A stretch of DNA of 64,000 nt from Crambe crambe (taxonomy: Eukaryota > Porifera > Demospongiae > Poecilosclerida > Crambeidae): positions 5,638,480 through 5,702,479 of the forward strand of contig OZ004593.1 of NCBI GenBank assembly GCA_963924555.1. Reading direction: 5' to 3'. Below the pieces are notes generated by a model. That model saw only the letters and a program-made list of their open reading frames with translations. It searched no databases and was not told where the DNA came from. How positions within the stretch are numbered: the first letter of the stretch is position 1; the number at the start of each line of letters is the position of its first letter. Below, piece by piece: positions 1 through 64,000 of this stretch. The position numbers were made by a program, and so were the translations under genes.

Positions 1-280
1 GTTCATTTGATATGAAACAGTTTCAGTTCATTTGATCAGATTACTGGTAGCTATTAGCTATACGAAGATATTTGATGGATCGCTGCCTTAAAATGTTTGC
101 ATGTTCAGTTTGTGAAACCTGGGGGGATGCCTAATGCTTCACTCTGACTCTAAAGCTAATAACACACTTTCAGTTTATCATTTATCATGTTGTAGCTGAT
201 GTGTACACGATCTGTGTGTATTTTAATGATACATGTACAAATATTGTATGCATAACCCCTTTAGTAGTTTATTTATGAAC

Positions 281-1481
281 ACTACACATTTCCCACTAGT
301 ACATCAGTGAATGGATCATCTCCTACTGGAAACTGTTCCAGACTGCAGAAAAAAAAAGATAGCATAATGACAACCTGTTTTCAACCGCCAAACTCTTATG
401 TTCTGTTTAATCGGCATATCCCCACACTCACTGGATTAGATGGTGACATGTGGGCAAGTCAACTACTCACTATAAACACAATACAATCCTTGACTGTTGT
501 CATCTTTGACTTCACTGACACACCAGGCTATTTTGGGATACAGAGAGTTGAGGTGGTGATGTTCAACTGTCCACAGTGGGGGATAGCTTCTACTAATATC
601 CTCCTCACAGGGGCCACAGCTAGAAGTCAGCTCTTCAACCCTTTTGCTTCAACCTCTGTTAGTTCCCTCACCTCCTGTGAGTCTCTTGTGAGAGTGTGTT
701 TATCAATCCACATAACTCGGCCACTAATTGGTCTACAATTCACCCATCACCAGGATTCTGACTGGCTGCATCTTGCTGAGGTGACCTTCTATGGTGGAAA
801 TCCTAACTGTCCACCAAATGTCATCCTCAATCCACCTACTACAACACAAACACCAGATACAACAACATCACAACTACAACTGCCAGCACCATCACCTCAA
901 ATAGTAAGTGCATGTGCATGGTTAGGGTGAGGCTTCAGCCTCAATATCCTCATTATGACCATAATTCAGCTAGCCTATGATCCTATGTCTGCTAGCTATG
1001 TGAGTACAAACTGTGCAGGTGTGCATGCATGCAGCTGCCTTGTTCGCTTCATTTATGTTAGCTACAATATGTAATAGCTATAGCTATGTATATGGTAGCT
1101 ATTCCCTATTTTAAAATGTATATATTTATGAGGACTGTCACTAGCTCTTATAGTTTGTAGATTTTGTCCCTACCACCCTGTCTGAAGTCTAGCACTCCAG
1201 CCATCTTGTCAGCTGTCATTGCAGTCATTGTCACAGCTCTACTGGCCACTGTCATATTTGTAGTGGTGCAGGTCATTATCTGCAAGTGCCATCCAAAGTT
1301 CAGACCTGGAGGGACTAAGACAGGAGCCTCAACAGGAGGGGAGGGGCAGGAATATGAGCAGGTCGATGTGGAAGGTGTGGCTGTGAGGAATGGCAATGAT
1401 GCTATGTACATGGAGGTTGGAGAGCAAGGAGATAACACCATTGAACTGAAGGAAAATCAAGCATACGGCACTTACACTTAA
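281..1481 (+). pseudogene. Receptor-array copy 1, 5'-truncated (ectodomain plus tail A)
   Basis: The ectodomain exon runs to 903 (donor ATA|gtaagt) and the transmembrane/tail-A exon is 1161-1481. The 5' side is lost. Sequence up to about 275 matches the first-intron spacer of copy 11 (about 55100-55345) and then jumps straight into the ectodomain a few residues after its usual VYPERY start, so leader exon and acceptor are missing. A one-base deletion in the Thr-rich stalk shifts the frame, so the exon ends in phase 0 instead of phase 1. Exon 3, read from its acceptor in phase 0, happens to be in frame with the membrane segment, so the C-terminal half stays open. Tail A carries YEQV, YMEV and a YGTYT end. 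An upstream exon outside the window could in principle rescue it; as seen it has no start. Confidence 0.7.
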
Positions 1482-2002
1482 TGATCAGTACTTTCAAGGT
1501 TGCACATTTGATAGCTCAGTGCTTACTAACTTATTTCCACACTTGTGACCATGCACATGCCACTAGCTACGTATAGCTACTTTAAATTGTAGTGATGATA
1601 AAGTGTGTGCAGAAACTTAGCTATAGCCAGCTATTTTTTATAATCAAGCTTGTTATTATTTTTGTCTCAAACAAGGACAAGAAACTGCCAACGTTGCGAC
1701 CAATTTTTTCTTTGGTCCTCTTCAGTGCTAGAGTAGCTATCAAGTTATAGATAAAAAATAATAGTAATGGCAACTGAGTAAGAGCGTTTTAAAGGTAAAA
1801 GTTTAAAGTTGTCTATGCCTATAATAATGTGAAACTGCAACAGTTTTGATATGACAGCTACTTAAAGGCTACATGAGGCCATTCATGTAATGAACTTTAC
1901 CTCATGCTAATGGATTCTTGTCACTATAATATCAGCACCTTTTATACATCATCATTCTCCAATAGCTAAATAGCTGAGCTTAGGAACTACGTATCTATAG
2001 GC
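1482..2002 (+). other. Spacer between copies 1 and 2, repeated before copies 9 and 12
   Basis: No gene is visible. The stretch contains a block starting near 1620 (words such as TTTGTCTCAAACAA and TTCTTTGGTC) that recurs near 49190 and 61440, each time just upstream of a two-exon LTSYSGWVIPK leader. It is therefore the 5' flank, and probably the promoter region, of that leader class. Confidence 0.6.
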
Positions 2003-3096
2003 ATGATACTAACTAGCTATAGTGGATGGGTAATTCCCAAGGTGAGTTTCACAGGTTATCATGGTCATAGCTATAGCCCTTAATAGCCAATTGATTGTGT
2101 CCATTTAGGAAACTGGAGCTTTCTTATTTGTCCTGAGCATCTTCATTCCTTTCATATCAACTCAAGGTATAGATTTAGTGAGCTAGATATATATTCCAGC
2201 AGCTATTTTAGTTCTCAATAGCAAGTGTAATAGCAAAAGCTATTTCTGTTAACTTGCTAGCTAGGCAGCTATATAGAGCCAATGATCTATGGACATTCCA
2301 TTCACAGTCTATCCTGAACGCTACTACGCAACTCCAGACCAATCATCTTTGACTTCACTAAATTCAGGCTATGACAGAATAGAAAGAGTTGAGGTGGTGA
2401 TGTTCAACTGTCCACAGTGGGGGATAGCATCTACTACCATACAACTCGATGGGGCCAATGCTAGAAGTCAACCCTTCAACACTTTAAATTTAACCTCTGT
2501 TAGTTCCCTCACCCCCTGTGAGTCTCTTGTGAGAGTGTGTTTATCAGCCCCCCGTATCTCAACCACTAATTATATTATTCACCCTTGACCATCTTTAATC
2601 TAACTATTAGTAGCTATGCACACACACATACACAATACTTGTTCTATGATATGTAACTAGCTAACAAGATCATGTCAGTGTCGAATTTTGTGTTATACTC
2701 AATAATAGCTATATCTCTTAAAATGCACTGCTGCTAGTGAGCTAACTATAATATTATAGCTGGCTGTGTCCATATTTTTTGGTTTTTTGGTATTTTCATT
2801 CCTGCAGGCGCTATTCATAGATGTGCGAATTCTCTCCTTTTCCAATATCATTATCAGTTATCATCACTGTCATCACCACAGCCCTGCTGGCCACAGTTGT
2901 CTTTTTACTGGTGCAGATTGCTATCTGCAAGTGCTATACAAATTCCGGTCCTGGAGGAACTGGGAAAAGAGGAGGGGAGGGGGAAGGGGAGGAGGAGGAG
3001 GTGTACATGAAAATGGGTGGGGATGAGGGAGGCGTGGCTGTGATTAGTGGTAGTAATAAAGGAAATGATCCCACATATATGGAAATTGGAGATTGA
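2003..3096 (+). pseudogene. Receptor-array copy 2, degenerate (second leader type, deleted ectodomain, tail B)
   Basis: Leader exon 1 is 2003-2041 (MILTSYSGWVIPK, phase 0) and leader exon 2 is 2109-2166 (ETGAFLFVLSIFIPFISTQ, phase 1). The ectodomain exon starts at 2308 after ttcacag, but about 240 bp are deleted, joining VYPERY to the LTSLNSGYDRIERVEVV segment. The frame then breaks at the LIGLQF stretch and ends in a stop at 2586-2588, before any stalk. A tail-B exon follows at 2808-3096 and encodes a hydrophobic segment, a Glu-rich run, YMKM and PTYMEI. About 10 bp are missing near its start compared with other tail-B copies, so phase-1 entry would be out of frame. A functional product is unlikely. 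Confidence 0.65.
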
Positions 3097-3514
3097 GGGT
3101 GTGAATTGCAAGTTGGCTGTCCAATGTATAAAATGCAAAATCTAAAGGAGCTGTGTAAACTTGAGGCTGTGTGCCTTTTCCTCAATAGCTGCAAGTTTTT
3201 ATTGCAGTCAATTTACGATCTACATTTGGACAACCAACTTGTAGCTAGCTAATTCACTGTATTAGTGCTTTATGCAGGATTCCCTTGTACCTATAGCTAA
3301 CAATTAATTTTGCTCCCAAAATTTCTTTAGCTCTTTAGCTAGGGCCCCCAGTCACTATCCCTATGGGGGTCTAGGAATGGAGGCCCACTATCCCCATATC
3401 ACTTTGACACAGGAAACAATCTGTTTTTATTTTTGGGTGTGGCTTATGGTTTATTAATACGTGTGCTGCATGCAAGTTCCAACTAGTACCTGTGACGCGC
3501 ATAGCTTCTTCAAG
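3097..3514 (+). other. 5' flank of copy 3 with conserved GGGTGTGGC box
   Basis: No gene is visible. The stretch joins the tail-B relic of copy 2 to the 18-nt start exon of copy 3. It carries GGGTGTGGCTTATGG from 3435, about 80 bp before the ATG. The same stretch is found upstream of copy 7. Confidence 0.5.
3435..3449 (+). promoter_or_regulatory. Conserved GT/CACCC-type box before the MPTVHE start exon
   Basis: GGGTGTGGCTTATGG lies about 80 bp before the start exon at 3515. The same core occurs 72-93 bp before each of the other five start exons (boxes near 11549, 18979, 23454, 42303 and 54830). The core resembles binding sites of KLF/Sp zinc-finger factors. It may simply be part of the duplicated block. 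Confidence 0.4.
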
Positions 3515-6500
3515 ATGCCAACAGTTCATGAGGTAAGTTAAGTCTACAAATCGAGATTACTAACTAAGATGTTGGGCTGACACTCTCTAGTGGAACTAGA
3601 AAAGCACTGCATTGGGAGTGGTTTGGTCAATGTATTGCCATAGTGCATAATTGTGAGCATTTGAGTTAGCTGCCACTTAGTGAGGTGCAAAGCAAGCACA
3701 CTCATTTTTTATGTTAGTGGGGAAAAACTGCCATGTTAGGACCAGTTAAACACAGTAGCTAGACTAGCTAGTTGGACTAGCTGGCATCAGTATATCAGTT
3801 CTTTTGATCAGATCACTGGTAGCTATAGCAAGAAGACAGTGGATTAATATTGCTGCTTTAAAATGCTTGCATGATCAGGAGAGACCTGGGGGGCCTGGGA
3901 TGCCAAATGCTTCACTCTGACTCTAAGAGCTAATACTTTGTTTATAATGTTTATCATGTTGTAGCTGATGTGTACACAATCTCTATGTATATTTTAATGG
4001 TACAATTATAATTATGTAAAAATATTAGCTTTGTATGCATAACCACATTAGTGGTTTGTTTATTTCTATACTGAGTCATGTATATAATTGTGGGGGATCT
4101 CTCGCTAGAAACAATTATGTGCACTGAAAGAGCTCAATCAAATCTTCATACGGGCCTCACTATTCTATGGAACGGAACGGAACAGAACAGAACGGTTCCG
4201 GGACTCTATTTTCACTGAGCACGCGTATGCGTATATGCTAACAGTTTGGGGTCCCTAGGATGGTGAAAGTGTGTAATGCACTGTCATAGCTGATCTTCTT
4301 GTCATTGATGTGCTCTTTCTCTCTGAGATAAACAAGATTCTCTCAAAATTCCCATAATAAACTTAATGACAAAAACAAGTGTTGTATTGATAACAGATGT
4401 TCGTATAATCTTCTAATGACCAGACTATGCTATAGCTAGGACAAACAGACTCAGGCTCACAGTCACTATGCAATAACTCTAATGCTGATGCTTCTTGGCC
4501 GTCTTTGCCAACAAATCAGGCCTATTATCACATGCAGAGAACTGACTAAATGACAGCAGTGAACAAAAACAACAGAGATTGCAAGGTACACGAACTAGTG
4601 ATCGTTTGAAGTGTCAAAGAGAGAGCCATGGTGAAGGAGAATCTCAGATCTATGACTTTGAGGCTTCCAAACAATGAGAGAATCCAGCAATCAAGCTATG
4701 TGTGAGAATAACCATTCAAAACGGCAGTTCGAAAGCATTGAACAGCAAAATTACTAGCTGTGTAAATACTAGCTAATCAATCTTACTACAATAAGCCATG
4801 TTGCTCAGTGCGCATTATTTAGAACTCTCCACAGAAAAGAAGTATATTTTGGCAACATTTTGTAGAAACATTAACCCCTGCACTTTCAATTATTTATGCC
4901 CATGCAGCAAGTGTTGAGCAATTCCAAACATAATCATCCTTTAGGACTCTGGCTTCAAGCCGCATCTCTTATATACCCACTGTAAAGCATTTAAAATAAA
5001 ATAGCTAAATTTAGAAAGTTAAAGGTTGCACTTAGTGCCGAGGCATTCCTAGTCCTTTTAAAAGACTAACTTAATTGTTAGAAAAGTTGGAGCCTATGAG
5101 ACAAAGCAAATAACCTCACAAAATGGGAGGGGGAGGGAACTGGCTGGAAATTGTCAAGCTGCTATTCTGAGCAGTAGTAATGAATTCTTTGGACAAGCTT
5201 TAGTTAACGACTTATGCTTACTGGATTGATTGTTTACATGCATACACATACATATATACATACATACATACATACATACATACATACATACATACATACA
5301 CATACATTGTACATACATGGTGTTTCCATCTAAAATTAAAGCAGAGGACTTTGTTCACGCTGACATTATAATTGCATTGTTATGTTGTTGATTATTATAG
5401 GGATACATGTTCAAGAGTGTACTCTTTTCAAGTATCTTTCTTCTTCCTCTCATCTCATCTCAATGTATGTCACTGTATGAGCTGTACTTATTTCCCCAGG
5501 CTAAGTCCTTGAGTCCTTTACCTGGGCTTGCTCACTAGTCTAACTTGAGTCCAGCCTTGGCTTTTACTAGTCAGGCTTCACTGTAAAGTTAGATATTAAT
5601 ACTGGAATTTTAGTGGAAATGGATGACTGGTGTGTGCAGTCATGTGATTATCATGATGATTGGCACACATAGTGTGGTGAGTAGTGTTACTAGGTCCCTA
5701 CTTGGTTTGCTTATTCCACACTGGGGAGTTGGCTGAAGAATTACATACTGCATGTATAGTGGAATAAATTTTTTGTGGTTTCGTGGTTTCATGGTTTCGA
5801 AAATTACCGTATAGCGAGAAATTTTCGAGGGAGAAAATTTTCACGAATTTCACTAAAGAGGAGCAATTCGTGAAAAAATATACCATGAAATTAAAGCCAG
5901 GTAGTAGGTAAAGGGTAGATATAAATTGGGCGTGGTCAGCTAGATCAAGAAGCGAAGCATATCAATACCGGTATATGGCGCTTTACAAGTACTTCAGGCG
6001 GTCTATGTCTGCCGATGACTGTCCTCTGCCAGACCCAGAAGGACCTTTATCTATCAGAATACCCTCTTCGTCGATTTAAGTAGCTAATAAAGAAGTAAAA
6101 CTAATTTTGAACGAAGTACATGCTGGAAATGGGAAGAAGCGTGGTCCTTACAAGAGCTACACTGCTAGCGAGAAAGCTAGGATTGCCAAACGGGCTGTTG
6201 AGTGTGGTGTTACTAACACTATAAGGTATTTTGCTACTGAGTTTGCTGACAGACCCCTGAATAAGGGTACAGTTCGTATATGGGTCAAGCAATACAAACA
6301 TGAGCTTGTCCTGAGAAAGAAAGATAATAAGAGCATGGACATTAAAGCATTGGAGAGCATGAGAAGAGGTCGGCCATTATTGCTTGGTAATGAATTGGAT
6401 AAACGACTTCAAGAATATATTAAGTCCTTAAGAGAATGTGGAGCTGTTGTCAACACTCGCATTGTAATGGCAGCTGCTGAGGGAATAGTAAAAAGTCATG

Positions 6501-9500
6501 ATAGTAACTTGCTTCTTTTTAATGGTGGGCACATTCATTTAGGTAAGCACTGGGCAAAGAATTTTTTGTATCGCATGGGTTTTGTCAAACGAAGGGCAAA
6601 TACTACAGCGAAAGTGACTGTGTCGGATTTTGAGGCTTGTAAATCCCAGTTTTTATTTGATATTGAAACCATTGTTGAAATGGAAGAAATTCCTAAGGAT
6701 TTGATCATCAATTGGGACCATACAGGGATTAAGTATGTACCCGTGGGCAACTGGACTATGGCTAAAGAAGGAAGCAAGAGAGTAGAAATTGTTGGTATGG
6801 ACGACAAGAGGCAGATTACTGCAGTTTTTGGATGTACCATGGAAGGTGAGTTTTTGCCACCTCAAATCATATATGGTGGAAAAACTCCTCGATGCTTACC
6901 TTCAGCAAAGTTTCCTAGCTCCTGGGACATTACGTACTCTCATAATCACTGGGCAAATGAACAGACCACAGAAAGTTACATCCAAAAAATTTTGATCCCA
7001 TTCATTGAAAAAAAGAGGTGTACCCTAAAACTCAGCCCTCAGCAGTCAGTTCTTGTTTTGTTTGACAGATTCAAAGGTCAATGCACACAAGGTATACTCT
7101 CTTTGTTGGACAAGAATAATATTCTCTATGCAATAGTACCTGCCAACTGTACAGATCGCCTCCAACCACTTGATGTCAGCATAAATAAGGCAGCCAAGGA
7201 GTGTCTTCGCAGGCAGTTTCAGGAGTGGTACTCCAACAAGGTATGCCAGCAGTTAGAAGAAGGGAAGAAAGCTACTGCAAAATCAGTTGATTTAAGGATG
7301 TCAGTTGTTAAGCCACTCAGTGTAAAGTGGTTGATTAGTGTTAATGACTACATCAAGTCACACCCTGAAATGATAAAGAATGGATTCAAAGAGGCTGGAA
7401 TTCTCCAGTGAAGTGACGATTATGAATTATGATGCATATTTGATTTCTTTAAACATTATAATAATTATTATAATATAGTATTATAAGGAAACATGGTAAA
7501 TTTATTGTTACTGAAACACTTTAAAAGATGGGGCCTCATTTGGGATTGATTAAAAACAATATCTGTGACATTAACATGGAGTAAAAGTGACAGAACTACA
7601 GCAATAGCAAATAGGCCACAGTCTTGACCACCAACTTGCTTTTGCATCCAAATGAGATCAAATTTGGGTGAACTGGAGAGTTTAAACAGGTTGGTAATTA
7701 TTGTTTTACTCTCTCCATCCAAAGAATTATAAACAGAGTCATAAATTTCAATGACATCTATAGCACTATTAAGAGTAAATGCAACTATCCAGTGATTACC
7801 CCGGTCATGTATGATTTGTACCCCCTTTTCTATCCTCTTTGCTGGTACTTTCTTTTGAAAAACTGTTGAAATTAAACCTTCCGTGCCAGGAAATTGTCCT
7901 AGCAATAGTCTTCCTGCAAAACTGATGTGCTTGTCATTCAACATCTCGCCATTCAAAATGATGTCTCTGTCTGATTCAGTCATAAAATATCCATTAGCCT
8001 TCAACCAAATACTGGTAACTGCATTTGAGCTAGAGTCCTTCATTGATTTTTTCTCCCCTGAATCTTCATTCTCCTCGGTAGTAGTCACTAACTTGATTTT
8101 CTTATTAGGAGGCTCAATATAAATATTATTATTTACCACAGAAGGAGCATTCTTCAGTAACTTCTTCACTTTATTAATATCTTTCTCCTTTCCGCTGAAA
8201 GTTAGTATGCATGGTATTTCCAGGCCACCCTGAGGTAAATCAGATGAATACCGCCTACTTCCAGTAACTTGACAATGAATGGTACCCGATTTTCTCAGAA
8301 AGAAATGACAAACAGCAGATATAGCTCTAGGCACATGACCAACAGTAGTGCCTGAAGTCACGACAGCTACAGCATAGGGGTCTTCTACATTTCCAAATTC
8401 GTTCTGGCATGTAAGAATTTCACCATGAGGAGCTGTCCATATGCTCTTATACACATGATAGCCACGAATACAAGAATCTAAACTGTAAGTAGTAGCCATC
8501 TTCTCGATCTCCAAAATAATGCAGCTGCAACCTTACGCATGCGCACGTCGTGAAGTACAGCTTAGGATGATGTCATGCATGCGTGGTTGAAATTCTCTTT
8601 TGACATCGTGAATATTTTATTCGTGAACTGAAGTTGTGATCCTGTTTCGTGAAAAATTTGTCCCTCGAAAATTTCTCGCTATACGGTAGTTCCTCTATGC
8701 TCAAAAAATTATGCTCATGTGTAAAGTTATTATGCTCATGTGCAATGTCATTATGCTTATGTTGTGCACTGATCAGTAAATCTGACCCTGGATTTGTGGT
8801 AATTGTGTTCATGGTTTGTGAATCAGCTGATACTGAAAGAGTTTTTTTTTTCAATGCTAAAAAGACAGTTTACTGATAAACAAGCCAAGACTATGTGGAA
8901 TTGAATGTCATGCTAGCGTGTAATAGTCATTCAAAATGAATATATGAAATGTGATGATTATGATGCTTGTTATTGTGCCAAGGCAAGGCCTAAGTGTGAA
9001 CCATATAATTTCCCTTGTTTTTTGTATGCCTGCTATGCAGTTTTATTTTGTGGTGATCATCTGTTGGCTTGCATTCTTTTAAAAATTTTTCTCCCCACAT
9101 TCTGTTTAGTCTATCCTGAATGCTACACATTTCCCACTGGTACATGTACATCAGTAAATGGATCATATCCTACTGGAAACTGTTCTAATGTTAGTATGGA
9201 TGACACAATGACAACCTGTCTGCAACCAACCACCAGTGTTCTGTTTGATGGGCGTGTTCCCACACTCACTGGATTAGATGGTCACATGTGGGCAGGTCAA
9301 TTACTCACAATGCAAACAACGCAATCTCTGACTAATGTCATCTTTGACTTCACTGACACACCAGGCTATGTTGGGATACAGAGAGTTGAGGTGGTGATGT
9401 TCAACTGTCCACAGTGGGGGATAGTATCTACTACCATCACCCTCAGTGGGGCCACTGCTAGAGGTCAGCCCTTCGTCACTTTTGATTCAATCTCTGTTAG

Positions 9501-10626
9501 TTTCCTCACCTCCTGTGAGTCTCTTGTGAGAGTGTGTTTATCAGCCTTCATTTCTCTACCACTAATTGGTCTACAATTCACCCTTGACCAGGACTCTGAC
9601 TGGGTGCACCTTGCTGAGGTGACCTTCTATGGCAGAGGTCTCACATGTCCACCAAATGTCATCCTAACACCACCACCTACAACCACAATATCACCAATGA
9701 CAATGTCACCAACGACAATGTCACCAACCACAATGTCACCAACTACAACTGCCATCACCTCGAATAGTAAGTGCATGTGTGTTAGTGTATGACGGTAGTT
9801 GTGAACCTTCACCTTCTGAATCATTAGGGTGAGGCTAGCCTCACTGTGACCATAATTCAGCTAGCCTATGTCAGCTAGTTATGTGTACTAGTACAAAATT
9901 TGAGGGATGATAAATTGTGCAGACTCACACCATGTGCATGAATACATGTCTGCATTTATGCATAGCTAGCTGCCTGGCCAGGGTTTACCGAGTCCCGAGG
10001 GTGAGGGTCGTTTATAATCATAATACCCATGGCACCCATGTTTAAAGTTGACACTTTAGCAGAGAGATTATACATTTCCATGGACGATGGGCAATATATG
10101 ACTCATATTGCCCATCACGATGAGCATTATGGCTTATAAACCACTTTGATCTCGCCCACACATGAGATGTAATTAGCATGTGTTATAGCTGTTGCTATAG
10201 CTGCCAATTATGGTATTTCCTATCTTCAATATGAATTTATGAGGACTATCACTAGCTCCTAATCATTATAATCATACTGTAGACTCTGTCCCTACTACAA
10301 GTTCCTCCCTATCTGATGTCTGTCCCCCGACTCCTTCCTGTTCCATTACTCCAGCCATCTTGTCAGCTATCATTGCAGTTATTGTCACAGCTCTACTGGC
10401 CACAGTCATCTTTGTGGTGGTGCAGGTTGTCATCTGCAAGTTCCATCCAAAGTTCAGACCTGGAGGGAGAGCCTCAGCAGGAGGGGAGGGGCAGGAGTAT
10501 GAGCAGGTCAATGTGGAAGGTGTAGCTGTGAGGGGTGGCAATGATGCTATGTACATGGAGGTTGGAGAGCAAAGAGGTAACACCATTGAACTCAAGGAGA
10601 ATGAAGCATATGGCACTTACACTTAG
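3515..10626 (+). CDS. Receptor-array copy 3: single-pass membrane protein, tail A (intact)
   Basis: Proposed exons are 3515-3532 (MPTVHE, phase 0), 5401-5464 (GYMFKSVLFSSIFLLPLISSQ), 9110-9766 (ectodomain and stalk) and 10283-10626 (membrane segment and tail). They total 1083 nt, or 360 residues with no internal stop. The leader is hydrophobic. The ectodomain has conserved Cys residues, N-glycosylation sequons near its start, and an ending WVHLAEVTFYG that resembles the last strand of galactose-binding-like domains. The stalk repeats a TMSPT-type unit. The membrane segment contains VIFVVVQVVICK and is followed by YEQV, YMEV and YGTYT. All junctions fit GT-AG in phases 0, 1, 1. The second intron holds the pogo-type element at 5807-8686. 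Surface receptor is inferred from architecture; no ligand is known. The start exon is inferred from its conservation and phase; the ATG at 5407 is an alternative. Confidence 0.7.
5229..5313 (+). repeat. (CATA)n microsatellite in intron 1 of copy 3
   Basis: A run of CATA units lies just before the leader exon. A shorter version sits in the same position in copy 7 (about 25266-25318), so the two introns are duplicates that differ in repeat length. Confidence 0.85.
5807..5847 (+). repeat. Left terminal inverted repeat of the pogo-type element
   Basis: The first 26 bases match the reverse complement of 8661-8686 exactly; the following 15 match imperfectly and include TTTCACGAA in both ends. Confidence 0.9.
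6005..7411 (+). CDS. Pogo-like transposase (CENP-B-type HTH, DDE_1), probable in-frame stop near the start
   Basis: The main open frame is 6107-7411 (434 residues, TTG at its left edge). An N-terminal helix-turn-helix region (about 15-65) is followed by a CENP-B-like region and a DDE_1 catalytic core. The three acidic residues are Asp204 in NWDHTG, Asp320 in LFDRFKGQ and Asp356 in LQPLDVSINK, giving a DD35D spacing. These motifs are typical of pogo/Tigger cut-and-paste transposases. There is no in-frame ATG near 6107. An ATG at 6005 is in the same frame and opens 24 residues, but a TAA at 6077-6079 interrupts it. The copy may therefore carry a nonsense mutation near its 5' end or start differently. 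The catalytic core looks undamaged. Confidence 0.88.
7468..8514 (-). CDS. HIRAN domain plus Ulp1-like (C48) cysteine protease, carried by the pogo-type element
   Basis: This intact 348-residue frame starts with ATG at 8514. Residues about 15-105 resemble a HIRAN domain (YHVYKSIWTAP, DPYAVAVV, VGHVPRAIS), a module known from DNA-remodelling proteins. A basic linker follows. Residues about 185-345 resemble the Ulp1/SENP peptidase fold, with candidate catalytic His241 (GNHWIVAF), Asp259 (IYDS) and Cys299 (QVGGQDCGLFAIA). LNDKHISFAGRLL matches the N-terminal region of transposon-associated Ulp1 proteins. The gene lies wholly inside the element and faces the transposase, so it is element cargo or an accessory gene. 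It could cleave SUMO or ubiquitin-like proteins, or have another peptidase role; the substrate is unknown. Confidence 0.8.
   Translation of the reverse strand: MEIEKMATTYSLDSCIRGYHVYKSIWTAPHGEILTCQNEFGNVEDPYAVAVVTSGTTVGHVPRAISAVCHFFLRKSGTIHCQVTGSRRYSSDLPQGGLEIPCILTFSGKEKDINKVKKLLKNAPSVVNNNIYIEPPNKKIKLVTTTEENEDSGEKKSMKDSSSNAVTSIWLKANGYFMTESDRDIILNGEMLNDKHISFAGRLLLGQFPGTEGLISTVFQKKVPAKRIEKGVQIIHDRGNHWIVAFTLNSAIDVIEIYDSVYNSLDGESKTIITNLFKLSSSPKFDLIWMQKQVGGQDCGLFAIAVVLSLLLHVNVTDIVFNQSQMRPHLLKCFSNNKFTMFPYNTIL
8646..8686 (-). repeat. Right terminal inverted repeat of the pogo-type element
   Basis: Reverse complement of the left end; the outermost 26 bases are identical and TA follows at 8687-8688. 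Confidence 0.9.
9675..9760 (+). repeat. 15-bp coding repeat in the stalk of copy 3
   Basis: Repeats of an ACAATGTCACCAAC unit encode TMSPT-type pentapeptides in the Pro/Thr-rich stalk. Other copies have different numbers and kinds of Pro/Thr units, so stalk length varies by repeat expansion. Confidence 0.8.
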
Positions 10627-11620
10627 TTATCTTGTGTGTCAATTTTTACAAGTTGGATATTGATAGCTAGCTAGATCTGTAGCTAACAAGACTACTATTA
10701 GCAGCTATCCACACACATACGTACATACACAATACTTGTTCTAATGCTATGATATTTAACTAACAAGATCAGTCATGTCAGTGTTGAATTTGTGTTATGG
10801 TCAAATAGATGAAGACACATCGTATATACTGCTAGTGAGCTAGCTATAATATTATAGCCGGCTGTGCCCATATTTTTTGGTTTTCGGTATTTTCATTCCT
10901 GCAGGCGCTATTCATAGATGTGCTATCTTTTTCGAATTCTCTCCTTTTCCAATATCATTATCCTATGATCAGTTGTCATCACACAGCCCTGCTGGCCACA
11001 GTTGTCTTTTTACTGGTGTAGATTGCTATCTGCAAATGCCATACAAAGTCCAGTCCTGGAGGAACTGGGAAAAGAGGACGGGAGAGGGAGGGGGAGGAGG
11101 AGGTGTACATGAAGAGATGGGTGCATGGGGATGAGGGAAGTGTGGTTGTGATTATTGGTAGTAATAATCCCACGTATATGGAAATTGGAGATGAGGAGAT
11201 ACGATTGAACTAAGTGAGAATAAGGCCTTTCATGGAAAAATAATGTTTTGGACTAGCTATTGATCATTAATTTTGTAAGCTAGCTACTATTCAGTTTCAA
11301 TAGCTGAGCCTAGGCCGCTAGCTCATGTTTAGCTATAATTTTAAGGCTTCTTTTTTATTAGCATAGCTACATGACAGGAAACAGGATTCCCTTGTAATAA
11401 TTAATTTTGCTCCATAAATCTCTCTAGCTCTTTAGCTAGAGCCCCCAGTCACTATCCCTATGGGGATCTAGGAATGGAGGCCCCCTATCACTTTGACCAT
11501 AGATATCTATGCTTTGACACAGGAAACAATCTGCATGTTTTTATTTTTGGGTGTGGCTTATGGTTTATGGCTTATGCGTGTGCTGCAACAAGTATCTGTG
11601 ACGTGCATAACTTCTTCAAG
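10627..11620 (+). other. Spacer after copy 3, nearly identical to the one after copy 5
   Basis: Apart from the tail-B relic the stretch has no gene. From 10627 to about 12060 it is nearly identical to 18054 to about 19480, with only scattered differences in side-by-side reading. This marks a recent tandem duplication. Confidence 0.8.
10905..11213 (+). pseudogene. Tail-B exon relic after copy 3
   Basis: The acceptor tcctgcag precedes a sequence that in phase 1 encodes AIHRCAIFFEFSPFPISLS. The frame is then lost in the membrane segment, where the intact order VIITVITTALLATVV of copy 2 is replaced by a shifted reading. The Glu-rich GGAGG run and the YMEI-type end are still recognisable. The relic is the same in copy 5, so the break predates their duplication. 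Confidence 0.7.
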
Positions 11621-12259
11621 ATGCCAACCGTTCATGAGGTAAGCTAAGTCTACAAGTTAAGATTATTAACTTACTAGGATGTTGGGCTGACATTCTCTAG
11701 CGGAACTAGAAAAGAACTGCATTGGGGGGTGGTTTAGTCAATGTATTGCCATGGACATGGTGCTTAATATTGTGAGTATTTGAGTTAGCTGCCACTTAGT
11801 GAGGTGCAAAGCAAGCACACTCATTTTTTATGTTAGTGGGGAAAAACTGCCATGTTAGGACCAGTTAAACACAGTAGCTAGACTAGCTAGTTGGACTAGC
11901 TGGCATCAGTATCAGTTCTTTTGATCAGATCTGGTAGCTAGCTATAATAGCAAGAAGATATTTGGATTGATCGCTGCTTTAAAATGCTTGCATGGTCAGG
12001 CTCTTACCTGGGGGGCCTGGGATGCCAAATGCTTCACTCTGACTCTGAGAGCTAATACTTTGTTTATCATGTTGTAGCTGATGTGTAGGTACATTATCTG
12101 TGTGTATTTTAATGGTTCAATTTATACATTGTATTAGCATAAGTGGTTTCTTTCTTCTATATACTGAGTCACGTATATAATTGTGGGGGATCTCTCACAA
12201 GAAATAATTATGTGCACTGAAAGAGCTCAATCAAATCTTCATATGGGCCTCACTATTCT

Positions 12260-12310
12260 ATGGAACGGAATGGAACTGAATGGAACGGAACGGAACAGAA
12301 AGGTTCCGGG
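12260..12310 (+). repeat. (GGAAC)n-type short repeat in array spacer
   Basis: Runs of GGAACGGAAC/GGAACAGAAC units occur here and at about 4166-4200 and 24196-24230, always in the same spacer position about 600-700 bp after the MPTVHE exon. Unit number differs between copies. Confidence 0.7.
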
Positions 12311-12873
12311 ACTCCATTCATGGAATAGAATTTTCACTGCGCACGCGTATGTGCATGTGCAGTATGAATTTAAAAGTTTGGGGTCTCTAGGATGGTGAAA
12401 GTGTGTAATGCACTGTCATAGCTGATCTTCTCTTTCTCTCTGAGATAAACAAGTGCCATATTGTCTCAATAATATTATGTACAATAATAATTATATTGAT
12501 ACATAGCTATATATTTATGAATTATTGTATTCTTGGATTCTCATGCTAGGAACCTATCACTCAAATTTCTTTATTTCCTGGTGTTTATAGATATATAGTA
12601 CTGTAGCTTGAAAGGTCTTACAACAGAGATAATGCTCTTTCTGAGGAAAGTTAGATGAGCAGTGCTGCTCTACATCCACTACGTAGATCATAGATCATCA
12701 AGTTGCATGCAAAATGTAGTATTAAAACATTGAAATTGTCGCTCAATATTACCTTCTTGCATGCTTAGAATCTCAAATCTTCAGCATTATTCCGTGGGAG
12801 GGAAACTAGAAACTCTGAAGCAGAGGACCTTTCCAATTCTTGTTGTCCATTATTTGGAGATTCCACTATAATT

Positions 12874-12988
12874 CAAATAAATAAATAAATAAACAAATAA
12901 ATAAATAAACAAACAAATAAATAAATAAATAAATAAATAAATAACAAACAAACAAACAACTAAATAAATAAATAAATAAATAAATAAA
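12874..12988 (+). repeat. (AAAT)n/(CAAA)n microsatellite
   Basis: About 115 bp of AAAT, CAAA and related tetranucleotides lie in intron 1 of copy 4. Confidence 0.85.
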
Positions 12989-14679
12989 TTGCAGTAATCA
13001 TAGTCGAATATTGTGGAATATGGTCTGTGGTCAGTCATTGTTGCCTCGTGTTTGTTTTGTGACTGACTCAATTCTAGTCAGTCTCTGTTGTGCCTATAGG
13101 TGTACTGTACTGGAGATGGCCACAAAATAATAATCTTTCTAGTAAATCAGCTATAATATACATGCACATGGGTTTTAGTGGTTTTTATTATGCTTCACAC
13201 AAGAGACTCAATTTGGATAGAAATATTGCAACTGGGACCAGTCTATTTCCAAGACAAAAGAATTATAGATCACATTGCAGGCCCCGATAGATGTGTCCAT
13301 GCTTAACATTTTTTTAAATACGTTAGGTATTATACAAGTTCAGAGCAGCACTCATTTTGAGTATCTTTCTTCCTCTTATCTCATCTCAAGGTAGAGCTAA
13401 TACAGTACTAACAGGACCATACAAATTCCTTCTCAGTGGCCAGTTACAAGATTACTGTAATTCCCTCCTATTCCACAGTCTATCCTGAACGCTACACATT
13501 TACCAAAATGGATCATCTCCTACTGGAAACTGTTCTAATGTTAGTATGGATGACACAATGACAACATGTCTACAACCAACCTCCAGTGTTCTGTTTGATG
13601 GGCGTGTCCCCACACTCACTGGACTAGATGGTGACATGTGGGCAAGTCAACTACTCACTATAAACACAACACAATCCTTGACTAATGTCATCTTTGATTT
13701 CACTGACATACCAGGCTATTTTGGGATAGAGAGAGTTGAGGTGGTGATGTTCAACTGTCCACAGTTGAGGATAGCATCTACTACCATTGTTCTCACAGGG
13801 GCCACAGCTAGAGGTCAGACCTTTAGTTCCCTCACCTCCTGTGAATCTCTTGTGAGAGTGTGTTTACCAGGCCCCATATCTCAACCACTAATTGGTCTAC
13901 AATTCTTCCTTGACAAGGACTCTGACTGGGTGCACCTTGCTGTGGTGACCTTCTATGCCAGAGGTTCCACCTGTCCACCAAATGTAATCCTCAATCCACC
14001 ACCACCAGATACAACACCAAATATGACACTACCTGCTATACCATCAGATTCAGATACAACTTCAGAAAAATCATCACTGGGTACAATACGCTTATTGTAT
14101 ATCTACTCAAATTTCTTTATTGTGCACAAAAGCATGCAGAACAAAAAAGGAATAATAAGGATGATGGCGGCGGGCGCCCACAAATTAACTGAAACATGAC
14201 ATAACATGACATAAGGCCTATGTGATTACAATGACACAGTGTAGATCTTAATGTATTACACACTTGTTATTAGCTATATATGTACCTGCAGATGGTACTG
14301 AAGCAGAGCGTTGTAATATCTGAGAACTGACTGTACTGTTTTCTTATGTTATTTGATTATTTTACGTATTTTTCCTGCTGAGATTTTTAAAATCGGGTCC
14401 ACTTTTTTCCCAGACCTGCTGAGATCTTGGCAGTGAAACTGGATTATTGGGTCCACTTTTTTCCCTTGCCAAAAACGGACCTGTCGAGCTCATGGCAGTG
14501 AAACTGGACCAGGTCCTTCCTTGCCAAAGTGTATGCTTACCCATGAATCATGGGTAAGGTCACCAAACGTGTATATACGGGTCACCAGACCCTCCCGATT
14601 TTTCCGGGGGGTCACGCACGCCAGACTAAACCACTTCAGTGGTTTGTATTGGAGGGTCTGATTACTCAATCACTCCTGT

Positions 14680-14950
14680 AGCACAACGGGCCAGCTGGCC
14701 TGTTGCACAATGGGTCAGTTGCCCTGTTGCACAATGGGTCTGTTGCACAATGGGTCGCTACCCTGTAGTCTCGCGAGCCAGAACAGTCGGCTAGCTGCCT
14801 GTCACTTCAATCACATCTGCCCTGTTGGGTAACGGACTTCAGCTGCCCTGTTGTGCAATGGGTCAGCTGCCCTGTTGTGCAATGGGTCAGTTGCCCTGTT
14901 GTACGATAGTAGTTGTCCTGTTAGTCAACGGTCAGCACACTACTATTTAG
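14680..14950 (+). repeat. Minisatellite with CTGTTGCACAATGGGTCAG-type units
   Basis: Degenerate units of about 20-25 bp contain TGCCCTGTTG and AATGGGTCAG. An inverted version occurs at about 37690-37850, and a short remnant lies near 44995. Confidence 0.75.
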
Positions 14951-15623
14951 TCAGCTATCCTGCTGGGTGGCAGGTCTTCAGTCTAACAGAGAGTCTAACA
15001 GAGAGAATGCACTAGTAGCTAACTATAGCTAATTAGCAAAAACTGCCACAAGTTCATGATCACTAAAGTAATAATAGTAGCTATTTTTCTACTGCTAATT
15101 CGATAGATATTGACTCAATTCTTGCCATCACCTGAACCATGACCTACAATATAAGCCTGTATGATTTAAAGATATTTAATTTACCTCAGGCATCAATATA
15201 CATCCATGGCATAATCAAACCTATAGTCTTTTAACTTCTTTAGCCATCTCATGAACTTTGTTAATAATTTTTATCACCTACAGAAGAATATAGCTAGCTT
15301 CCTTTAAGTTAGCTGTATCTGCTTATAGCTTGTACATTAATTTGCTTCACAGTCATACCTTTGGGGTCAGATTATAATAGCTAGCTGCGTACGTATTACC
15401 CTTGCATACGTCTTCTTGTAACCAGCATGAAGACTGTCAATTCCATGCATGAATTTGTTAAAGAATGGACTACTTTTCTCTTGTAGTTCGGTCACTCTCA
15501 TTCTAAAGTGTATTCTAAAGATGTATATTAAGAAATAATGGCTGAATCAACTGCAACTTTGCCTTACCTTTTTACTCTCACCACTAAGATGTCTGAGATC
15601 TCCGTGTGGAACATATACATAGA

Positions 15624-15654
15624 CAGGGGCAGAAACACCACAACAAAAGTGTGT

Positions 15655-15685
<31 letters not shown>

Positions 15686-15737
15686 GGACTGGTGGCACAT
15701 ACCACCACAATGTACTAATAATAATGGGGCTAGAGCC

Positions 15738-15774
<37 letters not shown>

Positions 15775-15790
15775 AGTATCTCTGCCACTG
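15624..15790 (+). mobile_element. hAT-like MITE with 5-bp ATAGA duplication
   Basis: Its ends, CAGGGGCAGAAAC and the inverse of GTATCTCTGCCACTG, are imperfect inverted repeats. ATAGA flanks it at 15619-15623 and 15791-15795. The interior is a GT run followed by G and C homopolymers. Related copies lie at 20365-20471 and 45719-45891 in the same relative position, so the insertion predates those duplications. Confidence 0.7.
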
Positions 15791-15934
15791 ATAGACTATT
15801 TCTCTATACATAGACATTTTTCTGAGAGACTTTTTTGAAGAATGGTCACAGGTGTGATTGTTAAAGGAAGTATGCACTGAGTTCACACTGACATTATAAT
15901 TGGATTGTTATGTTGTTGATTATAATTATTATAG

Positions 15935-18053
15935 GGATACATGTTCAAGAGTGTACTCTTCTTGCTTCTTCCTCTCGTCTCATCTCAAGGTATGTCACTG
16001 TGTGAGCACATACTTATTTCCCCAGGCTGAGTCCTTTACCTGGACTTGCTGGTGACTTCACTAGTCTGGCTTGAGTCCAGCCTTGGTCAGGCTTCACTGT
16101 AAAATTTGATGAAATTTTAGTGGAAATGGATGACTGGTGTGTGCAGTCATGTGATTATCATGTGATTATCATGATGATTGTCATGATGATTAGGCTTAGC
16201 ACACATAGTGTGGTGAGTAGTGTTACCAGGTCCCATGTAATAGGTACTTGGTTTACTTATTCCACACTGGGGAGCTGGTGGCTGAAGAGTTAACCCTAAC
16301 ATTGTATGCATACTGTATAGTGGGAAATTTGGAATAAAATTTCGAAGTGTGAATAGGTCTTGGCACATTATGTATGCTATTCTTGTATGCTCTGTTATTA
16401 TGCTCATGTGCAATGTCATTATGCTGCACTGGTATTATTGACCTTTGACCTCAGTAATCTGACCCTGGGTTTGTGATAATTGTGTTCATGGCTTGTGAAT
16501 CAGCTGATACTGAAAGAGCTTTCTTTTTCAATGCTAAAAAGACAGTTTACTGATAAACTGCTCACTGCAAGACTGTAGAATTGAGTGTCATCCTAATTAA
16601 GCATATGCGCTGATTATGCTTGCCTTATACAACAATGTTTGTATGCTCAAAATTATGCCGGCATAATGTGCCAAGGCAAGGCCTAAGTATGAACCATGTT
16701 TTTATGAATCCGTATCATTTCGTGGTGATCATAGAGTTGGCTTGCAAAATTTTCCCAACATTCTGTTTAGTCTATCCTGAACGCTACACATTTCTCACTG
16801 GTACATCAGTGAATGGATCATCTCCTACTGGAAACTGTTCTAGACTGCAGAATGATAGCACAATGACAACCTGTTTTCAATCGCCAAACTCTGGTGTTCT
16901 GTTTGATGGGCGCGTCCCCACACTCACTGGACTAGATGGTGACATGTGGGCAAGTCAACTACTCACTATAAACACTATGCAACCCCAGACTAATGTCATC
17001 TTTGACTTCACTGACACACCAGGCTATGACAGAATAGAGAGAGTTGAGGTGGTGATGTTCAACTGCCCAAAGTGGGGGATAGCATCTACTACCATTTTCC
17101 TCTTAGGGGCCCCTGCTAGAGGTCAGCTCTTCAATTTTTTATATTTAACCTCTGTTAGTTCCCTCACCTCCTGTGAGTCTCTTGTGAGAGTGTGTTTATC
17201 AGCCTTCATTTCTCAGCCACTAATTGGTCTACAATTCACCCTTGACCATGACTCCGACTGGGTGCACCTTGCTGAGGTGACCTTCTATCCCAGAGGTTCC
17301 ACCTGTTCACCAAACATCATCCTAACACCACCACCTACAACATCACCACCAGATACAACACCACCACCAGATACAATGCCACCAACTACAACGTCACCAA
17401 CTACGACTGTGAATAGTAAGTGCATGTGTATGTTAGTGTATGATGGTAGTTGTGGACCTTCACTTTCTGAATCACTAGGGTGAAGCTAGCCTCACTAGTA
17501 CAAAATTTGAGGGATGAAAAAAAAAACTGTGCAGACTGCTTTTATTTTCTACATAGCTGTCTTGCTTGATATATTACACTTCACTTATAATGTTACACTA
17601 GCTATGTAGCTGTATAGCTATGGCTGGTATTTCCTATTCAGTTCGTACGTATGAAGACTGTCACTAGCTCCTAATTAATGATTATCACTTTATACTGTAG
17701 ACTCTGTCCCTACTACAAGTTCCTCCCTGTCTGAAATTAGTCCCTTGACTCCTTCCTGTTCCAACACTCCAGCCATCTTGTCAGCTGTCATTGCAGTCAT
17801 TGTCACAGCTCTACTGGCCACAGTCATCTTTGTGGTGGTGCAGGTTGTCATCTGCAAGTGTCATCCAAAGTTCAGACCTGGAGGGACTGAGACAAGACCC
17901 TCAGCAGGAGGGGAGGGGCAGGAGTATGAGCAGGTCGATGTGGAAGGTGTAGCTGTGAGGGGTGGCAATGATGCTACATACATGGAGGTTGGAGAGCAAG
18001 GAGGTAACACCATTGAACTCAAGGAGAATGAAGCATATGGCACTTACACTTAG
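15935..18053 (+). CDS. Receptor-array copy 5: single-pass membrane protein, tail A (intact)
   Basis: Exons are 15935-15989 (GYMFKSVLFLLLPLVSSQ), 16771-17415 (ectodomain and stalk) and 17701-18053 (membrane segment and tail A). From the ATG at 15941 the frame is 348 residues without interruption. The ectodomain starts VYPERYTFLTG and ends WVHLAEVTFY. The stalk repeats PPDTTPP/PPTT. The tail shows YEQV, YMEV and YGTYT. Donors AAG|gtatgt and AATA|gtaagt and acceptors tttag and ctgtag fit phase-1 introns. No 18-nt start exon is seen between copies 4 and 5; the one at 11621 may be used, or translation may begin at 15941. Role as a surface receptor is inferred from architecture. Confidence 0.75.
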
Positions 18054-19054
18054 TTATCTTGTGTGTCGATTTTTACAAGTTGGATATTGATAGCTAGCTA
18101 GATCTGTAGCTAACAAGACTACTATTAGCAGCTATCCACACACATACGTACATACACAATACTTGTTCTAATGCTATGATATTTAACTAACAAGATCAGT
18201 CATGTCAGTGTTGAATTTTGTGTTATGGTCAAATAGATGAAGACACATCGTATATACTGCTAGTGAGCTAGCTATAATATTATAGCCGGCTGTGTGCCCA
18301 TATTTTTTGGTTTTCGGTATTTTCATTCCTGCAGGCGCTATTCATAGATGTGCTATCTTTTTCGAATTCTCTCCTTTTCCAATATCATTATCCTATGATC
18401 AGTTGTCATCACACAGCCCTGCTGGCCACAGTTGTCTTTTTACTGGTGTAGATTGCTATCTGCAAATGCCATACAAAGTCCAGTCCTGGAGGAACTGGGA
18501 AAAGAGGACGGGAGAGGGAGGGGGAGGAGGAGGTGTACATGAAGAGATGGGTGCATGGGGATGAGGGAAGTGTGGTTGTGATTATTGGTAGTAATAATCC
18601 CACGTATATGGAAATTGGAGATGAGGAGATACGATTGAACTAAGTGAGAATAAGGCCTTTCATGGAAAAATAATGTTTTGGACTAGCTATTGATCATTAA
18701 TTTTTTAAGCTAGCTACCATTCAGTTTCAATAGCTGAGCCTAGGCCACTAGCTCATGTTTAGCTATAATTTTAAGGCTTCTTTTTTATTAGCATAGCTAC
18801 ATGACAGGAAACAGGATTCCCTTGTAACAATTAATTTTGCTCCATAAATCTCTCTAGTTCTTTAGCTAGAGCCCCCAGTCACTATCCCTATGGGGATCTA
18901 GGAATGGAGGCCCCCTATCACTTTGACCATAGATATCTATGCTTTGACACAGGAAACAATCTGCATGTTTTTATTTTTGGGTGTGGCTTATGGTTTATGG
19001 CTTATGCGTGTGCTGCAACAAGTATCTGTGACGTGCATAGCTAACTTCTTCAAG
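18054..19054 (+). other. Spacer after copy 5 (duplicate of the spacer after copy 3)
   Basis: Apart from the tail-B relic nothing coding is seen. It repeats the 10627-11620 block up to the GGGTGTGGC box and the next MPTVHE exon. Confidence 0.7.
18335..18643 (+). pseudogene. Tail-B exon relic after copy 5
   Basis: It is nearly identical to the relic at 10905-11213, including the same loss of frame in the membrane segment and the same GGAGG-rich run. It lies about 280 bp after the tail-A stop. Confidence 0.7.
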
Positions 19055-20395
19055 ATGCCAACCGTTCATGAGGTAAGCTACAAGTCAAGATTATTAACTT
19101 ACTAGGATGTTGGGCTGACATTCTCTAGCGGAACTAGAAAAGCACTGCATTGGGGGGTGGTTTAGTCAATGTATTGCCATGGACATGGTGCTTAATATTG
19201 TGAGTATTTGAGTTAGCTGCCACTTAGTGAGGTGCAAAGCAAGCACACTCATTTTTTTACGTTAGTGGGGAAAAACTGACCAGTTAAACACAGTAGCTAG
19301 ACTAGCTAGTTGGACTAGCTGGCATCAGTATATCAGTTCTTTTGATCAGATCTGGTAGCTATATAGCAAGAAGATATTTGGATTGATCGCTGCTTTAAAA
19401 TGCTTGCATGTTCAGGCTCTTACCTGGGGGGCCTGGGATGCCAAATGCTTCACTCTGACTCTGAGAGCTAATACTTTGTTTATCATGTTTGCTTGATCCC
19501 TTGCTGTGCATGTGCAGCAAGGGTAGTGGTACAGCAACTGGGACCAGTCTGTTGACTACCTTTTCAAGACCAAACGAATTATAGATCACACCCCAGGGCC
19601 CAATAGATTAGTTTGTCATTTTATAGTCTCTTGTTTTCAGTTCACTGTAAAAACAAGAGTATGTACTTTATAACCAAAGGATGTTCCCTGTAAACAGTAT
19701 AGGTATGCAGTTCATACCTTAATTACTATTTACAGAGAGATATGCGAAACACACTTTCATTTTGAAATAGTTATTACTCACTACGTTACACCAAGAATAT
19801 CTGCTACTGCAGACAACAAGAAGATGGGAAGATGGTGTAGTGTGATGGATGTGATCAGTGGTTCCATGAAGAATTCCAAATAACATATCTGATATAGAGT
19901 GGTCTTGTCCTAGCTAGCTACATAAGTTTATGTTTTATAGCATGCAGTTATATACCTTTCTAGGAAAAAATAACTTAACTTCTTTAGCCATCTCGTGAAT
20001 TTTGTTAATAATTTTTATCACCTACAGAAGAATATAGCTAGCTTCCTTTAAGTTAGCTGTATCTGCTTATAGCTTGTACATTAATTTGCTTCACAGTCAT
20101 ACCTTTGGGGTCAGATTATAATAGCTAGCTACATACGTATTACCCTTGCATACGTCTTCTTCTAACCATGAAGACTGTCAATTCCATGCATGAATTTGTT
20201 AAAGAATGGACTACTTTTCTCTTGTAGTTCGGTCACTCTCATTCTAAAGTGTATTCTAAAGATATATATTAAGAAATAATGGCTGAATCAACTGCAACTT
20301 TGCCTTACCTTTTTACTCTCACCACTAAGATGTCTGAGATCTCCGTGTGGAACATATACATAGACAGGGGCAGAAACACCACAACAAAAGTGTGT

Positions 20396-20426
<31 letters not shown>

Positions 20427-22752
20427 GGCTAGAGCCCCCCTGCCCCCCCCCCCCCAGTATCTCTGCCACTGATAGACTATTTCTCTATTACATAGACATT
20501 TTTCTGAGAGACTTTTTTGAAGAATGGTCACAGGTGTGATTGTTAAAGGAAGTATGCACTGAGTTCACACTGACATTATAATTGGATTGCTATGTTGTTG
20601 ATTATAATTATTATAGGGATACATGTTCAAGAGTGTACTCTTTTTGCTTCTTCCTCTTGTCTCATCTCAAGGTATGTCACTGTGTGAGCACATACTTATT
20701 TCCCCAGGCTGAGTCCTTTACCTGGACTTGCTGATGACTTCACTAGTCTTGCTTGAGTCCAGCCTTGGCTTTTACTAGTCAGGCTTCACTGTAAAATTTG
20801 ATGAAATTTTAGTGGAAATAGATGACTGGTGTGTGCAGTCATGTGATTATCATGTGATTATCATGATGATTGTCATGATGATTAGGCTTAGCACACATAG
20901 TGTGGTGAGTAGTGTTACCGGGTCCCATGTAATAGGTACTTGGTTTACTTATTCCACACTTGGGGAGTTGGTGGCTGAAGAGTTAACCCTAACATTGTAT
21001 GCATACTGTATAGTGCGAAATTTGGAATGAAATTTCGAAGTGTGAATAGGTCTTGGCACATTATGTATGCTATTCTTGTATGCTCTGTTATTATGCTCAT
21101 GTGCAATGTCATTATGCTGCACTGGTATTATTGACCTTTGACCTCAGTAATCTGACCCTGGGTTTGTGATAATTGTGTTCATGGCTTATGAATCAGCTGA
21201 TACTGAAAGAGCTTTCTTTTTCAATGCTAAAATGACAGTTTACTGATAAACTGCTCACTGCAAGACTGTAGAATTGAGTGTCATGCTAATTAAGCATAAT
21301 GTGCTGATTAGCTTGCCTTACAACAATGTTTGTATGCTCAAAATTATGCCGGCATAATGTGCCAAGGCAAGGCCTAAATATGAACCATGTTTTTGTGAAT
21401 CCGTATCATTTCGTGGTGATCATAGAGTTGGCTTGCATTCTTTTAAAAAATTTTCTCCCAACATTCTGTTTAGTCTATCCTGAACGCTACACATTTCTCA
21501 CTGGTACATCAGTGAATGGATCATCTCCTACTGGAAACTGTTCTAGACTGCAGAATGATAGCCCAATGACAACCTGTTTCCAACCGCCAAACTCTGGTGT
21601 TCTGTTTGATGGGTGTGTCCCCACACTCACTGGACTAGATGTTGACATGTGAGCAAGTCAACTACTCACTATAAACACAACACAATCCTCGACTTTTGTC
21701 ATCTTTGACTTCACTGATACACCAGGCTATGTTGGGATACAGAGAGTTGAGGTGGTGATGTTCAACTGTCCACAGTTGAGGATAGCATCTACTACCATCC
21801 AACTCAATGGGGCCACTGCTAGAGGTCAACGCTTCAATGTTTTTGATTCAACCTCTATTAGTTCCCTCACCTCCTGTGAGTCTCTTGTGAGAGTGTGTTT
21901 ATCAACCTTCATTTCTCGGCCACTAATTGGTCTACGATTCACCCTTGACCAGGACTCCGACTGGGTGCACCTTGCTATGGTGATCTTCTATCCCAGAGGT
22001 TCCACCTGTTCACCAAACATCATCCTAACACCACCACCTACAACACCACCACCAGATACAATGCCACCACCTACAACATCACCACCAGATACAATGCCAC
22101 CAACTACAACGTCACCAACTAAGTGCATGTGTATGTTAGTGTATGATGGTAGTTGTGGACCTTCACCTTCTGAATCACTAGGGTGAAGCTAGCCTCACTA
22201 GTACAAAATTTGAGGGATGAAAAAACCATGCAGACTGCTTTTATTTTATACATAGCTGTCTTGCTTGATATATTACACTTCACTTATAATGTTACACTAG
22301 CTATGCAGCTGTATAGCTATGGCTGGTATTTCCTATTCAGTTTGTACGTATGAAGACTGTCACTAGCTCCTAATTAATGATTATCACTTTATACTGTAGA
22401 CTCTGTCCCTACTACAAGTTCCTCCCTGTCTGAAATTAGTCCCTCGACTCCTTCCTGTTCCAGCACTCCAGCCATCTTGTCAGCTGTCATTGCAGTCATT
22501 GTCACAGCTCTACTGGCCACAGTCATCTTTGTGGTGGTGCAGGTCGTCATCTGTAAGTGCCATCCAAAGTTCAGACCTCGAGGGACTGAGATGAGAGCCT
22601 CAGCAGGAGGGGAAGGGCAGGAATATGAGCAGGTCGATGTGGAAGGTGTGGATGTGAGGGGTGGCAATGATGCTACGTACATGGAAATTGGAGAGCAAGG
22701 AGGTAACACCATTGAACTCAAGGAGAATGTAGCATATGGCACTTACACTTAG
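19055..22752 (+). pseudogene. Receptor-array copy 6: nonsense codon and lost splice donor
   Basis: Proposed exons are 19055-19072 (MPTVHE), 20617-20671 (leader), 21474 to about 22122 (ectodomain and stalk) and 22400-22752 (tail A). The ectodomain carries TGA at 21650-21652, where sister copies have TGG (DGDMWASQ). The frame continues unchanged after it, so this is one point mutation. The end of the stalk exon has also lost about 15 bp with the gtaagt donor, leaving CCAACTAAGTGCATG. The tail-A exon itself is open and has YEQV, YMEI and YGTYT. Otherwise close to copy 5, so inactivation looks recent. Confidence 0.75.
20365..20471 (+). mobile_element. hAT-like MITE, short version
   Basis: Same family and same position as 15624-15790, with the same ATAGA flanks but a shorter interior of GT, poly-G and poly-C. 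Confidence 0.65.
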
Positions 22753-23546
22753 CTAATTAATAGCTTATCTTGTGTGTACAAGTTGGATATTGATAGCTAC
22801 AGTAGATTTGTAGCTAGCAAGACTATGGCTATGCAAAGAAAGATTTTTGGAATTATAATAAAAAACAAAAAGCAAGAAATAAAACAACAAACAACCATTA
22901 TTAAAGGGGGCCCCATTTACAATGCAGTCCACTGCCATAATATTATGTTTCAATATTATTATAACTAACTAGCTATAATCAATCAGGGGAGGGGGAAGGG
23001 GAGGAGGAGGGGGAGGAGGAGGAGGTGTACATGAAAATGGGTGGGGATGAGGGAGGCGTGGCTATGATTAGTGGTAGTAATAAAGCAAATGATCCCACGT
23101 ATATGGAAATTGGAGATTGAGGGTGTGAATTGCAAGTTGGCTGTCCAATGTATAAAATGCAAAATCTAAAGGAGCTGTGTAAACTTGAGGCTGTGTGCCT
23201 TTTCCTCAATAGCTGCAAGTTTTTATTGCAGTCAATTTACGATCTACATTTGGACAACCAACTTGTAGCTAGCTAATTAGTGCTTTATGCAGGATTCCCT
23301 TGTACCTAGCTATAGCTAACAATTAATTTTGCTCCCTAAATTTCTTTAGCTCTTTAGCTAGGGCCCCGAGTCACTATCCCTATGGGGGTCTAGGAATGGA
23401 GGCCCACTATCCCCATATCGCTTTGACACAGGAAACAATCTGTTTTTATTTTTGGGTGTGGCTTATTGTTTATGGTATAGCTATATTAATACGTGTGCTG
23501 CATGGAAGTTCCAACTAGTATTTGTGACGCGCATAGCTTCTTCAAG
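22753..23546 (+). other. Spacer after copy 6 with tail-B 3' fragment
   Basis: It contains only the last part of a tail-B exon (about 22986-23120). From there to about 25830 it is nearly identical to 2980 to about 5805, which places copies 3 and 7 as duplicates at their 5' ends. The GGGTGTGG box is at 23454. Confidence 0.65.
22986..23120 (+). pseudogene. Tail-B exon fragment
   Basis: It retains the GGAGG-rich run, the YMKM-like stretch and the YMEIGD end seen in copy 2. The membrane segment and acceptor are absent. Confidence 0.65.
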
Positions 23547-26500
23547 ATGCCAACAGTTCATGAGGTAAGTTGAGTCTAAAAATCGAGATTACTAACTAAG
23601 ATGTTGGGCTGACACTCTCTAGTGGAACTAGAAAAGCACTACATTGGGAGTGGTTTGGTCAATGTATTGCCATAGTGCATAATTGTGAGCATTTGAGTTA
23701 GCTGCCACTTAGTGAGGTGCAAAGCAAGCACACTCATTTTTTATGTTAGTGGGGAAAAACTGCCATGTTAGGACCAGTTAAACACAGTAGCTAGACTAGC
23801 TAGTTGGACTAGCTGGCATCAGTATATCAGTTCTTTTGATCAGATCACTGGTAGCTATAGCAAGAAGACAGTGGATTAATATTGCTGCTTTAAAATGCTT
23901 GCATGGTCAGGAGAGACCTGGGGGGCCTGGGATGCCAAATGCTTCACTCTGACTCTAAGAGCTAATACTTTGTTTATAATGTTTATCATGTTGTAGCTGA
24001 TGTGTACACAATCTCTTTGTATATTTTAATGGTACAATTATAATTATGTAAAAATATTAGCTTTGCATGCATAACCCCATTAGTGGTTTGTTTATTTCTA
24101 CTGAGTCATGTATATAATTGTGGGGGATCTCTCACTAGAAACAATTATGTGCACTGAAAGAGCTCAATCAAATCTTCATACGGGCCTCACTATTCTATGG
24201 AACGGAACAGAACAGAACAGAACGGTTCCAGGACTCTATTTTCACTGCGCACGCGTATGTGCATATGCTAACAGTTTGGGGTCCCTAGGATGGTGAAAGT
24301 GTGTAATGCACTGTCATAGCTGATCTTCTTGTCATTGATGTGCTCCTTCTCTCTGAGATAAACAAGATTCTCTCAAAATTCCCATAATAAACTTAATGAC
24401 AAAAACAAGTGTTGTATTGATAACAGATGTTCGTATAATCTTCTAATGACCAGACTATGCTATAGCTAGGACAAACAGACTCAGGCTCACAGTTACTATG
24501 CAATAACTCTAATGCTGATGCTTCTTGGCCATCTTTGCCAACAAATCAGGCCTATTATCACATGCAGAGAACTGACTAAATGACAGCAGTGAACAAAAAC
24601 AACAGAGATTGTAAGGTACACGAGCTAGTGATCGTTTGAAGTGTCAAAGAGAGAGCCATGGTGAAGGAGAATCTCAGATCTATGACTTTGAGGCTTCCAA
24701 ACAATGAGAGAATCCAGCAATCAAGCTATGTGTGAGAATAACCATTCAAAACGGCAGTTCGAAAAGCATTGAACAGCAAAATTACTAGCTGTGTAAATAC
24801 TAGCTAAGCCATGTTGCTCAGTGCACATTATTTAGAACTCTCCACAGAAAAGAAGTATATTTTGGCAACATTTTGTAGAAACATTAACCCCTGCACTTTC
24901 AATTATTTATGCCCATGCAGCAAGTGTTGAGCAATTCCAAACATAATCATCCTTTAGGACTCTGGCTTCAAGCCGGTGATCCCTCATCTCTTAGCAGAGC
25001 TATATACCCACTGTAAAGCATTTAAAATAAAATAGCTAAATTTAGAAAGTTAAAGGTTGCACTTAGTGCCGAGGCATTCCTAGTCCTTTTAAAAGACTAA
25101 CTTGTTAGAAAAGTTGGAGCCTATGAGACAAAGCAAATAACCTCACAAAATGGGAGGGGGAGGGAACTGGCTGGAAATTGTCAAGCTGCTATTCTGAGCA
25201 GTAGTAATGAATTCTTTGGACAAGCTTTAGTTAACGACTTATGCTTACTGGATTGATTGTTTACATGCATACACATACATACATACATACATACATACAT
25301 ACATACATACATACACATACATCGTACATACATGGTGTTTCCATCTAAAATTAAAGCAGAGGACTTTGTTCACGCTGACATTATAATTGCATTGTTATGT
25401 TGTTGATTATTATAGGGATACATGTTCAAGAGTGTACTCTTTTCGAGTATCTTTCTTCTTCCTCTCATCTCATCTCAAGGTATGTCACTGTATGAGCTGT
25501 ACTTATTTCCCCAGGCTAAGTCCTTGAGTCCTTTACCTGGTGGACTTGCTCACTAATCTAACTTGAGTCCGGCCTTGCTTTTACTAGTCAGGCTTCACTG
25601 TAAAGTTTGATATTAAACTGAAATTTTAGTGGAAGTGGATGACTGGTGTGTGCAGTCATGTGATTATCATGATGATTGGCACACATAGTGTGGTGAGTAG
25701 TGTTACCAGGTCCCTACTTGGTTTACCTATTCCACACTGGGGAGTTGGCTGAAGAATTGCATACTGCATGTATAGTGGAATAAATTTTTCGTGGTTTCGT
25801 GGTTTCATGGTTTCGAAAATTAGTTCCTCTATGTGTTGGGCTAGACAGATGCCTGAGCACCAGTTACGCTAGTCCAAGCGTGAGTTGCGTTGCAAGGAGA
25901 TGAGTTTAATAGTTTTCAAATCTTGAATATTACGACAACTAACAGAACTGAATGACACATAGTGTTTAAATTGTAAATCAAGTGGGTGTGGCTTAGCTTG
26001 TGATGTCCTGTTCTATAAATAAATAATTATGACAAGGTGTAGCTAGGTCTTTGTGTCCTTTATTGGGAGGACTTGAGGAGGCATCCCAACATCTCCCCCT
26101 TCCTTGAGAAGGTCCCCTCCTTGAGAGGTGTCCCATGCTCTACTGAGGCTGTCCGGAACTGTGTTCTTTCGTCCAGGGATGTATTGGATGCTGTGAGGGA
26201 ACTGCTGAATAACTGTGGCCCATCTCATTAAACGTTTATTATCGTTAACCATATTATCTAAGTATAACAGTGGCTTGTGATCACTGTAGATGGTTGTGTG
26301 TGAGCCATGTAGGTACACTGCAAAATGCTTTAGAGCACAAGCAATAGCAAAGGCCTCAAGCTCAGTTGCTGAGTAATGGGCCTGTGCAGGTGTGAGCTGT
26401 TTAGAATAGAAAGCAATGTGTTTCATCTTTCCATCCTGTGCCTGTGTGAGGGCGGCACCAATGCCTGTGGAACAAGCATCTGTATAGAGGTGGTAAGGCT

Positions 26501-29500
26501 GTGTCAGGTCAGGAGCTGACAAAATAGGAGCTTCAAGGAATGCTTGTTTAGCCTTGTTGAATGCCGTATCCAGGGACGGGTTCTACTGGACTGTTTTGGG
26601 GCTAGTACTGCCAGTTATAGCATTAAGAGGTTGTGTGATGCTAGCAAAAGCAGGTATATGCTGCCTGTAATAGCCAATAAGACCTATACACTGTAAAAAC
26701 GAAAGTGTGTACTGCACACTATATTGTCCCAATACACACACCAAAAACAAAAACAGTGTGTGTATTGGGACAAAATGGTGTGCAGTAAACACTTTTGTTT
26801 TTACAGTGGGATAGGAACGATTTTACCTGTTTCCTGGTCTGGGGGATAGGGAAGTCAAGGATGGCATCCACCTTGGCTGTCTGCGGCAGGATGGAGCCGG
26901 ATCCAATGTTGTGGCCTAGGTAATCCAGCTTGGCGGAAGTAAAACAGCACTTAGTGAGCTTAAGGGAGATCTTCTTTTCCCTGCATCTGTGTAAGACTGT
27001 AGATAGGACAGATGAATGTTCTTGCCATGTCTCAGTGGCTATTATTACGTCATCAATATAAGCTCTGGCTGAAATATCAGCAAAGGTAGCATCCATACAT
27101 CTTTGGAAATATGCAGGAGCATTGCAGAGGCCAAAAGGAAGGCGTACATACTCATATTTTCCGCAATGGGAAGTAAAGGCAGTCTTTGGTATGGTGGAAG
27201 GCTCAAGGGCAATTTGATGGTACCCTTTGGTAAGGTCAAGTGTTGTGAGGTACTTGGCTTTACTCACTGTTGCCAACAAGTCGTCAATGCGAGGTAAAGG
27301 GTAGTTATCGGGGGCAGTCACTTTGTTGAGAGCCCGGAAATCCACACATAGGCGGACATCACCATTCTTCTTTGGGACAGCCATGATTGGGCTAGACCAA
27401 GGTGAGGTAGAGTGCCTGATGATGCCATGGTCAAGCAGAGACTGGATTTCCTGTTCCAGTTTTGTTTTCCATTGTAGTGAGGGCCTGTAGGGCTTCCTGC
27501 TGATTGGAGGGGTATCACCCGTGTCCAACTTGTAGGGAGGCAGGTCTGCAACACCTGGAATAGTGGAGAAAACATCCATAGAGTTAGTTATTAGAGAGGC
27601 AATTTCCTGTTGTTGAGAAGTTGTCGGTTCCTTTGATGTCTTGTGGAATGTTTATGTTTTTGTTATCGTCTGTTGTAGGTCCCAGAGTGAGTTTGTCTGG
27701 TGCATCTTCGTCAGGTTCAGCACAAACAATGATGCTTATGTCTGTAGTGTCTGGCGAGTACTTCTTGATGGCATTCCTGTGCCTTTTGAGGACTTTGCCA
27801 TGTCCCATATCAATAAGATAAGTTAAGTCACCAAGTTTCTTTTTCACTGTATATGGACCAAGCCAGGTAGCTGCTAAGCCCTTCTGTTTTCTAGGCTCAA
27901 AGCACAATACTGGCTGACCGGGTTCCAAGCTAGATGCCTTAACCTTCTTTCTGGTGTCATGGTATGCTTTGGCTGTTTCCTTAGCCTTAGCTTCAACTTC
28001 CTCGGCCGTCTGTTTGGCATCTTTCATGAGCTGCTTTAGGTTGCTTAGGTATTCAGTAACTGGCAGGGGCAAGTCTTCTTTTACTCCTTCCAGTGATTCT
28101 TTTAGAGAAGAAATGGGTGTGGTAGGCTTCCTACCAAATAGTAGTTGGTAGGGTGTGTGCCCAGTTGAGGAATGCTCTGTTATTCTTATAGCATGTAAGA
28201 CAAAATGCAGCCATTTGTCCCATGTGGACTCCTTGGCTCCAGCTTTCTTAATAGCTTTCTTCAATGTGCCATTTAACCGTTCAATCATCCCGTTTGCTTG
28301 GGGATGGTAGGGGGCTACCCTAATTTGTGAGATGTTGAGAGACTTGAGAACAGCTTGCATGAGTTGGCTAGTGAAGTTTGAGCCATTGTCGTGTACTATG
28401 GTCTGTGGGGTACCATAAGCTGAAAATACTCTTAGCAGTGCTTCAGCTGTTGAAGCTGTGTCTACTCTTTTGAGGGGTATGGCCTCTGGGAATCTGGTTG
28501 CCATATCCACCAGTGTTAGAATGTACTGATAGCCACTGCTGGTCCTGGTGAACGGGCCAACAATGTCCATAGCTAACTTCTGCCATGGTGTATGCACAAG
28601 GGATATAGGCTTCAAAGGCTGTATATCAGGCTTGTGTGAGTTGTATGCAGCACAGACTGTGCAAGCTTTGCAGTGGTCTGCAACGTCCTTAGCAAGGCCA
28701 GGCCAATAGAAATAAGATTCTATTTGTGCCTTAGTTTTCTTAGCTCCAAAGTGACCAGAGCATGCATGTCCTACTTGGAGTACCTTTTGACGAAGGCTAA
28801 CCGGGACAACAATCCTGTAGTGGCTGCCATTGTTCTTGGGGTCCATGTCCACTTGGTAAAGAATGTCCTGTTTCACAGTGAAGGTGGTTTGTAGTGGGTC
28901 CTTAGCTGCTTCCCACATCTTAGCGAGGCTACTGTCTGTGTCCTGTAGCTTTCTCAAATCTGCATTGGAAAAAGGTGCAGTTATAATAGTATAATCAGAT
29001 TCAATATAGTAGTTTGGTCCATTTGTGGTGTCTCCCCTGTCTGAGAGAACTGGACTGTGGGTGTAGAGTCCACTGAGGGTCCGGATGGGTGTGGTCCGAT
29101 CTCCTTGTGTGCCTTACTGGGCAAGTTTGCACTCTGCAGGGTGGGTATGTCATCTGGGTGGGTGATTGGGGCCTTTGAGAGAGCTGTAGCTGCTTCATCT
29201 TGTAGCTGTTGTTGCTTCTCCCGTTTGGTTTGTGCCCTTGTTTTTACCAAAGCAATCTCTGCTGCTGTGATGTTGTCTAAGTCCACAATATCTTAGTGAA
29301 CTGGAGGTGTAAATGAGCTCTTAGTTGGAGCAGGCTGAAAGTGACAATTAGGTTGCTGTGCAGAAGCTTGATGCTCTTCAGATGATTGTTGCTCTTGTGA
29401 GTGGGTGTTGGATGAGGTAGGGTCCACAGCACTCTCCTGGACCACTTGGCTGGCCCGTTCTCCCGCCTCGCCTTTCTCCTCCGTAGCAACTTTGTTAATT

Positions 29501-32500
29501 GTGATATTCCAATCAATGTTCAAGCCTGGTATGCTCCTTCCAATAATGACCGGATGAGGGAGGTTTTTTCCGTCCACTACTGCTGCAAACATTTGCACAT
29601 CATGGCCATCTATGGTAGCTGGGAATAGTGCAGTCTGGCATAGCGTGGGCTGATCTTGGGAATTGACCCCTGTGACATTGATGGGCATGCACTGGGTATA
29701 ATTATCAGGTAATAGCTCTCTGGCAATTATGGAACTATCAGCTCCAGAATCCATAAATAATTGTACATCTTTGTTGCCAATTCTGCCTGGTTTCAATATT
29801 GGAGGGGCAGTAAAGGAGCCAAATAAGCAGGGTATGCTCACCAAATTGATTTTGATACAGGCATCAGCTTTATGACCCCGTTCTCCACATTTGAAGCATG
29901 TAACCTTTGAAAGGTCACCCTTGTACTGTGTTTGAAAATTTCTGGGTTGTTGGGCCTGCTGATTAGGTTGCAAATTGGTATCCTTTGTGACCGGGTTAGT
30001 ACCTGGTTGATTATTAGGCACATAATGAGGCACCTGATTCTTGTCATGGGACCAGAAGGTCCTGTGACCTGACTGATTGGGGTGGTGATTAGATTGGATA
30101 TGTCTGCTTTGATGCTGACTTTGAAGATTCTGTTTGAAGTTTGCCTTTGGGGAAGAAGGCTGTTTCTTATTGATAGTTGTGTCCCAATGGATTTCATCCA
30201 TGTTGTGACTATGAAAGTAAGAAGAAGCCAAGTCAGCTGCTTCTAGTGCAGTTTTAGGCTCTCTCTCTCTAACAAAGGCCTGTGCTCTAAACGGGAGCAG
30301 TTGTAGTAACTTTTCTGTTACTATTTGACTTCTCACCTCCTGGATAGTGGGTCTAGGTGTGAATAGAGTTATCTTCTTGGTGAGGGTATTCACTGTTTCC
30401 CTCCAAGTGGAGCCAGATAGCTTCTGGTACTCCCAAAATGCTTTAGAAGCATGCTTTGTGCTATGAGAAGCTGAGGCTAAGAGTTCTGCCTTAAGAAGCT
30501 TGTAGTTGAACTCACTAACTGCTGGTAAGGTCATGGCTACAGCTTTACAATTCCTATTCAACAAAGAAAGTAGAGTATGTGCCCAATTCTGTTGTGGGTT
30601 ACCCCTTGCATTCTGTGTCTTTTCAAAACACTGGATATACTCATGGATGTCCTCTTTCGGGGACATGGGTTGGCATTGGGGAATGGCTTGCATGGTTTGC
30701 TTTTGGGTATTCTGAGAGGTAATTGCAGTAACCAGGGCTTGCCTATCTAGCTGCATTTGCTGGAGCAATAGCTGTAAGGTACCTTCACCAGGGTTAGCTG
30801 GTTGTGTAGTTGGTTGTGGGTCCTGCACTAGATGTGGAGGAGGGACTCCCTCGTCCTTGGCTGCTTGATGCTGCAACATGTATTCTTCTTCTTCGTCTGA
30901 GGTTGAGGGCTGGGGAGCTGTGGCAAGGTCTGGTTGTCTATATTGGCCTCGCAGGTGAGCTCCTGTGGGTGTGTTCCACAAATAGTTTCCTGTATAGAAA
31001 GAAGGAGGTTTGTTAGTTACTGATGGTGTGGCTCTGGATGAGTAGGCTGAAAGTGACTCTGTTAGCTGCTGGTTCTGCAGTTCCAGCTTGCTGATATACT
31101 TATCCAGGTCAGCTGCTGTGGGGTCTCTGTCTGATATCTTTTGTTTCGGCATGTTGTTTGCCAGTCAGTGCGGCAAGTCCACGAGCTTCACGGTGTACTC
31201 TGCTGCTGGTTTCAAGGTGGCTAGATGAGGCCCGATCTCAGGGAAGAAGGGGCAGTAGTGTGCAACTGAAGTGCGATAGGATGATACTGGTCGCCGGTGC
31301 TTCACCGCTTGGGTTTTCTTGGTCTCTGAGCTTTCCTCAGGTTGTTTGCCAGTTAGGGAGTCTGGTCGCTCCACCACAGGGGATTTTGATCTCTGGAGTA
31401 GTCCAGGTAGGTCTCCGATTGCTCGGGAAGAAGTGGTAGCTGTTAAAACAGCTGGTGAAATCTTTTGAAGATCTCCGGTGAGTCCGGGGGGCACTGAGCG
31501 TTTAGCCAGTGGGTAGTTTGTACCGCTGCCACCAATGTTGGGCTAGACAGATGCCTGAGCACCAGTTACGCTAGTCCAAGCGTGAGTTGCGTTGCAAGGA
31601 GATGAGTTTAATAGTTTTCAAATCTTGAATATTACGACAACTAACAGAACTGAATGACACATAGTGTTTAAATTGTAAATCAAGTGGGTGTGGCTTAGCT
31701 TGTAATGTCCTGTTCTATAAATAAATAATTATGACAAGGTGTAGCTAGGTCTTTGTGTCCTTTGTTGGGAGGACTTGAGGAGGCATCCCAACACTATGCT
31801 CAAAAAATTATGCTCATGTGCAATGTCATTATGCTCATGTCGTGCACTGATCAGTAAATCTGACCCTGGGTTTGTGATAATTGTGTTCATGGTTTGTGAA
31901 TCGGCTGATACTGAAAGAGTTGTTTTTTTTTTCAATGCTAAAAAGACAGTTTACTGATAAACAAGCCAAGCTTGCATTTTTTAAAAAATTTTCTCCCCAC
32001 ATTCTGTTTAGTCTATCCTGAACACTACACATTTCTCACTGGTACATCAGTGAATGGATCATCTCCTACTGGAAACTGTTGTACTGGCACAATGACAACC
32101 TGTTCAGAACCTAACTCCAGTGTTCTGTTTGATGGGCATGTCCCCACACTAACTGGACTAGATGGTGACATGTGGGCAAGTCAACTACTCACTATGAACA
32201 CAATTGAATCCTTGACTAATGTCATCTTTGACTTCACTGATACACCAGGCTATGTTGGGATACAGAGAGTCGAGGTGGTGATGTTCAACTGTCCACAGTT
32301 GAGGATAGCATCTACTAACATTGTCCTCACAGGGGCCACTGCTAGAGGTCAACTCCTCTTTACTTTTGCTTCAACCTCTGTTAGTTCCCTCACCTCCTGT
32401 GAGTCTCTTGTGAGAGTGTGTTTATCAGCCTTCGTTTCTCGACCACTAATTGGTCTACAATTCACCCTTGACCAGGACTCTGACTGGGTGCATCTTGCTG

Positions 32501-35500
32501 AGGTGACCTTCTATGGTGGAAGTTCCATATGTCCACCAAATGTCATCCTAACACCACCACCTACAACATCACTACCAACTCCAACGACAATGTCACCAAC
32601 TACAACTGCCATCACCTCAAATAGTAAGTGCATGTGTGTGTTAGTCAGTGGTGGATCCAGGATTTTCAAAAGGAGGGGGCACATAGATACCTGCGCGCAG
32701 TGTGTGAAAAAAATTTTTTAATGATCATGCCCACTTATGCCTAACCAGACCCTTTTTGGAGAAACTGCACCGCTCAATTATTTTTTGGTTGAATACATAC
32801 AATAAAAGTTTAATCTTCAGATAAAGGGTCAATAAATGTCATTCTTCTTGGATAACGACTGGCATACAAGTCTATAACAGAGTCATAATTAATAGATATG
32901 TTTTTGTGGATGTATAAAAGAAGTAGTGCATTAAGTCTGTCCTGACACATCATGGATCTCTTTGAGGTTTTATATGTTTTAAGGCAGAATTAGCTCTTTC
33001 AGTTGATGCAACTGTAACAGGGGTAACAGACAAATTATTGTAATGATATTTGGGTAACTCTTCCTTGAGAACTTTGAACTGGTTAAAATATCAGTTATTT
33101 TAGCGGGAAGATCTTGTTGACCATTCCAGAAAGTTTTCCACCTTCGTACTTCTTGTGCTAGTGTGTTAGGAGAGGGAAGATCATCCTTGAAATAAGTTGC
33201 TATTTCAGCTTCATCATGTGGTGTTAACTTGTTCACTTTAGTAGGAAGTAAATGTAACCCCAGTACAGCACCTTGAGTTAGTTGGCTAAACCTTTCTTCA
33301 AATTCAGTGATCAAGTGATCCATGAAAGGAATAAATATTGCTCTTCTCCAATATTCTTCTGATGTTGAAGATTCAACGTTGTTTCTTGTTGTCTGGCGTC
33401 CACATCTGCGTGGAACAGGCAATTCATCAAGTCCAGCAGTATTAGCCATTTCAAGCATTGAATCATACACAGGCTTAAACTCTTTCTCTGGGTCACTTCT
33501 AATCTCATGAAGCAGAGTTTGGACATTTTTATGTCTTCATATGCACTGATCACATCCATCATAGATCCCTGCAGGCAAATGCTTAAATCTTTAGTGTAGC
33601 CAAAAAAATGCAGATTGATCTTAAATGCAGCTATGAAAGATGACGAGGTTATGTTAGATAATAACCCATTTGCCTCAGTGATAGTCTTAGCATCCCAATG
33701 TCCACCATCATTGTGGGCAATAAGATCTAGACATTCAATGAGCACAGCGTACATGCTGTTAAAATCTTCCATGGATGTGTGTTTTTCAACCCACCTTGTT
33801 TGACACATGGTTTTGAGCTTCATTTTATGGATGTTATCTTCTTTCTTATAACCTTGCCTAAGTAATGAATCATTATGCTCTTGAATTGTTGCCTCTAATT
33901 TTCTTTGTCGCTTTGGTGAGTACTTGAAAAAAAGACCAGTGCTAGTGATAGTACTTATCATGCATTTGATTTCTGTTACTTTTGATGTTTTTGCAAGAAC
34001 AAGATTCAACTGGTGGCTAGCACAGTGATAATAGGTAGCTTTTGGGTAATCTTTCTTGAAATGGGCAGAACAACCATTAAGATGACCAGCCATGTTTCCT
34101 GCACCATCATAAGTCTGTGCCCTGCAAAGCTCAGGCTGTAGGTTCACACGTGAAAGAAACTGTAGTATCTTAGCATATATCGAACTTCCTGTGATAGAAT
34201 CGCATTCAATAAATTCTATCACTCTCTCTCTGGGTATTCCATCTTCTAGATACCTTATAATAATTCCTAACTGCTCCATGTTTGCCGCATCTGTGACTTC
34301 ATCAGCTTGAATACCATAGAAACCCTTAGCCTTCACGCTATTGTCATAAAACTGATTCTGGACATTTTAAACTATTCTTTTCTGTAAAACTTCACGATTT
34401 TGTGAAGTTTTGGAAATATAGGTAGCATTTTTTGGACAGGTCTGAAGATGTTCCTGCAATAAGGTATCTCCTGCATCTATCCTAAAGTGAAGAAGAGCTT
34501 TAAAATTGCCCATATTCAAAGATTCGTAATCTTCTTCAAAGCCATCATCTCTATTCTTGCGAAGGGCTATGCCTTGCCTGGCACACAATTCCAATGATTT
34601 TATAATGCTGGTAAGAAATTTACGATTTTTCTCAAGCCATTTTTGGGCCTCATTAGATAGACATATGTCAACTCGATGTTGAGACCCATTTCTTACCTCC
34701 AAAAAAGCATTTCGTTTAGCATCTGAAGCCTTATGATACTCCAGAGTAGAATGCTTCAATAGATCACCATGGGCATCCTTCCAATTCTGATATGGAGCAG
34801 CAATGAGTAGCCTTGCTCTATGACATTGGCCTTAAACAGGAAAAAGTACACAGCTAAGGCAATACAAGCCCTCATTTTTTTGGAATAAGTCAGGAACTTG
34901 AAATTCCTTGAGCCAGTCTTGCTTACAGTACCTTGTACAGTATCCTCCTTTTAGCTTACTGTTCTTAAACTTCTTACCAGGAAACTTGAATGAAATTTCT
35001 GGTACACGATTTTCTATTAACTGGTGTTTGATGTTGTCAGAGACTGATACTCTGCACCCACTAGTAAAATATGTGGCAATGTCATATGGGCTGGGATCTA
35101 CAAAGGAATGAATTGATCAAGCTATAGCTATTATAGGCAAGCTATAGCTGATTAGCAAGAATTCCACTTACCATCTGGAATTAAGGAATTGTCTACACTC
35201 CCTGAGCTTGATGGAGTACTCCCTGAGTTCAATGGAGTACTTCCTGAGCTTGATGGAGTACTTTCTGAGCGGCTTGATGGAGTACTCCCTGAGCTAAGTG
35301 AGCTTGATGGAGTACTTCCTGAGCTTGATGGAGTACTCTCCAATCCACTTTCCACTCTAGATTTCTTCACTGAGCCAAAAGAATCAAGTATACTTCTCTG
35401 CCTCTTCATAGCTAGCTTACTCAGAGGAAATCTAGCAGCTGCTGCTTAGCCAGTTGTTTACTTAGCATGTAATTAAGTGGGTGTTATGGCCAGCTGCAGT

Positions 35501-36537
35501 TAACTTGCAACTGAACATGAACTGTCATTCACCACTATAATTCTTTATGAATTATAAGTGGCCACACCTGAAAGGGGGGGGGGCATGTGCCTGAAATGCC
35601 CACTCCTAGATCCACCACTGTTAGTGTATGATGGTAGTTGTGGAACCTTCACCTTCTGAATCATTAGGGTGAGGCTAGCCTCACTGTGACCATATGTCAG
35701 CTGAAATTTGAGGGATGATAAATTGTGCAGACTCACACCATGTGCATGCATGCATGCATTTATGCATAGCTAGCTGCCTTGCTTGACTTCATGTAATCGT
35801 TAGAACATGAGTGCCAGGGTTTACCGGGTTCCAAGGGTGAGGGTCATTTATATTCATAATACCCATGGCACCCATGTCTAACTTAGCTAAGGTGAGTATA
35901 GACTAGGCTAGCTACAGTAAAGTAACTTTACCATGACACTTTAGCAGAGATTATACATTTCCATGGACAACGGGCAATATATGACTCATATTGCCCATCG
36001 TTCATGACGATGAGCATTATATAAACCACACCGCGGCCCTTTGATCTCGCCCACGCACATGGGATATAATTGGCATGTGTTATATTATAGCTGTTGCTAC
36101 AGCTGCCAAGTATGGCATTTCCTATCTTCAATGTGAATTTATGAAGACTGTCACTAGCTCCTAATCATTATAATTATACTGTAGACTCTGTCCCTACTAC
36201 AAGTTCCTCCCTATCTGATGTCTGTCCCTCGACTCCTTCCTGTTCCAGCACTCCAGCCATCTTGTCAGCTGTCATTGCAGTCATTGTCACAGCTCTACTG
36301 GCCACAGTCATCTTTGTGGTGGTGCAAGTTGTCATCTGTAAGTGCCATCCAAAGTTCAGACCTGGAGGGACTGAGACGGGAGCCTCAGCAGGAGGGGAGG
36401 GGCAGGAGTATGAGGAGGTTGATGTTGAAGGTGTAGCTGTGAGGGATGGCAATGATGCTACGTACATGGAGGTTGGAGAGCAAGGAGGTAACACCATTGA
36501 ACTCAAGGAGAATGAAGCATACGACACACTTAGCTAA
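23547..36537 (+). CDS. Receptor-array copy 7: single-pass membrane protein, tail A, two transposons in introns
   Basis: Proposed exons are 23547-23564 (MPTVHE), 25416-25479 (GYMFKSVLFSSIFLLPLISSQ), 32012-32623 (ectodomain and stalk) and 36185-36537 (membrane segment and tail). They total 1047 nt, or 348 residues, with no stop. The ectodomain has a shorter N-terminal loop (NCCTGTMTTC) than its sisters. The tail keeps YEEV and YMEV but ends YDTLS instead of YGTYT because of a small deletion near the stop. Intron 2 holds the 6-kb LTR element and intron 3 the 3-kb hAT-like element, which starts 22 bp after the donor. Whether these long introns are still spliced properly is unknown. Confidence 0.65.
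25834..26091 (-). repeat. 3' LTR (element orientation)
   Basis: 258 bp, TG...CA ends; nearly identical to 31536-31793. A purine-rich stretch (AGGAAGGGGGAGA on the minus strand) lies directly inside it. Confidence 0.93.
26043..26522 (-). pseudogene. RNase H region of the LTR element
   Basis: The 159-residue frame carries the motifs LYTDACSTGIGAAL, TELEAFAIACALKHF and YSDHKPLLYL, typical of gypsy-type RNase H. It is separated from the reverse transcriptase by a stop (TAG at 26583-26585 on the minus strand, at a position where a Trp codon would fit). It extends into the LTR, which is common at the 3' end of such polyproteins. Confidence 0.82.
26092..26104 (-). promoter_or_regulatory. Polypurine tract of the LTR element
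   Basis: AGGAAGGGGGAGA on the minus strand directly abuts the 3' LTR, as expected for the plus-strand primer of an LTR retrotransposon. Confidence 0.75.
26583..27579 (-). pseudogene. Reverse transcriptase of the LTR element, split by a MITE
   Basis: The frame 27579-26719 carries VRLCVDFRALNKVT, LTTLDLTKGYHQI, LPFGLCNAPAYFQRCM and YIDDVIIAT, the usual RT blocks with the YIDD catalytic motif. Frame 26792-26583 continues with GLIGYYRQHIP after the MITE at 26689-26808 and ends at a TAG. It lies downstream of the integrase, in a frame different from it. It would copy element RNA into DNA if intact; the MITE and the stop disable it. Confidence 0.88.
26689..26808. mobile_element. 120-bp hairpin MITE inside the reverse transcriptase
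   Basis: Its ends CACTGTAAAAAC and GTTTTTACAGTG are inverted repeats, and the interior is also largely self-complementary (CCCAATACACACAC/GTGTGTATTGGG). It splits the conserved segment just before GLIGYYRQHIP. It inserted after the LTR element, so it is younger. Confidence 0.8.
27584..28957 (-). CDS. Integrase of the LTR element
   Basis: A 457-residue open frame. An N-terminal HHCC zinc finger (GHACSGHFG and CKACTVC) is followed by the catalytic triad Asp in MDIVGPF, Asp in VHDNGSNF and Glu in GMIERLNG. A C-terminal GPY/F-type module (TWLGPYTVKKK) follows, then an acidic tail. It inserts the cDNA copy in the genome. The frame differs from the upstream Gag-protease frame (change near 29015) and from the downstream reverse transcriptase (change near 27600). 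It may have been part of one polyprotein before small indels. Confidence 0.88.
   Translation of the reverse strand: MRKLQDTDSSLAKMWEAAKDPLQTTFTVKQDILYQVDMDPKNNGSHYRIVVPVSLRQKVLQVGHACSGHFGAKKTKAQIESYFYWPGLAKDVADHCKACTVCAAYNSHKPDIQPLKPISLVHTPWQKLAMDIVGPFTRTSSGYQYILTLVDMATRFPEAIPLKRVDTASTAEALLRVFSAYGTPQTIVHDNGSNFTSQLMQAVLKSLNISQIRVAPYHPQANGMIERLNGTLKKAIKKAGAKESTWDKWLHFVLHAIRITEHSSTGHTPYQLLFGRKPTTPISSLKESLEGVKEDLPLPVTEYLSNLKQLMKDAKQTAEEVEAKAKETAKAYHDTRKKVKASSLEPGQPVLCFEPRKQKGLAATWLGPYTVKKKLGDLTYLIDMGHGKVLKRHRNAIKKYSPDTTDISIIVCAEPDEDAPDKLTLGPTTDDNKNINIPQDIKGTDNFSTTGNCLSNN
29293..31152 (-). CDS. Gag-protease polyprotein of the LTR element
   Basis: This 619-residue frame starts with ATG at 31152, 383 bp inside the 5' LTR. 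The first third is Gln-rich capsid-like sequence. A CCHC zinc knuckle (CFKCGERGHKADAC) is followed by an aspartic protease motif (FMDSGADSSII) and the later GRSIPGLNIDW stretch. It ends with TAA at 29293-29295. The same frame then stays open for another 100 residues (to 28981) toward the integrase, so the TAA is either a readthrough-type boundary or a mutation. Confidence 0.85.
   Translation of the reverse strand: MPKQKISDRDPTAADLDKYISKLELQNQQLTESLSAYSSRATPSVTNKPPSFYTGNYLWNTPTGAHLRGQYRQPDLATAPQPSTSDEEEEYMLQHQAAKDEGVPPPHLVQDPQPTTQPANPGEGTLQLLLQQMQLDRQALVTAITSQNTQKQTMQAIPQCQPMSPKEDIHEYIQCFEKTQNARGNPQQNWAHTLLSLLNRNCKAVAMTLPAVSEFNYKLLKAELLASASHSTKHASKAFWEYQKLSGSTWRETVNTLTKKITLFTPRPTIQEVRSQIVTEKLLQLLPFRAQAFVREREPKTALEAADLASSYFHSHNMDEIHWDTTINKKQPSSPKANFKQNLQSQHQSRHIQSNHHPNQSGHRTFWSHDKNQVPHYVPNNQPGTNPVTKDTNLQPNQQAQQPRNFQTQYKGDLSKVTCFKCGERGHKADACIKINLVSIPCLFGSFTAPPILKPGRIGNKDVQLFMDSGADSSIIARELLPDNYTQCMPINVTGVNSQDQPTLCQTALFPATIDGHDVQMFAAVVDGKNLPHPVIIGRSIPGLNIDWNITINKVATEEKGEAGERASQVVQESAVDPTSSNTHSQEQQSSEEHQASAQQPNCHFQPAPTKSSFTPPVH
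31536..31793 (-). repeat. 5' LTR (element orientation)
   Basis: 258 bp; two substitutions relative to 25834-26091. A primer-binding-site candidate TGGTGGCAGCGG (minus strand, about 31523-31534) follows it directly; the matching tRNA was not assigned. Confidence 0.93.
32646..35620 (-). mobile_element. hAT-like DNA transposon with 5-bp TTAGT duplication
   Basis: It is 2975 bp. The inverted ends match CAGTGGTGGATCCAGGA (left) and CAGTGGTGGATCTAGGA (right, inverted). TTAGT flanks it at 32641-32645 and 35621-35625. Sister copies read ttagtgtatga uninterrupted at this place (for example near 9782), which is the empty site. It lies in intron 3 of copy 7, 22 bp after the donor. A 5-bp duplication is shorter than the usual 8 bp of hAT elements, though hAT groups with 5-bp sites are known. 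Confidence 0.88.
32979..35409 (-). pseudogene. hAT-like transposase (TTF-type/DUF4371-like), frame-broken
   Basis: The first exon (35409 to about 35173) begins MKRQRSILDSFGSVKKSR and is followed by Ser/Thr/Pro repeats of the type GSTPSSS. It ends at a gtaagt donor, and a second exon starts near 35097 after ttgtag. That exon encodes a zinc-finger-like region (YCTRYCKQDWLKEFQ, LYCLSCVLFP). Frames 34759-34367 and 34336-33311 carry the catalytic-region motifs GIQADEVTD and YHCASHQLNLVLA, interrupted by TAA near 34367. Frame shifts near 33480 and 33070 lead into a C-terminal dimerisation-type stretch. At least three lesions make this copy dead. Confidence 0.82.
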
Positions 36538-37035
36538 TTAGCTAATAGCTTATCTTGTGTGTCAATTTTTACAAGTTGGATATTGATAGCAAGCTAGATC
36601 TGTAGCTAACAAGACTATAACAAAGAAGGATTTTTGGAATTAAAATACACAAAAAAACAAAAAAATAAAACAACCAATCAACCATTATTTAAGGGGCCAT
36701 GCAGTCCATTGCCATAATATTATGTTTCAATATTAATAGCTATTGTAACTAACCATTGCCATTTTAGATAAATTAGTATTAGCAGCTATGCACACTCACA
36801 TAGCTACACAATACTTATTATGTTCCGCACGGATGCTGAACTTCTGCCCCGTTACGTAACGGGATGGCCCGTTACGTAACCGGACCACTCCTACTTGCCC
36901 GGTTGTAAAACGCATGCTCTCAACTCGCGCGCCTATACACGTTGTGCATCATTCCTGCAGCTGCATCATCATGGAGGGCCTGCATGCACCCTGAAAACGC
37001 AAAAAGAAAAAGAAGTGCTTTGGTTATAGTAAGAA
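36538..37035 (+). other. Spacer after copy 7
   Basis: No gene is visible. It contains the usual post-tail-A spacer to about 36830 and then an unrelated GC-richer stretch with the palindromic CCCGTTACGTAACGGG. Confidence 0.5.
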
Positions 37036-37041
37036 ATTATT

Positions 37042-37266
37042 ATGAAAGGAATCCTAGCAAATTATATGAAGGGTCCATGGTCAAAAGATAGAAACTTCAG
37101 TTATAGAGTGAAGATTAACAAACTTCAGTTGTTGGATTTGCCTGAAGCTGGTCTCAGAGATATCTTAGTGGTGAGAGTAAAAAAGGCTGGTCTCAGAGAC
37201 ATCTTAGTGGTGAGAGTAAAAAAGGCTGGTCTCAGAGACATCTTAGTGGTGAGAGTAAAAAAGTAA
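37042..37266 (+). other. Small open frame with a triplicated 39-bp unit
   Basis: A 74-residue frame ends in three copies of AGLRDILVVRVKK, encoded by three 39-bp direct repeats (about 37145-37262). The repeat unit is the inverse of a single-copy stretch in the 5' flanks of copies 5, 6 and 8 (for example near 15570-15600). It may be only an expanded spacer; I recognise no protein family. Confidence 0.3.
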
Positions 37267-37870
37267 GGCAAAGTTGCAGTCGGCCTAGATGATGGAATTC
37301 CCCCACCCTCATAATTGACCTTATAAGTATTCTTCTGTAGGTGATAAAGAAGTTCACAAGATGGCTGAAGAAGTTACAGAGTGTAGATTCGATTATGCCA
37401 TGGACATATTGATGCCTGAGGTAAATTAAATATTTTTCAATCATATATACAGGCCTATAGCTAATCCTTTCTTTAATATTGTAGGTCATGGTTCGGGTGA
37501 TGGCAAGAATTGAATATCGAATTAGCAGTAGAAAAATAGCCAGCTATTATTAACTTTATCACTTTAGTGATCATGAACTTGCAGTTTCTTGCTAATTAGC
37601 TATAGCTAGCTACTAGTGCATTCTCCATGTTGGACTGAAGACCTGTCACCCAGCAGGATAGCTGACTAAATAGTAGCTAATAGTCTACTGACCATTGATT
37701 AACAGGATAACTTGTACAACAGTGCAACTGACCCGTTGCATAACATGCAGGGCAGCTGAAGCTGACCCGTTGCACAATAGGGCAGGTGACCCGTTGCATA
37801 ACAGGGCAGCTGACCCGTTGCATAACAGCTAGGGCAGCTGAAGTCACGTTACCAGATGTGATTGAGGTGA
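37136..37870 (-). repeat. Inverted fragment of the array spacer
   Basis: Read on the minus strand it follows the order of about 14700-15600: minisatellite, TAGTCAGCTATCCTGCTGGG, CACCTACAGAAGAATA and the GTCTGAGATCTCC-like block. It is thus an inverted, diverged piece of the 5' flank used by copies 5, 6 and 8. Confidence 0.75.
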
Positions 37871-39119
37871 CATGCAGCTAGCTAAATAACGGAACAGCAG
37901 ACCAGGGTATAGCTAGCTATAGACTGCAGACACTGGACATCAAATTGAGGGGCAAGATTGGTTCAACATATGGTGTTGAGAGTATTCCCATTATATTCAG
38001 AGTTGAACAGACATACTTTATTGCTTCATCCACAGCAGCTTGCTTATCATCTGGCCTCTTCTCCATTATTATCAAGTTTCACCTACCACACCCCTTTTCG
38101 CGCGAAAGTTAATGTGTGGTAAAATGGAAATCTAATCATTGGGTGCGCCTGAATTCCGGTGTTACAGTGATATGTGTTTCCCGGTGGCGCGTGTTCCCCG
38201 AACGCATAACTCTAGGGATATCTGTTCGCCCACGCGAAATCAAACGTCACTCTCAAAACCTGCAGTGATATGTGTTCCCCACGTGCTAATTTTCGTTTGA
38301 TGCTAGTGGCATGGAAGAAGAAAGATAGCTACTTGGGTTATATTGAGAAGCAAGAATATCTTCCTGGTTTTAACAGCAATCAGATAAGGGCAAGCAAGAG
38401 TTATCAGCTGATAGGTGATCAGCTGCACTACATTCTGATGGTCCTACTTTCCAAAGACTTATACTTTGAGGAAGAAATGAAGTAGACAGGGTCTTTATGG
38501 AATGTCATTCGACGGCATAGAGTACTATTTGGTAAAATAAAGGCTTGTTATTATTGGCCAAATTATTACATGAAGAGAAGGTTAGAGTAGCTTTAGTTAT
38601 AGCTACGTAGCTAGTGATAATTCAATCATCATATACACTTGTGCACATGTTGATCTGAAGTTCAGCTGGCCATCATTAGAAGAGCTAGTTAGTAACAGAC
38701 TATTTGCTGACAATTCTGCATGCAGGAGCCTATCATGCAATGTACATTTGGTCTTGCCAGATTTGGTCCATGGGAGCATACTCTGTTCATTCCATGGACA
38801 ATATCTATGTAGCTACTAACTGCCCTCATAATGAAAATACTGCAATCATATATCATATTGGCCATTGCTAACATGCTGAAGTGATTTCGTGCTTGCACTT
38901 CGCCTTGCAGTTTTACCCTCTCTATAGTTGTTACACTAATTATAGACTATAGCTAGTGTCCCCACTAACAAGCTAACCTCTATTGGCTCAAGAGCCTGCA
39001 CATTTTTCATTAGATGCCTTGTATATAAAAGACTGAGACATTCTTGGTCCTCCTATGCACGCATATCTCAGACTTCTATTATTATGTTTCCCCTCAGTTT
39101 AATGTCTGTAGGAAGCTGT

Positions 39120-40340
39120 TATGAGGACCTGTAATATCGACCTCTATTGTCAGTGATATGTGTTTCCCCTCAATTTAATGCAATCTGAATGGACTGTTCA
39201 TGAAATAAACACATATCACTGACTTCTATTGTCAGTGATATGTGTTTCCCCTCAATTTAATGCATACATGAGATAAACTTATGAAGAAAATCAGATTCGA
39301 ACTAACACACAACTGCCTTCAAAGCAATCGCACTACCCTTATGCCACTTCTCCACTCCCCCTCGAAAGTTAACCAGAGGCCCACAATATCACCAGCAGAT
39401 ATCTATCACTCGATCCTTTCGTACGAAAGCTTAGTTCTATTTAAAGTTTCACTGTGACAATCAAATTGTAGATAGAAACCATAAACACATATCACTGACT
39501 TCTATTGTCAGTGATATGTGTTTCCCCTCAATTTAATGCAATCTGAATGGACTTGCATGAGATAAACACAAATCACTGACTTGTATTGTCAGTGATGACT
39601 TCTGTTGTCAGTGATGTGTTTCCCCTCAATTTAATGCAATCTGAATGGATTTGCATGAGATAAACAATTATCACTGACTTTTATTGTCAGTGATATGTGC
39701 TTCCCCTCAGTTTAATGCAATCTGAATGGACTGTGCATGAGATAAACACATATCACTGACTTCTATATTGTCAGTGATATGTATTTCCCCTCATTGACTT
39801 AATTTAATGCAATAATCTGAATGGACTTGCATGAGATAAACACAAATCACCGACTTCTATTGTCAGTGATATGTGTTTCCCCTCAATTTAATGCAATCTG
39901 AATTGACTTGCATGAGATAAACACATATCACCGACTTCTATTGTCAGTGATATGTGTTTCCCCTCAATTTAATGCAATCTGAATGGACTTGCATGAGATA
40001 AACACATATCACCGACTTCTATTGTCAGTGATATGTGTTTCCTCAATTTAATGCAATCTGAATGGACTTGCATGAGATAAACACATATCACCGACTTCTA
40101 TTGTCAGTGATATGTGTTTCCCCTCAATTTAATGCAATCTGAATGGACTTGCATGAGATAAACACATATCACCGACTTCTATTGTCAGTGATATGTGTTT
40201 CCCCTCAATGCAATCTGAATGAACTTGCATGAGATAAACACATATCACCGACTTCTATTGTCAGTGATATGTGTTTCCCCTCAAATTAATGCAATCTGAA
40301 TGGACTGTGCATGAGATAAGCACATATCACTGACTCAGTT
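39120..40340. repeat. Satellite array, period about 81 bp, each unit with a hairpin
   Basis: About a dozen units carry CACATATCAC-GAC and GTCAGTGATATGTG as inverted arms around TTCTATT, followed by TTTCCCCTCAATTTAATGCA and ATCTGAATGGACTTGCATGA. Central units (about 39880-40270) are almost identical; outer ones are diverged and one is interrupted by the tRNA-like sequence at 39283-39353. Confidence 0.88.
39283..39353 (-). tRNA. tRNA-like cloverleaf (anticodon position reads TGA), probably a pseudogene or SINE-type head
   Basis: The minus strand folds by eye into a full cloverleaf of 71 nt. The acceptor is GGAGAAG/TTTCTTC with two G-T pairs, the D stem GCAT/GTGC, the anticodon stem ATTGC/GCAGT with loop TTTGAAG, the variable loop 5 nt, and the T arm GTTAG-TTCGAAT-CTGAT. 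The T-loop matches the B-box consensus. The anticodon TGA would mean Ser, but Ser tRNAs have a long variable arm, so it is not a standard gene. Confidence 0.5.
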
Positions 40341-41709
40341 TACATAATGCACTCTGAACCATGCATGGGATATTAGTATGTATCTAGCTAGCTTACCATG
40401 ATGTGAGAGATTATTATGGCGGAGTATAGTGGAAGGATCTGTCCAGAGTACATACTCTTTTTCCCCGTCAAAGGGAGAGAGGAGGAAGTTTTCATCACAG
40501 TAGCCCAATGACATGGTATATATGCCCAGATTAGATATAGCTATTACCTATAGAGTTATTATTGCTTGTTAATTATTGTTACCACATTAACAGACAGCTG
40601 GGGTGGACACTTACTTGAGGGGTATTCAGAGTGATGCTCAAAATAAGAAAACAATTACCAACCTGTATAGCTATATTGCAAGTTATGTGCTCTGGCCTGA
40701 AGTAGCTGCTATTGGTACAAAGCTAGCTATACGTAGCTATAATGCTTGAAATGATACTTTCTTTTAAATGCAGGCAATGATTCTCCTATAAGCAAAAGAT
40801 TTGGACTCTGCTATAGCTAAAGATGCAAAAGAAATCAAGATTTGCAGCAGTTACTCAAACAGAACACAAAGAATAGCTATAGCTATATATAGTTAAATTA
40901 ATGTATCACTATGACATCACTTTTTTTTGTAAACAATTTGGTGTACAACACCAGGTCAGGACCATGCATCAACTAGCAATCAACTAGCATAGCATGGCCC
41001 TACACAAGAGATAGGGAAAACAGAACAATGGGGAAAAATCAACAACAAAAACGAAAACAATAACAAAAAAAAACAACAACAAAAAAAAAACAATGCACTA
41101 TTTTGAAGATAGGGAGATGATACCATCTGGTACAGTGTCCCACGATTGTACCACACTCACAAAGACTGACACTTTGTGATAGTTTATTAGTTGGCAAAAG
41201 TTGACCTGTTGGAGGTTTGAATTGCTTGCAGAGGAAAATAGCTACCATGGGTGGTATAAGAGAATAGCCAGTCAAAATTCTTCAGCACAGACACAGCTTC
41301 TGACAACTCCTTATGGAGAGAGTATATAGCCCAATCCAACTCCTCACACACAGTGTTGTGCAATCTGGAGCATCCCCTGTGGTCAAGCTACTGCTATAAC
41401 AAGCTCGTTATAACTGAATAGCTTCATATGCTTTGTTATAGCAAACTATTATACAGTGGAACCTCTCTAAAATGGACCAAGCATTTTGTCTGTAGTTTAG
41501 CTATAGCTACAATTAAGGGATTATATCTACTGCATGCCACCCCTGAATTGCAGATTACCTCCACCACACATGTACAAAGACCACACACCATTAGTAGCTA
41601 TCAGATTATGGCATAGCTAATCCCGGCAGGCGAGGGAACAATTTACCCTGGGGAACATCTATCCCTGAGCGCTTTCAAAAAAACGAAATCCAGTGTTATG
41701 CGTTCGGGA
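40341..41709. other. Non-coding interior of the long-TIR element
   Basis: No gene is visible. It contains an A-rich block near 40920-41095 that resembles 54588-54760, suggesting another dispersed repeat. Confidence 0.45.
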
Positions 41710-41887
41710 GAACAGATATCCCTAGAGTTATGCGTTCGGGGAACACGCGCCACTGGGAAACACATATCACTATAACATCGGCGCAGTTCCGTGACCGCTG
41801 CAGCCCGACCACCAGACAGACCCCTTCCTCGCGTGCTGGTGATGCAATACATCCAGTGCTGTGAGCTAGGGGGGCTGGGACAGAGAC

Positions 41888-42174
41888 TAGTCATCACCAC
41901 AGCCCTGCTGGCCACAGATTGCTATATCTGCAAGTGCTATACAAAGTCCAGTCCTGGAGGAACTGGGAAAGAGGAGGGGAGGGGAGGGGAGGGGGAGGAG
42001 GAGGGGGAGGGGGAGAAGGAGGAGGAGGTGTACATGAAGAGATGGGTGGGGATGAGGGAGGTGTGGCTGTGATTATTGGTACGGTAGTAATAAAGCAAAT
42101 GATCCCACGTGTATGGAAATTGGAGATCGAGGAGATACTATTGAACTAAGGGAGAATAAGGCATATGATAAAAT
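41888..42174 (+). pseudogene. Tail-B exon relic upstream of copy 8
   Basis: It lacks the acceptor side, replaced by the adjacent long-TIR element. It retains ITTALLA-type membrane codons, a long GGAGG run that encodes Gly/Glu, a VYMK stretch and a DTIELRENKAYD end homologous to the C-terminus of tail A. Frame breaks occur in the membrane part. Confidence 0.6.
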
Positions 42175-42387
42175 AATATTTTGGACTTCTTTTTTTTTGA
42201 TATCAATTTTGTAGGCTAGCTACGATTCAGTTTCAATAGCTAGCTTGGTAATATTCCAAGAGCTAATAGCTAATTATTATAAAACACGGAAACATTATTT
42301 TGGGGTGTGGCTTATGGTTTATTGCGCAACAGTATCTTTTTGTAAGCCCAAATCCTGACCGTGACGCGCACTGCTAGCTTCTTCAAG

Positions 42388-45300
42388 ATGCCAACAGATT
42401 ATGAGGTATTAAATATAGCTAGCTAATTAGGATGGGCTGACACTCTCTAGCTAGCTAGAAAAGCACTACATTGGGGGTGGGTGAATTAAATCAAATGCCT
42501 TCAATGTATACTAGCATTATCATGGTGCATAATTGTGAGCATTATAATCATGTCACTTAAAGCGAGCCCACTCATGCTTAATGTGTTAGGAACATGCAGT
42601 TAGCTAAATACAGTAGCTGTAGTTGGAGTAGCTGGCATCTCAGTGAGATTTTTAGATTGATTGCTGCCTTAAAATGCTCAGCCTCATGACCAGGCTCTTC
42701 TCCGTGAAGCCTGGGCATGGCCCTCCCCCCAAATCTTTCATATAAACTTTGTGTATATTTTTAATGATTCATATACAGCTTTAAAAATAACCCATTTTAG
42801 GTTATTTGAGTTGCAATTTGCAACTCAAATAACCTAAAAATGAGTTGTTTTTACATGTTTGTTTTTATAGTGTACATAACCCTTTAGCTATTTCTATACT
42901 GAGCTACATATAATTGGGGAGGATCTCTCACTAGGAACAACCATTACTTGAGACTGTGCAAGGACAATTCTTCATTTCTGGGAAGAATTGTTGGAACTCA
43001 AACAAACCCCTCCAGTATTTTAACAAGAATTCCAAATTTTGGTGGGCACAAGAGACCAACTAGAATCATACACAAAGAGTCAGTCACAAAGCCAAAGACA
43101 ACAGACTCAATTGCACACACAATGATTATAGGGATTACTGTAATTGGGGAAATTTTCAGTATAGGCACAACAGAGACTGACTAGAATTGAGTCAGTCACA
43201 AAAACAACCACAAGGCCACAATTACAATAACTGGCCACAAGAATGAATTGCACACACATTGCAATATTCTAACTAGCTATAAATATTTTTAATGACTACA
43301 GTGGAACCTTGGACACACACACATGGGACCCATCCTTTTCTCCTTTGTAAAGAGCCTCTTTTGGAGGTTATTTTGTATAGAGTGTATATATTATTTAGAT
43401 TGTTCTTCGTTGAGAGGTTTTTCCTCTTTCGGATGATTCCATTGTATTCCTATTTGTGGTCAGGGATTTTGGACTGGGAGGGAAACTAGAAACTCTGAAA
43501 AGAGGACCTTTCCAATTCTTGTTGGACCTGGACACATAATTATATTCCTTCTAGTAGATCAACTATACTATATACGCATGCACATGCACCCTTGATCTAT
43601 TATGCTTTAGATTGTTCATTGTTGAGAACTTATTGAAGTTACCACTGTATTCCTATTTGTGGTCAGGGATTTTCCCACAACTATGGGTTGGCTGGCGCCT
43701 GGGAGGAAAACTAGAAACTCGGAAACAGAGGATTTTTCAATCTGTTGTACATGCCACATAAAAATCTTTCTAGTAGTTACTAGTACTACACTACAGCCAA
43801 CACGTTAAAGTTAGTGATCCTTACCAAATTTGGAGCAGATAGGCTAGTGCCCTCCCTAGTAATTTTGCTTCAACCAGACACTTCACAGCAGGGCATTGAG
43901 CTCAATGAGCTCTAGTTTCTTTGTGAAGCACAGACCAATTGAGGGCCACTAAAACTTGCTTTCATGTGCATGTGTATAATAGTAATTAATACGTGCATTT
44001 AAATATTTTAACGGCAGGATTGAATTAACCAATGCCTTGGAGGCGGAGCCAGCAACACTATAAAAAGAAATGTGTAAAAACAACCCATTTGAGTTCTAAT
44101 TTGCAACTCAAATGGGTTGTTTTTACACATTTCTTTTTATAGTGAAGAAAAATGTGCACTCAATCCACCAAGAGATGGTTTCAAGAAAATGTATATAAGT
44201 ATGAAATTGAATAAGCATCCAACAGATTGCTTAATCCCTTGTTGTGCATGTGCAGCAAGGGTAGTGGTACAGTCTGTTGACTACCTTTTCAAGACCAAAC
44301 GAATTATAAATCACACCCCAGGGCCCAATAGAATTTAGTTTGTCATTTTATAGTCTCTTGTTTTCAGTTCACTGTAAAAACAAGAGTGTGTACTTTATAA
44401 CCAAAGGATGTTCCCTGTAAACAGTATAGGTATGCAGTTCATACCTTAATTACTGTTTACAGAGTATTCTTTAGATATACAAAACACACTTTCATTTTGA
44501 AATAGTTATTACTCACTACGTTACACCAAGCAAAAAAAGAAATCTGGTCGCTCTATTCTGCTACTGCAGACAACAAGAAGATGGGAAGATGATGTAGTGT
44601 GATGGATGTGATCAGTGGTTCCATGAAGAATTCCAAATAACATATCTGATATAGAGTGGTCTTAATTGTCCTAGCTAGCTACATAAGTTTTTATTTTATA
44701 GCATGCAGTTATAATACCTTCCTAGGTACAAAAAAAAATAACTTAACAAATTTCAATATATAATAGACTTAGCTATTATTAACCTATGCTTATTATGACT
44801 ATTGGGAGGAGGGTGGGATAATCCATGCATTTTTCCTGCTGAGATTTTTAAAATCGGGTCTACTTTTTTCCCAGACCTGCTGAGATCTTGGCAGTGAAAC
44901 TGGATTGGGTCCACTTTTTTCCCTTGCCAAAAACGGACCTGTCGAGCTCATGGCAGTGAAACTGGACCAGGTCCTTCCTTGCCAAAAGTGTATGGGTCAG
45001 TTGCCCTGTTGTACGATAGTAGTTGTCCTGTTAATCAATGGTCAGCACACTACTATTTAGTCAGCTATCCTGCTGGGTGGCAGGTCTTCAGTCTAACAGA
45101 GAGTCTAACACTAGTAGCTAACTATAGCTAATTAGCAAAAACTGCCACAAGTTCATGATCACTAAAGTAATAATAGTAGCTATTTTTCTACTGCTAATTC
45201 GATAGATATTGACTCAATTCTTGCCATCACCTGAACCATGACCTACAATATAAGCCTGTATGATTGAAAGATATTTAATTTACCTCAGGCATCAATATAC

Positions 45301-45741
45301 ATCCATGGCATAATAAAACCTATAGTCTTTTAACTTCTTTAGCCATCTCATGAACTTTGTTAATAATTTTTATCACCTACAGAAGAATATACGTAGCTAT
45401 TCCTTTAAGTTAGCTGTATCTGCTTATAGCTTGTACATTAATTTTGTTTATTTGCTTCACAGTCATACCTTTTGGGTCAGATTATAATAGCTAGCTACGT
45501 GCGTATTACCCTTGCATACGTCTTCTTGTAACCATGAAGACTGTCGATTCCATTGAAGAATGGACTACTTTTCTCTTATAGTTCGGTCACTCTCATTCTA
45601 AAGTGTATTCCAAAGATGCATATTAAGAAATAATGGCTGAATCAACTGCAACTTTGCCTTACCTTTTTACTCTCACCACTAAGATGTCTGAGATCTCCGT
45701 GTGGAACAAATACATAGACAGGGGCAGAAACACCACAACAA

Positions 45742-45788
<47 letters not shown>

Positions 45789-48700
45789 GGGGCTGGTGGC
45801 ACATACCACAATGTACTAATAATAATCAATTATGAACTGTCAAAAAGTGGGGGGGCTAGAGCCCCCCTGCCCCCCAGTATCTCTGCCACTAATAGACTAT
45901 TTCTCTATACATAGACATTTTTCTGAGAGACTTTTTTGAAGAATGGTCACAGGTGTGATTGTTAAAGGAAGTATGCACTGAGTTCACACTGACATTATAA
46001 TTGGATTGTTATGTTGTTGATTATAATTATTATAGGGATACATGTTCAAGAGTGTACTCTTCTTGCTTCTTCCTCTCGTCTCATCTCAAGGTATGTCACT
46101 GTGTGAGCACATACTTATTTCCCCAGGCTGAGTCCTTTACCTGGACTTGCTGATGACTTCACTAGTCTGGCTTGAGTCCAGCCTTGGTCAGGCTTCACTG
46201 TAAAATTTGATGAAATTTTAGTGGAAATGGATGACTGGTGTGTGCAGTCATGTGATTATCATGTGATTATCATGATGATTGTCATGATGATTAGGCTTAG
46301 CACACATAGTGTGGTGAGTAGTGTTACCAGGTCCCATGTAATAGGTACTTGGTTTACTTATTCCACACTGGGGAGTTGGTGGCTGAAGAGTTAACCCTAA
46401 CATTGTATGCATACTGTATAGTGGGAAATTTGGAATAAAATTTCGAAGTGTGAATAGGTCTTGGCACATTATGTATGCTATTCTTGTATGCTCTGTTATT
46501 ATGCTCATGTGCAATGTCATGCTGCACTGGTATTATTGACCTTTGACCTCAGTAATCTGACCCTGGGTTTGTGATAATTGTGTTCATGGCTTGTGAATCA
46601 GCTGATACTGAAAGAGCTTTCTTTTTCAATGCTAAAAAGACAGTTTACTGATAAACTGCTCACTGCAAGACTGTAGAATTGAGTGTCATGCTAATTAAGC
46701 ATATGTGCTGATTATGCTTGCCATACAACAATGTTTGTATGCTCAAAATTATGCCGACATAATGTGCCAAGGCAAGGCCTAAGTATGAACCATGTTTTTA
46801 TGAATCCGTATCATTTCGTGGTGATCATAGAGTTGGCTTGCATTCTTTTAAACATTTTTCTCCCGACATTCTGTTTAGTCTATCCTGAACGCTACACATT
46901 TCTCACTGGTACATCAGTGAATGGATCATCTCCTACTGGAAACTGTTCTGATGTTAGTATGGGTGACACAATGACAACCTGTCTGCAACCAACCTCCAGT
47001 GTTCTGTTTGATGGGCGTGTCCCCACACTCACTGGACTAGATGGTGATATGTGGGCAAGTCAACTACTCACTATAAACACAATGGAATCCTTGACTATTC
47101 TCATCTTTGACTTCACTGATACACCAGGCTATGTTAGGATACAGAGAGTTGAGGTGGTGATGTTCAACTGTCCACAGCGGGGGATAGCATCTGCTACCAT
47201 TGTCCTCTTAGGGGCCATAGCTAGAGGTCAGCCCTTCAGCGTTTTTGCTTCAACCTCTGTTAGTTCTCTCACCTCCTGTAAGTCTCTTGTGAGAGTGTGT
47301 TTGTCAGCCTTCGTTTCTCGACCACTAATTGGTCTACAATTCACCCTTGACCAGGACTCCGACTGGGTGCACCTTGCTGAGGTGACCTTCTATCCTGGAG
47401 GTTCCACCTGTCCACCAAATATCATCCTCAATCCACCTACAATACCACCACCAGATAATACAGTGCCACCAACTACACCTGCAACACCATTGGATACAAT
47501 ATCATCAGGTAATAATAACATGATAATACCCACTAAAATATGTCATCCTCAATCCACCACCACCAGATACAATACCACCAACTACCATGTCAATTACAAT
47601 GTCACCAACTACAACTGCCATCACCTTGAATAGTAAGTGCATGTGCATATTAGTGTATGATAGTTGTGGGCCTTCACCTTCTGAATCATTAGCATGAGAC
47701 AGCCTCATAATTCAGCTAGTCTATGTCTAGCTATAGCTATGTGTAGTACAAAATCTGAGGGATGATAAAAATGTGCAGGCTCATACCATGCGTTTAACTA
47801 TATCCCACCTAATACATTTACTCCCATAGAGAAAAGTGCTCTTACTGTCATAATTCCCTCCCTTAGGGTAAAGTGCGTTATGACTCATAACGCACTGTTC
47901 CCCAGGCTATGAATAACAGGTTTTCTGAAGCTGACTGTTGGAAGAAGATGATAATGAAGATAATCTATAATGATAATGATAATGATATAAGATAATGAAG
48001 ATAATCTATGCATGAGATAATGATCAGATAACATTGTCATTAATTAGCTATTACTAAAGAGTTTATTTCTGTCTCTGTATTATATTGGTAGTTTATAGCT
48101 GACTGTTGGAAGAAGAAGTTAACGATCAGTCTATAACATTATCATTAATCTATTTCTGTCTCTGGGTAGTTTATAGCTGATTGTTGGAAAATGAAGAAGT
48201 CATCTGGTGCTGGGTCACAAGGAAACTTCATAGCTTTTTTTTTTTTTTTGCAATTTTTACACGAGAAGAAATTATTTCTAAGGCCCATTGGTATTTTTTG
48301 ACGTCATACCTTCCGCTAGCTTCGCCAAAACGTGGGTGGAGGAACTCCATGGCAGGAGTTTTCGTTTTGTTTCGTAACTAAGGGGTAGCTACGCTCTAGC
48401 TACAGACCGACCAATGAAATCGTGCGCCCTGGGGATATATAACAGTTAGAACACGGTAGTCCTGGTGATTATGGCCAAATAAGCAACCTTATCCTCGGGC
48501 TGCGCCCTCGGATTCGGTTGTTTATTGACCATAATCACCAGACTACCGTGTTCTAACTATTACATATAATATAGCTGCCTTGCTTGATATCACACACTTC
48601 ATTTATAGTAGCTCTAGCTATAGCTACCAATAATTATTATTCATTGAAAATGTGTTTCATGACTGTCAGTAGCTCTTAGTCATTATCACTTATACTCTGT

Positions 48701-49034
48701 AGACTCTGTCCCTACCACAAGTTCTTCCTTGTCTGAATGTTCCAGCACTCCAGCCATCTTATCAGCTGTCATTGCAGTCATTGTCACAGCTCTACTGGCC
48801 ACAGTCATCTTCGTGGTGGTACAGGTTGTGATCTGCAAGTGTCATCCAAAGTTTAGACCTGGAGGGATTAAGATGGGACTCTCAGCAGGAGGAGAGGGGC
48901 AGGAGTATGAGCAGGTCGATGTGGAAGGTGTAGCTGTGAGGGGTGGCAATGATGCTATGTACATGGAGGTTGGAGAGCAAGGAGGTATCACCATTGAACT
49001 CAAGGAAAATGAAGCATATGGCACTTACACTTAA
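42388..49034 (+). CDS. Receptor-array copy 8: single-pass membrane protein, tail A (intact)
   Basis: Proposed exons are 42388-42405 (MPTDYE, donor gtatta is weak), 46036-46090 (GYMFKSVLFLLLPLVSSQ), 46879-47508 (ectodomain and stalk, ending TCATCAG|gtaata) and 48703-49034 (membrane segment and tail). They total 1035 nt, or 344 residues, without a stop. The usual donor at 47632 is present but would be out of frame with an in-frame TAG, so I chose the upstream one; the intervening 120 bp look like a second stalk unit. The tail carries YEQV, YMEV and YGTYT. The start exon assignment is the least certain part. Confidence 0.65.
42781..42880. mobile_element. Hairpin MITE remnant
   Basis: TTAGGTTATTTGAGTTGCAA and its inverse lie back to back, followed by GAGTTGTTTTTACATG and TTTTTATAGTG. 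It is related to 44056-44144 but lacks the matching left end. Confidence 0.6.
44056..44144. mobile_element. 89-bp perfect-hairpin MITE
   Basis: The two halves, starting CACTATAAAAAG and ending CTTTTTATAGTG, are inverted repeats of about 40 bp around a short CTAATT centre. There is no room for a coding region. Confidence 0.8.
45719..45891 (+). mobile_element. hAT-like MITE with ATAGA-type flanks
   Basis: Same family and position as 15624-15790. Its interior includes a GT run, poly-G and a TGGGGGGGCTAGAGCCCCCC hairpin. The right end has one change (CCACTA in place of CCACTG). Confidence 0.6.
47860..48190 (+). repeat. Palindrome and (GATAAT)n repeats in intron 3 of copy 8
   Basis: GTGCGTTATGACTCATAACG is part of a 23-bp palindrome near 47872. 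GATAAT-type repeats follow at about 47950-48030, and a GCTGACTGTTGGAAGAAGA unit recurs three times up to 48190. Confidence 0.6.
48445..48557. mobile_element. 113-bp hairpin MITE
   Basis: Ends GTTAGAACACGGTAGT and ACTACCGTGTTCTAAC are inverted, and the inner CTGGTGATTATGG is inverted as well. It sits in intron 3 of copy 8. A target duplication could not be fixed. Confidence 0.7.
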
Positions 49035-49594
49035 CGATCAGTACTTTCAAGGTTGCACATTTAATAATTCAGTACATAGCTACTATCCACACCTGTGACC
49101 ATGCACATGTCTGTTCATAGTTAAGTAGCTAGCTAACTATAAAAGTGTGTGCAGGAACTAGCTAGCTATAGTCGGTCATTTTTATTTATCAAGTTTGAAG
49201 TTCTTGTTATATTTTTGTCTCAAACAACTTGTATTTTTGACAAGAAATTAGCTACCAACGTTTCGACCAATTTTTTCTTTGGTCCTCTTCAAGGCTAGAG
49301 TGTTAACACGTTATAATAACAACAATAATTATAATGACAACTGAAGAGAGTTCTAATGCTTGTTTAGGTAAGGTAAAAGTTTGAAGTTGTCTATGCCTAT
49401 GGTAGAAACCTTAACAGTTTTGATATGACAGCTACTTGAAGGCTACACACATGAGGCCATTCCTTTATCTCATGCTAATGGATTCTTGTTACTATATCAA
49501 CACACATCATCATTCTCCAATAGTTAGCTGCTAGCTATAACATTTTTGGATTGCAAATAGCTAACTAGACTGAGTTGAAGAACTATCTATAGAC
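49035..49594 (+). other. Spacer between copies 8 and 9
   Basis: No gene. From about 49190 it matches the spacers before copies 2 and 12 and is the probable 5' flank of the two-exon leader. Confidence 0.55.
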
Positions 49595-51590
49595 ATGAAA
49601 CTAACTAGCTATCTTAGTGGATGGGTAATTCCCAAGGTGAGTTTCACAGGTTATTATGGTCATAGCTATACCCCTTAATGATTGTGTCAATAGGAAACTG
49701 GAGCTTTCTTGTTTTTACAGTACTTCATTCCTTTCATATCAACTCAAGGTATATAGATACGTATATCTAGCTAGCTGTGTTTGCTAGTTTAATAGTTATT
49801 TTAGCAGCTATTTTTTCAGTTATAGAAGGAACAAGTAAACTACGTAGCTATAGCCATTCCTGTTTCTGATAACTTGCTAGCTAGCTAATACACTAGAGCC
49901 AATAATGTAGCTATGGGCATTCATTTCACAGTCTATCCTGAACGCTACACATTTCTCACTGGTACATCAGTGAATGGATCATCTCCTACTGGAAACTGTT
50001 CTAGACTGCAGAATGATGGCACAATGACAACCTGTTTTCAACCGCCAAACTCTGGTGTTCTGTTTGATTGGCATTACCCCACACTCACTGGACTAGATGG
50101 TGACATGTGGGCAAGTCAACTACTCACTATAAACACAACACAATCCTTGACTAATGTCACCTTTGACTTCACTGATACACCAGGCTATGTTGGGATACAG
50201 AGAGTCGAGGTGGTGATGTTCAACTGTCCACAATGGGAGATAGCATCTACTACCATCCAACTCACAGCAGCCACTGCTAGAGATGAACCCTTCAGCATTT
50301 TTTATGTAACCTCTATTAGTTCCCTCACCTCCTGTGAGTCTCTTGTGAGAGTGTGTTTATCAGTCTTTGTTTCTCGACTACTAATTGGTCTACAATTCAC
50401 CCTTGACCAGGACTCTGACTGGCTGCACCTTGCTGAGGTGACCTTCTATGGTGGAAATTCCATCTGTCCACCAAATATCCTCAATCCACCATCACCAGAT
50501 ACAACTATCATCACCTCGAATAGTAAGTGCATGTGTATGTTAGTGAGGCTTCTTCAGCTAGACTAACTATACGTGCACTAGCCAGTACAAAATCTGAGGA
50601 TGACTGTGTGCATGCATGTATTTATACATAGTCGTAGGTCGATCCACCTACAACACCACCGCTAGATACAATACCACCAACTACAATGTCACCAACTAGC
50701 TACAATTGCCATCTTGAATGATAAGGGTGCCATTTTGAATGGTAAGGGGTGCGTGCTTGCATGAAAATACCAACACATTAGGTACAGTTGTCAGGTGTGC
50801 AGCTACGTATGTATTTATAAAGATGGACCCATGATTATATCTCGATGTTGATATGATTCCAATCTGTTATATAGGATCCAATTCAAGGGGCTCTACTCTG
50901 ACACCAAGGGAAAACGTTGAAGCTGCCATCACAATTGCAGTGTTGTTCACACTCCTCATTCTCATCATCGTTGTCATCGTTCTCATCCTACTTCTCGTCC
51001 ATCTCTATCGGCAAAAATATCCCATTCAAAATGATCAGCATAACACTACAACACTCCAAACTTGTGATAAAGATGGAGATAGAGGCAATGGCAAGAAAGG
51101 GCATGCAGATGTGGGAACAGGAATTTTGACTGGCAAGGAATTTACGAGACCTGCTGCTCAAACAGGAGGGGAGTACTTGTCAGTTGATGTGGAAAAGGAT
51201 GAATCAAATCAACCGTACAGCTGCCTTAAGCATAACGTGCCACACAAGGCCGAGATGATACGTCCAATACCTGCGGCTTATTCCCAAATCAGTTTAATAC
51301 CAGAAGAAGATGAGTTTGGGTATGTTGTAGACCACAAGAAAAAGGATTTACCTACTGAGAAGACTCAGCCAGTAGAGTCAGCACCAAGTGTGGAAGTCAA
51401 GAAAGACCAAGCAAGCCACAAAATGATTAGTGAACGAACGATGACTGGAGTGTATGCCAAGGTGGACAAAAAGGGGAAGAGCAAGACTACGCCTATGCTC
51501 GACGACCCATTTGATGATCCGTTTGGTCCTCCTCCAGTGCCTCAGAAATCAGCTCTACTCTTGGAAGATCTCAAAAGACAACAGCAGTAA
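49595..51590 (+). CDS. Receptor-array copy 9: single-pass membrane protein with long tail C (intact)
   Basis: Exons are 49595-49636 (MKLTSYLSGWVIPK), 49694-49748 (ETGAFLFLQYFIPFISTQ), 49932-50522 (ectodomain, short stalk) and 50875-51590 (membrane segment and tail C). They total 1404 nt, exactly 468 codons with the stop, or 467 residues. The membrane segment (AAITIAVLFTLLILIIVV and on to LLVHLY) is followed by about 190 cytoplasmic residues. These include Tyr motifs (YLSV, YSCL, YSQI, YVVD, YAKV), two DPF motifs of the kind bound by AP-2 appendages, and PPPVPQ, an SH3-type ligand. The tail thus looks built for phosphorylation and endocytic adaptors; this is inference. Polyadenylation signal AATAAA lies 3 nt after the stop. 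Confidence 0.82.
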
Positions 51591-52702
51591 CTAATAAAGG
51601 AAAAGAGCATAGCTATAGTGAATGCTGTAGCTATTGTATTGAAAATTTTTATTTTCTTGATCTAGTTAGTGAAATTATGATTTAGTGAAAGTTTATCATA
51701 ACTAGCTAGTTACTTTTGAAGTTTGAATAGCTAATAGCTGTAGTTGATGTAGATATCATTGAAACTGAAAGAAGTTCTTAGCTACATATGTAGTTATTTA
51801 CATTTGAACAACCCTGCAGTAATATTGATAAGCATGCAAATAGCAATTCTATCATACTAGCTAAGTCTAAATTGTATAGCTAGGTATGTATGCCATGCAT
51901 GCTGCTCTAATATGAGTGAATTCCAGGTAGTATATACTGTTCCAGCCAGTTCGTTGAAACTGAACACATGTTCAGATGTGAATGCTAGCGTCATAGCCAA
52001 CGGCAACCATGCTCTTGCCAGCATACTTGTTGAGTATTAAAGGCCACAGTATTATAGCTAGACTCATTGTTAACACTATTCACTACACATTGCGTGTTGA
52101 GTCAATGACTAATGAATAGCTGCCTACTGTACATTAGGAATGCTTACACGGACTTCCTTTTTGCAATGTATCTGTCCAGAATTCAGGGTCAACATTATAA
52201 TTATCGCCCAACTTAAATCCCTACTCTTCACTCCCCCTTCAGCAATAAGTGAGTCAAGTAACCCCTTACCCGTACCAATCACCAAACTCAAGCAATAATA
52301 ATTATTACAAAACTACTATTCCTACTTCACTCCTAGGCAATATATATAGGCGTGGTTATTGAAAATTTAGGAGGGCTATAGGAGTGATAGGAATGCAGCC
52401 AAATTTTATGGCTATCCCTACTTCACTTTTTAATTTTTTGCGCTCATGTTGAATAAGTGTGTATTTTAGTAGTTGTAGCTATTACAAGTTTCCAAAATTT
52501 TCTACCACAGACATACGTATAGTGAATCCAACCGATTGCTTAACCCTTTGCTGCACATGTGCAGCGGGGCAAACATGTAGTGGTATACAGCAACTGGGAC
52601 CCTATACCTTTCCAAGACCAAAAGAATTATAGATCATACCCCAGGGCCCACTAGATATGTCCATGGATGCTTAGCATTATTATTATTATTTGAACACATT
52701 AG
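51591..52702 (+). other. Spacer after copy 9
   Basis: No gene. The first 550 bp are nearly identical to 63457-64000 after copy 12, which shows that the 3' halves of copies 9 and 12 duplicated together. Confidence 0.65.
51593..51598 (+). terminator. Polyadenylation signal of copy 9
   Basis: AATAAA begins two bases after the TAA stop. The same arrangement occurs in copy 12 at 63459-63464, implying a very short 3' UTR. Confidence 0.6.
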
Positions 52703-54037
52703 GGGCCAGTACAATTTCAAAGCAGCACTCATTTTGAGTGTCTTCATTCCTCTTGTCTCATCTCAAGGTATGCACTTCAAGTAGCTAGCTATGATAACAG
52801 ATACGCTTTACCATGATGTAGCTAAATCTCTCCTCTTCCAGTAGCCTATCCTGAATGCTACACATTTCTCACTGGTACATCAGTGCATAGGCGGAGGAAC
52901 ATATATTTACCTGGGGGGGGGGGGCCAACCCCAAACCCCCATTGCACCATGTGTACCCGAAAATAGTTGTGATTTAATTAAAAAACAAGAGTCAAAATAG
53001 AGTTGAAAATATTTCACTTTGCACATGCCGTCATGTATAATTGTCTCCTACACTCCTACAATGACTGGGGGGGGGGGGGGGGGGGGGGGGGCAAAACCAT
53101 AAGTATAAAAAATCTGGGGGGCCATGGCCCCTTGGGCCCCTGATTCCTCCGCCTATGCAGTGAATGGATCATCTCCTACTGGAAACTGTTCCACAGTGGG
53201 GGATAGCATCTACTACCATCACCCTCCCAGGGGCCACTGCTAGAGGTCAGACCTTCAATGTTTTTGCTCAAACCTCTATTAGTTCCCTCACCTCCTGTGA
53301 GTCTCTTGTGAGAGTGTGTTTATCACACCACGTAACTCGACCACTAATTGGTCTACAATTCACCCTTGACCAGGATTCTGATTGGCTGCACCTTGCCGAA
53401 GTGACCTTCTATGATAGAAATTCCATCTGTCCACCAAATGTCATCCTCGATCCACCTACGACAGCACCACCAGATTCAACAACCACCTCGAATAGGCATG
53501 GTTAGGGTGAGGTTTCAGCCTCATTATCTTCATTGTGACCATAATTCAGCTAGCCTATGACCCTACAGGTGTGCGTACATGCACCTGCCTTGTTTGCTTC
53601 ATTTATAATGTTAGCTAATATAATGGCTGTAGCTATATATGTAGTATATATTCCTTATTTAAAAATCTATTTATGTGGACTGTCACTAACTCTTTATATA
53701 CTCTGTAGACTCTGTCCTTACCACAAGTTCTCCCCTATCTGAAGTCTGTGAATGTTCCATCTTGTCAGCTGTCATTGCAGTCATTGTCACAGCTCTACTG
53801 ATCACAGTCATCTTTGTGGTGGTGCAGGTTGTCATCTGCAAGTGCCATCCAAAGTTCAGACCTGGAGGGACTGAGACAGGAGCCTCAGCAGGAGGGGAGG
53901 GGCAGGAGTATGAGCAGGTTGATGTGGAAGGTGTAGCTGTGAGGGGTGGCAATGATGCTATGTACATGGAGGTTGGAGAGCAAGGAGGTATCACCATTGA
54001 ACTCAAGGAGAATCAAGCATACGGCACTTACACTTAG
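52703..54037 (+). pseudogene. Receptor-array copy 10, dead (MITE in exon, deletion, lost donor)
   Basis: The leader-like exon 52703-52767 is 65 nt instead of 64 and has no start exon upstream. The ectodomain exon begins about 52845 and is interrupted by a MITE at 52886-53157. After it, GGAAACTGTTC is fused to CACAGTGGGGG, deleting the central part of the domain; both sides carry AACTGT, pointing to a microhomology deletion. The exon end reads CGAATAGGCATGG, so the gtaagt donor is gone. The tail-A exon 53709-54037 remains open, with YEQV, YMEV and YGTYT. Confidence 0.8.
52886..53157. mobile_element. 272-bp MITE inserted in the ectodomain exon of copy 10
   Basis: Inverted ends CATAGGCGGAGGAA and TTCCTCCGCCTATG. 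CAGTG flanks it at 52881-52885 and 53158-53162, and other copies read tcagtgaatgg without interruption. The interior has poly-G runs and no coding frame. A 5-bp duplication fits the hAT-like group of this window. Confidence 0.85.
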
Positions 54038-54309
54038 CTAATTAGTTTATCTTGTGTGTCAATTTTACAAGTTGGATATTGATAGCTAGCTAGATCTGTA
54101 GCTAACAAGACTATATGGCTACGTAGATAAATTACTATTAGCTTATGCACACACACAATACTTGTTTAACTAACTAACAAGATCATGTCATGTCGAATGC
54201 TCAAACCGATGTCACATCTCTTAAAAAATCCACTGCTGTCATTATGCTGGCTGGCTAGCTATATAGCTAGCTATAGAGCTTATATTTTGTGGTATTTTCA
54301 TTCCTGCAG

Positions 54310-54583
54310 GCGCTATATCTCATAGACGTGCTATCTTTTTAAAAGAGCTTCTAATTCTCTCCTGTTCCAATATCATTATCCTGTTGTCATCACTGCTATC
54401 ACCACAGCCCTACTGGCCACAGTAGTTTTAATGCTGGTGCAGATTGCTGTATATACAAAGTCCAGTCCTGGAGAGGAGGAGGAGGAGGAGGAGGAGGAGG
54501 AGGAGGTTTATGAAGAGATGGGTGGGGACGAGGGAGGTGTGGCTGTGATTATTGGTAGTAATAAAGCAAATGATCCCACGTAC
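54310..54583 (+). pseudogene. Tail-B exon relic after copy 10
   Basis: The acceptor tcctgcag and the AIS/membrane part are recognisable. The GGA run encodes repeated Glu, then VYEEMGGDEGG follows. The 3' end is cut at about 54583 by a dispersed repeat with TTTTTTTTTGTAAATAATTT that also occurs near 40921. Confidence 0.65.
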
Positions 54584-54903
54584 ATTTTTTTTTGTAAATA
54601 ATTTGGTGTTCAACATCAGGACCATCAACTAGCATAGCTAGTATTAAGATGGCCCAACACACACACATAGATGACAACACAAAACACACAATATTAAAGG
54701 ACAAGAAAGGAAAACAGAACAATGGGGGGGGGGGGGAACAACAACAAAAATGAAAACAACAATAACCCCCCCCCCCCATCACTGATGGGGGCCCCAAATT
54801 AGGGGGTCCCTTGACACCGGATAATTTTTGGGTGTGGCTTAGTTAATGCGCATTCCTGTGCTACAGTACAGACGTGCTGGACTGTGGCGCTAGCTTCTTC
54901 AAG
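54584..54903 (+). other. Dispersed repeat and 5' flank of copy 11
   Basis: A block with CA, A-rich and poly-G/poly-C runs (54584-54800) resembles 40921-41095. The GGGTGTGG box follows at 54830, 74 bp before the MPTDHE exon. Confidence 0.5.
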
Positions 54904-57635
54904 ATGCCAACAGATCATGAGGTAAGATAAGTCTACAAGTCAAGATTTTTAACTAGAATGTTGGGCTAACACTCTCTAGCGAACTAGGAGTTATAATAGC
55001 TGCCACTTTAATAGTGAGGTTCAAAGAAAGCACACTATGTTTATAGTGGGGGAAAACTGCCAGTTAAACACAGTAGCTATACTAGTTGAGCTGGCATCTC
55101 AATGAAACGGTTTCAGTCCATTTGATCAGATTACTGGTAGCTAGTTATAGCAAGAAGATATTTGATGGATTGCTGCCTTAAAATGTTTGCATATTCAGTT
55201 TATGAAACCTGGGGGGTGGGATGCCAAATGCTTTACTCTGACTCTAGAGGTAATGACATACTTTCAGTTTATCATTTATCATATTGTAGCTGATGTTTAC
55301 ACGATCTGTGTGTATTTTAATGGTACATGTACTAATATTAGCCCCTTTAGTGGTTTGTTTACTTCCACTGAGTTACGTATAATAATAATTGTGGAGGATC
55401 TCTCACTAGAAACAATTATACTTGATGACTGTACACTAAAAGATCTCAACCAAATTTTCGTATCCATATCTTCATGGGAATTGTTGGAACTCCGAATATT
55501 TTTCTTACTGTGCCCATGCTTAGCACATTGTTTTATATAGCTATAATAATTCATTTTTCATGTCGAGTCATATGTCGTTGTTGAACATAACCATGAAATA
55601 ACAAAGAAAAATTTCCCAATTTATGGTTGAGACTGACTAGAATACAAAAACAACCATAGGAATTTTAGATTGGTCCATGGAATTGCAAGGACTAGGAATC
55701 AAATTAAAAAGTTTCTGGGGCACTAGCTACACAGACTGTGCACTATTTTAGCTGCCACAGGTTTAACTTGGGAATAAAAGGGGGGGGGGGGTTGCTACCC
55801 ACCCCTGGATCCAGCCCTGGTTGTGGTCTGACTCAGACCACAAGCTACAATGGAACCTCCAAATAATGGACACATGTGACCCATCCTTTTCTCCTTTGAA
55901 GAGAGCCTCTTTTGGAGGTTATTTTGTATAGAGTGTATATACAGCTAATGGTATTTTTAGATTGTTCTTTGTTGAGAGGTTTGTCCTCTTTCAGATGAGG
56001 TTCCACTCAACTTCCTCAGGGATTTTGGGCTGGGAGGGAAACTAAACAGAGGACCTTCCCAATTCTTGTTGTACATGGCCACAAAATTATAGTAGATTAA
56101 CTACACTATATATGCACATGGGTTTTAGTGGTTTATTCACACAAGAGACCCTATCCAGATAGAAATATTGCAAATGGGACCAGTCTATTTCCAAGACAAA
56201 AAAATCATAGATCACATCCCAGGCCCCAATAGATGTCCATGCTTAACATATTTTTTTAATATGTTAGGTATTATACAAGTTCAAAGCAGCACTCATTTTG
56301 AGTATCTTCCTTCCTCTTATCTCATCTCAAGGTAGAGCTAATAACAGATGCACAGTACTAACAGGACAATACAAATTCCTTCTCAGTCGCCAAGCTACAA
56401 GATTACTGTAATTCCCTCCTATTCCACAGTCTATCCTGAACGCTACACATTTCTCACTGGTACTTCAGTGAATGGATCATCTCCTACTGGAAACTGTTCT
56501 AATGTTAGTATTGATGACACAATGACAACCTGTCTGCAACCAACCTCCAGTGTTCTGTTTGATGGGCGTGTCCCCACACTCACTGGACTAGATGGTGACA
56601 TGTGGGCAGGTCAACTACTCACTATAAACATTACACAATCCTTGACCTATTTCAGCTTTGACTTCACTGATACACCAGGCTATGTTGGGATACAGAGAGT
56701 TGAGGTGGTGATGTTCAACTGTCCACAGTGGGGGGTAGCATCTACTACTATCTCCCTCTCAGCAGCCACTGCTAGAGGTGAACCCTTCTTTAATTTTGCT
56801 TCAACCTCTATTAGTTCCCTCACCTCCTGTGAGTCTCTTGTGAGAGTGTGTTTGTCAAGCTCTGTATCTCGACCACTAATTCGTCTACAATTCACCCATG
56901 ACCAGGACTCTGACTGGGTGCACCTTGCCGAGGTGACCTTCTATGGTGGAAATCCTAACTGTCCACCAAATGTCATCCTCAATCCACCTACTACAACACC
57001 ACTACCAGATACAACAACATCACCAACTACAACTGCCATCACCATCACCTCGAATAGTAAGTGCATATGCATGGTTAGGGTGAGGCTTCAGCCTCATTAT
57101 CCTCATTGTGACCATAATTCAGCTAGCCTATGACCCTATGTCTGCTAGCTATGTGAGTACAAACTGTGCAAGTGTGCATGCATGCAGCTACCTTGTTATA
57201 AGGTTATAGCTATAATAATGGCTGTAGCTATGTTATGGTATTCCCTATATACTTTTAAATGGACTGTCACTAGCGCTTGTATAGTCATTTATATACTCTG
57301 TAGACTCTGTTCCAACCACATGTTCTCCCCTGTCTGAAGTCTGTGAATGTTCCAGTACTCCAGCCATCTTGTCAGCTGTCATTGCAGTTATTGTCACAGC
57401 TCTACTGGCCACAGTCATCTTTGTGGTGGTGCAGGTTGTCATCTGCAAGTGCCATCCAAAGTTCAGACCTGGAGGGATTAAAACGGCAGGAGGGGAGGGG
57501 CAGGAGTATGAGCAGGTTGATGTGGAAGGAGTTGCTGTGAGGGGTGGCAATGATGCTATGTACATGGAGGTTGGAGAGCAAGGAGGTAACACCATTGAAC
57601 TCAAGGAGAATCAAGCATATGGCACTTATACTTAA
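54904..57635 (+). CDS. Receptor-array copy 11: single-pass membrane protein, tail A (intact)
   Basis: Exons are 54904-54921 (MPTDHE, donor gtaaga), 56268-56331 (VLYKFKAALILSIFLPLISSQ), 56430-57056 (ectodomain and stalk) and 57304-57635 (membrane segment and tail). They total 1041 nt, or 346 residues. Exon 2 has AAG where other copies have the internal ATG, so this copy needs the 18-nt start exon; that the frame fits through all four exons supports the model. The ectodomain has the NCSNVSIDDTMTTC loop type and ends WVHLAEVTFYG. The tail has YEQV, YMEV and YGTYT. Confidence 0.72.
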
Positions 57636-58150
57636 TTAGCTATAGCTTATCTTGTGTGTAATTTTTACAAGTTGGATATTGATAGCTAGCTAGATTTGTA
57701 ACAAGACTATGGCTATGATAACAAAGAAGGATTTTTGAATTAAAATAAAACCAAAAACAACCAATCAACCAATCTCTAATTGCTCAAGGAAGCCAGTGCC
57801 TCCTCCCTGCATCTGACCAATACTTAGGGGCCCTATTTACAATGCAGTTAATTGCCATAATATTATAGGACTAGCTATTATTGTATTTCAATGTTATTGT
57901 AACTACGTAGCTAATCAATCCATTGCCATTTTATTGACTTTAATTAATTAATAATTATGCACACATACACACACACCACTTGCATGTTCTATGATACATA
58001 ACTAGCTAACAAGGTCATGTGTCAGTGTCAAGTTTTGTTATGCTCAAACAGATGAAGACATATCTCTTAAAAATACACTGCTGAATTATGCTGGCTAGCT
58101 ATACATGCATCTGGCTGTGCCTATATTTTTAGGTATTTCCATTCTTGCAG
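57636..58150 (+). other. Spacer after copy 11
   Basis: Usual post-tail-A spacer leading to a tail-B acceptor (tcttgcag before 58151). No gene is visible. Confidence 0.5.
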
Positions 58151-59220
58151 GCACTAGTTATATCTCTATCCCTACCACAGAGCTTCGAATTCTCTCCTCA
58201 TCATCCTATAATCAGTTTCATCACTGTCATCACTGGCCACAGTCGTCTTAATGCTGGTGCAGATTACTGTATCGATAAAGTCCAGTCCTGGAGGAAGAGG
58301 GGAGGGGGAAGAGAAGGGGGAGGAGGAGGGGAAAGAGAAGGGGGAGGAGGGGTGTCTAGATTCAGTGGATTGGGAATGGTGGAATGGAATAATGGAATAC
58401 TGGAATACTGGAATGGAACTAATAATGGAATCCAAGATTTAAATAGCTGATTAAAACACAGCTTCGGAATCCATGTTTCATAGCTCTCTATCAACAATAT
58501 TGCATGCATAGGGTAGTAGCTAATTGCTGGCAACAACTCTGCAAATTCAGATGCATGAATCTGTAGCTAACATGAACCAGTTAAAGGCGAATGTGGCAGC
58601 TTTGTCTACAACTATGCATAATATTCCCAGTGATAAACATATAAGCATTTAAAAAATTGCTCTCATGGAGGGTTGGAAGAGATGTGATCATGTGAGCTAT
58701 AGCTAATAGCCATAGCTAGCTGTTAAATTCTGCTGACTACCTGTTAGTTACTACAACAGTTCCCTGAGGATGTTTAATGAAAATGATTAGGTTCCTGCAG
58801 GAGAGTAAAAGTTTCCCAGACATAGACGTCTACCTATCATGACGTCAACTGCTGGAAGTCAAAATCCTGGACAATTGATATCAGTAGCTGCTGACCACCT
58901 GTTATTACAGTTCCCTGAGGAACAATGATTAGTTTCATGCCGGAGAGTTTGGACGCCATGGCCAAATCCCTGAATATCCAGAATTGAAATTAATTTGAGA
59001 TTTTGGTGGCTGGATCGAGTATAGGTGGTATTCCAGTCCAGTATTCCATTCCAGTATTCCATTCCACTATTCCCAATCCACCAAATCTAGAGACCCGGGG
59101 AGGAGGAGAAGGGAAGGGGGATGAGAAGGAGGAGGAGGAGGGGGAGGGGAGGGGAGGAGATTTATAAAGAGATGAGTGAGGTGTGGCTGTGATTATCGGT
59201 GGTAAAATTGGAGATAAGTA
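58151..59220 (+). pseudogene. Tail-B exon relic after copy 11, split by an insertion
   Basis: The 5' part (58151-58351) keeps the acceptor, a degraded membrane segment and the start of the GGA-rich run. The 3' part (59097-59220) continues the GGA run and ends with remnants of GVAVI and GDK. Between them lies an insert with inverted ends (58352-59096). Confidence 0.6.
58352..59096. mobile_element. 745-bp inverted-repeat insertion in a tail-B exon
   Basis: Left end TGTCTAGATTCAGTGGATTG and the inverse of the right end share TCTAGATT-GTGGATTGGGAAT, followed on both sides by GGAATGGAATACTGGAAT repeats. The interior shows no coding frame. Confidence 0.6.
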
Positions 59221-59246
59221 GATAGCTACCATTTTAATAACGAAGT

Positions 59247-60947
59247 GGCTATTGGTCCGGCAACCGGACCAAGTTCCGGCAGTCATATTGCGCATGCGCA
59301 GTTGAGAGCGCGCGGTATTGGCAGGCCAGGCTTTGGGAAGAAAGGCCAGGGTTGGGAAAAATAAGACCAAGTTAAGCTTACCTGGAATTATGATGTCAAG
59401 GCATATTTACCTCCAAAATTTCAACCCCAAAATAGCATTGTTCACAGCTATTTTAATACATGTCAGCTTAAGTACTTGTGTGAGTGGCTGTTTATAAGTC
59501 ATGAAGAGTCCTGTCAGTGTGCATCACATGGTATAATAATACAGTAAAGTTACAATAGTGCTATAGCTAATTGATTGATCATACAATAGACCAACATTAT
59601 CTGGCCCTCACATATCTTTAGCCAGAACCACTTATCCAGATCCTGATATCCATCCATGTAAATCCATCAACCCAGATCCTGATCACGACTCTGGACTCAA
59701 CCCACCTTCCACATGTGGATTGTGATCCGGATTCGAATCCAGATCCTAGGTCCTGTGTAAACGGGGCTATAGACTCCTACTTTAAATTCCAATCATGCCT
59801 TAAATAGGATTCTACTATACTTAACATTCGTGGTTGGTGTATACCATAGTGGTCTGATATGTGAGAGTCTAAAGCTAACAGTACAAATAAATATTAGTGT
59901 TTGATCCACAGGAACCAGTTGCTGTGTTAGGGAGTTAGAGATGCTCTATGATAAATATAAGTACAGTTTTCAGCCCAGCGTGCTGGATCCAACTTCCTTC
60001 CTGCACTATCTGTGGGGTAGGAACACGCAATGATCATAATTAGAGTGTTCAATAACACATCTTTTGTGATAGAACTGTGTCCATCTATAAGCTATGAGCT
60101 TGCTTATGGTAGACAACAGGATGTTTATGAATTCTTGATGGAGTTTCAGGAAGGCATTCTAAAATAATTATCCCAGCAAGGGTATAAATAACAATTAGTA
60201 TGATTATTCTAATTATAATAACTTTATAGCTCTACAGGTGAATGTTTGATGAAGCTAGTGAGCATTGAAGTGACAGAAAGTGGTTAGCTAGCACAATAGC
60301 AACTACACTTGTAATGGCATTAACTTATTTTATAGTCACGTGTGGAGACTGTGGATTACTCTTCTACTCATGTGTTTGAAGAGCTATCACTTCAATTGAA
60401 GTCTGACCCAATAATTAAATCTTAGTTTAAAGGTCCTTCAGTGCAAGTGTATAACCTTCAAATGAAACACCTACCTCATTAATTTTAGAAGCCTGGTGCT
60501 GGACCTTAAATGCCTGGCTTCAAATAAATAGCAATTCAAAGGTCATTCACTAAGCATGACTAGCAGTTGATGTTTCATAAAGGAAACAGAGGCCCTGGCT
60601 TTTATTGGAGGAAATATGGTAGTGTTCTAATCAACTCCTGCACTGAGGGTTAGCACTTAGAATTACACAATTACCTCAATTGCAGGAAAATCAGATCTGC
60701 TCTGTTCAAGACCTTCTAGACTCCTATTTTAAGGATGAGATGGTTTAAAGTGACTGTGCAGATCTTGTAGCTAGCTATTCACTATCAGCTTGTGGCTGAC
60801 TAGCAATACATACCTTGTAAGAGTAGAATCTAGATTCTTGCACTACTAGATTATAAGGTTCAAAGTACATCAATTGCGCATGCTCAATATGACTGCCGGA
60901 ACTATTTACTGCAATGCTGTAATGGTCCGGTTGCCGGACCAATAGCC
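59247..60947. mobile_element. 1.7-kb element with 25-bp inverted ends, no coding region
   Basis: Ends GGCTATTGGTCCGGCAACCG and the inverse of CGGTTGCCGGACCAATAGCC match. GTTCCGGCAGTCATATTG also recurs inverted further inside (about 59273 and 60890). No frame of note is present, so it would depend on a transposase from elsewhere. A target duplication was not found. Confidence 0.65.
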
Positions 60948-61859
60948 CAGGGGCGGATTTAGAGGGGGTCAGGACCCTCCAACCTCTTATGAAGTGCCTA
61001 GTAGCAGTAGCTCCAGTTTATGTCTCAGCGTTCCACATACCACAGTCAGTGCTAGTGCATGCGATCCGCGATCAATTGGAAAGCGCGCGATTCGATTACA
61101 ATTTCTTTCGATGACGACCATTGGGTAAACTGAGCATGCGCACATGCACTTGTAGCAATGAAGAGAGCAGCAGCCATCAAACCACAGACCATAGATCTAT
61201 GCACAGACCAAGTATTTCAAAAGGTATACGATTTTAGCATAACAATCTATGATTTTATTAATTGATTAACTCGTTGGATACGGTCAAGCACAGTGGCAGA
61301 TGTGGAATGCCATCTGCATGTGGATATGTCTAATACTATACAACTGACCCCCCCTTCTAAATTGCAACTCAGAGATAACCTAAAAATGCGTTCATGTCAC
61401 TTTATAGTTAGTAGCTAGCTAACTAGATAATTTATTGTTGTCATGTGTGCAGGAACTAGCTAGCTATAGCTGGTTATTTTTATTTATCAAGTTTGAAGTT
61501 CTTTTTATCTCAAACAATTTGTATTTTTGTTTCTTTGGTCTTCAAGGCTAGAGTGTCAGCTAATAGATACATGTTATAATAACAACAATAATATAATGAC
61601 AACTGCTTAATGCTTGTTTAGGTAAAGTTTGAAGTTGTCTATGCCTATGGTAGAAACCGTAACAGTTTTGATATGACAGCTACTTGAAGGCTGCGCACAT
61701 GAGGCCATTCATGTAATGAACATTATCTGCCTTTACCTCGTGCTAATGGATTCTTGTTACTATATCAACACACATCATCATTCTCCAATAGTTAGCTAGC
61801 TATAACATTTTTGGATTGCAAATAGCTAACTAGACTGAGCCGAGGAACTATCTATAGAC
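60948..61859 (+). other. Spacer before copy 12
   Basis: It starts with CAGGGGCGGATTTAGAGGGG, which looks like one end of a hAT-type element whose other end was not found. From about 61440 it matches the spacers before copies 2 and 9. No gene is visible. Confidence 0.45.
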
Positions 61860-63456
61860 ATGAGACTAACTAGCTATAGTGGATGGGTAATTCCCAAGGT
61901 GAGTTTCACAGGTTATTATGGTCATAGCTATAGCCCTTAATGATTGTGTCCATAGGAAACTGGAGCTTTCTTATTTTTCCTGAGTATCTTCATGCCTTTC
62001 GTATCAACTCAAGGTATAGATACTAGCTAGCTATATTTGGTAGTTAGCTAGCTATGTATTCCAGCAGCTATTTCAATCATAGAAGTAGACAGGATCAAGC
62101 ATATAAGATATTGATTGATGCAATTACATAGCTAGCTATATATAGCCATTCCTGTTTCTGATAATATAGAGCCAATAACATTCATTTCACAGTCTATCCT
62201 GAACGCTACACATTTCTCACTGGTACATCAGTGAATGGATCATCTCCTACTGGAAACTGTTCTAGACTGCAGAATGATAACACAATGACAACCTGTTTTC
62301 AACCGCCAAACTCTGGTATTCTGTTTGATGGGCGTGTCCCCACACTCACTGGACTAGATGGTGACATGTGGGCAAGTCAACTACTCACTATAAACACTAT
62401 GCAATCCTCGACTAATGTCACCTTTGACTTCACTGATACATCAGGCTATGTTGGGATACAGAGAGTTGAGGTGGTGATGTTCAACTGTCCACAGCGGGGG
62501 ATAGCATCTACTACCATTGTCCTCTTAGGGGCCACAGCTAGAGGTCAGCCCTTCAGCACTTTTGTTTCAACCTCTGTTAGTTCTCTCACCTCCTGTGAGT
62601 CTCTTGTGAGAGTGTGTTTATCAGGCCATGTATCTCAACCGGTAATTCGTCTACGATTCATCCTTGAATGAAAATACAGTACCAACACATTAGCTAGACT
62701 CCTTGTGTATTTATAAGACAGAACTCAGGATCCATGATTATCTTGATATTGATGCAATCTATGTATACAGGATTTGATACAAGAGGCTCTACTCCAAAAC
62801 TAAGGCAAAACGTTGAAGCTGCCATCTCCATCTCAGTGGTGTTAACGCTCTTCATTCTCATCATTGTCCTTGTCATTATCATCCTACTTCTAGTCCATCT
62901 CTATTGGCAAAAATATCCTATTCGAAAACCCCGAATTCATTCTAGAGAATACGAGCACAAAAAAGGGCACGAAGAGGTGGTAACAGGAAATTTGACTGGT
63001 AAGGAATTTACAAGTCCCACTGCTCAAACAGGAGGGAAGCACTCATCGGTCAACATAGATAAGGATGAATCAAGTCAACCTTACAGCCGCCTTAAGCATA
63101 ATGTGCCACAGAAGGCTGAGATGATACGTCCAATACCTGAGGCTTATTCTCTAATCAGTTTAATTCCAGAAGAAGATGAGTTTGGGTATGTTGTAGACCA
63201 CAAGAAAAAGGATTTACCTACTGAGAAGACTCAGCCAGTAGAGTCAGCACCAAGTGTGGAAGTCAAGAAAGACCAAGCAAGCCGCAAAATGATTAGTGAA
63301 CGAACGATGACTGGAGTGTATGCCAAGGTGGACAAAAAGGGGAAGAGCAAGAGTACGCCTATGCTCGACGACCCATTTGATGATCCGTTTGGTCCTCCTC
63401 CAGTGCCTCAGAAATCAGCTCTACTCTTGGAAGATCTCAAAAGACAACAGCAGTAA
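61860..63456 (+). CDS. Receptor-array copy 12: truncated ectodomain, intact long tail C
   Basis: Leader exons are 61860-61898 (MRLTSYSGWVIPK) and 61956-62013 (ETGAFLFFLSIFMPFVSTQ). The ectodomain exon starts at 62193 but is cut after RLRFILE, where it runs directly into intron sequence (ATGAAAATAC, matching copy 9 near 50760) and stops at 62669-62671. The last strand, stalk and donor are deleted. The membrane/tail-C exon 62771-63456 is open, with YSQI-type (YSLI), YVVD, YAKV, DPF twice and PPPVPQ. Two products are possible: a secreted, truncated ectodomain, or a leader-tail protein if the ectodomain exon is skipped, since both junctions are phase 1. AATAAA at 63459-63464. Confidence 0.65.
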
Positions 63457-64000
63457 CTAATAAAGGAAAAGAGCATAGCCATAGTGAATGCTGTAGCTAT
63501 TGTATTGAAAATTTTATTTTCTTGATCTAGTTAGTGAAATTATGATTTAGTGAAAGTTTATCATAACTAGCTAGTTACTTTTGAAGTTTGAATAGCTAAT
63601 AGCTGTAGTTGATGTAGATATCATTGAAACTGAAAGAAGTTCTTAGCTACATATGTAGTTATTTACACTTTAACAACCCTGCAGTAATATTGATAAACAT
63701 GCAAATAGCAATTCTATCATACTAGCGATGATAAATTGTATAGCTAGGTATGTATGCCATGCATGCTGCTCTAATGAGAGTGAATTCCAGGTAGTACTGT
63801 TCCAGCCAGTTCGTTGAAACTGAACACATGTTCAGATGTGAATGCTAGCATCATAGCCAATGGCAACCATGCTCTTGCCAGCATACTTGATGAGTATTAA
63901 AGGCCACAGTATTATAGCTAGCCTATTCAAGACTCATTGTTAACACTATTCACTACACATTGCGTGTTGAGTCAATGACTAATGAATAGCTACCTACTGT
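63457..64000 (+). other. Spacer after copy 12
   Basis: Nearly identical to 51591-52140 after copy 9; no gene is visible before the window ends. Confidence 0.6.

Follow-up and report, generated by a model that had tools for sequence, protein, structure and literature searches.

The locus examined here raises the question of what family its tandem receptor-like genes belong to, and what such a cluster could do in a sponge. The analyzed stretch of Crambe crambe DNA (the window, 64,000 nucleotides, chr13:5638480-5702479) was searched by tblastn with module peptides composed from the window's own copies. Twelve ectodomain stretches of one receptor design were found, on the plus strand only, together with eight good short tails (type B), two long tails (type A, starting at 50874 and 62770) and four divergent or partial tail pieces (Table 1). 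The original prediction of about twelve plus-strand tandem copies, six of them intact, is borne out: in copies 3, 5, 7, 8, 9 and 11 both the ectodomain exon and the tail after it are open, and a TGA, a stop, missing 5' ends and a fragment were seen among the others. The design is also the predicted one, with a Cys-containing ectodomain, a Pro/Thr stalk, a single membrane segment and a Tyr-bearing tail.

The exons are ordered as leader, ectodomain with Pro/Thr stalk, and membrane segment with tail, separated by phase-1 introns. The leader exon (MFKSVLFLLLPLVSSQ and variants) encodes a hydrophobic signal-like peptide and ends in phase 1. The leader, which had been predicted for the design as a whole, was located for five of the twelve window copies (3, 5, 6, 7 and 8); an upstream search for copies 9, 11 and 12 gave nothing convincing, and the window holds too little sequence upstream of copy 1 for such a search. 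Nine more leader-exon places lie in chr13 5.43-5.63 Mb, one of which begins with CTG. The stretch directly 5' of the ectodomain (NPYHFVVIIELACILL...) was rejected as a signal peptide, since it runs into the splice acceptor and a conserved leader is found upstream. A phase-1 ectodomain donor, AATA/GTAAGT, is present in copies 3, 5, 7, 9 and 11, and the tail exons begin in phase 1 (acceptors read by eye). The ectodomain exon of copy 1 is open, but its donor phase differs. A donor of the usual form was looked for at the end of the copy 8 ectodomain exon and not found.

Table 1. Receptor exons and fragments in the window (positions counted from its first nucleotide).
Feature	Position	Strand	Search
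Copy 1 ectodomain exon, probably disrupted: frame open, donor phase differs	277..930	+	
Copy 1 short tail exon (type B), frame open	1161..1481	+	
Copy 2 ectodomain fragment	2367..2549	+	tblastn
Copy 2 divergent type-B-like membrane/tail piece, early end	2821..3096	+	
Copy 3 leader exon MFKSVLFSSIFLLPLISSQ, donor GTATGT	5407..5464	+	
Copy 3 ectodomain exon and Pro/Thr stalk, intact	9110..9766	+	tblastn start 9112
Copy 3 tail exon of type B, with membrane segment and the motifs YEQV, YMEV and AYGTYT	10283..10626	+	
Copy 4 ectodomain exon without 5' end; own tail not found in the window	13507..14199	+	
Copy 5 leader exon MFKSVLFLLLPLVSSQ	15941..15989	+	
Copy 5 ectodomain exon, intact	16771..17415	+	tblastn start 16773
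Copy 5 type B tail exon	17701..18053	+	
Copy 6 leader exon	20623..20671	+	
Copy 6 ectodomain exon, broken by in-frame TGA	21474..22027	+	tblastn start 21476
Copy 6 type B tail exon, open	22400..22752	+	
Copy 7 leader exon (probable assignment); LTR retrotransposon between leader and ectodomain	25422..25479	+	
Copy 7 ectodomain exon, intact	32012..32623	+	tblastn start 32014
Copy 7 type B tail exon, 3.6 kb downstream (probable assignment)	36185..36537	+	
Isolated tail fragment	42095..42166	+	tblastn
Copy 8 leader exon	46042..46090	+	
Copy 8 ectodomain exon, open; end is the open-frame stop, not a donor	46879..47633	+	tblastn start 46881
Copy 8 type B tail exon	48703..49034	+	
Copy 9 intact ectodomain exon, no leader located	49932..50522	+	tblastn start 49934
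Copy 9 type A (long) tail exon with membrane segment, four Yxx[VILM] and PxxPxK	50875..51590	+	
Copy 10 ectodomain exon without 5' half	53170..53457	+	tblastn
Copy 10 type B tail exon, open	53709..54037	+	
Copy 11 intact ectodomain exon, no leader located	56430..57056	+	tblastn start 56432
Copy 11 type B tail exon	57304..57635	+	
Copy 12 ectodomain exon, stop close to 3' end	62193..62671	+	tblastn start 62195
Copy 12 long tail exon (type A), open	62770..63456	+	

The window is a small part of the receptor family. In the genome (143,139,886 bases, 119 contigs), a 720-base piece of copy 1 gave at least 40 long matches (itself counted) and six short ones, with 40 of 124 candidates scored. Because the E-values of the window module matches go down to 3e-111 and the copy 1 piece finds this many long matches, the similarity of the copies is beyond chance. 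The related protein P0079 gave at least 125 matches in the whole genome, at least 105 with ectodomain residues and 20 with tail only (counts made by hand from the best candidates scored, hence lower bounds, some rows being fragments). On chr13 these matches lie at 2.94-3.00, 5.43-5.98 and 6.07 Mb; off chr13 they lie at 0.88-0.95 Mb of chr18, with a few on chr10, chr1 and chr17. The majority of those bearing the ectodomain are on chr13 and chr18. The array extends past the window over ∼0.55 Mb of chr13, and further clusters of the family are present on chr18, chr10 and at other places of chr13.

Searches for a named family gave little. Pfam assigned no family to the receptors in the window frames, a PDB sequence search with one ectodomain gave no match, and among 110 ectodomain-family proteins no Pfam family was common to more than five. 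The F5/8 type C domain (the N-terminal collagen-binding DS domain) was absent among the Pfam families listed for these 110 proteins, P0259 and P0263. The Pfam model of the DDR DS-like domain had no match in the Crambe genome and was also silent in control genomes. A 110-row ectodomain profile run against PDB returned arginase rows only, at chance level. No report of this Crambe receptor family was found in the titles and abstract openings of the open-licence papers listed. The ectodomain was modeled as a discoidin-type jelly roll (both models were built from copy 8, 46881-47438), and the DDR1 DS-like domain was its longest structural match, but the scores were tied. The original prediction had not recognized the family; the linked kinases described below tie it to DDR-type receptor kinases of the same cluster.

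A Pfam kinase search of the genome gave at least 26 kinase rows (hand count) on chr13 at 4.97-6.05 Mb. In all five loci fetched at 5.72-5.99 Mb (L048-L052), the family ectodomain lies upstream of the kinase on the same strand. Its identity to the window query was 79% in L048, 85% in L049 and 69% in L052, and 33 and 31% in L050 and L051, respectively. The membrane segment, Tyr-rich region and kinase occupy one open frame in four of the five; L052 has its kinase and its membrane segment in two overlapping frames, perhaps due to a frameshift. For L048 a phase-1 donor was found with its matching acceptor, and the listed donor forms were sought in L049 and L052 and not found. The union of ectodomain and kinase is nevertheless independent of intron guesses, because the database proteins P0259 and P0263 hold both within one open frame.

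The kinases of L048, L049 and P0259 matched DDR1 or DDR2 first, 28-49 bits over Trk receptors. With the human DDR1 kinase as query (sequence taken from the PDB alignment of L048), the best 25 Crambe matches, of which two contain stops, all fell between 4.98 and 6.05 Mb of chr13. Three DDR-type kinases at the cluster edge differ in their upstream domains: one of the two in L053 is preceded by Ig-type exons and the other has no recognized ectodomain, and the one in L054 is preceded by weak Ig matches under the Pfam cut-offs and by another domain, which has no significant match to the receptor family. No kinase match was found inside the window, whose genes are without a tyrosine kinase domain. 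Since related ectodomains are found on the cluster kinases and the best matches of the kinases tested are DDRs, we concluded that the family is very probably related to DDR-type receptor kinases and that the window genes are kinase-less paralogs. Kinship between the tails and the juxtamembrane region of the kinase receptors was considered and rejected, a single weak match (E 4.5e-4) having been obtained. Tails of type A and L nevertheless carry the motif PxxPx[KR], as do 8 of the 10 kinase genes inspected; L048, L051 and tail B are without it.

Three kinds of inside module follow the ectodomain, namely the short tail B, the long tails A or L, and the kinase, and different modules are carried by related ectodomains. 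On the ectodomain tree (56 rows), the short-tail label needs eight changes and the kinase label three, and the kinase gene L049 nests among short-tail ectodomains (support 86). Shuffled labels need more changes (means of 17.9 and 4.9, respectively), so the real ones are less mixed, and 27 of the 53 inner branches are weak, which argues against free mixing of modules. In another lineage (six proteins, assumed to come from a single species of sponge), tail B occurs on P0079 and P0154, and tail L on P0080, P0111, P0126 and P0135. Their ectodomains are 70-80% alike regardless of tail and 52-60% like four Crambe ectodomains, while each tail matches its own class only (45 pairs). Judged from these comparisons, the tail classes are apparently older than the present ectodomain sets, because the tails are class-specific while the ectodomains group by lineage. 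The pattern fits within-species homogenization of ectodomains by conversion or exon exchange. The ITIM pattern [SIVL]xYxx[IVL] was absent from three window tails and from the tails of L031 and L036; among kinase-bearing members it was counted three times in L050, once in L051 and twice in P0259.

Selection was estimated on 23 of 41 ectodomain rows from the window, 5.43-5.63 Mb and L003, all with a short or type A tail, a full 5' end and no stop. The ectodomain dN/dS was 0.89 (n = 23), ranging from 0.42 to 1.33 in 20-codon windows, and that of the short tail was 0.34 (n = 24). The three tail tyrosines were kept in 23, 24 and 24 of the 24 short-tail copies. The ectodomain therefore changes fast and the tail slowly, as expected for recognition receptors. 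Tree-based counts again gave 0.89 for the ectodomain, not clearly different from neutral (P 0.07). Residues 146-158 reached 2.20 (P 0.03, uncorrected), so that support for positive selection in a site region is weak; four conserved stretches had values of 0.40-0.65. Positions 108 and 121 each showed ten different residues among the 23 copies (gene conversion would inflate such site counts). Alternation of variable sites along beta strands had no overall significance (permutation P 0.09) and was suggestive in strand 104-112.

The ectodomain and tail values (0.89 and 0.34) and the tail classes common to two lineages fit a modular, paired-receptor-like recognition system. A modular cluster working as such a set on an RTK scaffold is the best explanation and, in our estimate, a reasonably probable one, and for a recognition role of the family the chances are about even. 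In this reading, receptors of the cluster combine one discoidin-type ectodomain with a DDR-type kinase, a long Tyr/Pro-rich tail or a short three-tyrosine tail; the window members are all kinase-less and have their modules joined by phase-1 introns. The variable ectodomains may recognize a range of ligands, whether on other cells, on microbes or in matrix, and kinase-bearing members would start phosphotyrosine signaling. Kinase-less members, having similar ectodomains, could meet overlapping ligands, be phosphorylated by kinase-bearing partners and recruit SH2/SH3 proteins, or alternatively act as competitors. The ligands, the expression and an allorecognition or immune role are what we infer for these receptors.

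It is unlikely that the family consists of matrix receptors binding collagen or matrix glycoproteins, with an expansion that reflects matrix and adhesion roles and not recognition of individuals or microbes, and with kinase-less forms serving as adhesion-only variants or dampers. The tested kinases are of DDR type, and the Pro/Thr stalk is similar to the juxtamembrane region of DDR1, which an excerpt of PMC3320712 describes as long and Pro-rich. However, the single jelly roll is modeled nearest to the DS-like domain and not to the collagen-binding DS domain (scores tied), and a near-neutral ectodomain with up to 10 residues per site in 23 copies would be unexpected for a conserved ligand.

Quite unlikely is an allorecognition locus in the strict sense, in which the cluster would set tissue compatibility between individuals through ectodomain-to-ectodomain binding. 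The large clustered family and its variable ectodomain are in line with such a role. On the other side, a single paper among those listed (PMC8066720) held Crambe crambe, fusion and allorecognition together. Of 78 Crambe-like database proteins, 17 matched the compared stretches (part of the cluster) at ≥96%, including 14 at 100%. For three others of these proteins, all related ones from public contigs (P0001, P0003 and P0026), the genome-wide best matches were only 89, 83 and 93% in the assembly, which is also in the direction of allorecognition and hints at haplotype variation, though this is not a population test. The contig listed for P0003 has a length of 1,711,867, and proteins whose sequence is identical to the window are listed on a contig equally long. 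This suggests, short of proof, that the same animal contributed a second haplotype or that its assembly is a mosaic. A second haplotype of Crambe crambe has been deposited as GCA_963924525.1 (PMC12166358).

Neutral birth and death through unequal crossing-over and transposons, leaving most kinase-less copies without present function, is very unlikely. In its favor, 6 of the 12 window copies are broken or partial, transposon insertions in introns split two genes, kinase fragments (some with stops) lie at chr13 5.43-5.63 Mb and the overall ectodomain dN/dS is indistinguishable from 1. Against it, the short tail (0.34) is clearly constrained, so are the conserved ectodomain stretches (0.40-0.65), and another lineage has kept the two types of tail.

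KIR and LILR are vertebrate paired receptors. The Crambe receptors resemble them in placing closely related ectodomains on different signaling modules within one tandem cluster. They differ in that the ectodomain is neither Ig nor C-type lectin, the tested window tails have no ITIM, and a kinase is built into one kind of member. The likeness to DDR1/DDR2 lies in the tested kinase-bearing members, which match these best and are in the cluster found first by the DDR1 kinase, in the jelly-roll model with the DDR1 DS-like domain as longest match (tied scores), and in the Pro-rich stalk, single membrane segment and Tyr-rich cytosolic region. Unlike the DDRs, the Crambe receptors have one ectodomain with no recognized N-terminal collagen-binding DS domain, the window copies are kinase-less, and the family is a tandem one with at least 105 ectodomain-bearing matches. 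Eph receptors, too, bind their ligands through a jelly roll of the galactose-binding-like kind (Foldseek; PMC6485061, in part), and the same partial source describes sponge Eph expansions, including architectures without a kinase. In contrast, DDR kinases head the best 60 PDB matches of L048, from which Eph kinases are absent, and no Eph domain is among the Pfam families listed for the Crambe receptors. The SRCR and NLR immune expansions, as outlined in excerpts of the literature, are likewise large lineage-specific receptor expansions in a sponge, but Pfam listed no SRCR or NACHT domain in the Crambe family proteins.

To our knowledge, the receptors of molecular recognition in sponges are poorly known. 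The family described here is a mapped candidate with a known signaling relative, for which tests of expression, haplotypes and binding become direct. The history of the DDRs is also concerned: a kinome study, in the part available, dates the DDR family to bilaterians (PMC8662651), and DDR orthologs in sponges and ctenophores are mentioned in the available part of PMC6485061. A sponge genome in which 25 kinase stretches of one chromosome are the best matches of human DDR1 bears on this history. It is a tentative, somewhat doubtful proposal that sponges evolved diverse self/non-self recognition on a DDR kinase scaffold, with an ectodomain that diversifies rapidly and is homogenized within each species, and signaling modules kept across species. 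If true, dozens of kinase-bearing and kinase-less receptors would have the discoidin-type ectodomain in common, and the chr13 cluster would make a candidate locus for allorecognition, or for recognition of microbes, in Crambe.

Mobile elements and a repeat were found in and beside copy 7 (see table). The retrotransposon, which is of the Gypsy type as judged from its domain arrangement, separates the leader of copy 7 from its ectodomain. The transposase remains, whose DUF4371 match we take to indicate a hAT element, sit between the ectodomain and the tail of the same copy. The 10-kb gap separating copies 7 and 8 contains the 81-base tandem repeat. Elsewhere in the array, a block of five copies at chr13 5.529-5.558 Mb lies on the minus strand, the rest of the array being on the plus strand; this block is perhaps an inversion.

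Features within the array and kinase fragments on chr13
Feature	Position	Strand	Details
DDE_1/Tc5-like transposase frame	window 6080-7411	plus	first intron of copy 3
Frame with HIRAN match slightly under cut-off	window 7468-8532	minus	first intron of copy 3
LTR retrotransposon, Gypsy type	window 26043-31164	minus	protease, reverse transcriptase and integrase matches
hAT-like transposase remains	window 32979-34831	minus	DUF4371 match, one of three frames
Tandem repeat, 81-base unit	window 39597-40335		about nine copies
Divergent second membrane/tail pieces (n = 3)	window 2833-3099, 10983-11195, 18413-18625
Kinase fragments	chr13 5449896, 5540618, 5596699, 5627045		L009-L028 stretch (chr13 5.43-5.63 Mb); stops in some

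The divergent second membrane/tail pieces are found ∼0.4-1.4 kb downstream of a short tail (tail B) at the three window sites, with one stop per piece. They may be relics or alternative tail exons of former times.

A 341-residue frame on chr17 (L029, 5903000-5905500) carries the family ectodomain and a hybrid tail, long-tail-like at its start and short-tail-like at its end. The database protein P0107, a distant relative (36-39% identical), has two tandem ectodomains followed by one membrane segment.

The kinase fragments at chr13 5540618, 5596699 and 5627045 are on the same strand as short-tail genes and downstream of them, a pattern as if kinases had been lost in place or left stranded. Locus L053 (chr13 4976500-4985000) contains two DDR-type kinase genes. 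Ig-type exons lie upstream of one of these, and the DDR-type kinase is therefore joined to very unlike ectodomains.
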